A stretch of 64,000 nt of DNA from Arcuatula senhousia (taxonomy: Eukaryota > Mollusca > Bivalvia > Mytilida > Mytilidae), in contig CAXARO010000226.1 in NCBI GenBank assembly GCA_963971305.1, forward strand, positions 1 to 64,000, written 5' to 3'. Positions 1-64,000 of the stretch are shown in pieces. The number at the start of each line of letters is the position of its first letter. Position 1 is the stretch's first letter. A model generated the notes under the pieces. That model had not been told where the DNA came from, did no database searches, and worked only from the letters and a program-made list of their open reading frames with translations. Position numbers and translations under genes: made by a program.

Positions 1-748
1 AGATATTAACACCCCTAGTAAGGTGAATTCACGACGATCAGGAAAGTCCAGTGAAGGATTCACGTAATGTTGTATTTGGTGGGTTAAATTCGTCCCTTTT
101 TCGATCAATATTGTTTACAAAACACACATACAATGCACACCTGAGCATTGTTAATAAACATAAACCTATGTATTATTTATATTTCTTTATAATTTACATT
201 TTTGTATTGATTTCAATAAAATGTGAAAGTTTGGTTAATCTATGAATAATGGTTTAAAAGTTATGACTAAAAAGGTTATACATTTTATAACTCTAAATCA
301 AAAGTAAACAACACATTTCAAACTTATGATAAAGCATGCAATGTGTACCCACGTTCTTTTTAAATCATTCTAAATTAAAACATGCAAGGAGAGTACTGCC
401 AACTGTTTAAGAAAATCAAATAAGTAAACCCATCAAACCGGTAATTTGTCTCATCATTTTAGAGGATTCAGTTTTGTTCAGTTATAGACTTCGGTTTTGG
501 TAAATTGTGGATACTGTTTTGTCGGGTTATATCATACATTTTTATGGTTATTTACATCAGATTGCGTAATTATAAGTAGCATAATTGACCAATTTTACTG
601 TAACTCATTTCGTGTTACCCAGGAACTAATAGAATTCGTTAATTCGGATATCATGCATGCTTACATTCCAAACTTTGTACTTGTTATATGTTTACAACCT
701 TTTGGGTAAAATTTGCATTAATAAAGCTATAATAGATTAATTTCTTCA

Positions 749-1560
749 TTCATATGAAGCAGACTTCTTACAATCACTTCTAGACAAAAAGGATCGTAGA
801 CTAGCTCTCTCTTTTAACTTCACTTTCCGTTACATTGATGATGTCTTCTCAATGCTCATTTATCGTCAGAAATTTGAGATAAAGGACACAACGGATTCTA
901 AAATCTCGAAATAAACTCCAATGGAAAACTTTTAACAAAACTCTTTAAAAAACGTCAATAAATATTCAAATCGTCAACTTTTATACTCCTTGTGTAGCAA
1001 AATTCCATTTACTCCAGCAAATGGAGTTTAAGTTCCACAATTGATTCATTACTCGAGAGCTTGCGGTATTATTACATCGATTTCCTTGGCAGAGCGTCAC
1101 ACATATGACACAAAAAATGCTAACACAGGGTTATGTTGCTCCTTGATTGCTGTCTTGACTCTCGTAAAGAAATTTACGGAGCTCCAAAACAAATATGGGA
1201 TTTCTCTCTTTTAGATGAGTACAGATGTTGGTTTGTCAAAGGGTTTTGTTTAATCTTCCTTTACCGGAATCGACACGCTGAATTTGAAATTGGCAGTGCG
1301 ACGAATGTTAAATAGCATGCATACAGGAACTGCTTACTTTTCCGGTGCGCACGAGTTCACTTTCGTTCGACTTGAGTTTGCGTCGTTGATAACTGTTTTG
1401 TTAATTTTGTGTTTGTTAAATATGTTTTGTGTTTCTTCGTGCTGTTCACGTTCATGTTTTATGATTTTGTCGTTGCCCTTTTTGACTTTTAACACTCGAA
1501 TGCCCTACTTGATTTTTGTCAAAATACTTGGAGTTTTTGCAAATACTTATAAGTAGGAAT
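749..1560 (+). pseudogene. Decayed reverse-transcriptase fragment (Penelope-like or related)
   Basis: From about 749 the plus strand reads EADFLQSLLDKKDRRLA, then FNFTFRYIDDVFSM, then EIKDTTDS. These match the catalytic palm region, with its YIDD box, of a reverse transcriptase common in bivalve genomes. The frame closes at a stop near 912. Resemblance then continues in broken pieces, such as a TRACG segment near 1050 and an NKYGISLF segment near 1190. The T-rich stretch at 1290-1560 resembles the downstream flank I associate with this repeat. It is frameshifted, truncated at both ends and cannot be active. The Penelope assignment comes from memory of similar bivalve proteins. Confidence 0.6.
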
Positions 1561-1810
1561 TAAATTAATATGACCCTAAAATATCTTAAAATGCTCCTAA
1601 AACGTATCTTAATTTAATGTTTGAATCAAATGGAATTAAATGCCTCATCTCAGATTTTTCTAGATCTGGAAGGGGGTGCATCTACATGCAGTCTCATTTT
1701 TGAAACGAACCTGCATTACCAATAACTGTGAATTGGTTGCCCTTATATTCCTGCAAACAGACACATTTCATTTCGTTACAGTATTTACTATTTTCGAATT
1801 GCAAAACCTC

Positions 1811-2206
1811 CGTGCGGGTCCCGGGTGGCAAATAGGCCCGTAGCAGCGCTTTAGCTTATCGGTAAACGTCCACTTAAAATCGCTCAGAAACCCTTCGTCG
1901 CGTCAGGCCGCTTTGCCCAAATAGCGACTGGGATGTGTGCCCAAAGTGGTTGAATGGTGCGCCATTCATAATGAATGCCGGGGTCGTCAGGCTATAATGC
2001 GGATAACCTGACCGCAAACCATAGTGGTGCACCGTGTTGGAAAAAAAAATAACCCAGCTGCAGAAGGATCCCATGTAGGAGGCTTAATTGTCCGTCCAGG
2101 TTACCAATAAATCCTTTTTCCAATGGCAGTCAAAAACTATCCTCGCTGATTGGCCTGATGTCCCCATTGTCTAATTCATCATCATTTCATGTTCATTGTA
2201 TCACAG
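1811..2206 (+). repeat. SINE-like dispersed repeat, family B
   Basis: It starts with a GGGTCCCGGGTGGCAAATAG-like head and runs through GCGACTGGGATGTGTGCCCAA and CCGGGGTCGTCAGGCTATAA to a TCATCATTTCATGTTCATTG-like end. The same order of blocks recurs at 30960-31490, and partly at 30157-30350 and in 21415-22345. The fullest copy ends in an (AACT)n tail, so a retroposed SINE is likely. I could not identify a clear tRNA-derived A/B box promoter. Confidence 0.6.
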
Positions 2207-3101
2207 AAGCAAAGGTGTACCAAAGGGGTAATCAGTATCATAAAACCGTAAAGACAAAGACAAAACCGGCAGACAAAAACTCATCACATCAAAACAAACC
2301 ACATAACAACATAAAACACACACACACATAACAACAAAACCGCATTCAGCAACGTGAACTCAAGTCGAAACGAAAGTGAACTTTTTATGTACATCTCCCG
2401 AGAGTTCGGAGTAAAGGCAAAACTTACTAACTTACTAACGAATAAAAAAAAACGGGATGGGGGATTTATTAATAGATAAATGAGTTGGTGCTTCCGTAAT
2501 TTGAGACCCATGCTTGATATCTGAGGTGCACTTTTTCGGGGAGGGGTTTGGCCTGCGTGGCAGGGTGGGCAATAAGTGTTACTTTGCAAGCGGTGGCGAC
2601 GACGGCGTCGGCGTTTAATGCTATCAATTTTTCAGTGTTTGAGTTATATGAGCACCTTATGTTGACGAAAGTTGGTATGCATATGCCCCAGTAAAGTAGC
2701 TTTGGTTTTGTTTTAAAATTTAATAGAAGTTTTTGCACAAAATCGGGTTTACTTGAAACACATTTATCCTCAAAACAAAGATTCTTTCTGTCCGTTCTAC
2801 TAGTTGACCGGGACATTTAGGACCGTCCATAAACTACAAAAGCGCTTATGAAACAATTTTTTTAAAAATTACAAAACCTTAAGGTTTCCAGAAATTTGTA
2901 TCTCATTTCTCGTCAGGCGTAGCAAAATTTATTTTCTGGAACTTTGCTGTAATTTCTATTTCACTGTGTGGGAGCGAAACCGGAACTTGGTACTAGTTGA
3001 AGCGAGGATCACCAGCTGACAAACGTATTTCAGATGGATATAAGTAAGAGAAAACTCAAATGAGATGAGAAATGTATCAATCAAAGTACTGAAAGTACTG
3101 G
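2207..3101. other. Non-coding stretch inside the 5.9-kb element
   Basis: AT-rich DNA without a recognisable gene. The only long frame is the 115-codon minus-strand ORF at 2469-2816, which has a basic N-terminus and no motif I know. It has no splice or neighbour support, so I do not call it a gene. Confidence 0.4.
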
Positions 3102-4992
3102 TAGCCGGGGTAATCTACAAATTTTAAATTGTTTATATGTAGCAAAAAATGAAAAAAGATACTTTTTATGTAAAAGGGATATTCACAAGGATTCCAATGA
3201 AAAAAGAAAAGATTTTGAAAATCGAACTAAAATTTTTTTTTAAGTTGATTTTATGGGCGTGGCCTGTCTTTGGTCCCCTGTAGCAATGTTACGGTGCAAT
3301 ATATATGAAAAAAAAACATTGACATATAAAGTTGAAAGAATATAACGAAGACTTCCAAACTCCTTCGCAGTAGACTTATCCTTATACGAAATAAATATTA
3401 AATACATGTTCATGTGACTAAAATTTCGATTATCATATTAAGACCTATATATTACCGATCTATATTTATAGTGATACTACTAGTTATATGAATGAGAGGT
3501 GGTATATTTTCCGAACTACCTTTTACCTTCTAAGGAATTTGTCAAAATAAACTGCCTCTTCTAGGCAAAAGTTGAAGGAATGTAAGCGTAATAAAATTAT
3601 TTAGTAGAGAAGTGAAACTTAAATGAAAATTTAAAGTGAAAACTTTCTAAATTTTGGTAAAGCTCAAACATTAAAGAATTGTTGTAAAAAATAACCATGC
3701 AAAATCTTATCTATAAAAATGTATTAAACAACGAAAACAAATGTACAAAAAAATGATAAAATAAACCGCAAGCAGGAGGTAGATTATGAAACTCGTTACA
3801 TTTATAAATGGTCATCACTTTAATCAAAAACATCCTTTCTTCATCAGAAGCTTTAAAATTGCCAATATCGATATCAATATGAATTGTTAATATTAAATAT
3901 ACCTCTATACCACCCCCTAAAATTGGAATTTCGGTAACTTTATTGGGAATTTCGGTATTTTTAAAGGCATTTCGGTAATAAGTGGCATTTCGGTAATTCG
4001 AAGTACCGCATCTGAGATGAATACAACTAAGTAAAATCTTTCCTGTAACTCCTGTAGAATTTATCAATTTGAAATGACAAACGATCCAAAATTTCATCGA
4101 CTCTGTTAATTAAGCAGTACCAGAGAAGTCACACTTACAAAGTATTGCTATGACGTCAAACTTACCGATGGCAAACATTCCTATTTTTTTTTATTTTCCT
4201 CTGTCAGCTTCGTTTGCAGGCGTGCAATCACAATAGGAGAGACGTCAGGGCAAAAAAGACAATAAAACTGTGTTTAAAAAGTCTTTGCATTGCCATAACT
4301 TGTTTGTTTCTTCACGATAATTAAAAATTTCTTTTGCTTCTACAATTTTCATAAAAAGATCGTTTTTGTAGTACATCTTGAAAATAAATATATTCAGTGG
4401 TTCTAAAGAGCGAAAAATTGGTTGATTAAAAATTTTCAATGAAAAATTACTTGGTCGAGAAACAATTTAACAGAAAATTCATTTTTAAGGATCAATTATT
4501 TTAAATATGAATAAATTCTTCTTTAAAGAACCGTTTACAGAATCATTTTATCTGATCAAATAAAAAAATTATCAGGATTTAAACTTTTAGTTAATTATCC
4601 TGCTCATCGATGTTTTATGTAGCCATCCAGTTTGACACTTATAATGAGATGCAAATTAGTGAATATGACATCACTAATGAGATCGGCGAACACTCCAATA
4701 AACAAAATATCAATCCGCTTTTGTATTCTTTATTAATCAATAATTACTATCGCATCAGATAGGCGTCTTACATACTTGTACAAAATTTGAAAACTATACA
4801 AATAAATTTATAACATAATTGCGAGTAAGGCGACGAAAAAAAAACAGATCTGGAAAAAGAACTATATTGCAAGCGTGTATTGATATTTCTATTAAAAGAT
4901 TTTTGGTAAACTGCCGGAAAAACCATCTGCAGGCTTACCGAAAGGCTATCGTAGCTATAGCCGTGGCTAATCGCTAGCGATTACCCCGGCTA
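3102..4992. repeat. Possible nested TIR element with TAGCCGGGGTAATC ends
   Basis: TAGCCGGGGTAATC begins at 3102 and its exact reverse complement ends at 4992. Just inside the right end, 4968-4983 is a perfect 16-bp palindrome (TAATCGCTAGCGATTA). Inside are loose repeats of ATTTCGGTAA (about 3930-3995). No convincing target duplication is visible, so a nested insertion is plausible but not proven. No coding capacity is recognised. Confidence 0.45.
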
Positions 4993-5900
4993 AAAATCAT
5001 TTTGCATTCGCTTGTAAGACAATAAATTTTAAGATGAAATGGTAGAATTTCTAAAATTTTCTATAACCGTTGGTTTAGGGATAATAAACTCTTAATGATC
5101 TTTTTCGCTTTCGAGCATATCTAGAAATTCAAATATGCAAAACCTTGATTGATGTACATATTGATTGTATTATTTTCGCTAATAATAAGCATCTTATGTT
5201 TAACACAAACCTTTGATTGGTCTTGTCTTATTCAATTTTGTCACACTATATTTTGTCACTAATGAGTCTTTTAACCAATATTTTAGTTTCTTAATGTCGA
5301 TATTTAACTTAACATTTTAAGTATGACTATGATTATCTTAAGTTATACAGCATTTGCCTACAGATATTAATACATATAAATTTAAATGTTTTTTTTAAAC
5401 CGATACTGAACCGAACTCCGTGCATTACCAGAACAGAATCCTCTTATTACCAGAACATTATCCGCCAATTTTTACATCTATTTTTTTAAGGTATACTAAT
5501 TTTTTTCAATACAAATTTTCAACTTGTCTCTAGTACGTATAATAGTCTTGCTTTGATGAAAAATATAGACACTTTATGCAAACAAAAACACAACTATCTG
5601 ATGTTATAGTTTTCGTCATGAACATAATTCAACCTTGACGTTTTTCGTGAACTGTAACTTTATTTCAAAACAGATTTGTATATGCTTTTACGACTTTTTA
5701 GTTTTTTGTGGTACAAATAAAGAGACGGGGTTAAATTGATCATTTACCATTCGAAAGACATTAATTTTGCAACAAAACAAAGTTGTTTACTTTTTTATTT
5801 AACCCGACAAAACTGAATCGTCTTAGCAAATACAACTTTACGTGAATCCTTCACTGGACTTTCCTGATCGTCGTGAATCCACCTTACTAGGGGTGATTAA

Positions 5901-6338
5901 GTCTACTTGCAATTTATATCCTACTCTTGTTTTGTAGGTACACGCTTATGGAAACGTATTTGGGTCTTGTATTTAAAATTCAGTTTTAAAAATCGACTTA
6001 TTTAACTCAGCAAATTGATATAAATAATCTGATTTTTCATTAATGTATTTGTCATGTCGACATAAATTTGTATATTTGTTGTTTTCAATCAATGACTGAG
6101 AGTGATAATTAACATGACATATCTTATTTCAAAATAATTAAGATGAATTAAATTATCAACATGAAACACAAGTAAATTTAAATTTGCAAAACAACAATTT
6201 GCAAATAATGCGCCACACTTTTTTCAGCTTACCAGGTCATGTGAGTAGCCAATGTGTTCAGCTTTACATGGGATTTCATAAAATATCTTTTATTTAACCA
6301 TTTCATTTAAAATATCTTTCTTTCTGCACTTTTTAATT
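5901..6338. other. Intergenic, nothing recognised
   Basis: AT-rich spacer between the 5.9-kb TIR element and the TCCCATGGGA array. No gene, repeat boundary or regulatory signal can be supported. Confidence 0.5.
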
Positions 6339-6625
6339 TCATGGGATTTTTTTATCCCATGGGATTAGCCATTATCCCATGGGATTTACCTAAATCCCAT
6401 GGGATTTCCATCAAATCCCATGGGATTATTTTCTCTCCCATGGGATTATTTTCGTCCCATGGGATTTTTTTCTCCCATGGGAGTTTTTTTCTCCCATGGG
6501 AGTTTTTTTTCTCCCATGGGAGTTTTGTTTCTCCCATGGGATTTTTGTTTATCCCATGGGATTTTTGTTTATCCCATGGGATTTTGTTTTTGTTTCCTTT
6601 GTGTTATGTTGTGCTCCCATGGGAT
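6339..6625. repeat. Minisatellite of palindrome TCCCATGGGA, about 13 copies
   Basis: The self-complementary decamer TCCCATGGGA occurs about 13 times at 19-21 bp spacing, separated by T-rich spacers. The first full copy is near 6354 and the last, more distant, near 6615. The unit drifts along the array, from ATCCCATGGGATT early, to CTCCCATGGGAGTTTTT in the middle, and back to ATCCCATGGGATTTTTG. All six frames stay open through much of it, giving spurious Met-Gly-Pro-Trp-rich ORFs on both strands. Single strands could form serial short hairpins. Confidence 0.9.
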
Positions 6626-8629
6626 TTTTTTATGATCAAGACGATATTTAAAAAAATGACTGCAAATGTTATATATCTTTATTGTACATTCATTCTTTAT
6701 ATATTTTACTGACAAACATTAAATACATGATATTTTTAAAACTTGCATGAACATACTGGTAACTCCCTCAAAAACCATCTTAATTTTACAATAATTAAAT
6801 ATGATTAAAAAAATATAAACAATGAAAGTCATCATATGGTTTGAATTAAAGATAGAAAATATTGAGGTTGACACCACTTAATATATACAAGTATGTTAAA
6901 GGCATATTTCCTACCAAAATAACATTTTTGTCCCCAATTTTTTAGTGTATTAAATACAGCCATCGCTTGCAATCCAGATCTTGGATGTTTTGTTCTCCAA
7001 AGACTTTAATATGGTGACAAATTAAGAAAACTCAATGTGAACTTTTTAAATCAACTTCATTTATGAAATACCAGCCATTATTCATTTTCTTTGTTTGACG
7101 GCTTTGCTGTTTTTGTCGATATGAAGATATCTACTTCAAAATACAGTGTACTGGCTGTGTTTTTGAACAAGCAACGTTTATAAACAAACTTAAATACAGT
7201 GTGCATGCTTAAAGCCTGTGAATATGATTTTTTTTAAAAGCTTTTCAAATATTATTTAGTGATGATTGTTTTTTCAATTCTTAGATTAATAGGGTCATGA
7301 GGGTATCATATCCTTTTTTTTCATATGTGTAAAAGAAGACAAAATAAGTTGTTTGTTAGCCGTTTTTTGTTAGTTCAAAAATTTTATTTTTCATAGACAA
7401 TATCATATAAAGTAGAAAAAAACTGTGAGCATAGCACACAAATATGCTGCTAACAACCAACCTGATATTTTTAAAATCTACAATATGTCAAAAAGATATT
7501 GTCAAAATATGAAATTACATTAAAAGGACCAGCAGGAATTTTCAAGCTGAGGTAAAACTAAACTAAACTTGATTTCTTTAGTGATGGTGGTGGATATTCC
7601 AATAAATCATGTGCAAGTTCTAATTAAATTATTATACAATTGGCAATACTGAAAGTCTTAATAATACAAAAAAAAAATAACTAAGGAAAATAATATGTCT
7701 TACAGCTGTTTATGCAAACTACCTCTTTATTATTTATAACAAAAGGAACCTTTTCATGTATGTTAAAAAAAAAAAATTAAAAATCAAAACTACATTGAAA
7801 AGTATGTATATACATAAAACACAAAAATAAAAACATGATGTTTTTTTTAATTAAGATATACATTCCCAAGTTAAGTAATGACACATTTGTCTAAATTTAA
7901 TCCCACTATTTTTCAGAACTGATGGGTCACAAATACCTAACTTAACAAACCAAGTTTGGAAAACTACAATGTTTGAAACAATGATTTCATTGATAAAAAA
8001 ATAACAAAATACAAGATAAAAGTACATTAAATATACAAATATTGTCTTTTAAGTATAAGCCATTTGCAACTTTTTGAATAAATAAAAAGTAGTTCTTTTG
8101 GCTCCAAATTTATTAAAGAAAAAATACAATCCCATCCATCTTTTAATTGTTAAAAAACATTATTGTCAAATTTCATAATCAAATTTCATAATCAGATAGC
8201 AAGAGCTCAAGTTATTGTGGGAACACTAAAGTTAACAGACAGACACAGACAACAACACCATACCATCATTATATGTCAACAATATTTTTGCAGTTCTATA
8301 AATAATTAAATAGTTAACCTGCAATTTAATACTCATTGATAAAATTTATAAAAAAAGAATCAACTTATCTGAAAAGTTATAACTGTTTTAAGCAAAATAT
8401 ATTGGAACAATATTTGTAAACCAATTAAATGAAAAAGTTCAAACATTGTCTACAAAATGAGTTGAAACCTATTTTTTTTATACTTGTTTATCTTTTTGAT
8501 GACATTTCATTAAAATAAATGAAAATTCTGTAGACTAAATTTAGATCCCATAACAATTTAAACTGTTACACAATGACAACATTTTCTCCTCTAACAGTCA
8601 AATGTCACAACAATTACTGTTGCTCTGTC
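6626..8629. other. AT-rich region downstream of the DUF7869 gene
   Basis: No gene or clear repeat boundary is visible. The part next to 8629 would be the 3' untranslated region of the minus-strand gene. I could not fix a polyadenylation site. Confidence 0.4.
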
Positions 8630-11600
8630 CTAACGACCTCTTTTCTTCGCAACCTTGACTGACGTAACCTTTCTACACTTCTGTATATGTCTGTCAACTA
8701 CTTCTAGAGCATCTTTTTCCAACACTGAACACCGTTTCTGCGGAACCTAAAAACACAAAATGAGTATATTTCAAGTACAATTATATGCCTAATAGTCTAC
8801 ATATTCATGTATAGGTATGAAAATTTATTTCTAAACAACAAATAAATGATATGTATAATACAAATGACAACAAAGTTCCAGACAATAAATTTTGCTACGC
8901 TTGAGGCGCGTTTCGTCTATTCAAGACTCATAAGAGCTAAAGCTCATTCCTGCTACACCAAATGTTAAAATTAAATAAGTTAAAAAATATTGAAGATATT
9001 TACATAAGTTTAGGATTTTTTTAATTGATCATGTTGATAAGATGTGAAAATGCAACATTACAGGTAGAAGTTTTATGAATTTTGGGTGATATTTTGGCAT
9101 TTAAAAAAGCTTCTCTGTATGGGAGTTGGTGATTTATGTATCATTTGAGCATCAAATATATGTAGTAGTTTTTACTGTTTTTTTTTAATTCTCCACTGTT
9201 ATTATTTCTTTTGATTTATGACTAACTTTTACATATTATATCAAACCTTGTACTTCTGGAATTGGTCTAATCTGGGGATGTTTGGAGTTGGCACATCGCT
9301 CTGTAATTGTCGTAAATACTCCTCCCACCAGGCATTACTTGCTGCAGACACCCGTCCTGTTGACTTCCATTTAGGTAGGTCAGCTGACATCTTCTGGATT
9401 GTGGCTTGGAAATCTTCCTTATGGTCTGCTACAATTTCTTCTGGTGACAGGTTGGGAATTAGAGGTGTGATGTCTTCCTCACGAGCTATTTCTTTTTGGA
9501 GTGGCCAGTTTTTATATTTTAGTATAACTCTCTGATTGCATTTTTTAAAAACAAAAACATGCTTGTCCATAATATCCTTGAAGATAAAATCTGCTTGGTC
9601 TGCAAGGGCCCGGAAATTAAAGATTGAAGATAAATGCGAAACTGCTGGAGAGGGTTCCACTGATGTCTTAATTATGTGGTGAAGATCTGATAACGTTACT
9701 GCTGGCTGCTGGTTGCATTTGACAGAAATTCTACTGAAGAATTGGTCGACATCCTCGTGCGTATGCCCAACCATAAGAAAACTGAATTTAATCTAAAAAA
9801 AAAGCAAAAACAAAATTTGAAAACTTTTAATCATGTCAAAACAGCATTACCTTACAACAAATAAATACCGGTAGTGTAAAATCAACAAGTATTGACTTCT
9901 GTTTTAAAATAACAACAATCAGCTGTCCAATAAAATGTTCTTCCTTCTTTATATCAACTGGATGGAGCCTTCCTGGAAGGCATATGTTGTCTGCCTATCT
10001 ATGTTTTTTGATTAACTAAAGTAGATGAGTTATGGGTATAAAATCTGCCTGCTGCATGTAGCCTGGACTGAAGTGCAACAGAACTTTGTATACAAGTCCA
10101 TTATTTTAAAAATATTCATCAAACAGTATTAAAGTAGTTAATTTTCGGGCATGAAATTACTTAACACCATAAAGTACATAAGGATTAAGCTGCATGCAAA
10201 GAGTCTGTAACATGAAGTTGATTGGAAAAGTGTGACAGAAAGGACAAGATAGGATAAGAGCACAAATTGGCCCCCTTTATTGGACAATTTTTGAAATTGG
10301 AATACTGAATTGTAACAGTCTACTTTTGTGATTTAGAAGTTAAATTTTTGGAATAGGCAAAAGTTTAATAAAAATTGACAAATTGCATAGTTAGACATGT
10401 GCATAAAAGGACAAAACTATGAAATGTAGCAAAATTGACATAAAATTATCAAAATGATAACGGTTTTTGTGAGATTTAAATATGAGTGGACCTGCGGCCG
10501 ACAAAGAAAAATTCTGGAAACATTAGATCTAGTATGCCAAATCAACAGTTAAAATATTTTTGTAAGCTGCTTGTCTGTCATAGTTATTTTAGCCAAAAAT
10601 ATATATTAATATACCAATTTTTCAGTAATTTTGAGAAAAAGCTACTTTTTCATCAAGTTTGATCAAATGCTAAAATGAGATTTGACCTATTCCTTGTTTA
10701 AACATTTATTATCTTTTATCATTTAATATTAAATAAATCTATATTTTAGCATAAAATTTCACTTTTGAAAAAGGGGCCAAAAATAGCTCTTATCATACAT
10801 TGTCCTTTGCATTTAAGTCCTGTATATATAAAAACTAAAGTATTTGTCAAACAGGAAGTAAATAGTTTTCTGGCATTAAATCGCTTAACACAATATAGTA
10901 CTACAGGATGAGGCTGCATTCAAAATATTAAGACCCTGCTGAATTTAGTTGCTTGGAAAAATGTATTGGAAATTTGCATTTAAGTCATTTATCTATAAAA
11001 TCTCAAGTATTTGTCAAACAGGAAGTAGTTAGTTTTCTGGCATCTAATTGCTTAACACTGTATAGTACTATAGGATGAAGCTGCATGCAGAATATAAAGA
11101 GCTTGCTGCATGTAGTAACACTTAGTTTCAGAATAAGTTTATTTTTCTATACAACATTTTTAATTTTAAAACTACTTGAAAATCTATGTCACTCAAAAAT
11201 GGCATAATTTGGTTAATAGGAAGTAGGTGAGCAACAGACCCGAAATTGAATCCCATGTTATATGATCCCCACCTTGATGCTGTATACAAAATATCAAGTT
11301 GCTGTGATTAGTTGTTGACGAAAACAGTTTATTGATAATTATCTATAAAAAGAATATAACATACCTTTCTCACAATATCTGCTTTGACCAGCATAGCCAG
11401 AAACATCAAAACAAAGTTGTTTTTATTATCTTTACCAGCATTGTCGGCTTGGATGTACAGTGTAGGTGGAAGGCCTCCTCCATTTGACTAAAATACAATA
11501 ATCTGAATTAATAAAATAATAGGATGGAGGCGTTCATTGCCTAGCTGCAAGCACAGCTTGATTATTCAATTTTCTTTGTTTAAAAGGAAAGAAAACAGGA

Positions 11601-14600
11601 AGAAATGTTTGATCATTTGTAAACATGATAATCATAAAAACTTCTTTTTAAAACTCCAAATTTAGTTTTAGCAAATGATTGTGAATTTTGTGGTTGATTC
11701 TGAAAAGGCTCCTATTAATGTGTGATGTTACTCTCCAAATTTTGAATAATAATGTTGACAATAATTACTTCATTTATATGCAATATCAATGACATTAAAC
11801 ATGTACATTGAAGAAGCAAATATACATGTATATGGACCTTAACTTAAAAAGTAAAGCTGTTCATGCATAAAATAAAGTTTGCATCAGCTTTATCTAACAC
11901 TAACCAATACACATCTAGTGGTGAAGTATTAGAGATATGGCCTTTAACCAAAATTACCTTTGCAATATCATGAAGACAAGCCACTAAGCAGTTTAAAGTA
12001 ATATTACAGTTGGATGTAAACTGGTCTGTCCAGGTAAATGCGTAAGCTTTCTTTAAATTATGGCTCAATACCCCAGTAACATGGTGGTGAAGAGTTGTAA
12101 GTTTGCTGTCATTCTATAGAAAAAAAAAGTTAAATAAGACATATTTTTAATACTTTAAAGGATATATTTGTACTTCTATCAAAGGTAAACAAATAATTTT
12201 TTCTATAACATTTTGGTGCACCAATTATACCTACTTATTCCAAAAGACGATCACATGTGGTCAAATCAGCAAATACCTCACAATAAAACACAAATAATTA
12301 ATTATTATTGACATAAATATTTCTTGAAAATGTCTGACCATACAAAATTAATCATAAAGAAAAATCATAAATTTCTGTGCAAATTATCTGCTTTAGATGT
12401 TTGATTCATGATTTGTTTGTTTTCTTTCAATAAAAAAACAGCTTTGAGTTATTTCTGAACTATATTTTATGTAGTACAGTGGTATTACACTGAGCATCTT
12501 TTCAGAGCATGTTACCAAGTTTAAGCAAAGGCAAAAACATATGCACAAAGATACTTCTTATGACAAAATTTTTTAAAAATTCTTTCCGAACAATTTTTTA
12601 CTATTGTTTTACCTTAAGTGAAAATGAAACAGGACAAGGATACAACTAAAAAGTTTATCAAGCAATAGACAATAGCAATGGAATAGTTACAAAAGTTAAA
12701 AATTGTTTATAGTAACAAACCTTTGATACAAAAGGGAATCTTGGAATGGCAGTCTTTGACTGGTCCATGTTGTCAATTATCACACTGGCATAGTTGTCAG
12801 GACTTGCAACTGCCTTATTCCTGTGCTTGTAATATTTCTCTCTTGCAATTCTGGAAAAAAATGTATTATATAATATACATCAAACTATTTCATGAAGAAA
12901 GTATGTCTTTGGCCACAACAAAGTACATTTTAATATTATCAAAAGATCTGCTTTTAATGTATTCATTCTCATTTGTCACAATAGATGCAATAGAAAAAGC
13001 ATATTAAATGGAATCATAATAGGACATTTGAGACTAAAGCTATAGAATTTTCAAAAAAATAAAAAAAATTGGATTACAAATAGTAGTAGGTATGTGTTGT
13101 TGATATGTTGATGAAACTGTTTGGTAAGTTTAACAAACAAGCAACTAATAGTTTTTGAGAAAGGATCTAAATGAAATATAAAAACCTGTGGTGAAAAAGT
13201 CGAGCAGAAAAACAGAGGAACAGTGAATGAAGAAACAGAAAACTCTATGTCCCTTCAAATAGTTTTGCCCGAACATAGCAGAAATGTAAAAAAATAAATA
13301 AAATAAAGACCTTTGAAGTGTGAGATGGACCTTTCTTTTCAACTCTAATGCCTTTGCCTCTTCTGGCGTCAGCTTTTTCAGGAAGGCTTCTTTGAAGACT
13401 GCACACTCCCCACACTGTGTCATTTTCTGGTGCTGTAAAATAATAACAAACTTTACAATAAAATTTCTTGCACAACATGCTAAAAAAAAAGTTTACTAAC
13501 GAAGGATAACCATTCTTTTAAAAGCGAACATATAGACACATTCATGATATTTTAACTTATAAAACATATGTGCAACAAGTAATCTGTGAGCTACTGCTAC
13601 CCCCAAAATTAACTATGTTGGTATACAGGAAGAAGACATCAGACAGACCTTATTTCAATACTCATGATAAAGGACATCATACTGAAGCCATATACCAATT
13701 TCAGGTCATTGTGATATGTACTTGCTAAGAAAAATGTTACAGAAATTTTCAACAATTGACCAGTATTGTTGAAAATAGACTAAGTCGGTAAACAAGAAAT
13801 AGATTTCTGACAGACCTAGTTTTGATATTTGCGATAAAAGACATCATACTGAAGCCATATACCAAATTTCAAGTCACTGTGATATGTAGTTGCTGAGAAA
13901 ACTGTTATGAAAGTTTTGTTGCGGACAGAAGGACGAACGGACAGAGGTAAACCAGTATTCCCCCCTCTGCAAAGCGGGGGTATAAATATATAACTTCCAC
14001 CAACAATTGTGACAATTATAAAAAAAATATATAAAAAAAAAATTAAAAAGATAAACTTTATCTTTTTAATTTTAAATTTATGAAATTTAAGAAATAAATT
14101 TTACATCATTTATGCTGTAACAAGTCTCTATACCCATGCTTTGCAAATTATGCCTGGCATTAATTTCTAAGTTTTCAGTTTAAATAACAGGAAGTAGATA
14201 ACTTAGGAGCATAAAATCAGTATACACCTTATATGGTACTAAAGGATAAAGCTATATATACTAAATATCAGATCTCTACCTCATGTAGTTGCTTAATAGA
14301 AAACTGTGAAGGAATTTATGTTATAAACAATTAAACTAACAAACAGAAGAACAGAAGAATAATTTAAATGTTATTACCTTTCTGACTTTAACATTTGGTA
14401 GCTCTATCTTCCAAATCTGCAGGAACCGATTAATTTTGACTCTCTTTAACTGGTTAGAGATGCAATTAAGTTCGTAGTCATTGTACACAATCCTCTTAGT
14501 TACACAGGATGGAAGGTGAACTTCTATGGCATCAGGCTGGTCATCCCCAAAAAGTCTGGCATACTTAGTCAGGAATTCCTTTGCGTTAAGGTATGCTTCA

Positions 14601-15533
14601 GTGGGGTATTTCATGCCCTGTCTTGCATCGTCAAATTTGATTTTGTGTCCAGTGACACCTGTATCTTTCTTCTTATGTATTGATACCTAAAGATTTCAAA
14701 TTTAAAAATTAACAAACCTGAAATATTCATTTACTTAAATAAATTTAGGAACTAGATTTTTCATTCATTCACTGGTGTTGTCCTATTTTAATATTCTTAT
14801 TATTGGCTGGATTTCACTGATTGACAAAGCCAGGTAAAAAACTCACTTCAGTGGTGTTGTCATATCTTTTACCCTTATTACTGCCAGGATTTCACTGATT
14901 GAAAAATTCAGGTAATACAATTGTGAATGATGGACTGGTGTAGAGTTAAGTTTTTTCCTTTGGAATAACAAGAATAAGCACACAATACAAAATGCCCCTC
15001 TTCACAACATGTCCTTTTATCAGCAATCACTGAACCATAAAGCTGATGCCAGGGCCATGAATTAATTTATGATGATTTTCAAATACTGATATCTAAGCAA
15101 CCAAATTTTATGAATATATCATACATCTTTCACAGAATAAAGGTAAACTTAGGTATAATAACACCCTCCCTTTCTGTCAAAAATAAAGTTGATAAGTCAG
15201 GTATAATGTACAGTTGATTTTTGTTTGTTTATATCCTAATGTATAATGGTATGTGTATAAGTTTCATGAAACCATACTTCCTTCGTGGTAAAATAACTTA
15301 TCCCTGAAGGTATACCTGACTTTGGACGGACAAACTGACCCAAACACTATATGCCCCTCTACTTTGTAAATGTGCAAACAAATGTTTTAACCATTAATGA
15401 TTATATAGTAGTTAGAATTAATTACCTTCTGTATTTAATTCCATGAATAGTTCTCCATGCTATGTCACAAACTTCCTTTCCTCCAAATAGGAACTTTGGT
15501 TTTTGGTCAGTTTCCTTGAATGCATCCCTGTGC
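8630..15533 (-). CDS. DUF7869-type protein, eight exons, 5' end not found
   Basis: Exons on the minus strand run 15426-15533, 14378-14686, 13311-13432, 12721-12850, 11958-12113, 11365-11487, 9247-9792 and 8630-8746. All have AG/GT borders. The last seven join in one frame of 501 codons including the stop. Motifs in order are REKYYKHR; IIDNMDQSKT; HHHVTGVL; LYIQADNAGKDNKNNF; MVGHTHEDVDQFFSRIS; and a basic tail ending KKRGR. A D..NKN block followed by GHTHED.DQ is the pattern I know as DUF7869, a family abundant in invertebrates and probably derived from a DDE/RNase-H-like transposase; that function is inference. KMTQCGECAVFKEAF with its CxxC may bind metal. The first exon (HRDAFKETDQ...) ends in phase 2, but the next begins in phase 0 right after an upstream stop. 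Either a small exon is missed or the gene is damaged. No start codon was found. Confidence 0.8.
8888..8970. repeat. Short dispersed mollusc-type repeat in the last intron
   Basis: The stretch with GCTACGCTTGAGGCGCGTTT and AAGACTCATAAGAGCTAAAG is unlike the AT-rich surroundings. It resembles a dispersed repeat that I associate with bivalve genomes. No full boundaries are visible. Confidence 0.3.
10000..11110. repeat. Diverged copies of a ~175-bp dispersed repeat unit in an intron
   Basis: Three blocks share the order CAGGAAGTA, then TTTCTGGCAT with a CGCTTAACAC-like run, then GGATGAAGCTGCATGC, then a segment ending in AGTTGCTTGG. They lie near 10120-10230, 10850-10960 and 11025-11130. Related units, some inverted, occur at 14155-14310, 25020-25540 and 49440-49650. 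They are non-coding and break up the long intron before the 9247-9792 exon. Confidence 0.5.
13620..13985 (+). repeat. Two-unit dispersed repeat with GGACGGACAGAGG end
   Basis: Two related segments (about 13655-13790 and 13835-13985) share GACATCATACTGAAGCCATA and GTGATATGTA blocks. The second ends in GGACGAACGGACAGAGG followed by a CCCCCCTCTGC...GCGGGGG hairpin. This type of end recurs in other bivalve repeats. It lies in the intron before the 13311-13432 exon. Confidence 0.5.
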
Positions 15534-16051
15534 CTGAAAACACATAAAAACAAAGAAAGACTAAAAAAAGAACCTTCAAGGAAGAAATAGAGGTACAATT
15601 TCCTTTTTTTCTAGCTTAACTTCATATGTGATTTTCAGTGGTATACTAATTGAACAAAATATATAGCAAAACATTAGAAAAAAATCCACTACGCCTGTCC
15701 TTGGTCCGTCTTTGAGTCATTAATGCAAAATATAACAATGATTGTTGATAAAGGCAGCCAAAATGATATTTCTTTCCGATCCAAAGGCACTTGTTTCTAG
15801 GGAAAAAATATATACTAACCATACCGCCTTGTGAGAGCCATCAGGATGGATATCTCTCACAAGATGGTATGGTTAGAATATAAAATAATCAAAAAATTCT
15901 AGAAACCGATCCGACCTATCGAAATTATTTTTCCCGGAAAGTCGGTAACTACCGCAGTTAGTTTTACTATTTCAAATTTAATTTCGGTTCATTTCGATCC
16001 CTATATTTTCCTTCCCCGTTAAGAGAATAAACAACCAGAACCTTAAATCAC
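15534..16051. other. Spacer with a strong hairpin next to the outer insertion point
   Basis: No exon is recognised. The arms CTAACCATACCGCCTTGTGA (from 15815) and its near-complement ending ATGGTATGGTTAG (to 15876) form an imperfect stem of about 23 bp around an 18-base loop. Flanking ATATA bases extend the pairing. It may be a tiny foldback repeat or a structured region. Before the transposon inserted at 16052-16060, this DNA continued into 61490 onward. Confidence 0.5.
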
Positions 16052-16060
16052 AAAAATACT
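16052..16060. repeat. Left 9-bp target-site duplication AAAAATACT
   Basis: AAAAATACT directly precedes the TIR CAATCTCCG at 16061. The same nine bases directly follow the mirrored TIR (CGGAGATTG, ending 61480) at 61481-61489. This fixes the outer transposon borders to the base. Confidence 0.85.
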
Positions 16061-16115
16061 CAATCTCCGAAAATATAAATTTTAGAATTAAATTTAAGTT
16101 TTGTTATATAAATAC

Positions 16116-16240
16116 TTACCATCACAAATTTAGATAACAGGTACTAGCAGCTTCATTGAACCGGAAACCAGACAAAAAAACTGATGACCTCTAGCTGACC
16201 GGAAGTAACCCGACACTGACCTCTCAACTTCATCTTTTCC
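16116..16240. repeat. DIRS inverted terminal repeat, left copy
   Basis: About 125 bp from ACCATCACAAATTTAGATAA to the TCAACTTCATC block is mirrored at 46848-46975 with few differences. Confidence 0.85.
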
Positions 16241-16295
16241 AATCCAGCACAGGCCAGACTAAAAGGGGGATGAAGGGGAGGGGGGAGGGACCTCA

Positions 16296-16397
16296 GATTT
16301 GTGATGGTAAGTATTTATATAACAAAACTTAAATTTAATTCTAAAATTTATATTTTTATAGTAATAAATACCTTACCATCACAAATTTAGATAACAG
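16296..16397. repeat. DIRS internal complementary region
   Basis: 16296-16355 is the reverse complement of the left terminus (16073-16133). 16356-16397 is the reverse complement of the right terminus (46949-46990). The two halves abut as they would at a circle junction. In DIRS-1 this region templates completion of the circular DNA intermediate before recombinase-mediated insertion. Its presence argues that the copy arrived by this route and kept the needed cis sequences. Confidence 0.85.
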
Positions 16398-16428
16398 AAT
16401 GCGACGAAGCGCGGAATCCCCCTATAGT

Positions 16429-17169
16429 CTAATGAGAAACCACAGGAGGAAAAATAACCTTTTGAGCAGAAACTAGAGGTCCCAAGGCATAGAGGTTATC
16501 AGAATGATGATCCATGGAACGCAGGTAATGATAAAAGAAAGCATTTTCAGACCTCCAGAAACCTGCTGACAGAATCTCTGAGAGTGAGGCAGAATTGAAA
16601 ATGCTCCAGGAAGAGGCAATAGCCCTAACTTCATGAGCCTTAACAGAATCTTTGGGTAAAGAAACCCCAACTGATTTATAGGCTTGAACAACAGTATTAC
16701 AAATCCAATTAGAAATGGATTTAGCAGAAATGTCTTTCTGGCCCTTCTTAATTGGAACAAACAAGCGAGAAGAGCCTTGTGGTCTTAAGCTGGAAGTCCT
16801 CCTTAAATAGGCCTCCAGATTACGGACAGGACACAGACTGTGAGAGAACTGATCTGGAAGAGCTGGCACAACAATAAGACCAGAGCCTTTATCACAAAGC
16901 TGGTTCTTAGCGAGAAAAGCAGGATCAGTCAAAAGAGTTACAGAGGATCTATCTGCTGAAAATCGGATACAAGCGTCTGAAAAAGAGAGAGCATGAAGCT
17001 CACTTCTTCTACGACCTGAAGCTAAAGCCAGAAGAAAACAACACTTGTAAGTGAGAAATTTCAAAGAAATACTCTCAGAAGGGATATAAGGAGTAAGTTG
17101 TAAGGCTTTTAGAACTAGGCCTAAATCCCATGAAGGAACAAGACGCCTCTGCTTTGGACGTTCAATAGA
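16429..17169 (-). pseudogene. DIRS tyrosine recombinase, C-terminal catalytic part (gene split)
   Basis: This minus-strand segment encodes about 245 residues beginning IERPKQRRLVPSW and ending at a stop at 16429. It contains the tyrosine-recombinase signature: an arginine in ASGRRRSEL, HEVRA (H..R box), and GFWRSENAFFYHYLR with the candidate nucleophilic tyrosine. Within this segment the frame is undamaged. The N-terminal part lies 25.5 kb away at 42698 onward, ending RNFS(I). Between them is the TIR element with TSD ATAGA. With the insertion and one TSD copy removed, the frame reads straight through as FSIERP. As it stands the gene is disrupted and cannot make the full recombinase. Confidence 0.85.
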
Positions 17170-17203
17170 CAGTCCAGGCACTTACTATTTATTGTAATAT
17201 TAC

Positions 17204-17950
17204 AAAGTGAAGTAATATTACAGTAGACAATAAGTTAACTATATTACACGATTTTGTAAAATAAGGCAATAATTGAGTAGTTTCCCTTTGTCCAGACGAT
17301 TTTTCTTTTGTAAAAAATCTAAAGGGACACAACCTCATATATTTTCATGAAAAATGAGAAAACAAATGAAAACAGATTATCTTTCTTTACTACAAAATCG
17401 CGTAATCGTATGTAGGAGAAAATACTAGTATATTTAATAAGGCCAGGAAAAGTTTTCAATGTTTTAATTGCAGATTTTATAATATATGTACTAAGTAGGT
17501 ACAACAAAGTGTGGCCTTGTGACTTCGTCCTTGGGGGCAATCTGAAATTAGTTATATTTTCGGCATGCACAAAATATAAAATTTAATGCACAAAACATCA
17601 AATTAAAGGCAGAAGCTTTGTTAACCTTTAAAAATATTCTTTTTGTTTATCTTTAATTGTCCTTAATATGTGCTTAATTACAATTTGAAAGCATTTAAAT
17701 GGTCGTCATGGATCCGTCAATATTTGAAAAAATAAATCATGTGAAGCAACTTTTGGATTCACAAGGAAGCTTTTGCCAATTAAACAAGAGCACTGAAAAA
17801 GGCACTATCTCTGTTTTAGCATTTATTTTTAACACACTTTCAAAGTGTCCAGTCGATCTTTTTTTCGGTTAGAGAGGGGGGGGTAGCTTCTAAAAACATC
17901 TCTTACTTGTCAAGTATTCAAGATAACAAACATTATTCATATAGAATTTT
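17204..17950. other. No gene seen inside the 25.5-kb element, left part
   Basis: AT-rich sequence following the subterminal GTAATATTAC copies. No recognisable coding motif or repeat boundary was found. Confidence 0.4.
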
Positions 17951-17954
17951 TCCG

Positions 17955-19715
17955 AATTCTAGTGGATCCGTCCCCAAACTTTTCCGTCCCCTAGTTGATC
18001 CGCCCCAAGTAGATCCGTCCTTGGTTGATCCGTCCCTTAGTTGATCCGTCCTCCAGTAGATCCGTCCCCAATAAAACTTATATAATGTAGTAGTTATACA
18101 AGTTATTAGTTGACGAGTATAGGCACATGTTTTAGACTGACATGTGCGGCAAATATAGTAACTTAATTACGTGTTTAAATTGCAAGTTATCTTGTTAATT
18201 TGGAGAAAAAGTTAATAAATGTGATTTCCATTAATAGACGAAGTGTTGTGCGCGCAAATTTAAGCGGTTCTCTATGCTTTTCATTAATAAGTAATGATCA
18301 TTATTGCATTACATATTTTCAGGTTTGAACCTCTAGTGTGGTTTATATAGCAATTCATTTCAGATTATTCTTAGAAATATTGAGGAAAAAAAGTTTTAAT
18401 ATTGTAAAAGTATTAAAGATTTTTTTTTTATATTACATTAAGACGGACATATACGATGCCGTCAACTTTTCCACGCTGTCTGGGGATGAAAGTAACAAAA
18501 TTTTCGATGACCAGAAACCTATAGAACACTCACTCTGATCTGCGACAGCATTTTCAAACGAAAATCTTCTTCAATTCAAAGGATATAGAGTCAAATATTT
18601 CTAAATATGTTTTACATTTGTGTTTTTTTTTCTGTTGTTTATAGGAGCGTATTGCATTTGCATAAATTTTACAGATATGCGATACAAGCTTATATTTCAT
18701 TTGCGACACGAAAAAATCTTTCATTTGCGCTAGTCTCAGGTAACGGTAATTAAAATTGAACTTAGAGTTTTATGTCAGCTTTTTTCTGTGAGTTTAAATC
18801 CACTTCTCAAATAAAATAAAGTCGCTTTTGTACAAATGTTGAATTGCATGTCAATCAAAATGGTCATAATTTTATCAGTTAATTCTTTACTTACAAGCTT
18901 TGTGCTACATATCTGTAGAGTTCTAATGTGTTTCTTTGGGGAATTCGGTGTGGTATTTGCACTATAGCGTTTTAAATCTTTTACTTTGATTTTTTTTATG
19001 CAGATATTGTGTTTTAACACATTATAAGCTTTACATTGCTTTTACTGGAAAACATACTTTTATTTTATAAAATTGTCAACATTTAACCTTTATCAATGGC
19101 GCGGGTCGGAACCCCCCCCTTTTCCTCCGAATTTTTTTTACATTTTTGTGTAGATTTTCAGCAAAATTGGTCTGGAACCACCCTTTGCCCCACAGAACCC
19201 AGTATGTGGAACCCCCCCTTTCGACAATTTCTGGATCCGCCCCTGAGAAATTGAAATTGTCAAAAATCAATGCACCGATTTTTATCTATATTGTCCCTTC
19301 CGATTGTAAATGTAAAAAAATGAAATGACTATTTGAAGTGTATCCTATTTAAACTTCAAAAGGAAAAAAGAATGTTCCAAACTGTAGTGTTAAAGAAACC
19401 ATATAGATCTTATGTCTAGGAAATTTATTATAATAGCTAAAGCTTTTGTTGGTGACAGGGCTCAATCAATATCTGTCAAAACACTGATCCGATTTGAGCC
19501 AATTAGCAAAAAGTGAAATTGATAAATAGTTATCAAAATTATCTTCTTTTTTAGATAATAACCATTTCTTAAAATTTTAAAACTTAAAAGTAATATGTGT
19601 AATCGTTCTTGAAAAAAGACTATATATTTCATTATATTTTAAAATGGGGACGGACCGACTAAGAACTAGAGGCCGGATCTACTGTGGACGGATCAAACTG
19701 GGGACGGAACCACCT
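17955..19715. repeat. Candidate element bounded by inverted clusters of GATCCGTCC
   Basis: At 17960-18080 the motif GATCCGTCC or GATCCGCCC appears about six times, alternating with CTAGTTGATCC-like spacers. At 19645-19712 the same motif appears inverted (GGACGGATC, GGACGGACC, GGGGACGGAAC). Inverted clusters at both ends suggest subterminal transposase-binding repeats of one element. The exact tips and a TSD are not clear. The interior is non-coding and includes a smaller GGATCCGCC repeat at 19094-19245. Confidence 0.45.
19094..19245. repeat. Short GGCGGATCC-ended repeat (MITE-like), decayed
   Basis: The right end reads CTGGATCCGCCCCTG. The left end, CAATGGCGCGGGTCGGAACC, is an imperfect mirror, and C-runs follow both tips. 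The layout matches the cleaner copy at 52922-53090. No target duplication survives. The short ORFs on both strands here are by-products of the repeat. Confidence 0.5.
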
Positions 19716-21414
19716 GCGACCTGTTATTCTTAGTTCTAATTATGAATTGTAGGATGAGTACAGAGAACTTACGGGAGTGTAAACTTTTTTTTTCAAACGC
19801 ACGATGTCAGACGTACGACCGACCTTTCTTGATCTTTCCTGAAAGGACCAGAAATAAACATATTTGGAAAGAAAAGTTACATTGAAATTGTTTAAATCCA
19901 CCAAAATGCAATCAACGAATAGACGTACCCCTTTCAACATTGTATTGTACGATATATAAAAATGACAAATCTTTATCTATGTGCACCTAAATAAAAGAAA
20001 AACGATCTTGAATTGGTCTCTGCATAGTTCCGTTATGATAGATGTTGGAAAAAAGCTAATTTATAACAGGTATAAAAGACACTAAACACAGAGTCCAACG
20101 AACCTCACTGAAAGTTAATGACGACCCTAGCATCGTAGGCCCTATTCATACGAACAATTATTTCACTCGACGATAACGCAGTTGTGTTATAAGAAAAGTA
20201 TTTATATTTAGCACAAATACAAATTGTTGCAATCGATACGCGTGTTGAAATGTCAAGTTTATAAGATCATGAAGATACTCTAGCCACATTCATAACCGTG
20301 ACCCACGTGTGTTGTTTGTGGTCATTCAACCTAAAGGATTTTTTAAAATCAAGATTAATCGGTTTACCAGATACATTTTTCTCAAAAGCAGACATGAACA
20401 GAGTGACCCTTCCTATTTACTGTCTGATTAATGCACATGTTATAATAATCATAATTATGTCTCAAAGAAATGCTAGAAAAGAAATGTTTCACACTAACCG
20501 TGTGACTAGGTGATAAATAAAACATGTATAAGTGATTTTTATAGAGGAGGGGCTTTTGAATCTTTTTCAACCTGTCTTTTTTTTTTGACAAATCGATCGT
20601 ACGTAGCGTGGCATTTTCATAAGTTTATTTTATTATTGTCTGTGCAACCAAAAACGCCATCCTGTAGAAAAATTGATATTGATCTATAAAATAATGCTCT
20701 TAAAAATACATAACTCAAACAAAAACAACAAAAAATCAAAGCGCCCGTCATATCGGAAAGAAATGTTGCATGCCACACTTTTCATCGTTTGTGGTACATT
20801 TTAAATGCAAGAGCATAAAGTACTAATGCTTTGTCACAATCGCAAATTATATTAACAGTATCAAAACTAATTCAGTCTTATTATATTGCTGACATTATCG
20901 TATATATTTTTTTGAAATACCATATTTTACAGTATAATATCATAAGTATATGCGTGCATGGGGTCAACAACCGGTTGAGCATTTTTTTTTTTTTTTTTGC
21001 ATTTGAAAACATGCTAAACGCACTTTCTTGGCTATGTTCTGGCTACATTTTGTATTTCAAGCGCGAACATTCATATCACAAAATTTTTTAACACGTAGTA
21101 TCACAGAAGTACACTGTTTTTGATCTTTAAAAAATGTTCTTATTCATGCAGCACTATGATTTAAAAAGTTAACGAGATTATGAAATATGATTTGTTAAAT
21201 GTATATTGCCACAGTCGAAAAACAATATAGACAATGATTCTTGTTGATAAGGGAATATTTTCTAAAAAAATTATTTAAAATTAATGAAATAAGGTTACGT
21301 TGTCCTTTATGAAATATTAATAGAAAAATCTTGCCAATTTTACAGAAAAACAAGAATTAGTTAGAAAATATCATTCATTCTCTGTCTATCATATTTTCAA
21401 GACATTTGAACTAT
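19716..21414. other. No gene seen
   Basis: AT-rich DNA with a pure T-run of nearly 20 bases near 20980-20998. Short ORFs in all frames lack motifs. Confidence 0.4.
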
Positions 21415-22345
21415 CCGGGTTTCGGGCAGGGATATGCTTGCCGGTAAAAGTCTACTATATAGAGCGGCCAGAAAACTGATATCGAGTAAGACCGATTGCA
21501 AACAAAACGACTACTGATTGAATACAAAATCATAGTGGTACATGTACATCGGTCGGAAGTGGGAATACATTCACGTTTCTCGCAAATGAAAGAAGACTGA
21601 GGCTCAGGCAGGCCTTGGTGAAATTGACCCGTTGGATCACCATGCAAGCGGCATTATTGATAGATCTTTTCCAACGGCAGCGAAAAACCTCATCGAAAGT
21701 CCGTGTGTCCATATATCCTCCACTTCGTCATCATTTCATATGAAAACTTAAACACTTCATGTTTACTTTATAGCCATTTTTATGTTTTTGATTTACATGT
21801 ACATGTAGCCGAATTTGTGCTGCTAACTTGAGATTAAAAGACTACCTAGTAAGTAATGTGTGTACATGTTATAGTCTTCTAATATAAAATGGCATTTGAT
21901 ACTCGGTCTGGTATGGTATAAAAATGTAACGGCTTCGAGAGGGTTTCAGTAATCCAAATATTAGGACCGCTTCAGTGCTAAGTTTTTATGAGCGACTATT
22001 ATTCCGGTTCTCTAGACAGATCGCTTTATACACCTTTGTACACATAGTGACTGTAAAATGCACTCGAGGGATTAAATGGAGAAATCATGTAAACAAGCAT
22101 CCCGGGTTCGTCGGGGAACCATATGAGAGGTGCGCTTTTATGAATAAAAAAGGTCATGTTCCTCGCATGTTAAATGTTTCGATAAAATGTGTAGCTTTTG
22201 CTTCTCTACAGTTGGCAAATTGTCCAACCTTAACCGGTTAAAAGTGGCAATCAAAAATGGATGGTTTCTATGGCCTTATGTGTCAATATACCATTTCTTA
22301 TATATTCATCATTTCATGGTCATTGTATCAGTCTTAGTCAAAAAT
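21415..22345. repeat. Decayed SINE-like family B sequence
   Basis: 21415-21500 keeps GGGTTTCGGGCAGG...CTTGCCGGTAAAAGTCTACT, equivalent to the head of family B. 22080-22345 keeps the GGTCATGTTCCTCGCATGTTAAA and TTCATCATTTCATGGTCATT blocks of the body and end. The middle is lost or replaced. It is non-coding. Confidence 0.4.
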
Positions 22346-22589
22346 AAAAAAAGAACAAACACACATATACACCCCCCCCCACAAAAAAAAATGTACTCTG
22401 GTAACTCCGTTATCCATTAAGCTGACAATCTTGTTTGACAAATGAGCGTCAAAAAGTTTTTACACCCTTACATGCACATGAATGAATCATCCCTTATATG
22501 GTAAACTACCGAATATTGCTGCTTGTGATTAAAGTAAAACTAACTAAATATTTCTAAAAACAAGTTTAAAACATACTCTAACTAGAAGA

Positions 22590-23440
22590 TGTGTCTATGA
22601 GCCACAGGATGGCCCTCCCGTTCTTTAAATATCATTGACCCTCAATGTGTATTACCTGGGATATGGACCTTTACCAAGAAATTGATCATTCATGCGTAAA
22701 ATATACGTCACAGTGACCTCATTTCTAGTGGATGGTGTCACCTTATCCAAGACACATCTAGTGGTGAAATATCATTGACCCCCAAGATCTAGTATCCAAG
22801 TTATGGACCTTAACCAAGAACTTAACCGAAGTCGTTCATGCATAAAATATAGATCACAGTGACTTAATTTTTATTGGGTGGTGTTATGTTACCCAAGACA
22901 AATCTAGTGGTGAAATACCATTGACCATCAACATGTAGTATCTGAGATATGGACCTTAACCAAGAACTTAACCAAAGTCATTCATGCGTAAAATAAAGGT
23001 CACAGTGACCTAATTTCTAGTGGGTGGCATCACCTTACCTAAGACACATCTAGTAGTGAAATATCATTGACCCCCCAACATCTAGTATCTGAGTAATGGA
23101 CCTTAACCAAGAATTTAACCGAAGTCGTTCATGCGTAAAATATAGGTCACAGTGACCTAATTTCTAGTGGGTGGTGTCACCTTACCTAAGACACATCTAG
23201 TAATGAAATATCATTGACCCCCAACATATAGTATCCAAGTTATGGACCTTAACCAAGAACTTAACCGAAGTCGTTCATGCATAAAATATAGGTCACAGTG
23301 ACCTAATTTCTAGTGGGTGGTGTAGCCCTACACAAGACCCATCTGGTGGTGAAATATCATTGACCCCCAACATCTAGTATCTGAGTAATGGACCTTAACC
23401 AAGAACTTAACCAAAGTGTTACGGACGGACGTACGGACGG
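22590..23440 (+). repeat. ~147-bp tandem repeat, about 5.5 units, each with a GGTCACAGTGACC palindrome
   Basis: Each unit runs through ATCTAGTGGTGAAATATCAT, TGGACCTTAACCAAGAACTT, a TCATGCGTAAAAT block and then a GTCACAGTGACC palindrome. Units are 146-147 bp apart. Three units keep the perfect 15-bp palindrome AGGTCACAGTGACCT, at 22997-23011, 23144-23158 and 23290-23304. Earlier units near 22705 and 22850 carry variants. The array ends in GGACGGACGTACGGACGG and TATGTCCGATCCACATA. A single diverged unit lies at 11890-11950 in an intron of the DUF7869 gene. Confidence 0.85.
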
Positions 23441-23544
23441 ACGGACAAGGGTAAAACTATATGTCCGATCCACATACGTGGTCGGGCCATAAAAATGGTA
23501 TAAATGACAAAATAATTAAATTGTTGTTTAAATGTTGTTTAAGA

Positions 23545-23825
23545 TGATTTTCTCCGTGCTGGGCCCGGATGCTTTGCGAATAACCCCACAGCAGAGCCTA
23601 ACTTGTCGTAAAAGTCGACTACGGGTCATGGGATTCTGACATAGTGTTAGTGCTCAGTCAACAGAGCGGCAAAGTGTGACCTAAGTGGCTGAATAGGGCG
23701 GCACTCGTTGGCAGGTCTATATTACGGAAATCCTGACCACTGACCATAGTGGGCCAACGTATGTGGAGAGTGCCAGGCTTTATGTGCGTAAAAGATCCCT
23801 TTGTTGAACGCGTAGGATTAAAATA
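23545..23825 (+). repeat. SINE-like dispersed repeat, family A, truncated
   Basis: It begins GTGCTGGGCCCGGATGCTTTG and continues AACTTGTCGTAAAAGTCGAC, GGCAGGTCTATATTACGGAAA and GACCATAGTGGGCCAACGTA to the AAAGATCCCTTTGTTGAACG block, then stops. The same order is seen in full at 25975-26455 (plus) and at 34430-34885 and 40848-41322 (minus). Confidence 0.6.
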
Positions 23826-24930
23826 ATAATTAAAATTGAATGTCCAGACAAGTATACAATGTCACGTCAGAGAAGTGCATGTAGCTAAATGTTGTTAATG
23901 TGTGTAAGACGAAGATGATGCCCCGCGATGTTTGAAAAATTCAACTGAACATATCTGGCTAAACTGAGGAGAAAAGTGTCCAGAAAACTTGTATTTGCTT
24001 TCAATGTTCAAAGTCCAAGAGCCATAGCTTCGATCAAAGTTAACTGACGGGTCCTATATATGACTTCCATTCCAAAATACCAATTCAATTTGTGCAAGTA
24101 TGTGGAAAAAAGTCCGAAAACAGGTTTTTTTTAATGATTTTTTTTACATGTAAGTCTAAGGGCTATAATTTCGGTCAAGGTTTAAACAATACACTCCAAC
24201 TTATAGTTTGAAATATATATTTTGAAATAATTAATGTTTTGAAAATAAGCCCACAATTAAAGAAACCCCTTGTATATCAAAACTGTCGTCACATTTGTGT
24301 AGTAGAATTTATTGATTAACACAATGAAAAAATAATGAACAAAATCCAATGTAAAATAAACATTAATTCTACAGAACATTCATTTAGCCTCTTAAAATTT
24401 TGCTTTTTTCCCCCAAAAAAACCAAACAAACAAACGAACAAAAACGCTAACCCAAAATGCGAGACATAGTTTTTTTAGTAGAAAGTAACACCTTATTAAA
24501 ACTTAATTAAAGTTTGTTGGCCCACTACAAGTAAAGTTTACATTGGTATTTTTTAGCATTTTAGCCGCTGCTGTATTGTAACGGTGCAACATACATCAAA
24601 GAAGCAAGGAAGCAAAAATGGGGCATTCGAGTGTCAAAATGACAAAACCGGTAAACACGAACAAGAACAACAGGGTATCCCCATTCAACCACTTGCGCCA
24701 CATATCAAAGTCGCTTTTTGGGCAATGCGACCGCTTTTAAATGGACTTTAGCGCTTCTGTGTCGAATCGTCACCCGGAACCTGTGCGACACCAAACTTTA
24801 AAGGAAGTTTTTTAGTGCGGATGTTGGGTTGCCATAGAGTTTTTGAATTGTCTCCCTATACATAAATTTGTGTCAGTGTGTTTCATACCTTTCCTTTCTC
24901 ACGTGAGCATGCATTATTATTCCCTCTCTT
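23826..24930. other. Non-coding stretch with old repeat fragments
   Basis: 24560-24800 retains inverted pieces of SINE-like family B (CAACCACTTGCGCCACATAT, AAAGTCGCTTTTTGGGCAAT). The rest is AT-rich without features. Confidence 0.35.
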
Positions 24931-25590
24931 TAACGAAGATCTAGAGGGGGTATACTGTTTTACCCTTGTCCGTTCGTTCATCCGTCTATTCGATCGTTTG
25001 TTCCTCTCTACGTCTGTACAATAATTTCCGTCACAGTTTTTTAGTTATATACTTAATTACATAACCCAGATGTCCAATATTTTACATATAGCTTTATTCT
25101 ATAGTACTGTATGTTGTATACCGATTTAATGCTCCTAGGTAATCTATGTCCTGTTTATTGAAGACTATGGCATTTATACATAGTGTACATGAATGCAAAA
25201 TTCCCGTCACCATTTTCTTAGCAACTGCATGAGATAGAGGTCTGGTATTTTGAATATAGCTTTAAGCTTTATCCTATAGTACCATATAGTTTATACCTAT
25301 TTTATGCTCCTAGGTCATCTACTTCTTGTTAACTGAATATTTATGATTTTACACATAGTTTACATACATTCAACATTTCCGTCACAGTTTCCTAAGCAAA
25401 AACATGACTCGGAGATCTGAAATTTTACATGTAGGCAAGCTTTTTCCTATAGTACCATATGATGTATAGCGATTGAAGATTTCTAGATCATCTTCTTTCT
25501 GATTACGGATTTCTTAGGTTTTTATTCATGGTATATCTTTGGAAGTGGGGTTATCACAAGTGAGCTAAAGCTCACAGATTTACTTGTTTT
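24930..25590 (+). repeat. ~175-bp tandem repeat, three units
   Basis: Units starting near 25027, 25203 and 25378 share CCGTCACAGTTTTCTAAGCA-like heads, CCTATAGTACCATATAGTTT and CTCCTAGGTCATCTACTTC blocks. They are flanked on the left by CTAGAGGGGGTATACTGTTT and on the right by TCACAAGTGAGCTAAAGCTC. Single units of this family occur elsewhere in both orientations. Confidence 0.65.
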
Positions 25591-25974
25591 ACATGTAAAG
25601 TCATATATAGTGTGTCAACTAGATATTTTATTAAAATAACATTAAAATTGTCATGAGCACTAGTTTTTGCACTAAGATGTTCACCCCTGTATCCCAATGT
25701 GTTGTGTTTTATGTTACCGGAATGGAAAAGGGGGTTTGTCGGCATAAAACCTAGTTCAACCCACCATTTCTTTAGAAATGCCTGTACCAAGTCAGGACCA
25801 TTGCGATCTTCAATTTCTCTGGTATTTCTTTGCCTTGTTTTGCCTTTTCTTTTAGATGTATGAGATTGATCATCCCAGTTCGGTAATTTTATTGTACTCC
25901 TTTTTTTCATGAAATAATATTTAGACGTTCAATAAGCATGATAAACTGACACATTAAAATATGCTTTCGATTTC
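25591..25974. other. Repeat-like segment with a minus-strand ORF
   Basis: A minus-strand ORF (25572-25910) reads RNGPDLVQAFLKKWWVELGF. A related but diverged DNA block on the plus strand occurs at 29815-29925, so this is a dispersed repeat rather than a single gene. Its origin is not recognised. Confidence 0.35.
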
Positions 25975-26455
25975 TATCCCGCCCCATGCGTGACCTGGGA
26001 GGCGAATAGTCCCGCAGCAGAGCTTAGCTTGTCGTAAGGGTCTTGGGATTCTGAAATCGGATCAGTGCTAAGACCACAGAGCGACCCAGATGTGTACCCT
26101 AGGTGGCAGAATAGGGTGGCCCTCGTCCACGGGGAGGGGGGTTGTCAGGTCTATATTACGGAAACCCTGACATCTGACCAAAATGGGTCAATGTGTTGAG
26201 AATGCCATGCTTCATGCACGTAAAAAAATCACTAGTAGTGCACCACATAGGGTAAGTTTTCTGTTCCTACCGAACTCTCCCCCTTTTCCTGTGGTTCTTA
26301 AAATTTGCTGTTGCCTATGTGTCCTACCCCACCCCATATTCCATAGCATCATCATTTCATGTTCATTTTATCTTCTTTTCATATTCATCGCCTTCAAATA
26401 ATCTATAAAGTGTTGCGAGGGCGTAAAACACCAACTCACTCACCCACTCGATGTC
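25975..26455 (+). repeat. SINE-like dispersed repeat, family A, near full length
   Basis: It runs from CGCCCCATGCGTGACCTGGG through the GTCAGGTCTATATTACGGAA block to CGTAAAACACCAACTCACTC. The ACTC-type tail is typical of bivalve SINEs. ORFs inside it are spurious. Confidence 0.65.
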
Positions 26456-26699
26456 TATCCCTATTCTGTATAAAAATCAACAACCAAGAACTTTGATCAT
26501 AGGGACCGACCATTTAACTAGTGCTTGAAAAGAAGGCCTTGGCTTTTTTCCTAAAAAATGTTCTGAAAAAAATATTTTGGCAGCAGAGCATAGCAAGTAG
26601 TATGTCTGCCATATAAAATAATGATAATAATGAATAAAATAATGCTAATAATGAAAATATAATTCTACCGTGACGTAACGCCTTCGAAAAACTGAATAA

Positions 26700-27740
26700 A
26701 CTGAGGGTTTAAGCAAGCAACAGCTTTTCTCTATCTGAAACAGTTTTCCTTCTATAGGCCAAAAACATGAAAAAATGCTATTTAACACCTTTAAAGGTCA
26801 TAACCCCTATAAGGGATCATCTGGCAATCTCGACCCAATGGAGACTTTTGTAAAGCTCCAGGATCTGCAGGTTTAAGCAAGCAACAGCTTCAACATCTCT
26901 ATCTGCTACAGTTTTCATTCAATAGGTCAAATACATGACAAAACGCTATTTTCATCTTTAAAGGGCCGCACGTAACCCCTATAATGGGTCATCTGACAAC
27001 CTCGACCAAATGGGGACTTTTGTAAAGCTCAATGAGCTGAACAGTAAAGCAAGCAACAGCTTTTTCCATCTGCAATAGTTTTCATTCTATATGGGAAAAA
27101 CCGCTACATTGTTTATCTGTTAAGGGCCATAACCCTTATAAGGGGTCATCTGACAACTTTAACCCAATGACGACTTTTGTAAAGCTCAATGAGCTGAACA
27201 GTTAAGCAAGCAACAGCTTTTCTCTATCTGCAATAGTTTTCATTCTATAGGGGGGAAACGTTATTTTTGACCTGTTAAGGGCCATAACCCCTATAAGGGG
27301 TCATCTGACAACTTTGACCGAATGAAGACTTTTGTAGAGCTTGATGAGCTAACGTTTAAGTATTCGTATTAGTATTAGGGGTCATCTGACAACTTCGACC
27401 CAATGGAGACTTTAGAAGATCGAGCTTTTGATTCTGAAGAAGGATCGTTGCTTCAGATTTTCTCCATCTGTTATACTTTTTGATTTAGCCAAAAACTAGA
27501 GTCTGACCTCCCTGTTCTATTTTTAGCAACGGCGACCAAGTTTTTTGATCGGCAGTCATCATTTGTGCAATCTTTATAGAGAACATCCCATACTGAAGTG
27601 TGCAAAGTTTCAAAGCAATCCATTCAGAAGTTTCAGAAGAGAAGATTTTCAAAGAAGAGTTAACGACGACGGACGACAACGACGGACGCCAATTGATGGC
27701 AATAACTCACATGACCCTTTGGATCAGGTGAGCTAAAAAC
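26700..27740 (+). repeat. ~165-bp tandem repeat, four to five units, with GGACGACAACGACGGACG end
   Basis: AAGCAAGCAACAGCTTTTCT starts units near 26711, 26873, 27044 and 27204. Each carries GGCCATAACCCCTATAAGGG and ATCTGACAACTTCGACCCAA blocks. The last partial unit leads to a segment ending ACGACGGACGCCAATTGATG and then a CAGGTGAGCTAAAAACC tail, an arrangement that recurs in other bivalve repeats. No gene is present. Confidence 0.65.
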
Positions 27741-28500
27741 CAAGCCCCCCTTTTCAAGTTAAATGGTCCGGCCTTTAAAACATTTGCATCAAATGTCCAA
27801 AACTTAATGATTTCATCTTACTGAAATAAAGTTACATGTATAATGGTTTTTTAATGTCAAACAAAACATTTTGACGAACTTAAAACTCAATACGTCAAAA
27901 TTGTTTTCTTCGTTTGTACAATATAGCGGGAAAAGCTGAAAAACTTTCAGTGATGTGTTTGTGAAAGAACCTTGAACTAGATCAATGTTGATTAGGTTGA
28001 CTATAGTCATAAATCTATCATGAGGAGTTCCCTGACCCTGAAAAAACATAATGCCAAGGTTTCTGCTTATTTTACGTGATTATAAAGATGAAACATGTGG
28101 TTTATTTTACAGATGGTTTTTGTTTTTTCTCGCGTTTCAAACATACATCACTTTGTGGTCCTTGTTCTTTCGTCAAAGTTGAAACAGAAATTGAAAAAAA
28201 CCCGAATAAAATAGATAATTTTGTGTCGAAACAATGATATCAGTATAAATAAACAAATGTTATCAATAATTTGAATCGGAATGTACTCGATTAAAAAATA
28301 TACTGAAATTTTGTAGTGAAAACAGAATTACTGAAGGCAATCTGTCTTGAAAGAACCGAATATTATAATTAATATTTGTCTTTATGTACTCTTATGCAAA
28401 CCATGTGTTTTAGTTTGCTTGCTAATGCGCGCATTTTGTTTAATTTACTATAATTCCTTTTAAATCAGTCAAAATGCACTATTCTGTCTGATATCTGGAA
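27741..28500. other. No gene seen
   Basis: AT-rich sequence without a recognised repeat or coding signal. Confidence 0.35.
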
Positions 28501-28509
28501 TCCTGCTTT

Positions 28510-29740
28510 TTTATGCCCGCCGACATATCGTCAGGGTCATTAAGTTTTACTCATGTCCATCCGTCCGTACGAATTTTCGTCAAACTTTTCCCAGAAACCG
28601 TATACATGAGAATGATTTAAAACTTTGTAGGATTGCTCAGTATGGCAAACTGTGCGTCATAAATAAGATCTAGTATATAAAAAAATAAAGTAAAACTTAA
28701 AATGGAATGATCCATACGACAAATGCATACTGTTGCAAAATTTTGTATTTAGAAATTATCTTGCTTCTTAACAGTGCCGTGTTTCCATCTCCATGCCATT
28801 ACCCTATGCCATTACTCTTATAACGACGGCTATACGAATATATTACGAGGCCCTTACGACGTCGTGTTCCAATCGGGGAACATCGGAGAAGTTCTCGTTT
28901 CATTCGTGTCGCCATCGTAAGATAAATGTAACCGACGACAATAAGAACGCAATACGAAATGATAAGATGCAATCACGAAGGCATCACGATGCAAAAGAGG
29001 GAATTACGAATACAACAAGAAGATGGGCCTTCGCACGAACCTTCGGCAGTTTTTTAACATATTAAAAAATTAGGAAGGCATCACGAAGTTGTTGCCGAAC
29101 TTAAAATATTTCCGCCGATGGTGCTACGATGGTAAAAGATGGCAACACGAATAGCGCGATTTGTAAACGATCATCCCCGATTTAGAAAATATCCATAATC
29201 GTGTATCCCTCGGGGACAAAATCGGGATAGTGTGACGCCAGCATTAGCGACTTTCCGACCTGTTGGATTTTTACTTCCTGTCTGGGAGTGGGTCGAGATG
29301 AAAATTTACGTAAAAATTTCCTTCAAGCTTTTGCCAAAACACTACATTAGAATGATTTGAAACGTGGTAGGGTGGTTCAATATGACAACTCTAGGTCCTT
29401 TACGACTTTTTCACCTGTCAGACTTCAACATCTTGTTTTGGGTACGGACAAACCGACATAAATGTCTGTACGAATTTTCTTCAAGCTTTTATCAGAAACC
29501 GTAAACGAGAATGATTTGAATCCTTGTATGATGTTCAGTATGACAAACGGTACGTCCTTAGCGACTTTCTGACCCATAAAACTTCTTCCTGTTTGGGGAA
29601 CGGACAAACATACATATTTTCGTATGTTTGTACGAATTTCGGTCAAGCCTTTCTCAGAAACCGTAGATAAGAACGACTTGATGCTTGGTAGGATGGTTCA
29701 GTTTGACCCACTGCACGTCCGAATAAAGGTAATAACATAA
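28510..29740 (+). repeat. ~170-bp repeat units (CGTACGAATTT...CAGAAACCGTA) interrupted by another repeat
   Basis: Blocks such as CAGAAACCGTATACATGAGA, followed by AATGATTT and CAGTATGGCAAACTG-like runs, occur near 28590, 29310, 29480 and 29655. Between 28790 and 29230 lies a different, CG-richer segment with many ACGA steps, probably an inserted repeat. Confidence 0.5.
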
Positions 29741-30156
29741 CTACCGAACTTGAATGATCAGTCTCAGAGTCCAGAGAAAATGACAAAAACGAATCAGTCA
29801 TACCGAAGAATTAGTGGATCGCAATGGTTCTGACTTGGTACAGGCATTTCAAACGAAATGGTGGGTTAAACCAGGTTTTATGGCGCCAAACCTCCCTCTT
29901 CCATTGCGATCTTAGGATCCGGTAATGACCATAGAACACAACATAGTTGTGAGACACAATAGGGATATTGAGGTGATCATCTCAGTACAGCAGACCAGTC
30001 AAACACCAATTAAAACAATTAACTATCATATCTTTTAAGTCAATTTTGAACTTTTCTACTAGTGGCTGATAACGAAGAAAGAATATTTTGAGGGATCGTA
30101 TGAGACTTTCAGAATTGTCCGACTCTTCCTTGAACTTCCTGTGTGGGGCCGGCGGG

Positions 30157-30350
30157 GGCATCCGTGTCCCATTAACACATTCCTTACATCGTGTCAGGTC
30201 GCATTGCCCACAAAGCGGCTTGGATAATGGCCCTATGTGGTTGAATGGGGAAGCCCTGTCAAAGTGGATACCGGGGTCGTCAGGTTATAATGCGGAGAAC
30301 CAGATCGCAAGCCATCGTGGTGCGCCGTCTTTGGAAAATGTTACATCCCT
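30157..30350 (+). repeat. SINE-like family B, partial
   Basis: It contains CATCGTGTCAGGTCGCATTG, GCGGCTTGGATAATGGCCCT, ACCGGGGTCGTCAGGTTATA and CATCGTGGTGCGCCGT, in the same order as the full copy at 30960-31490. Confidence 0.5.
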
Positions 30351-30959
30351 CGCAGTATTGATCAAATTAGAAGCGGTATCATTTCAATTATAGAGGACGA
30401 TTTCGGTTTTAATGTTTTACTGTACAATTGAATCAAATTGTAAGAAAATGTAACAACTGATCGCAGCCGATTGAAATGTTTCATATGTAAACCAGATAGA
30501 TCGAACGATATAGAAATGCTAGTTTTAATGCCAGTTAACGGAACATTTTGGTCAAGATAAAATGACAGGGAATGCAAATGCTGCAAGGGATGTAGATGTT
30601 GTTTAACAAGGGTTGATTTATTGAGTGTTGTTCGTTTTATGTCCAGTCGACAGCATTTCAGTCATAATCAGGAAAAGACAACAACAAATTGAAGTGTGTA
30701 GACCCACCCAAGACACAGAACTCATAAATGTATATCACCCAGATCGGACCAATGTACGACCACTAGCCAGAGAGAAAATGAACCAACTCACAAAACAGGC
30801 CAATGTACCCTCAATGAACCATAAACCAATGTACTCGGAAAATGACGAAACCCTCGGCCAAAGCTTCACGCATTCTGAAATCCTTACCTATGGTGATTGA
30901 CAATGAAAAACCCTTACACAAGCGTATAAACACTTACTTTAGTAGGATATAACCAACCC
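30351..30959. other. Unassigned segment with a 91-codon ORF
   Basis: The plus-strand ORF at 30625-30900 has a less AT-biased composition than its surroundings but no motif I recognise. It could be a fragment of an unknown mobile gene. I do not call it a gene. Confidence 0.3.
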
Positions 30960-31455
30960 ATCCGTATGGGTTCCGGGTGGCGAATACGCCCGCAGCAGCG
31001 CTACGCTTGTCGGTAAAAGTCCACTAAAGAGCGCTCAGAAACCTGACATCGGGTCAGGCCGCTTTGCCCTTAAAGCGACTGGAATATGTGCCCAAGGTGG
31101 TGGAATGGGGCAGCCCTGTCATAATAAATGCCGGGGTCGTCAGCCTATTATGCGGAAACCCTGACCGCAAACCATAGTGGTGCACCGTGTTGGGAAAATG
31201 TCACGTTCCTCGCATGTAAAAGAACCCTGCTGCAGGTCTCGGTAAGAGAAGGACCCGTAAGATCCCCATGCAGGAGGCTAAATTTCCCGTCCCTACCCAT
31301 CACTCTTTTTTCCAGTGGCAGTCAAAACTCTCCTACCCGATTGGCCTTGTTTCCCCATTTCCTACACTTTATCATCATTTTATGTTAATTGTATCACCAC
31401 TTCCATGTTCATCGCCCGGATATAGCCGAAGTCGTGCTGTTTGGGAGTAAAGAAA

Positions 31456-31486
<31 letters not shown>

Positions 31487-31490
31487 GAGT
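30960..31490 (+). repeat. SINE-like dispersed repeat, family B, near full length with (AACT)n tail
   Basis: It runs from GGGTTCCGGGTGGCGAATAC, through AAACCTGACATCGGGTCAGG and ACCGCAAACCATAGTGGTGC, to TTTGGGAGTAAAGAAATAAC and about seven AACT repeats (31454-31486). A truncated second copy of its middle follows at 31490-31625 and ends in another short AACT run, so recombination or tandem insertion occurred here. Confidence 0.7.
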
Positions 31491-31649
31491 AGGACCCGTA
31501 GGATCCCCATGCAGGAGGCTAATATAAATTTCCCGTCCCTACCCATCACTTCTTTTTCAAGTGGCAGTCAAAACTCTCCTACCTGATTGGCCTGTGTCCC
31601 CATTAGCAATAACTAACTAACTATAACCAAGCCTTATCCAGTTTTACAT

Positions 31650-31925
31650 CAACGACCCTTTTCCGTCTTAAATACAATGCTGGTTGAGCATACACATACT
31701 GGGAGTTGAAAAATGGGATTGGTTGGGAAACAAAGGAACTGCAAATTTTTAAGACTACGGAAAAAGGGGAGAGGTGAGTAGGGGCGGACAATTAAGCCCA
31801 TGTGGTGCACTAATTCGCGATCCACAAGGGGATCATTTACGTGCATGAAGCGTGGCACTCTCCACACACGTTCGTTCACTATGGTTTGCTGTCAGGTTTT
31901 CCGTATTATAACCGAACGACCACAA
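31650..31925 (-). repeat. SINE-like family A, partial, minus orientation
   Basis: Inverted family A blocks are present: GGTTGGGAAACAAAGGAACT, AAGGGGAGAGGTGAGTAGGG, CATGAAGCGTGGCACTCTCC and TCACTATGGTTTGCTGTCAG. The tail end is missing. Confidence 0.55.
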
Positions 31926-34429
31926 GGGGGATGAGAAAGGAGAGGTGCCAATGTGCAAAGACAAATTCAGCTAATATTACGAGAACATCATGAAACAGCA
32001 AATTACATAGAGGCACGAAAAAACCAACTCTACAATAATCAACAACTGAGGTCATAACGAGGGTGAACTTGCATTGTGTGCCTCAAAATGATGCTTGCTT
32101 GTTGCAACACACTCGTAGCGTTGCTGCTATTACAACATGTCAAATACTGTGCATTGGGTACAAATTTTCGTGGATTGATGAAAAAGTATTAATTCGTGGA
32201 TTCTTAAACTCGTGGATTTGAAAAAACTGTCCACAGCATACAGATCAATGTTAACTTTCTTTTTGTAGGGCATCAATTCTCGTGGGTAAAGCCCACTCAT
32301 GAAAACCACGAAAAATGATACCCCCACGAATAATAATGAAACCACAGTATGGTAAAGAAGGATCGGCAAATAAAAAAAGATAAAAAGTGCTGATTGCTGT
32401 CTTGTATTGGTAACTTAAGGATAAATCCCATATTTGTCTACGAGCGCACGGTGTAGCTTTCATCAGACTACTTAATTTTGCCAAATGGGAATCGGGTTTC
32501 TTACAACCATATTGTCAGCCAGCATCAAAGGGCTTTTAGTTTATAATGTAAGAAAGACGAGAAAGACGTTGGCCTAGTAGGTTACGATTATTTTATTACA
32601 TTTTGGAATTTCCTTTTTAAATAAATGGTATGGCATTTATGGACGTCTCATTTCTAAAAGACAAAGGAAAAGGTTTCCTATTTTGCATAAAGACATGCAA
32701 CTGCGAAGACAAATATAAAAGCTTTGGGAAGGAGTTACCTTTGGGTTTATGTGATGATAGTCTCTGATGCGTTAGAGGTTTAAAGGTTCCAGTAGAAACC
32801 CCCTTACCAGATCATTTAATTAGTAAGAATTTTGAGAGATAAGCCGATGCAACATATGAACAACTAATGTGTCAATTGCTTACGTCTGTAAATGGCTTTA
32901 AGAAATCCCCATAAACACCAAAAATTAAATAGTATGCGCAAATTTATGTTGTATAAGAAAGGTTCTCAAAAATATGAAGAATATTCATCAAGCGTTTGGA
33001 AGGAGAAGTATACAAAACGTTCGACGGACGGAATAATCAGGAAGTACGGTCAGACAGACGGACGGCAAAAAGGAAGGATGCACGGACAGACGGGCGGACC
33101 AATTAGGACGGGAGAAAGGACAGATGTACTGTACGGACAGAACAAACCATAGCACGCGTCAATGGTTATAAAATCGAAAAGAAAATAATCATTTGGTCTG
33201 ACAAGCCTGACATCGACAGATGCCTTTTTAAATTTTTTATTCATCCGCAAAAAACTAATTCGTGTATATGTAAAGAAGTTGCAACAAGCAGAAATTGCTT
33301 ACCCTCCCGGGGCACTCATAACGAGTTCGCGTTGTTGGTTGCTATTTAGTTCGTATTGTGTGTGTTATATACCTCGCCACACGAAGTGGCGAGGTATTAT
33401 GCAATACTCTCCGTTTCGTTCGGTTTCTGTCTGTCGAAAAGATGAACAAAACATACAAAGATTCACATTCCATTCGTTTTTAGAAGGCATTAACAAAGAT
33501 AATGCTTTGTCCGGGTGAAAATTCGGTTTTATTAGTTTGTAGTTTAAATAATCGTATCGAACACTAAAATAATTAAGTAAAGAGTACAGAAAGTATGAGG
33601 GAATTGAGGGGGAAAGGCAAGAAGCACGGGCAAACGGACGGACGGAACAAACCATATACCTCGGGTTTTAAAATGAAAAGAAAACGATAATTTTACCTGG
33701 CCGACCTAATGGTCCGACGATTTAACCAGAAGCGAGAGGCCTTGGTTTTTCTTTCTAAAAATGTTCTTGATCTGATTTTTGATGAAAAATATTTTGGCAG
33801 CAATGAAGAAAAAATATTCTGTAGAAGGATTTCTGTCATACAAATAATGCTTATATTGGAGAAATAATATCTTGTCGCGACACCTGAAAAATAAATTCTG
33901 TACACAAATAATTAATTGTAACGCCATCTATAGGTTCATGTTGCACGTTATGGTAGTGACAAAATGCAACTTCTCTCTCTTTTTTAATTTCGGCATGTTT
34001 TTGTAAATAATTCATAATTTGTTACCGTTACTGTGATATTGTATTATTAAGTAACATAGAACACTGTTTTATAGGTCTTAACCTTTGCACACCGTTTTTT
34101 GAGTATTTTCTTACGTGCATGTCTCAGAGAAAACCATGCAGTTTTGTCCAGATCCAATATTGCAATTGTTGCAAATCAACAAAACGCTTGTTTTTAACTT
34201 TGAATTTTGTCCAAGGTAGGGCTCTTGAATGAAATTCTCTCGATCTAATATTAAAAACTTAAATGCTTACAAGGTGAACATGTTAAACCTGCAACCATAT
34301 GGATCATGCATTCTAACTTCGATACAACATGTACAAGCCTGTGAAATGAGTTGGTTTTGATTTTTGTAGAAAAACGGCAATTTTTTACAACTTTTGTAAA
34401 CACTCTAGAGTGTTTAATTTTAAACAGTG
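31926..34429. other. Repeat-rich non-coding region with a CCTCGCCAC hairpin
   Basis: At 33371-33395 ACCTCGCCACACGAAGTGGC, continuing GAGGT, forms a near-perfect hairpin. 33290-33360 resembles the flank of the RT repeat seen at 1290-1560. 33700-33890 is related to 26500-26680. A repeat with CGTGGATT and CCACGAAT motifs occupies 32150-32350. No gene is supported. Confidence 0.4.
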
Positions 34430-34885
34430 AGTGAGTGAGTGAGTGGGTTGGTGTTTTACGCCCTTTCAATGCTATATAAGATATTTAAAGGCGATGAACA
34501 TGAAAAGGGATGATAAAATGAACATGAAATGATGGGAATGGGTTGGGAAACAGTAAATTTGGAAGAACCATAGGAAAAGGGGAGAGATGGGTAGAGACAG
34601 AATATTTAGCCTAGGTGGTGCACTACTTGGTGGTCCACAAAGGGATCTTAAGTGCAAGAAGCGTGACATTCTCCACACACGTTAGCCCACTATGGTCGAC
34701 GGTCAGGGTTTCCGTATTTTAGACCTGACAACCCTTGCGGACGAGAGCCACCTATAGGGTACACACTTGGTCGCTCTGTGAGCTAAGCACTGACCCAGCT
34801 TCAAAATACTCTTATTCGCATTTTACGACAAGCTAGGCTCTACTGAGGGCCTATTCGCCTCCCGGGCCCAGCACGGAACTTAATT
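34430..34885 (-). repeat. SINE-like dispersed repeat, family A, near full length
   Basis: On the minus strand it begins GTGCTGGGCCCGGGAGGCGA and ends with CGTAAAACACCAACCCACTC and an (ACTC)n tail, seen on the plus strand as GTGAGTGAGTGAGTGAGT at 34427-34444. It has the same architecture as 25975-26455 and 40848-41322. Confidence 0.7.
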
Positions 34886-35064
34886 TCAAACAAAAGGCAT
34901 GTTTAACTAGTGACATTATAGTTTGTTTGAATAAGAATAGCTGTACATGTCTTGAATACGCACAAAATGTTCAAGTAGAAGCTAGACGCAGTTTACTTAT
35001 ACTATGTTCTTGTTGTATAAGGAAGACCAAGCAGGAGCCTCACGATTATCATCAGACTTTTTAA

Positions 35065-36292
35065 TGCCCCAGTCACACATTCACTGATCAACACCACGGT
35101 TCCACCACAGTCGACGCCGAAAAATCCATTTTCCGTAACCATAGTACGAGTTAGTACGGATCGATGTACAACGGAATATCTAGAATAACGGTAAATTTGG
35201 CGCCTTTGTTAGGTCGGATCAGTACGGAACTGTACAGTTCAACACGGTTATTGGACGGTTGGACACGAAATAGTAAGTTTAAGATCGACTGTGCTACGGT
35301 CGATTTTCTACGATGTAAATAAAGATCAGAACGGAAAAGAACGTTCTTAATGGGAATAATACGACACTCATCGGGGCTTTACGGTCGTTCATGATGATCA
35401 TCATTAGTTCAAATTTCGTTTCAAAAAAAAATATAAGACCCAACAATATTTAAAGTATCATCGCTATTACCATAATAGTAAACTAGCTTTAGTGCTTTGT
35501 AATTTATTTCCTAACCAGAGCTCCCATGAATATGTGAAAATTATCATTAAGATGTTTAATGTATGCGCTTTATCATTGTTGTGCATATCATTTAAATTAA
35601 ATATTTTAAATGTTCTTTGATATTAGTTATACAATTCGTTCAACTTTCCGCAACTACGCGTAGTTTGTCGCTCTAAACGCTTGTTTTCGATATAATAAAT
35701 AATTTTTGTACAAATTCCTGTCCATCTTTCAGTATATATACATTACGTATCTGTAAGTATTGAATATTGAGAGAGTGTATCCGTACCCGTAACCAAAATT
35801 TTTCAGGGCGGGGGTCAATCGAGGGTTGGTTTTGCAAAATAGTCCTTATTTTTAGATTGTTTTTACCTATATTTTCAAATTTTTGTCCAAAGGGGGCGGG
35901 GTTGAGGGGTCGTCCGAACCTCTCGAACCCGGCCACCCCCTACCCCCGGGGGGTGGGAGCGGACGGGTATGGTATCATTAAATCATTAATGAAGTTACAT
36001 TAAAATCCAACTGGATCGGCTTTTTGTAACAAAGAGTACCAGTTGTGACCATATATATTTAAAAGATATTTGAATTCTCAAACAGCTTACGTATAATCCT
36101 TAAAACAAAGTCTCGAATAAACTTGAAAAATTTCAATGATCAATAGCTGTCTAGATCTGAAGTTAAGATAAAACCATAGTAAAGTTAAACTGACTTAGCG
36201 TCTAACAGCACGGATAAGGAACGAAATGATACAGAGCCGGATCGTTTCCATAGCTGATCCGGCTTTAAATCCCTGAATGAGTGACTGGGGTA
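35065..36292. mobile_element. Candidate 1.2-kb TIR element with CCCCAGTCAC ends
   Basis: The left tip TGCCCCAGTCACACATTCAC is mirrored by the right tip, which read inward is TACCCCAGTCACTCATTCAG. Further in, both sides carry GGATC-type and ACGG-rich repeats. TAA may be a 3-bp duplication, but this is weak. No coding capacity is recognised, so it is probably non-autonomous. Confidence 0.5.
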
Positions 36293-36976
36293 TAATGGAA
36301 AATTTCTTAGATGAAATAAATATTTTTTACTACATGCAACAAAAATAATATGACATTGTATATATATGAGAAATAAGCATTAAATACATGAAATAGCCGG
36401 TTAATAAATGCGTAGTTAACCTCAATTATATTATCGCAATTATTAAAATTCTCTTCACAACAAAAGTATATTACCATCTGGTACAATACTTTATATCACT
36501 GAAGTTAGTAACTGTAGCGGCGTGAGAAAAATTGTCTGACAGATAGAAAAACACAGACTTGACGAGATGCAAATGATATATTATTATCAACAGATTTTTT
36601 TTACAAAATATGCAAATCAGCGATTTCAGTTATCTCATGAACGTAATAAAATGACCACTGTGATAATAGCGGATTTAAAAGTTCAGCGGAATGCATGTAC
36701 TAGTTATTGCGCGATTCTTACTACATTAAAGATATTTGTCCAGACTTGATTCGAATTCAGAAGGGGGTCTTGGTCTATTTTTTATATTGATAATTTAATA
36801 CATTTATTGATGATAATATATATAAGGTTATTCTTCTCTATTTGTAATTAAGGGCTTTGTGTTATTCAAACAGATATGAGTATTTTATATTTAAGAATTC
36901 ACATGCAAAGTCCTTTTAAAGGGCCCTCATAAACGTATACATATCAAATGACGAATGCGACGTCGTATTTATGCAA
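36293..36976. other. No gene seen
   Basis: AT-rich sequence without a recognised feature. Confidence 0.35.
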
Positions 36977-37256
36977 GGACCATTTGATTTTCTGGGGAAA
37001 ACCTGTGATTTTTTTGAAAAAAAAACTTCCTGGCCCGGATTTTCACTGAAAAAAATAATTTTGCCCAGACCTGGGCTGAAAAAAATAATTTGACCTTGAT
37101 TTTGGCCTGTCGGAAATAAATAAATATTCCAAAAAAAAATTCTTGCTCAGCATGTATGTGAAAAAAAAAAATAATCCGGCCCGCAAAGCGGGTAAAAAAA
37201 AATCTGGCTCGAGTAAAAATCCCAGCACCCCCCCCCCCCCGAAAATCAAATGGTCC
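36977..37256. mobile_element. 280-bp MITE with GGACCATTTGATTTTC ends
   Basis: GGACCATTTGATTTTC at 36977 is perfectly mirrored by GAAAATCAAATGGTCC ending at 37256. Inside are repeated GAAAAAAATAATTT blocks and a C-run of about 13. A target duplication could not be fixed. ORFs here are spurious. Confidence 0.65.
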
Positions 37257-37264
37257 GTGCGCCT

Positions 37265-38015
37265 TATATAATAAACTTTTATTTGTCATTAAACATATGT
37301 ACAGTTTGTGACCAAGGCATACATTTACAAATAAGAAAGCAATATAAGATGACTACAAGAACATGATATAATATACTATATATTGTAAAAGTAATAAAGG
37401 CAAATAACATATTAAATGACTTATGAAACTTCAGTCCTCAGTTTTAATGACTGTTTTAAAAAGAAACCTATCAACCTAATATGTTTAGAAGTTTTAGGGT
37501 TAAGCAAATAGACTAGTTTTTCTTCTTCTGTCATATTGAAAAATTCTCTATTATCAGCTTTAATAGAGTTGTAAAGATTTTCTCTCAACTTACTATTAAT
37601 TTTACAATTTAAGATAAAATGATACTCGTCTTCAATACACTAACAAGATTTGCAAAGTCTATCTTGACGAGGAATTTAATAATAACGGCCTTTTTCTATT
37701 TCAGGGCTGTGGTCACTGATACGCATTTTAGTGAATATATTCCTAATTGAAAATAATGGTTCCGAAAGGTAGAATTCCCCCTCTAGAGATGAATTTAACT
37801 TTTTATAAAGAAATAATTTGCTAGTTTCGTCGAATCCATCAATTTTTTCAAGAAGTACTTTTATGAATTTTTCAGTGACTCTATTTATAACATTGTTTTT
37901 TAAATTTTTTACTTGTTTTAACACCTTACAACTGTTAAACATTTTCTGAGATATCTAAATCTGCTGAAATGTTTTTGACAAAAGTATACCAACTATAAAT
38001 GCCTTGACTATCAAG
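37265..38015 (-). pseudogene. 5'-truncated LINE-type retrotransposon, C-terminal end
   Basis: The minus strand encodes a string resembling the C-terminus of bivalve non-LTR retrotransposon polyproteins: IYSWYTFVKNI, then LEKIDGFDETSKLFLYKKL, then MRISDHSPEIEKGRYY. A stop follows, then IPRQDRLCKSC and IEDEYHFILNC, which form a CxxC...HxxxxC motif, and FFNMTEEEKLVYLLN. There are several in-frame stops and a frameshift near 37940. An AATAAA-type signal lies near 37270 on the minus strand. It is a dead 3' fragment typical of LINE insertions; the clade is not determined. Confidence 0.65.
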
Positions 38016-39708
38016 TTCTTATACGAATATATTTAAAAGGATTACAGAAATGCAAAATGGGGTGTCTGACAAGATGCAGAGAAACGAGAAACAAAGACAT
38101 AATTTAAAAACATAAGATTAGATCTGTCACAAATATACAAATATATACTAAGGGCTTCAATGCGACAATTATTATAAAACGGGTGCAGTGATAGCCCATT
38201 TTCATTTAATCGAGAAAGAAAAACACAGTAAAACAAGTATGTTTTTATGTATACATGTTGTATTCATCAATGTTTATTTTCTTTTAGTTAACAAACTAAT
38301 TACAAATCCATTGTCTATTGCAAATTGCCAATAGGAAGCTAAATAATTACCATGTGGAAAATAAGGGCGATTTATATTATACCACCGCTGTGACATTTTC
38401 AGTGCATATCTCCTGACATGCCTGACCCGCCTTACCTTTTTGTTTTCTAAGATCGATGGGGCCTACAGAAATTTTTCATAATAATAAGAATAGAAACATT
38501 GGCGTTTAAGCGGACAGACAGACGAATACTGTGAAAACAATTGGGCTTCCGCGTCCTCGATGCAGGGTTCTTATTAACTTAGTGGAATATTTTTTATTCC
38601 ATTGATGTTACTATCCTGTTAAATGGCACACTTATTGCCGATTGCAACCTGCTGATGATTTTGATGCGTGAAAAATGAGTACAGCCAAAACTATTTATAA
38701 GTTTGATTTATAGTAATTGTTTTAAACTTGCTGCAAGTCCGTTTCTTTTTAGACATATTATTTTTAATTATTTCTCAATTAAAGATAATTGTTCTAGCAG
38801 GTACAAATTTACTGATTGCTGCAGGAGTTAGAATGTGTTTCAGTCAATATAAATAATACAGAGGGACTTGTAAATTATAATTTGTAAACAAGAAATTAAA
38901 GATTAAATGTAATAAATTAATTTTCTTATTTTTATGACTCTCTGTTTTCGTTGATCTCTTTCTTGTTTTGCATTTTTCCCGTACATGTGCGGCAAATAAT
39001 AATAGTAGTAAAAGTAGAGTTTTGGCTAAATCATGTAAATATTATATAGTTAGTAGTTTTAATTATGTTCCATCATATTTTATCAATATTAACACAACAT
39101 AAGTAATCTTCCCGTTTTCTTCTGTGCAGTATACATTTAGTATAGAAGCCACGTAACAATAGGAAATTTGGTGGTATTGAATTGAAGATATATTCGGCTC
39201 CGCAATCAGCCAGAAACGGTTAACAAAACATTCTACGCTTAAAAACTTTGCTAATTTTATTACATTTAATAATACATCATCCAATATACCAATAAATTTT
39301 AATACTTTTTTGTCGTTGAAATGTCCGATTGTAAAATTCAGAATTTTTTAAAATACTGGGTTTCTTTCCTTGTACATTGTACTGCACATCGTCGATATCA
39401 TCGATACTGGATTTGGCGTTTTGGGGTTTGTGTACTTTTCGTTCAATACCTTTTTGTTTTTGACCTTTCAATATTTTGATTCAAATGCTGCTGATGAGAG
39501 GTTATTCCTTGAAATATGTATATACAGCCAAACCAAATTACCCGGTCTATACCGAATTATGTAACAATACATATAGTTAACATGCATCATCCTTTTTCAT
39601 GCATTAATGTTTTTTTTTGCACATGGTTTAATACAATTTATCTGTATCATAAAATAACCACATGTATTCCAAAATTTATTGTTTTATTATTTAGTTATTG
39701 AGTGACAT
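38016..39708. other. No gene seen
   Basis: AT-rich sequence. Short ORFs on both strands lack motifs, and no clear repeat boundaries are visible. Confidence 0.35.
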
Positions 39709-41919
39709 CACGGTCGTTATACTTGTCCTGCGACAACATGTTTTCTACCGATGTTTCTGCTCGTTTTCTACCGATGTCCTAGATTTCTACCGATGTGGTG
39801 ATAAAAAAACAAACCTGGCAGACGATTTTTTTCCAAACTATGATACCCGGCTATTATGGCACTTATAAACAAATAAGTTTAATTTACATTATTTTGTTTT
39901 AAGTATGCACATAAAATTACAGTAAGGGTATTGTTTATTTTTTCCAGCAAGAGACAATTTCCCTTTTTTCAGATAATCATGAATATCTGTTTTAAATTAC
40001 CATTCGCTGGGCTGAAAATTATGCTCCATGTTCTAAATAGTCGGACATTTTTAAAGACATATCACTTTCCATTACAAATGGCGTATTTTTGATTTTTCGA
40101 TCATTTTAAAAAAAATATGGTCCTGGTTTTCTATAGATGTGTCCTGGTTTTCTATCGATGGTCCTGGCATTCTACCGATGTGATAATGTGATATGTTAAA
40201 TGACATTTCATGACAAATTTTAAAACTGTATATTTTATTGAACACATAATATTGACGATAAAAAGAAAAAGGAGGTTCATGAGCAAAAACTGTTTTGCGC
40301 ACACCAAGAACACTTTTACAAAATTTAGATAAATGTGTATTTTCTCAAAAGCTGGCTTATCAGAAAATGATAGTATATCAACATTTTGTCCACTTATATT
40401 AGATTTGTGAAGTGCTTTATATATAATGGGAAATAATCCTCCATATACCAGATTTCACTGTTATATCTAGAAATGCTGAGGCTTAGACATGAATTTCTCG
40501 GGCTGAAATTGATCTGTACATATACAACAGTATGGCACGCCATTTTTACCAAAACCATGGTAACTATAGGATACCTCAGATAACTTGGGGTTTACTGGCA
40601 GCTATCTGGGGGTTTTCAGAGCGAAACTCTTAATTGCATCAGGTATTTAGAGTTATTTCAGGTAACTGAGGGTTTCCTTTCAGCTATCCCATGGATACCA
40701 CAAAAACTCCTGCTATTAAGAGTTTTCAAAAATAATTTATTGGAAGCTGAGCTTTGTATTAGTTTTTGAGGAATTGATAGTTTTCAGCTTTACATTGATA
40801 AATTCTGCTTTCAAAGAGTTAAATAGCATGAACTTACAATATCTGTGAGTGAGTGAGTTGGTGTTTTACGCCCGTGCAACGCTAAATAGGTTATAACATG
40901 AAAAGGATGATAAAATGAACATGAAATGAGGATGATAAATGAAACATGAGGTTGGGGTGGGAAACAAAGGAGCTGCAAATTTTGAAGAACCACAGGAAAA
41001 GGGGAGAGGTGGGTAGGGACTGAAAATTTAGCCTATGTGGTGCACTACTTGGCAGTCCACAAAGGGGTCTTTTACGTGCATGAAGCGTGGCACTCTCCTC
41101 ACACGTTGGCCCACTATGGTCGGCCGTCAAGGTTTCCGTATTATATACCTTACAATCCCTGCGGACGAGGGCCACACTAATCAGCCACTTAGGGTACACA
41201 CTTGGTCGCTCTGTGGGCTGAACACTGAGCCGACGTCAGAATCCCAATACCCTTAGCCGCCTCTTGCAACAAGTTAGGCTCTGCTGCGGGCCTATTCGCC
41301 ACTCGGGCCCCGTACGGGACTACAATATCTGTAGGTAGAAGGGGGTTTAATTAGCTATCTATGTGAAAGCTGATAGCAAACCCCCAGTTACCAAGATATC
41401 TCTTAATACCTGATGTGATTGAGAGTTTCGTCCAGAAAACCCCCAGATAGCTGCCAGTAAAACCCTAGTTATCTGAGGTATCCTATAGATACCAAGGTTT
41501 TGGTTAAAATGGCGTTCCATACAACAGTATGATGAAGCTTCACTGTACAACACAAGCATTTACGGTGTATGTATGCCTTTAGAAACAACCAAAATGTGTA
41601 GTTATATGAAATTAGATCATCGGTAGAAATCAAGGACTCATCTGTTGAAAACACAGTAAGGAACATACCTAATCGGTAGAAAACCAGGACATATCAAATT
41701 TCTTTAACCTGTTAGTTATATGAAAAAGCAAATGGCTCCTTTACAAATAAACGATCATTTATTGCATTTTCTCCCAAAGGATGTATTCAAATGTTAGAAA
41801 TAAGCGTTATTTTTCATATTTCTAAAAAAACAATCGATAGAAAACAAGGATCATCGGTAGAAAACAAGCAGAAAAATCGGTAGAAAACATGTTGTCGCAG
41901 GACAAGTATAACGACCGTG
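39709..41919. mobile_element. 2.2-kb foldback TIR element with 5-bp TSD and TTTTCTACCGATG subterminal repeats
   Basis: The left tip CACGGTCGTTATACTTGTCC is mirrored at the right tip ending 41919, and GACAT flanks both sides. TTTTCTACCGATG or a variant recurs about ten times near the two ends, inverted between them (for example 39750-39800, 40120-40180, 41615-41690, 41830-41890). Deeper, 40550-40690 and 41380-41520 are also inverted copies, so much of the element could fold back. A family A SINE-like repeat (40848-41322) sits between the arms. No transposase is present. CAC tips with a 5-bp duplication are compatible with the Transib group, but this is inference. Confidence 0.8.
40848..41322 (-). 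repeat. SINE-like dispersed repeat, family A, near full length
   Basis: On the minus strand it runs from a CCGTACGGGGCCCGAGTGGC head to CGTAAAACACCAACTCACTC and an ACTC tail. It is inserted in the centre of the foldback element. ORFs overlapping it are spurious. Confidence 0.7.
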
Positions 41920-42600
41920 GACATGGTTGACTTTTGAAGTCAAGCATGATAAATAGATCAACTTTTTTAAACGTGGGTACATATGATAGAGCCATTTCCC
42001 ATGTACCTTATGTATGTAATGATCGCATACAGTAATATAAATAATAAAAGTAGTTATTTTTTTTGCAGAAAATGTCTTCATTTTTTTAACTGTGTCTGTG
42101 CAGAAAAATTATATTGAGAAAAAAATCGAATCATTCAACGTATAACATAGGGGAGATAACCGATATTTATCATCCAAGACAACAACGTTTGTCTCCCCTA
42201 AATGGACACACCACTTAGTGTTAAAGTAATTTTCATGAAAACGTGGTGATATTTACAATGATATGTAATACTTTTTTAGAAATATAAATGATTAATAGTT
42301 CGTCGAAGCTTAGTCCAAAGGGCCATAAACGATTTAAAAAGAAATAGTTTGAGATTAAAGGCGGAAATTGTGATATTTCACCATATATTCGAAAATTTTT
42401 GTGTGTTCCTTTAAAATGAAAATTTTCTCTTGGTGGTAGTTTTGTTAAACACACTTAAGTCTTTAAAAAATTCTTAAAACAATCATTTAAAAAGAGGTCG
42501 AAGATTGTTTTTAGCAAAGATTTCCTTATATTATTGTATACTGTAATTTACCAACGCTATATTACAAAACACAATAATATACAAAATTACAAAATATTGT
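41920..42600. other. No gene seen inside the 25.5-kb element, right part
   Basis: AT-rich DNA leading to the subterminal GTAATATTAC copies at about 42600-42675. No feature is supported. Confidence 0.35.
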
Positions 42601-42697
42601 AATTTAAGCCGTATATTATTCCCTGCAATAATATTATCATGTGTTGTAATATTACGTGCCGTAGTAATATTACAACAAATAGTAAGTGCCTGGACTG

Positions 42698-43110
42698 ATA
42701 GAGAAATTCCGAAGAAGCAGAGAAAGAAACTCATCTTGACCAAAATCTGACCCTCCTGCAAGATGTATAGTGCGAGCTATAGCTGACCTATACCCCCTAA
42801 TGGTGGAGGGGGAGTACCCTTTCTCCTCAAAGAGAAAAACAAAGAAATCAGCTAATTGTTGTGCAGAAACTTGGAGTGGATCAATCTGTTTTGACACACA
42901 CCAAGAAGAGAAGATTGACCACTTGGAATCATAGACAAGTCCTGTAGATTGTCTGACTGACTTAGAGATGCGAGTGGTTGCTTGATCAGAAAATCCCTTC
43001 TTACTAATGGATCTCCTGATAGCAGCCATGCGTGCAGATGGAGCTTCTCTATTCCCTGATGCACTTTTCTTCCCTTGAATTGAGACAGAAGATCTCTTCT
43101 CAGAGGAAGA
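42698..43110 (-). pseudogene. DIRS tyrosine recombinase, N-terminal part (gene split)
   Basis: This is the 3' part of a long minus-strand frame (42670-44859) that overlaps the RT gene in another frame, as in DIRS-1. Recognisable recombinase core-binding sequence includes MAAIRRSISKKGFSDQA, SKWSIFSSWC, FFVFLFEEKGYSPSTIRGYR and ARTIHLAGG, ending DEFLSLLLRNFSI. The frame then runs a few codons into the 25.5-kb insertion and stops at 42670. The catalytic half continues at 17169 downward. The start codon is uncertain because the frame stays open far upstream through overlap with RT. Confidence 0.75.
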
Positions 43111-45155
43111 CAGAGAGGATTGGCACATGACAGAAGAAGGAGTTCTGGAAACCAAGACTGTCTCGGCCAAGCCGGAGCTATAAGAATGGTCTTGCAACAA
43201 TCTAGACGAATTTTCTGAAGAATCTGAGATATGAGACGAAATGGGGGGAAGATGTAATTGAACATTCCCTTCCAAGAAATGCTCAAAGCATCTACTGCCC
43301 AGGCCCTCTGATCTGGAACTGGAGAAACATAAGTCTCCAGTTTGTGATTTAGACTGGTGGCAAACAAGTCCACATGAGGGCGATCCCACAACAGAACTAA
43401 AGATTGAAACACAGTTGGATGCAACTCCCACTCCGTGTTTACTGGTGAAAGGTGGCGAGAGAGTGCATCTGCAAGAATATTCTGATCCCCTGGGACATGT
43501 CTCACTGAAACTAGAATGTTCTGACTGTCGCAAAGAAGAAGGATCTCTTTGGCCAGAAGATACAGAGAATGGGAGTGAGTCCCCCCCTGATTCTGGAGGT
43601 ACGCCACTACTGTAGTGTTGTCCGAAGCAATCAGGAGACTTTGCCCTTGAATCAAATCTAGAAAATGACTCACGGACAAGAGAACTGCTTTCATCTCCAA
43701 GACATTGATATGATCCTGGAGATTTGAGGCACTCCACTGACCCGACACTGTCTTTCCCTCTAGAAAGCCTCCCCACCCTGTCATAGAAGCATCTGTGTAC
43801 AGAGTTAGAGAGGGACTTGGTAAGACCAGAGGTTGACCTCTCAACAGGTTGGACCTCTGAGACCACCAAAGAAAGTGAGGGAATAGTCTTGGAAGAACTG
43901 GAATAGGAGCATCCCAGAGTTGAGAGGCTGGATGCCAAAATTCCTTGAGATACCATTGGAAAGGACGAAGATGAAGTCGACCTAAAGGTACCACATCCAT
44001 TAGGGAGATCAAGAATCCTATCAACTGAAGGAATAGACGAGCTGGAACAGAGGGGACTAGATAGAAAGTGTTGATCCGATCCAGAAGAGACTGTACTTTC
44101 TCCTCTGGAGGAAAAACTAAACCCAAATCTGTCCTGTAATGCTCCCCCAAAAAGATGAAACTCTGACTGGGGATAATCTCCGATTTCTTCCAAGAGATGA
44201 GAAACCCCAGCTTGAGGATCAAGAGAATAGTGGACCGAGTGTGGACTTCCAGATGACAAGACGAGCTGTTCTTCAGAAGAGAATCGTCCAGATAAGAATG
44301 GATCAGAATAGACTGACTGTGAAGATGAGAGACAACAGCTTGGAAAACCCTGGTAAAAACTAGAGGCGCTGTTGACAGACCAAAGGGCATTGCTTTGAAG
44401 GCATACACCTTCCCTTTCCAGAAAAATCGAAGGTATTTCCTGAATGGTGGAGCAATTGGAATATGGAAGTAGGCATCGGTCAGATCCAAGGATGTCGACC
44501 ACATCCCTGGAAGAATGGTCTGCCTGATAGATCTGTTTGTTTCCATCTTGAAATGGGGAACAACCAGATGTCTGTTTAGTACAGACAGGTCTATGACAGG
44601 TCTCATCTTTCCGTTCCGCTTCGGAACGAGGAAGAGACGAGAGTAGAAACCTGGAGAACAAGGAAGACTCACTTCCTCTATGGCCCCCTTTTGGAAGAGT
44701 AGAAGGATTTCCTCCTCCAAAAGAAGATTCTTGTGTTGATCCCTGGTCATTGAAAGATTGAGAGGAACAGAAGACAGAGGAGGTACCTCCTGAAACTGTA
44801 ACTCTAGACCCCCCTGTAGTACTGAGAGAACCCATTTGTCTGAAGTGATCAACTTCCACTGATCGATGAAATGGGACAACCTTCCCCCTACTGGCACTTG
44901 AGGAAGAGGTGCTAAGAACTCCTCCTCTGAGCCTAGGGATTGAGGTACTGACAGGGGGAGCAACACATCACTTACTAGACTTGAAGCCCTTCTCCACCTT
45001 AGATTTTTTGAAGGAAGAAGGAGCATTCTGTCTGAAACCACCTGAACGGCGCTTCTGGCCAGAAAAGGAACCTCTCTTAGGACCAGAAGAAGAAGGCTGG
45101 GTAGTAGAAGAAGAGGAAGGGGTAGTAGAAACTTTCCTCTGATCACCTGAAACAA
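42852..45155 (-). CDS. DIRS reverse transcriptase / RNase H / methyltransferase-like polyprotein
   Basis: 767 codons uninterrupted. The RT domain shows GFYSRLFLVPKRNGKMRPV, SLDLTDAYFHIPI, AMPFGLSTAPLVF and the catalytic SYLDDSLL. RNase H follows with LYTDASMTGWGG, NVLEMKAVL, ASDNTT and GDQNILADALSR. The C-terminal region (HVDLFATSLNHK, then DQRAWAVDALSISWKG, YIFPP and ILIAPAWPRQSWF) matches the methyltransferase-like segment characteristic of DIRS-1 elements. The ORF overlaps the end of GAG by about 190 nt in a different frame, and its own 3' end overlaps the recombinase frame. It is intact, which implies recent insertion. The ATG at 45155 lies within the GAG overlap, so the true start could be internal. 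Confidence 0.9.
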   Translation of the reverse strand: MFQVIRGKFLLPLPLLLLPSLLLLVLREVPFLARSAVQVVSDRMLLLPSKNLRWRRASSLVSDVLLPLSVPQSLGSEEEFLAPLPQVPVGGRLSHFIDQWKLITSDKWVLSVLQGGLELQFQEVPPLSSVPLNLSMTRDQHKNLLLEEEILLLFQKGAIEEVSLPCSPGFYSRLFLVPKRNGKMRPVIDLSVLNRHLVVPHFKMETNRSIRQTILPGMWSTSLDLTDAYFHIPIAPPFRKYLRFFWKGKVYAFKAMPFGLSTAPLVFTRVFQAVVSHLHSQSILIHSYLDDSLLKNSSSCHLEVHTRSTILLILKLGFLISWKKSEIIPSQSFIFLGEHYRTDLGLVFPPEEKVQSLLDRINTFYLVPSVPARLFLQLIGFLISLMDVVPLGRLHLRPFQWYLKEFWHPASQLWDAPIPVLPRLFPHFLWWSQRSNLLRGQPLVLPSPSLTLYTDASMTGWGGFLEGKTVSGQWSASNLQDHINVLEMKAVLLSVSHFLDLIQGQSLLIASDNTTVVAYLQNQGGTHSHSLYLLAKEILLLCDSQNILVSVRHVPGDQNILADALSRHLSPVNTEWELHPTVFQSLVLLWDRPHVDLFATSLNHKLETYVSPVPDQRAWAVDALSISWKGMFNYIFPPFRLISQILQKIRLDCCKTILIAPAWPRQSWFPELLLLSCANPLCLPLRRDLLSQFKGRKVHQGIEKLHLHAWLLSGDPLVRRDFLIKQPLASLSQSDNLQDLSMIPSGQSSLLGVCQNRLIHSKFLHNN

Positions 45156-46707
45156 CTACGTTGACCTTAACATTCTGAGGTGCCTTGTTAACTTCCTCTT
45201 GAAGTTTAGGTAGAGAGTAACTAAAGAGCCTTTCCTTAGCCAGGGGAGAGAACAAAAGAGACTCCTTGACAGGCTCTGATAAAGCGGTCTTATCCAACAT
45301 CTCTTGTCGCTTGGATAAAGTAAAATTAGCCAAGGTGCCATGAACCAAACTCTGGACAAGACCTAAATTCTTGTCCACTTGGAGTAAAAAAGATTTCAGT
45401 TCATCGAATTCTTCCCCTTTATCTTTCAACAGAACACCAGCAGCAGCCAAAAAGTGCTCAGCTGTACCCAAAGCATCGCTAGAATACCTCAAGTTAGCTT
45501 CAGACTTAGACCACATGGACTGGTTCAAATTAAGACCCTCGGTAAACTTAGTACCCATCACTGAGGCATACGACTTGTCACAAGTAGGATAGCCTTTACC
45601 CAGAGAAGAATCATGGATTTCAAAATCCTTGAATTTAAAGGAAGAAGAAGGGCACAAAGAACCAGGACCAAAACCAATAAACTTGGCAGATGGAGACTGG
45701 GTAGAATGAAAACTAACTATTTTCTCATTTACCTTATCTATAGCTGCCTTAGTGTGACCTGACTCAGGAAAGGATTTATACCCCTTCGGGCAATCCTTCA
45801 CTAAACCTGAACAAGCCATAAACTCAGACGGAGCCTGAGTACGACGAGGAGGAGAAGCAAGAGCAGTGCCAGACACTTCACGTCTCAAAGCATAAACTCT
45901 AGACCTCAAGTGGTGCATGTCAGACATAGAAGGAGAAGGATCTACATCCTCTCCCCTTTCTGACTCATTACCAGGTGGAACAAAGGACGAATTGGAAGAA
46001 TGGGGCCCTGAACGACCTGGAGAAGCACAGGGAGAAGTGGGTTCCATATGATCATCCTCAGAAAAATTACCTTCCTGACTCCTAGGAGCTAAGGAAAATA
46101 GATCTTCATCTACCTCCCCGCTCCTATGAGTATCAGATAAACTAGCTTGAACCTCTGTCAACCTACCTGTACTGGACACAGCACGATCCTCGACTAACTG
46201 AAGTCGATCGTTGACCCTCTTCATCTCAGACCTCATGGTAGCTTGAAAGGTTGAGACACTGGTGGTGAGCTGCTTAATGGAGTCAGCTAAAGACTTATCC
46301 AAAGGAGTAGGTTGACTAGGAGGAGGCATCATACTAGGCCAAAAAGGAGGCATGGAGTAAGGGTCATGATAGGGGTAAGGTGATGGCCACCTAGACCTGA
46401 CAAATGAAGAACTTCTTACTCCAGTACAAGATGAAACCGCCGTGGTTTCAACTGGTCTACCCAATGCATAAGTAATGCGGGGTCTAATACTCTGGTGAGT
46501 GGGCAATCTAGGTGCAGAAAAAGACTGGCTAGACACAGGAGTAACACCTATGTGAGACTCCTGACTTGTAAAGGCCCCTAAACTCAGACTAGGGGTATTA
46601 CTTGGGCCCCATACCAAATCTAAGTTTGTAGTACAAGGGAGTTCACCCAACAACTCACCATTTAAACCTTGGTCTTCAAAAGTCTCTTCTAACAATTGAC
46701 TTTCCAT
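44968..46707 (-). CDS. DIRS GAG-like protein
   Basis: 579 codons uninterrupted, placed first on the coding strand and ending in overlap with RT. It is rich in Ser/Pro at the N-terminus. A probable coiled coil (SIKQLTTSVSTFQATMRSEM and following) lies near residues 150-190, with an acidic linker after it. A conserved-looking middle (FKDFEIHDSSLGKGYPTCDK and on) is followed by a basic C-terminus with GPKRGSFSGQKRRSGGFRQN. The position and composition fit the DIRS GAG, expected to package element RNA. No retroviral zinc knuckle is seen, which is usual for DIRS. Confidence 0.8.
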   Translation of the reverse strand: MESQLLEETFEDQGLNGELLGELPCTTNLDLVWGPSNTPSLSLGAFTSQESHIGVTPVSSQSFSAPRLPTHQSIRPRITYALGRPVETTAVSSCTGVRSSSFVRSRWPSPYPYHDPYSMPPFWPSMMPPPSQPTPLDKSLADSIKQLTTSVSTFQATMRSEMKRVNDRLQLVEDRAVSSTGRLTEVQASLSDTHRSGEVDEDLFSLAPRSQEGNFSEDDHMEPTSPCASPGRSGPHSSNSSFVPPGNESERGEDVDPSPSMSDMHHLRSRVYALRREVSGTALASPPRRTQAPSEFMACSGLVKDCPKGYKSFPESGHTKAAIDKVNEKIVSFHSTQSPSAKFIGFGPGSLCPSSSFKFKDFEIHDSSLGKGYPTCDKSYASVMGTKFTEGLNLNQSMWSKSEANLRYSSDALGTAEHFLAAAGVLLKDKGEEFDELKSFLLQVDKNLGLVQSLVHGTLANFTLSKRQEMLDKTALSEPVKESLLFSPLAKERLFSYSLPKLQEEVNKAPQNVKVNVVVSGDQRKVSTTPSSSSTTQPSSSGPKRGSFSGQKRRSGGFRQNAPSSFKKSKVEKGFKSSK

Positions 46708-46847
46708 GTTACAAATAGTCTAATTATATTACCTGTATATAATACACTTAATATAACTTCAAATACTTATGGATATATTTCAAATTTGTCTAAAGTTTCG
46801 AAAATATTTTTTCTCTTCGTGGTTCACGTGCTGCAAGAACGGAAACC

Positions 46848-46990
46848 GGAAAAAAGATGAAGTTGAGAGGTCAGTGTCGGGTTACTTCCGGTCAGCTAGA
46901 GGTCATCAGTTTTTTTGTCTGGTTTCCGGTTCAATGAAGCTGCTAGTACCTGTTATCTAAATTTGTGATGGTAAGGTATTTATTACTATA
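46848..46990. repeat. DIRS inverted terminal repeat and tip, right copy
   Basis: It mirrors 16116-16240 and adds a terminal stretch, GGTAAGGTATTTATTACTATA, whose complement is found in the internal complementary region. The next bases, AAACAGAGT, belong to the TIR of the RecQ transposon. Confidence 0.8.
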
Positions 46991-47250
46991 AAACAGAGTA
47001 TAGTCAATCCTACGTCAGACTAGTAACTCTGCCACACGTAGTCAACCATGATTAATCTCCAAATAAAATAAAATTAAAAATTTTCGTAAATGAGTCACCA
47101 AAATATATAAAAACAAAAATAAATTACTTTTAAAGTAATTATGGCATTAAAAAGGCAAACTTTATAAAATTTCTATCATCACAAGAATATTATATTTTGG
47201 TTCCTGTTTACACTTCGTGTGGTGTCGTCTGGAATGTTGACAAACATAGA
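46991..47250. promoter_or_regulatory. Inner left TIR and upstream region of the DUF6589 gene
   Basis: AAACAGAGT to ACTCTGCCACACGTAGT (46991-47042) is the displaced inner part of the left TIR. About 200 AT-rich bases separate it from the ATG at 47251, so any element-borne promoter must lie in this short span. No certain TATA box is visible. Confidence 0.45.
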
Positions 47251-50200
47251 ATGGTCAAAATATGTGTCGTTTGTTTTGATGACAAATCATGGAGATATCA
47301 CTCTTCAGAAGATTCTGACTTGTTGAATTTTATTACGGATATCACAGCAAAAAGTTTAAATAGCAATAGCAGCAACAGTTTTTCGATTTGTACAAACAAA
47401 ATACTATTATGTCATTACTGTTTTGGGACATTTACCAGGTTTTACAAATTTCTTGAGGAGACGAACAAAAAACGGTACATAGAAGTGGTTTTGAAGCTGT
47501 TGTTACAATTCAATTTTGGGGTTGCACATATTCAAACCCCATTCAAACTATTTAAAAAAACACAAAGGATCTCCTGTACTTGGCGATCACAATACTGGCA
47601 TACATTTTTTTCCCAAAAAGTATAAACAAGACTGGAATATTGATGTTCCAGTATTGTTCCTTGAGTAATACATGTACATTATGTCATAGACATGTATGTT
47701 AGATAGAATGCAAGTTTTCTCACTCTTTGCCTTTCTAAGAAATTAATCAGAATACATTGTTTTGAACAATTAAACTAAATATTAATGCATGGATGACTTT
47801 GTGAAAGTTTCATATAATTTAAATATAAAGTGAAAACTTAATAAAAATGTTGTTAAAAATGTATAAATTTGCACATAAAAGGGGTGGTACATTCTGTTCA
47901 TCTAACTTGGTGAAGCAGGCATTGACAACATCACTAGGCCACTACAACATACATGTATTACACCAGAAAATAATGTAAAGAGAAACAAAAAAACTTCAAT
48001 ACTACATGGAAATGTTAGGGTCAGCTGACTCACCAACATGGGAAACACAGTTTTTACATGATTTAGAATCAGTGAAAAGTATAACCGAGGCAAAAGACAG
48101 AGCATCTATGCTATGGTGGCAGGGTTGGCTAAGAATTGATGGCCCAGGTGTTCGGGACTGTGATTAAAGTAATCACAACATCCTAATTTTGTGTAATTGT
48201 AAATAGGTAGATAGGGCTTGTGTATATATAAGAATGAGACATGCATGCATTTAAAAAAAAACCCATTAAACTTGTATAAGCCCATATCAAGTTAATTTAT
48301 AGACAATTTGGCATTTCTAACTTAACATGTCAATTTTATTATATATATACATTTGTATATCTTTTTAAACATATTTAAATCCCTCACTATTAAAATCTGT
48401 TTTGTTATAGTGTTCTCATTTAGTTTTTACTTTAAAAGTGTACATGCACAAGTCTGATTGTTATGCAGGTTAAATGAGGCCAAAATAACAGATATTAAAC
48501 AAATAATATAGTCAAATATTTGTCAATTGAAACAATACTGGTACAATACTGAAACACAATACTACAATAAAATTTTGAAAATCAACAATACTGGAATAAA
48601 ATTTTGTTCCAGTATTGTGTTTTCCAAGTACATGAAGTACAGGAGATCCCAAAAAAACATAAAAAAAACATAAAACTTATCTACATGCACATGTTTACAA
48701 GGAGTAATAAGAATTCTGCATTTCAAAGGCTTATGACTGTTTTAGCATCAAGAGGAAATGCAAATGATGAGGTTTGCTATTGTCGGAAACATATGTACAA
48801 ATGTATTATTAAATCAATATTTGGATTTTATGAAAGGAAGCAAATGTCATTTATTAAGGACCAAAAGGGTAAACTTTTGTAATTGTGATTTAATTTTGGT
48901 CTGCTTTTCAAAAAATGAATTCCGTGTGAAAAGTGTGTGGAAGGTCCACCAAAAGATGCATGTCAAAAAAATTGTCAGTACACTATGGGCTGCATGTGTC
49001 CAGAGCATTTGACAATCCTTATTGGGCCTAAAATGTACATGGTTTGACCTATTATTCACTAATGAATTATTTCTTTTATACTTATATATTTCAGTTCATA
49101 AGAGAGTTGAATAACTTGTCGATAACATTGTCCTGTACTGGGAAACTTAATTTACAAGACAAATTAGTGGACACATCAAAGCAACTAATGGTAAAAGCTT
49201 TGACCAGAAACCCTTTTCTGAAAATAACAGGAGACAATCTTGATCTATATATTAGAACAAACCATCAGAGAATTGACTCTGACAACAAAGACATCCATTG
49301 GTTTGCCTCAAACATGACAACCAGCAGAATAGATGTGTCATCCCTTTCCCATATAAAGCCTCAGGTTAGTATTAATTATAAATGTGAATATATTTACATA
49401 TGTCACACATTATATTTACACAGTCATATGTAAAATTCATTCATTACTATACCCTTGATCCTAGGTAGTCAACTTCCTGTTTACTGAATACTTAGGTTTT
49501 TACTCATAATGGACATAATTGCAAAATTTCCGTCACAGTTTTCTAAGCAGCTAAATGAGATAGATACAATTTATGGTGTATACCAATCTCCTTGCTGTTT
49601 AACTTAGGTTTTGGGAGCAAGGGTATCACTTGTGAGCATAAGCTTACATATTTACTTGTTTTTCTCTCTCTTTTGGGCCCTCTCAGGTGCTGTTAAAAAT
49701 TTTAGTCCTTGTTCATGCACTGCATAATGTACTTTCACATTTACATGTAAGCTGATTTCTTCTATGAAATCTAAGTGAAATCTTCATGAACTGTAAGGTA
49801 CATCAAAGAGGACAAACATCAACCATTTTGTCAAAAATGTTACAATATGAACCTTAAATAAAAGGTCATCAATAAATATATCTGATACTAATTTTTGATA
49901 TTAAAGAATTTAGCACATCCAAAGAGTATTTAGTATTGTTTAAGGTTCATGGTTATTCACTAACTCACATTAAATTCAAGAGCTCTCATCTCTTGCATGC
50001 CATTGGATTTTATTCTTTCATTCCCAAATAGGTTAATTTTCATGATATTAAAGCAGAGATGTTTTTGCTAAATGAAATGGAGGCCTTGAAAATTAGAGAT
50101 GTCAAGAAGGTATTAGCTGGGAGACTTCTGCTGGACAGTGACCAGTATGCTTGGTTAAAGCTTCCTAAACACATTCCTCATAGGTGATATAACACTTAGG

Positions 50201-53200
50201 GTTATTCCAGAATTCTTTGTATGGGGGAAGGGGGGGGGCGGAAGGCACTATAATTAAAATTGTATGGGTGGTGGTATTTTTAGATATTTCTCAAATGCAA
50301 CTTAAAGGGAAAAAAATCAAAATTTTATGCGTGGTGGGTATATAAAAAAGCGCCTTCTGATCCACCCATACATTTATTTCTGGAATAGCCCTTATCATTT
50401 TAAACAGTATAATATTTTCAAACCTAAACTATCATCAGCATTGCACATTGTGCAGATAAAGCCTCGATCATTAATTAGTATTGTAAATGTGATCTATGTA
50501 CATGTGTTACACATTATATTAACACAGTCATATGTAAAATTCACATATTATTTAGCTCCTTTTGTCTTTTGTCATTTAGGGATATATTTTGTGGTATCTT
50601 CAACTAAAAATAAAAATGTGTCTAATTGCTTCCAATTTAATCATCACACCATATTTTTACACAGCAGCTAGATTTTAAAGTACAAGATTCAATTCTTAAA
50701 TCAGTTTCAAATCACTGTATACTTGAAATTAAATGATTGGGAAGTAATTTAAATCAGATTTTTTTTACTGGGATTTTCTTCAAAAATGTTCAAACTGTCC
50801 TGATGACCCTTAAATCACAATTTTATTTCAGGCATATAAGCTTAAGGTACCTAGCTTTCAGGCTTTACTTTTTTGGTCAAACTTTTATAACTATTGCCAT
50901 TTACTTTTAAACAGATACAGTGAGAGTATGGCAAAAAAATCAACAGTATTTTCATTGCCAGTTATGTTCAAAAATGAGTCCAAAAATGAGGATTGTTTGG
51001 ACATAATGAAAGAGTATGAACAAGATCTAGTGGTGATGTTCCAAGAAGCATTTGGTAGATATAATGATTTAATATCTTGTACATGCATGTACTTAAGTCA
51101 TATACATAAATTGTAGGTAAATGAATACAAAAGTGAAAAAGGGACTTGCACGAGGAATCATGATCTTATCTCAATAAATAAATATATATTAACAAGGCAT
51201 ATTAAAAAGGAAAAGGGGTCTTACTATAATTATATTAACACTAAAAGGAAAAGTATACAAAAAATATGGTGGCTTATGTGATCTAGCATTCTAAAAGACC
51301 ACATCAATATTGTGTCAATATACTTGATTTCCCAAATAAGAAAAAGTTTTCCACAAGCAGTCATAATATATGCTAGACCATATATGCAATCATTATGATA
51401 AGCTAGAATTAATAACTACATGTACTTGTATTTTGTTGAACATGCATGTATATCTACCACAAACTGGCAGATCGCATGCAGGTTAATTAATTATTATGCT
51501 GATAAGAATTTGTATTACTTTATAATTTTAGGTGGTTTAGATCAGCTCAATCAATATGGAGCAGTTCTTGGAGGTGATCAACTCACCCGTGAGAGATTGC
51601 AAAATGTTAAGAACATTCGTTCCATTGCTGTTACACCAGAGGGGAGATTTGAACACTTGAACCCCATTGTCTGTGAACTTTGGCATAAGAAGCAAGATCT
51701 TTTAGCTGTAATTTACCTATACTATAACATAAATAGATTTGATTTATTGTACGTGGTCTGTGTCGAATACAGCTTATTCCACATCACATTATTTTCTATA
51801 ACATGATGAGTCATGATTGAAATATAGACTTAATTTTTAATGAGAATCAATATTCTTTATTTATAGGATAATTAATTGGGTTGAGTGAATAACCAAAATA
51901 TGATCACGAGTCGGTGAACGCACACAGATTTACATGAGTGCGCGGAACTTGTTCCGCGAACGAGTTAAATCTCAGTGCGTTCCCACACGAGTGATCATAT
52001 TTTGGTTATTCATGAGACCTAATTGATTATCGTATTTATTACATAGATAAAATGCAGCTATTTAATAGTTTTTAATAAATTTATTTGAATGGCGTATGAA
52101 TTTAGACCGCAGGAGTCATGCCGACAACGCAATACAATTCACGACGTCATAATTGAGTTTGACCGGAAAGGACGCAAGAGTGAAAATATTTCAGATTTTA
52201 TTTCACTGGGAAAAATCGGTATTTCATATGCATCTATGTAATAAATATAGGTTAATGATTCTATTGTGAATTATTATTTTACATTTTAATAACATGCATA
52301 TAAACACACAGACTATAGCTATACATCTAAATAACTTCCATATGATATATTATGGTATAAAGCAATAATGAAATAATTGACTTATAGACATACATGCATG
52401 TATCACAGCTGTGTATTGAAATTAACTATAATTGGTTCAGAAAAACAGAAAGGAAATGTGACATCTGATTCCTAAGTAAGTTAATCAAGTTGATACATGT
52501 GAAAATAATAAAAATTCTTTTTAAAAAATAGTTAGCAACCATTTTATTCTGGATTTCAAAATGCAGCTAAATGAATCCATCCAACACATGGATTACTAAT
52601 AACAATTAAATCATTCCAAGTATTATTTATGTACATATCTTTTCCTAACTTGTTGATTTCTTTACAGAAAGCTTTCAAATCTTTGTATAATTCCGACTCA
52701 GTTGGTCAAAGAGGAACACTAGCAAACCTCAAAGTTCTTTTGAGAAGATCTGATGTTAACGGAAATGTCAAGTCCAACTACAAAGCGCATGAGGACTTGT
52801 TTCTTCTTGTTGTGAAGGCACTGGTTTTGTTGGCTGGAGAAAAAGCTTTGACTCAATGTGTAGGCCAGATTGAGAGAAATACATTTCTGGACAAACTTTA
52901 CCTTATATTAAATGGTAGGTCCAGTGGCGGTTCCAGGATTTTTGAAAAGGGGGGGTCCTCGAAAGAAAAAGGGGGGGTCCAAAACTATAATTTGAGGATT
53001 TTTGCATAAATTTTGCATGAAAATCACAGAATTTTCAGACGAAAGGGGGGGGTCCAGACCCCCTGGACCCACCCTCTGGATCCGCCACTGAGGTCACATA
53101 GTATAGATCTAAACAAGAATTTGTATGAAGTCTCTGCTGATAAATCTATAAAGATACAGTTTGATCAATTTTTTTGACAAGCTTCACACATTCACACATA

Positions 53201-54540
53201 AGCTAGCTAGCAATTTGATAATACAGTGTACGGTCGGTATGACATTAAGCATATGAGTGGAGGCCGCTGATGATCCCCGCCACTTAAAAAATAAGGGGTG
53301 AAACACTGATCAAAATAAATCATTGATAAAACAATAAATAACAAAAAAATATATATTCAGAATGTAAGATTTAAAGAATATCATGTACTTTTCATTTTCT
53401 ACTATCTTTATCTTTAAAAAACTCATTTTGATAATGCATAACAGTTCAAATATATTTGCATAATTCATGTAAATTTGAATATATATATATATTACATACA
53501 GGCTTAGAATTTGGTGAAGAAGATGATGTTATGAATTACTTTTGTAATCTTGTAACATGGGGTTTAATGATTCTGAACATGAACGATACTGCAAAGGAAG
53601 GTGATTGTGAACGGCTCCTTTTGAATGCCAAAGACAACATTCCCGCCTTCCTTGGGCATTCAAAATACAGCAAGTATTTCACAGAAGAAGTAAACACCAT
53701 CCTGCAAAACAAAGTACTGTCACCACAATTAGGACTAAGACTGCTTGATGGGGCATTTATTAATACAAAAGGTGGAGAAGGCAAAAATAAAGAGGCTGAC
53801 TTAGTTCAGGAAAATTCAATCAGAAATAAAAAAGATATGATAAGAAATTTAGGTAAGTAAATTTAGTTAAGGAAAATTTGATCAGAAATAAAAAAAGGTA
53901 TGATAAGAAATTTAGCTAAAATATGAATTTAAGTCATAATAATATGAAAATACAGATAATTTTGTAACCTGATCTCTCCATAGCAAAGTGTAAAAAATAA
54001 TTATTTCTGTTGAACATGCATCACATCTAACTTATACATGTGTACTGTATGTAATGCAACATATATGTCATTTAATTCTTATACCGATAGATCAATATTA
54101 AAAAGGCACAATAATTTGTATGAAAATATGCTTAATTATGAATATGAAATAATTTTATTATAATTTTACTATATATATACATATGCACTGTATATATATA
54201 TATATAGTTGTTTTGATTATCAATTTCAGGTGCGAACAAAACCGAAAAAGCTGTTGAAAGAGCTTGTGGGGCAGCAGACTCATGTAAAGAGATATCACAG
54301 AATTTAAGAAATCAACTTGGGCTTCAGAAATTGTCCCAAAATCACTCTAAGAAATCAACCACAAAAGACCTTGAGTTAACTTTAAAGGTATTGAGACAGG
54401 TTGACCCATTTACATTTCAAAAGGGGAGAAAGTTGAAAGGGTTTTCTAATATAATGAAAGATCCAAGAAAGAAAGTCTGTGATTCGGAGTTAAAACATGA
54501 AGTTGAGAAAAAGGCAAGGAGACTTTTTATGAACTCTTGA
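47251..54540 (+). CDS. DUF6589-type protein with N-terminal zinc-finger-like exon, eight exons
   Basis: Exon 1 starts at 47251 (MVKICVVCFDD). It holds two CxxC pairs (CVVC, CHYC), like a ZAD-type zinc finger. Its donor is uncertain; a GTATAA after codon QK near 47620 would fit phase 0, but a MITE covers this point. Later exons are 49095-49364, 50032-50183, 50915-51054, 51532-51707, 52668-52914, 53502-53852 and 54230-54540. All have AG/GT borders and compatible phases (549 codons including the stop). Key motifs are ITGDNLDLYI, DIHWFASN, VLGGDQLTRERLQ, FEHLNPIVCELWHKKQ and ERACGAADSCKEI; the tail is basic. These are the pattern I know as DUF6589. DN.D and GGDQ followed by a conserved E/H block suggest an RNase-H-like transposase core, but that function is inference. 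It faces the helicase gene within the same TIRs. Confidence 0.8.
47567..48650. mobile_element. 1.1-kb MITE-like element in or beside exon 1 of the DUF6589 gene
   Basis: GGATCTCCTGTACTT at 47567 and its mirror ending 48650 are the tips. Inner blocks CAATACTGG and CCAGTATTG repeat in both orientations. The flanks AAAAAAACACAAA and AAAAAAACATAAA (12 of 13 identical) may be the target duplication plus pre-existing A-runs. A plus-strand patch at 47925-48165 looks faintly coding but carries a stop and is unassigned. The insertion obscures the exon 1 donor. Confidence 0.6.
51887..52011. mobile_element. 125-bp hairpin MITE in an intron of the DUF6589 gene
   Basis: GAATAACCAAAATATGATCA at the left is mirrored at the right, and the loop carries GTTCCGCGAAC. 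Nearly the whole unit folds on itself. If the tips include one more T, TGAG may be a 4-bp duplication. Confidence 0.6.
52922..53090. mobile_element. 169-bp MITE (CAGTGGCGG ends) with 5-bp TSD, next to a splice donor
   Basis: CAGTGGCGGTTCCAG and its mirror CTGGATCCGCCACTG are the tips. AGGTC flanks both sides (52917-52921 and 53091-53095). The body has G-runs and GGGGTCC repeats. It starts 8 nt after the last base of exon 52668-52914. The donor GTAGGT is retained because the duplication supplies AGGTC. Confidence 0.85.
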
Positions 54541-54689
54541 GGCAGCTAATTAGATAGAATGTTGAAAATACTGCAATTATTATGTGATATTGTAAACATT
54601 TGAATATTCATTTCAGATTTGTATTTAAGATTTGAATATTTTATAGCCCGCTTCTGATTATTGAACTGAACATAATCAATAGAACTTAA

Positions 54690-55640
54690 ATATTTTATCT
54701 GTGATAGTTTACATACTTAATTTGACTGTGATAACTTAAATATTTTATCTGTGATAGTTTTAAAACATACTTTATTTGACTGTGAGCTTGAATATTTTAT
54801 CTGTGATAGTTTACATACTTAATTTGACTGTGATAACTTAAATATTTTATCTGTGTTAGTTGGCTTAATTTGAAAGTGAATATAACTTAAATATTTTATC
54901 TATGAAAAATTACATGTTCTTAATTTGACTGTGATAATTAACTTAGATATTTTATCTATGATAGTTTATATATACATAATTAATTTGACTTGTGATAACT
55001 TAAATATTGTATCAATGTTATCTGTGATATTTAATTTGACTGTGATAAATTAACTTAAATAATTTATATTTTTATTTGATAATTAATATGAACTACTTTA
55101 TCTATGATACTTTAATACTTTATCTGTGATAGCTTTGATACTTGTGATATACTTTAGACTGATAGCTTAGGCACTTAATTGTTATACTACTTAAATACTT
55201 GAATTAATTATCTGTAATGGCTTAAATGTTTTATCTTCAATAGTTTAGATACTTTATCTGTGACAGCTTACATAACCTTTCTTTTATATTAAACTGAAAT
55301 AATTAAATTATCTGCAATAGCTGTTATTGTGATAACTTGAATTCCTTTTATTTGGTAACTTTAATTTTCCTTTTTTATATGTATTTAAACTGAAATACTT
55401 TATCTGATTGTGATGGTTGAAATATTTTTCTTTCCAAATTAATTTAAATATCTTTATTTGAGATTAATATTAATTTTAGAAAATTGAAGGCATATTATAA
55501 TCTTAAAGACATAAATTTGATATTTGATATAACTAAAATACTTTATCTGACTGTGATAGCTGAAATACTAGTAGTTCATTCGTGATAATTAACTTAAATT
55601 TTTGTATTTAATATTTTTTATTTAATATTGAACGTAACTG
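54690..55640 (+). repeat. Degenerate AT-rich tandem repeat after the DUF6589 stop
   Basis: Units built from ACTTAAATATTTTATCTGTG, then ATAGTTTACATACTTA and ATTTGACTGTGATA, repeat with variable spacing of about 50-70 bp. They decay toward the right. The array lies in the convergent intergenic region and may include the 3' end of the transcript. Confidence 0.6.
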
Positions 55641-57174
55641 AAGAAAATATATTTTACTTCTCAGAGGATTCACTTGGATATTTTAAATCTGTAACATCTG
55701 AATCAAAGACAAATGATCATTTTCTGGCATAAATATATTCTACTTATTTATAAAGTCTTTAAAATACTTTATATGACATTCTCAACATTCTTTGTTTGAA
55801 AACTGTATTAATTCAAGCATTTATTTTATATTTTAAACTGTTACTTTGAATATAATTATTTTTGCTTTCAAGTGTGTGTCAAACTTGCCCAGGCAAACTT
55901 TCTTTATATTTTTAGATATAAAAAGGCTAAAGCTTTACTTGTTATAAATTACATTTTGTAAATTATTATTTCTTATCATCATTGCATTTTTGTAAAATTA
56001 GTTGTATGTTATTCAAGGATGCTTACTGAACTGGTTTTGGTATTTTTGTCATTTTGTTGGTATACCAGGGTTTTTTACCATCAAAATAGATTGAAATATT
56101 GACCCAAAAGCCTGCCTTATTTTCCTTTACACTGTATGTCTTGAATATAGCATTAAGAGATATCCAAAAAAATATTCTGTGTAACATGTTGCTTTATAAA
56201 ATGAAACATTCAGAGAAAACCCTTATCTGGCCATATATATAATTACTAAGTCAATTTTCTGGAAAAAAAATCAGAAATAGTAGTTTTCACAGTTATTTTT
56301 GCTTTACCTATAATCCTTTTACTCAAGATGCCACATTTTAAATCTTTTTATCTATTTAAATACTGAGTAAATAGTTATACACAGGCCAACATTAATAAAT
56401 TGTTTGTTTTCCCTTTTATGACCCTACTTCTCAGGTGGTGGGTGGGTGGGTAGGTAGGTAAAATATTTTTTTCCCTTACATAACTTTTTATATATAGCTA
56501 TGTACACTGCTACTGAGTAACCAATATTCAGTTAGAATCATATTTTTTTTGAAAATATGAAGGGGTTTTTGAATAAAAATTATAATTATAAATTTGTCAA
56601 AACTTTATTGAATGAGTTAACTTAGTCAAATCCCATAAATTAGATTAAAAAAATGAATTCCAAAAGCCCCAAAAATCTTTCCAGTAGGGCTGATTTTTTC
56701 TGGGTAGGTTGTAAAAGGGCAAACAATTAAACAATCTTTCAATTTTGGCCTAATACATGTAGTTATAATAAAAAAAAACTGTTTAACATACCATCTCATT
56801 TGAAAGCATTCATCCTATCAAAGTTTGTTTTAGACTTCATTGAACAATACATGACAGTATGACTAAATGTTTTATACTGGACTTATATTCTCAAAAAAAT
56901 GTTCTACTATATAAAATAGTTATAATTAACTTTTTAGTCAATCTATTATAATTCTAATAATGTTTAATATATGAGCCTTCAATTAAAGAAAGTTTGACAT
57001 TTTGTCCTATTTTTAATCTTGATAAAATCATTTAAATTTGGTAAAATATTTGTGAAAGGTGCATATGCTGAAAACAGCTTTGCTCACATAGCTATATATA
57101 TCAATATGCATATCAAGAATGTTTCTTAACCAAGGAATGATACATTTTTCAATGTCATTCTGTGACTATAAATT
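55641..57174. other. Spacer between the convergent transposon genes
   Basis: Very AT-rich, with no further gene. A short GGTGGGTGGGTGGGTAGGTA run lies near 56435-56460. The 3' untranslated regions of both genes must end here, but no single poly(A) site can be singled out. Confidence 0.4.
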
Positions 57175-60100
57175 TCATGTCTGGCAATTTGAACAACAGT
57201 TTTCAACAAATGCACCATCCATAATACCAAACTTTGATAGAATGAATGCTCTCAAACAAGATGTTTCCCTACAGTAAGCCACGATGTCATCTTTGATGTC
57301 CTTAATATTACTACTAATTTCACTGTTAGTATAATATAAGACGGAAAGTGCCTTCTGTCCCTTTCTTCCTGCCCGGCCTATCTCCTGTACAAAATCTGCC
57401 AAATTCCTTGGAGGTTTGGTATGGATTACATTTACAACAGAGGGAGAGTTGAATCCCATTCCCAAAATAGAGGTTGTAAATACAAGTCTTACTCTAGGGT
57501 TTTCTTTTTCTAATTCAGCTAATATGACCATTTTGACAGTTTGGTCCTGTCCGCTACAAAGAGCTCCAAAAAGGCAATCATCAAGACAAGGGTGATTAAA
57601 CAGATAATTACAGTAGGCAACAGCATTCCCCATATACTGTAGTGGTATATAAACCAGGGTTACAGGGAATGCTGCACCTTCTTCCAGCAACCTATCACAC
57701 AGAGGCTCATATATAGCCGAATACCCTTCATATACATCAACTGAAGTGTCTTTCATTTTTTTGGATAAAAAAATGTTTGGTCTGTCTGGGCTTTCTTTTA
57801 CAATGGCAGGATTCTTCATTCCAAGGGCATTGATGACATCCTTTTCATCTTGAATAGTGATGGTTGCAGAAAGTCCAATCTTGGGTATGTCAGGAAAATA
57901 GGCTGAAATATCTTTCAGCTGTTGAAAAGCTCTTCTGAAGTTTGAACCCCTATAAAGAGATAAGAAATCTTTTTATGAGAGATATCCATTCCAACTTTTT
58001 GTCATCATTGTGTGTATTATATACAGGTGCATGTATGATGTTATTATCATATCATGTATATATAAAACTGCTTTACTCCTATCTGTCTATACCCCTGTTT
58101 GCAATGTTAGTAACTTTCTTAACATTTTCTCCGAAACTATTTATCACAGAGACTTGATGTTCATTATGTCAAATATTGATTAGTCTCAGTGTGTCAGCTA
58201 TATACTTCCTGTTAACAACATGATGATAATTTTTCCATTTAAGTGGTCAGTAGTAAATTTCTTGTAATACATGTACATGTATTGTGTTCTCAGCAACTTC
58301 ATGACATCAACTGGATATTTGATATGCAACAGTAGTGTATTGAGTGTGTGTGTTGGTGTTTAACACCCTTTATCGACGCACCTGGGCCATGTAGGGCGGT
58401 CAGTTTTAATGGTGGAGGAAACCGGAGTACCCGGAGGAAACCACCGACCTTGGGCAGGTAACTGACAAACCTAATCACATACAGTTGGGGAAGTAGTCTA
58501 TTGAGATAAACCATACTTACCATTGATAGCACATGATGATACATACTTACAGTCATGTCTTTCAACTTAAACAATAACTAAAATCCAAAAGATGAGCATC
58601 AGGCATTTTAACAGAGGAAATCATGCAGACAGAAGAAAAATGTCAGTGAAATAAGCAAATGAAATGTTTATCTCATTCCGACAGACATGTTACTTTTGTC
58701 AAAAACAGCAACACTGATGGAAACTGAAATTAAAAGAATTAATAAGAAAACATTTAAACTGAAAAATAATACATGTACATACCAGTCATGAACTTTGTGA
58801 CACTCATCAATGACGATAGCTTTCACCTTTGAGGTAAATCTGAATTATAGCATAGTAGAATACGGAACATTAGTAAACATTAGTTAACAGCCGTTGGATG
58901 GAAACATTGTAAATGTACTTACAAAATTCATATTCTATAAAATACAAAATACCAAAGTGGTATAGAACAAAATGGATAATTTGGTTATGCTGCATAGGCA
59001 TATTCCAAGAAGTAACCTCATATTAAAAGCTATTTATTATGAGAAACAAGAAGTTTCTTTAATCAGTCTGCTGGCTGAGAAAAATAAGGTTTTTATTGTT
59101 ACCTCTATTTTGAACATTATGTCTTACACTTTATTTTAACTAAAATTCGAATAAATCCTTGAATAGTGGTAATTTCTTACAAATTGCAGCACTAGTTAGA
59201 ACCCCCAGTTTCCAAGAGCTTGGAGGGACTGGTTAGTGATCCATACGTTTTGCTCTTAAATTGAACTTAGTATCAAACGTCCATCTTACAGTTATGTTAT
59301 AAACTAACTAGCATACTGTAGAGGATGGTTAAGGATCAGAAGGTACATATACTTCAGAATACAAGCTACATTAAAAAAAAGAACAACAATGTTAGCAGAG
59401 TTTACCTTGGGCAGGAGTCAAAATTGCCCCCATAACTACAAGTAGAGTACCTTTTATTGCAAATAAATCCTTCCATATCTCCAAGCTGACAGGAACTCAT
59501 CTAAGTACTTTGGAGTTACCCTTGCTTAATCCTCCTATTGAATGTGTTACAATTGAAGTTGATCTCTCTGATCAGTAAAAACTCACATATAAAATGTACC
59601 TTGTAGTATGAAGGAAACATTCTCCTAGTATAAAAGATTTACCTGTTGAAAATTTCAAATTGGCAAAATAGCTGAAATATAGTATATCTATAAAAAGAAA
59701 ATGAGCAAAAAATGTCAAAAAGTTTTTTAAAGCATACAATTCAGAAAAAAAATCATTGATTAGTTGCAAAAATAATAAATTTAAGCAATATCTCTCAGAG
59801 AGGAGCTTTTTTTCCTTCAGGTAAAAACCATATACTACCTTTGAGTAGTTTTCATTTTCAATGATGGTGTGAGTTTAACTGATCAAAGAGATTAGTTGCC
59901 AATTTTACAAAATTCAATATATTGTAGGAGAATAAAGACAAAGAAGGGAACGCCAAAGTACCTTGATGAGTTCTTGTTCAGCTTGGGAAAATGGAAGGAT
60001 TCATTAACATTATAAGAGCTAGGTCAAGGCTTAAATATTGACCCTTACATAAACATGTAAGCAAGCAACATTTTTTTTGCACTTCCTACTAATTTGATCC

Positions 60101-61332
60101 ATCGGTAAGATACTCGGATATATACCTTTCTGACTGCAACAAATTTTGGCCTTCATCTGTCTTAAAGAAGGCCTCTGGGTGGGCAAAAATTAAGTTTGAT
60201 TTTTGTATAGATTCCAAAGGAACAGATGCTTCTAAGTCTAGAATCTCATTCTCCTCATCTACCAAGTCAGTCACAACACGACCCTGTTTTCATGGTTGTA
60301 AAATTCAATTATTAAAAAATAATTATAACATAATAAACATATACAAAAATGACAAAGACAAAAGACAATACTAATACATGTATGTGTTCAAACTTACAGA
60401 TCTAATTTCAGTACTTGCAATTAAAGAATCTCATACTGAAACAATATTCAGTCAAAGAAATTAGGAAGTGGAGTCCAGTTGACATGGTGGACCGAATGCA
60501 TATTTTCATCAAATTTGCTAATTTTTTCCTATATGTTTAATTTGAATTAATGCAATATCTAACTGGACCGAACCAATTTTAACTGGATATTTCCAGTAGG
60601 TCTGGCCTAATTTCGAAGACTGCATATTCTAAATTTCAAGCCAGCTGTGATAAATAGTTGCTCAGAAAATCTTATGATAATTTTCAACATTTGGCCAGTA
60701 ATTTACTAATAATTTATATGAAAGGATATGGAGTAAATGAACATGAGACCATAACACATAGATAAGCACTATTCACAGGTACAAAATGTATCAAGACACT
60801 TCGGTACTGGCTTGGATATTTCGGTACTCGGTACTGGATTGAGTGAGTTCAGTACTTGGTATTGTCACTTCAGTTCCGACTAAAAAAAATGTAAATTGCA
60901 GCATTGGATAGTAATTTTTACTAAATATGTGTTAAATTACTGATGTAATGTTATCATCATACACTAAAAATTTCCACATCTCTTTTTGATGTTCTTTTTT
61001 TTTTACTTTGATTGTGTGAATTGAAAGAAAATACAAAATGTAATTAGGGGCTATAAAATGTGCCACACCTTTGTATTCAAAATACAACTGGTAAGCTCAG
61101 TATTTTTTAACTCTTTCAGTTGTTCTTCTTGAATCGCCGAGAGTGGACTAAAGACAATGACAACTCCATCTAACAGGAACGGCAAGAGCTGATAAATCAA
61201 ACTCTTGCCGTATCCTGTTGGCAAAACGGCTAATATCTCTCTCCTCCCCAATTCTACAAGATCAAACACTTCTTTCTGTTTTTCTTTTAAGGTGTAATTT
61301 CTTTTCAATTTGTCTATAATTAATTCTTCCAT
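57175..61332 (-). CDS. RecQ-type ATP-dependent DNA helicase, four exons, transposon-borne
   Basis: Exons run 61069-61332, 60126-60283, 58783-58839 and 57175-57949. Phases match throughout, giving 418 codons with the stop. Motif I is VLPTGYGKSLIYQ (Walker A) and Ia is FSPLSAIQEEQ. Then come LIFAHPEAFF, motif II IVIDECHKVHDW, motif III IGLSAT, and in the second lobe VRLVFTTSILGMGF and motif VI VQEIGRAGRKGQ. The C-terminus (YCRETSCLRAFILSKFG, then CCSNCQT) supplies four or five cysteines like the RecQ zinc-binding domain. There is no winged-helix or HRDC region, so this is a minimal helicase. The start MEELIIDKL was chosen for its RecQ-like beginning; an upstream in-frame ATG at 61416 lies at the inner edge of the TIR. 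A role in unwinding DNA during transposition is inferred from its placement. Confidence 0.88.
58335..58490 (+). repeat. Conserved SINE-like core in a helicase intron
   Basis: GGTGGAGGAAACCGGAGTAC, CCGGAGGAAACCACCGACCT and GGGCAGGTAACTGACAAACC form a core that I associate with short interspersed elements across molluscs and other invertebrates. A GTGTTGGTGTTTAACACCC head precedes it. Confidence 0.6.
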
Positions 61333-61416
61333 AACCTTTCCGTAGTGAAAGACGCAGGATGTAGAATTAGTTTCGCGTCTCGGACAAGTCCTAAACCGGA
61401 AGGAGAGGTAGCTCAC

Positions 61417-61480
61417 ACTACGTGTGGCAGAGTCTACCTAACGACATAAGGAGTGCTGTTAGACTCTGTTTCGGAGATTG
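61417..61480. repeat. Right TIR of the RecQ/DUF6589 transposon
   Basis: Read inward from 61480 it is CAATCTCCGAAACAGAGT, a variable middle of about 29 bp, then ACTCTGCCACACGTAGT. The same outer and inner blocks make up the split left TIR (16061-16072 plus 46991-47042). The outer 18 bp and inner 17 bp are near-identical while the middle differs, as expected if two protein-binding boxes are under constraint. Confidence 0.85.
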
Positions 61481-61489
61481 AAAAATACT
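61481..61489. repeat. Right 9-bp target-site duplication AAAAATACT
   Basis: It is identical to 16052-16060 and immediately follows the right TIR. Confidence 0.85.
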
Positions 61490-61589
61490 ATGTAACTAGT
61501 AAGAAATATATATCTTTAATGAACCCTTTTTGAAATTGACGCTTTAGTTATTTCATAATAGTTAATATGTATGGTATACTTTATTTTAG

Positions 61590-63229
61590 CTGATGAGAGA
61601 CCTCCATCCTGACTCAAGAGACCCAGAAAGAATAACAGACTTTCTTGATTCGTCAAAGAAGAACTGGAGAAAAGCTTGCTCGGAGCTGTTTGGGTGTGAT
61701 GATTTGGTATGGAATTTATTTTATACATTTATGTCTGTGTAAACTAAAATAACCTTTGTACAATATCTTTAAAAAAGGCAAATATCAAGACATTTGCATC
61801 ATTGTAATCATAGTTGGAATAAAAGCTCTACGGAGCTTATGTTTGTAATTATTACATCCGACTCAAAATAAAATTTCTGTCTGTCTGTCTCAACAACTAA
61901 TAATCTAAGCCTCTTGATATTTGGCATCAGCATGGAGTCATGTACCATCTATTTCCTGTTTAACAGTGACCAAAAAAAACTTACAAAAAACTTTATTTTC
62001 TTAAGAAAATGTTACATTACAATAAAAAATGTTGAATACAGATGCAAATGTCTTTGTACATGCATGACATTTGAACACAAAATAAGAGTATTAAGAGAAA
62101 ACGTACCATGATATATACATGATATACAATATATGTGATGTACTTACTTGGTTTCTTTGGGAGGACTTGTTAATTCATTTATCTCTATTGGCATATTTCC
62201 ATGGCTGCTCCGTCATACAACAATACAAAAAGACCGAAGAATTTTATCTCTCCAGAGAAATCCTTTGCTCTTTCTAAAAGAACTTTCGATTTATCAGTAT
62301 TTATAATTATATCTGTTTAACATGTTTAATAATGTCAAATTATGTTTGCGTTCTTATTTTTTGCAGGCAACTTTTGGAGGCAACTTCAGGGAACAAATAT
62401 ATTGTTCAAGTCTCCCAGCCTGTTGTTGGGATGAGCTGCAGCTTATCTTCAGGGCGTACGAATCAAAGACCTTGCTGTCAAACAGCCTTCTCAAAGAAAT
62501 AAGACCAGGCCTATTTAGGGATTTTGTTGGTGTCAAGGAGGAACCTAGGGTTCACAGGTTATTGAGCCAGCTTAGTTGTGGATTGGTAACAGTTGAGGAA
62601 TTCAGAAAGAATGCCAAAAAGTTAAAGGTATGAAATTGCTTTATAAGCAGAAAATTGAACCTCAAGTCAAAATGTTTTAAACATGACAAAACAAAAGAAC
62701 ATTTTATGTGAAACACCAAATAATGAGAACTATTTTATGCCTGATGCAAAGGATTTGAATGTATAAAATGTCTGAAATACAACACAAACTTGAGAACAGA
62801 AAATATATAAAAAAAAACCACATACTTATGATTATCCAACTGTAATTGCATTTACTTTGCAATGCAAATTCAAATCAAAATGACATATTACTCTGATGCT
62901 CTGGAAGGTTAAGCAATGCTTGTTATAACATGCTTTTTATGTTGCAACTTTTAATTCTATTTAGTATTTAGTTATACAAAATAAGTTTAAGGATTCCCAT
63001 ACGTAGCATCCTGAAAACAAAAGAAAGTATTGTAACTTACAATTTTTGTTGTTATAATTCTTGTCCATATATGTTTTCTGAGGTTGGCAGATCAGATCTT
63101 AGTGTTTAACTCTGCTCTTTACATGTTTAACCAAAATAATATTCAATATTAGGATGCTAAATGGTAAAAGAATTGAAATATTTTTATATTTTACAAGAAC
63201 AGAAGACCAGGTCATCTGATGATGTTGTT
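61590..63229 (+). CDS. Unrecognised spliced gene, internal exons only
   Basis: Exon 61590-61706 (39 codons, LMRDLHPDSRDPERITDF to ELFGCDDL) and exon 62367-62627 (87 codons, ATFGGNFREQIYCSSLPACC to FRKNAKKLK) have good AG and GT borders and join in phase 0. A small exon, 63203-63229 (KTRSSDDVV), may follow, but this is weak. Codon content and splice sites look real, but I do not recognise the protein. It is leucine-rich with an acidic-basic mix and no clear motif. No start or stop was found. Upstream exons, if any, would lie left of 16052, across the nested insertions. It is divergent from the DUF7869 gene, so the pair could be two genes of one older mobile element; that is speculation. Confidence 0.5.
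61707..62366 (+). other. Intron between exons of the unrecognised gene
   Basis: AT-rich, with a (CTGT)n run near 61878 and the short palindrome AGCTCTACGGAGCTTA near 61830. No gene is inside. Confidence 0.4.
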
Positions 63230-64000
63230 GTAAGTATTCATTTGTTACAAGGTTTTTCCAAATAATGCGACATATTATAGTATAATGCTGTCTCTGACAG
63301 TATTTGTAATTCATGAATGTACATTTTCACTGATTTTCACCAAACTGGTTAAATACAACATTGTCCATGTTAAATGTATACAATTTGAAAAAAGTTTAGC
63401 ACAACCAAGTATTTTGAGCTTTTCAATGACTGAAAGTACAATTTAATTATTATATAAAAACAATGTTATTTCTCAATTAAAAGCACAATTATCATGATTA
63501 TGCCAGAGATAGGGGCAGATAAAGTTGTAACAAATATTAAACCTGCAGTATACAACAAGTTGCAGCAGTAACTTGTGCTAATGATGTTGATTCTTGAAGA
63601 ATCTTTTGATTAGGATATAAATTTTCAAGTGTAATTAGACAATTTCATAACAGTTTTGAGCTTTTGGTGACAACAATTTTTGAAGATTGTTGTGCAAAAA
63701 ACTGGTCTTATTTTCATGTATTGTTACCGTAAGTAAATTAAAAATTGTTTTTCGTAATAAACATGTTCAATTGTGTATATAATAGTTTTTACCGTAATAC
63801 CATTTTTTAAATGAAACTGGCAATCCAAGAATAGTCCAAAAATGTTTTTAAATCAATGACCTGAAAAAGAACTTCCTGTTGTATATTTATTGATGGATGA
63901 CATCTTCATAAAGTTAAAAAATATGCAATATTGCAATTATGTAAAAAAAAAAATTAAGTGAAGAAAACAGGTATTTAAAACCAACACATCCTCTTAATGT
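63230..64000. other. Nothing recognised to the window end
   Basis: AT-rich sequence. No exon with credible borders and no repeat boundary was seen. Confidence 0.4.

Follow-up and report, generated by a model that had tools for sequence, protein, structure and literature searches.

A probable AcademH-type DNA transposon carrying a DUF6589 gene and a RecQ helicase gene

The window, the whole 64-kb stretch of DNA that was analysed, contains an element with terminal inverted repeats (TIRs) which is quite probably an AcademH-type cut-and-paste DNA transposon. For AcademH, a lineage of the Academ superfamily, the cited source is Kojima (2020, Mob DNA 11:15). The element occupies positions 16061-61480, is bounded on both sides by the 9-bp repeat AAAAATACT, and is known from one copy. 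When a DIRS-type insertion is left out, it measures approximately 14.5 kb and carries two spliced convergent genes. The AcademH assignment is favored because of the TIRs, the 9-bp target site duplication (TSD), the spliced convergent genes, the recurrence of the gene pair elsewhere, the conserved acidic residues of the DUF6589 protein, and the abundance of Academ in bivalves. Such an element may perhaps still be autonomous.

If the assignment is true, DUF6589 gains a function as the transposase of helicase-bearing AcademH elements, and at least part of the listed short "RecQ-like" genes would belong to transposons and not to the DNA-repair machinery. The window would also offer a well delimited copy for studying the helicase in cut-and-paste transposition and its bearing on the 9-bp stagger.

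Boundaries of the element and its insertions

The following features delimit the element and the sequences nested in it.

16052-16060, plus strand: left TSD, AAAAATACT, from the sequence repeat and a chance estimate
16061-16069, plus strand: outer part of the left TIR, CAATCTCCG; the AAA that follows is common to the TIR and the DIRS end
16070-46993, minus strand: DIRS-type retrotransposon inside the left TIR at AAA, foreign to the element, with an internal complementary region at 16297-16397
46994-47042, plus strand: remainder of the left TIR, ending ACTCTGCCACACGTAGT
47567-48649, no strand assigned: stretch bounded by inverted ends GGATCTCCTGTACTT, lying after exon 1 and ahead of the next DUF6589 coding sequence that can be recognised
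54682-55274, no strand assigned: AT-rich tandem-repeat stretches separating the two convergent genes
61417-61480, minus strand: right TIR, 64 bp
61481-61489, plus strand: right TSD, AAAAATACT

The perfect 9-bp duplication reported in the preliminary description is confirmed. In the window, this 9-mer occurs twice on the plus strand, as the two TSD copies, and once on the minus strand; with base composition considered, the chance of such a match at one fixed position is about 2.6e-5. The matching TIRs of about 61-64 bp were likewise correctly described. They measure 61 bp on the left and 64 bp on the right, both start with CAATCTCC, and their outer 18 and inner 17 bases are identical, while the middle has diverged. 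The left TIR is split by the DIRS-type insertion; once this is removed in the reading, the left end starts CAATCTCCGAAACAGAGT and matches the right end perfectly over 18 bp. With its first 12 bases omitted, the left TIR aligns to the right end with a score of 22, which was reached by 2 of 5000 random pairs (top score 26).

As judged from its sequence, the insertion at 16070-46993 is a DIRS retrotransposon. Its ends are fixed because the internal complementary region equals its joined ends, being the exact reverse complement of the right end plus the left end with an AAA overlap. The insertion matches RVT_1 above the cut-off (E 3.2e-19); the RNase H (E 0.003) and phage-integrase (E 0.0018) matches both lie under their cut-offs. 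The DIRS itself contains a 25-kb insert. A 45-kb element as such was rejected, the DIRS and its insert making up about two thirds of that length. The stretch at 47567-48649 is probably a further, small nested insertion.

The two genes of the element

The coding features of the element are as follows.

47251-47475, plus strand: probable exon 1 of the DUF6589 gene, starting MVKICVVC, with a CxxC..CxxC pattern; donor site approximate
48691-48771, plus strand: N-terminal DUF6589 coding stretch, MFTRSNKNSAFQRLMTVLASRGNANDE, from tblastn with Mytilus proteins
49095-54540, plus strand: DUF6589 core, 548 aa; exons 49095-49364, 50032-50183, 50915-51054, 51532-51707, 52668-52914, 53502-53852 and 54230-54540 (stop)
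57175-61332, minus strand: RecQ helicase gene, 417 aa; exons 61332-61069, 60283-60126, 58839-58783 and 57949-57175

The DUF6589 gene had been described as encoding a zinc-finger-like plus DUF6589 protein. The second part of this description stands: seven core exons with AG/GT borders form a single open frame of 548 aa, and Pfam PF20231 is matched above its cut-off of 27 bits by the ORF stretches around exon D (30 bits) and exon F (49.8 bits). For the first part, tblastn with Mytilus proteins did not confirm a continuous N-terminus between exon 1 and position 48691. The Mytilus homologue P0014 has CxxC..CxxC at the corresponding position, close to its start, and the N-terminal pattern is present in 3 of the 55 DUF6589 homologues examined. 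In protein P0001, DUF6589 is the sole Pfam match, and NCBIfam gave no match. The InterPro number of the family is presumably IPR046496. No paper in the searched literature contains DUF6589 as a word, and the papers matching PF20231 or IPR046496 there bear titles on subjects other than transposons.

The opposite strand carries the minimal RecQ helicase gene already proposed, and the two genes are indeed convergent. Its four exons have AG/GT borders, and the product consists of the helicase core and the RecQ zinc-binding C-terminus. Against the PDB, the 417-aa protein matches WRN and other RecQ helicases best. The RecQ tree comprises the window's protein and a hand-picked 48 of the 120 listed entries. 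For both genes, the best homologues are found in Mytilus and other molluscs.

Recurrence of the gene pair and the candidate transposase

The reading of the two genes as partners in a single mobile unit draws support from the TIRs, the TSD, and the recurrence of the pair. In 9 of 51 DUF6589 homologues, the contig is exactly equal in size to that of one of the 120 listed RecQ homologues, and 100 shifted controls yielded 3 matches in total. For DUF6589 entries on contigs shorter than 2 Mb, 24 of 29 have no size match to a RecQ gene among the 120 of 2535 matches listed. The pair in Patella caerulea carries consecutive locus tags, SNE40_014314 and SNE40_014313. Pairwise identities of the DUF6589 and RecQ proteins, compared over 6 pairs, correlate with r = 0.97, a value reached by 2 of 720 permutations; this correlation may reflect species relatedness. 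Bivalves account for 31 of the 37 DUF6589 entries that name an organism, and the family also occurs in Patella, Haliotis, Lingula, Priapulus, and Clytia. Several copies per species are present in Mytilus and Pecten, where they are named as uncharacterized host proteins.

The DUF6589 protein is probably the DDE-type transposase of the element, as suggested by its conserved residues. Alignment A1 comprises 40 of 51 DUF6589 proteins, picked by hand, with 11 omitted. GDN is conserved in all 25 entries with letters at that position, and a D located two residues further along is kept in 24 of the 25. These are accompanied by the D of GGDxLT (32/35), by ExxH (E in 32/35, H in 33/35), by DxxxE, with its D and E conserved and a K after it, and by LGxN (36/38). 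The conserved acids stand in a fixed order, which would be compatible with a DDE core in which an insertion precedes the last E. The A1 profile retrieved no transposase chain from the PDB; the best match (E 0.41) was a ribosomal protein and was taken as chance. Scans of viral contigs and genome contigs with alignment A2 returned 16 and 63 stretches that fit the pattern, none of which encodes a relative, and the third protein search (alignment A3) gave 5 proteins.

In the proposed mechanism, the DUF6589 protein would act as a transposase with an RNase-H fold. The 61-64 bp TIRs would be bound by several parts of the protein, among them the N-terminal zinc finger, after which the protein would cut both ends and join them to the target with a 9-base stagger. 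Gap filling by host repair would then produce the 9-bp TSD. The minimal RecQ helicase may aid a step that requires strands to be opened, whether at the element's termini or in the gapped product.

Assignment and comparison with known systems

The element had been proposed as an undescribed transposon type. This proposal is not supported, because a helicase together with 9-10 bp TSDs has already been published for AcademH: PMC10045372 gives TSDs of 9 or 10 bp for this Academ lineage and states that a helicase and a nuclease are encoded by the two lineages of Academ, and PMC3627910 mentions "RecQ Helicase in Academ". AcademH is also mentioned in passages of PMC10799480 and only cited in passages of PMC12210899 and PMC8290104. 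In a bivalve survey (PMC10294476), Academ elements were plentiful in bivalves, to which they were confined among the molluscs analysed, and few in annelids. Membership in Academ, we infer, is the best account of the element. Several observations argue against it: DUF6589 reaches beyond bivalves, unlike Academ in PMC10294476; the element is much longer than the mean Academ length of 5565 bp given there; there is a single copy, no PDB transposase match, and no RecQ size match for the 24 of 29 entries; the CxxC..CxxC pattern appears in few homologues, and the N-terminus is not continuous. Genes split by introns might escape the ORF-based search of PMC10294476.

A separate, unnamed superfamily, in which a DUF6589 transposase unrelated to Academ acquired its RecQ gene on its own, is an unlikely alternative. 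It would fit the family's entry in Pfam as of unknown function, the silence of the searched literature, and the hosts of DUF6589 outside bivalves. One system showing both traits is, however, likelier than two that arrived at them independently, and a helicase with 9-10 bp TSDs, in animals, is how AcademH has been described in print. The related view that DUF6589 is the transposase of an undescribed non-Academ superfamily, with RecQ as a fixed partner, in molluscs and possibly other animal phyla, is a shade less plausible still.

It is highly improbable that a host RecQ gene and a DUF6589 gene merely lie between chance inverted repeats, without forming a functional unit. The single copy and the TIR similarity restricted to both ends would agree with such an arrangement, but the TIR adjoins the TSD, leaving out the precisely bounded DIRS restores a whole TIR, and the gene pair recurs elsewhere. 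Least credible of all is an element of the KolobokH type, which shares a RecQ helicase with the present element but which, in passages of PMC9587614, is reported from fungi only and belongs with Kolobok elements that have TTAA-specific 4-bp TSDs, not the 9-bp AAAAATACT.

According to the same passages, KolobokH and Kolobok-1_CCri combine a DDD/E transposase with RecQ, which in Kolobok-1_CCri lies on the complementary strand, and hAT, P, MuDR, Kolobok, and Dada form a group with a common C/DxxH motif. DUF6589 resembles this group in a conserved ExxH between its second and last conserved acids, and differs from it in the E in place of C or D. AcademX, presumably of the same superfamily as the element, has a nuclease and TSDs of 3 or 4 bp in PMC10045372. 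The present element departs from it in its 9-bp TSD; the ORFs that were scanned yielded no recognisable nuclease gene, and no paper in the searched literature was found for Academ together with XPG. AcademH, by its published description, is a helicase-encoding DNA transposon of animals and fungi with 9-10 bp TSDs. The present element has a 417-aa RecQ-family helicase and, in its one copy, a 9-bp TSD, and its host would, by inference from the sequence, belong to the same range.

Ends of the element and nested insertions

The window holds a set of mobile elements nested in one another. The transposon with terminal inverted repeats (TIRs) is split near its left end by a DIRS-type retrotransposon, which itself carries a further insertion. 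The features concerned are the following:

16052-16060 and 61481-61489: AAAAATACT, copies of the target site duplication (TSD) on both sides of the element
16061: start of the element, CAATCTCCG
61480: end of the element, CGGAGATTG
16070-46993, minus strand: DIRS-type retrotransposon, its insertion site lying in the outermost 12 bp of the element's TIR
16429-17181: tyrosine-recombinase-like ORF of DIRS (phage-integrase family, E 0.0018, under the cut-off)
17170-42697: 25-kb insertion in the DIRS recombinase region; inverted ends, CAGTCCAGGCACTTACTATTT; 5-bp repeat ATAGA on either side
42852-45155: reverse transcriptase ORF of DIRS (RVT_1, E 3.2e-19; RNase H matches under their cut-offs)
44968-46719: gag-like ORF of DIRS, assigned by position and with no Pfam match

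The left TIR is broken off after nine bases, DIRS beginning at 16070. Read across the retrotransposon, the left end is CAATCTCCGAAACAGAGT, of which 18 bases are identical to the right end. The matching TIRs of about 61-64 bp and the perfect 9-bp duplication of the preliminary description were both recovered: the TIRs measure 61 and 64 bp, with 18 outer and 17 inner bases alike and a diverged middle, and AAAAATACT stands on each side. The chance of this 9-mer at one fixed position is approximately 2.6e-5, and the score of the left TIR minus its first 12 bases is reached by 2 of 5000 random pairs. Counted from the coordinates, the element without DIRS is about 14.5 kb in size. The borders of DIRS are fixed by its internal complementary region (16297-16397), which is the exact reverse complement of the right end plus the left end, with an AAA overlap. 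The 25-kb insertion has no ORF of at least 150 aa wholly within it; inverted and tandem repeats are numerous between about 22.6 and 41.9 kb.

Two other features were observed in the window. A minus-strand ORF at 9241-9792 (183 aa), which includes the stretch GHTHEDVDQFFSRIS, matches DUF7869 (PF25273, E 2.4e-25) and is possibly part of another transposon. A tandem array of a 20-bp unit, in about 9 to 13 copies, lies at 6340-6590.

The DUF6589 and RecQ genes

Two convergent genes with exons in frame had been described, and both frames hold, with AT-rich tandem repeats between them. Seven plus-strand exons (49095-54540), bounded by AG acceptors and GT donors, give a single 548-aa open frame with a stop. 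In Pfam, PF20231 (DUF6589) scored above cut-off in the ORF stretches holding exons D and F and in none of the other ORF stretches scanned. Three features lie upstream:

From 47251: stretch reading MVKICVVC, with a CxxC..CxxC pattern
47567-48649: 1.08-kb stretch in the DUF6589 gene, with inverted ends GGATCTCCTGTACTT
48691-48771: further N-terminal DUF6589 coding stretch, found by tblastn with Mytilus proteins

The 1.08-kb stretch, probably a small non-autonomous transposon, sits between the two N-terminal parts. Since tblastn with Mytilus proteins found no coding match between these parts, intactness of the copy cannot be claimed. The proposed zinc-finger-like plus DUF6589 protein stands in its PF20231 core and in the CxxC..CxxC pattern at 47251, but not as a continuous N-terminus. 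Near the protein start, 3 of the 55 homologues examined have the pattern, namely the Mytilus homologue P0014 and two proteins from Clytia; in the remainder it is absent or the N-terminal end is incomplete.

Conserved acids of DUF6589 follow a fixed order: GDNxD (GDN in 25/25 and the last D in 24/25, counting only rows with letters there) and then, in an alignment of 40 of the 51 homologues, GGDxLT (D in 32/35), ExxH (E 32/35, H 33/35), DxxxEG (D and E in 37/39) and DxxxE (D, E, the following K and LGxN in 36/38, with single positions at 37 and 35). From this pattern, the first D, the D of GGD and the last E may form a DDE triad, the E being preceded by an insertion. A PDB profile search with the alignment returned nothing relevant. 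DUF6589 would act as the transposase, cutting at the TIRs and joining the element to target strands 9 bases apart, while the RecQ helicase would open strands at the element ends or at the product.

The second gene is a RecQ helicase, as expected: four minus-strand exons encode a 417-aa protein that in the PDB matches best to WRN, bacterial RecQ, RECQ5, RECQ1 and BLM. In Pfam, its last exon hits Helicase_C and also, by a narrow margin over the cut-off, RecQ_Zn_bind. The closest homologue, P0052, contains helicase domains only. On NCBIfam recQ_fam (cut-off 219.8), P0052 (192.2) and another homologue, P0060 (170.4), score under the cut-off and a third, P0076 (237), above it; by these scores, RecQs of this kind are divergent.

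Recurrence of the gene pair

Protein searches returned 51 homologues of DUF6589 and 2535 of RecQ; the comparison used the 120 RecQ rows listed. For nine DUF6589 rows out of the 51, the contig has exactly the bp size of one of these 120 RecQ rows, contig identity being assumed from size and not from contig DNA. When the sizes were shifted by 1-50 bases up or down, the 100 shifts together produced 3 matches. The pairs include:

Mytilus edulis, 228,124 bp: two DUF6589 rows
M. galloprovincialis, 137,857 bp
M. coruscus, 1,270,694 bp
Patella caerulea, chromosome-sized: consecutive locus tags
4,961-bp contig: a size at which chance coincidence is easiest

If the last is one and the same contig, both genes lie side by side. 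Three of the nine pairs, on chromosome-sized sequences (Mya, Pinctada, Pecten), prove little about linkage. On contigs under 2 Mb, 24 of 29 DUF6589 rows have no partner among the 120 listed RecQ rows, which may be due to the limited list, to contigs of small size or to elements that lack RecQ. Over six pairs, DUF6589 and RecQ identities correlate (r = 0.97; 2/720 permutations), a result that species relatedness alone could produce. In a tree of 49 chosen RecQ proteins, the five size-matched RecQs fall in one clade (24 tips, support 0.87), and the three from Mytilus and that of the window belong to a 7-tip clade (support 1.0). The Patella RecQ groups among bivalve ones, on a branch for which the tree output gives no support value. 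By the homologues of its proteins, the host would be a mytilid-like bivalve. The recurrence of the gene pair is a stronger argument against chance than the TSD and TIR statistics.

Relation to Academ and Kolobok

The preliminary description could not place a RecQ partner in the usual superfamilies; published work does. A RecQ helicase in Academ is mentioned in PMC3627910, and PMC9587614 describes RecQ in KolobokH, in fungi only, with Kolobok-1_CCri carrying it on the complementary strand; Kolobok duplications are TTAA there. According to PMC10045372, AcademH and AcademX encode a helicase and a nuclease, with duplications of 9 or 10 bp and 3 or 4 bp, respectively; the title of Kojima 2020, cited there, names animals and fungi. 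At low copy number, AcademH is reported from Basidiomycota, Ascomycota and Mucoromycota in PMC10799480.

In the data of PMC10294476, Academ is third among DDE/D superfamilies by ORF number, has 100 curated consensus sequences (mean length 5565 bp) and, among the molluscs analysed, is restricted to bivalves. This host range fits the 31 of 37 organism-named DUF6589 rows that are bivalves, whereas the gastropod, brachiopod, priapulid and cnidarian rows do not fit. Intron-split genes may have been missed by that paper's ORF search, this lineage may lie outside its Academ profile, or DUF6589 may not be Academ. Among the papers searched, none links DUF6589 with Academ. The AcademH features that could be tested, a helicase and a 9-bp TSD, are present. 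The element is probably a new member of this already described lineage, and what it usefully adds is a putative identity for DUF6589, as the Academ transposase.
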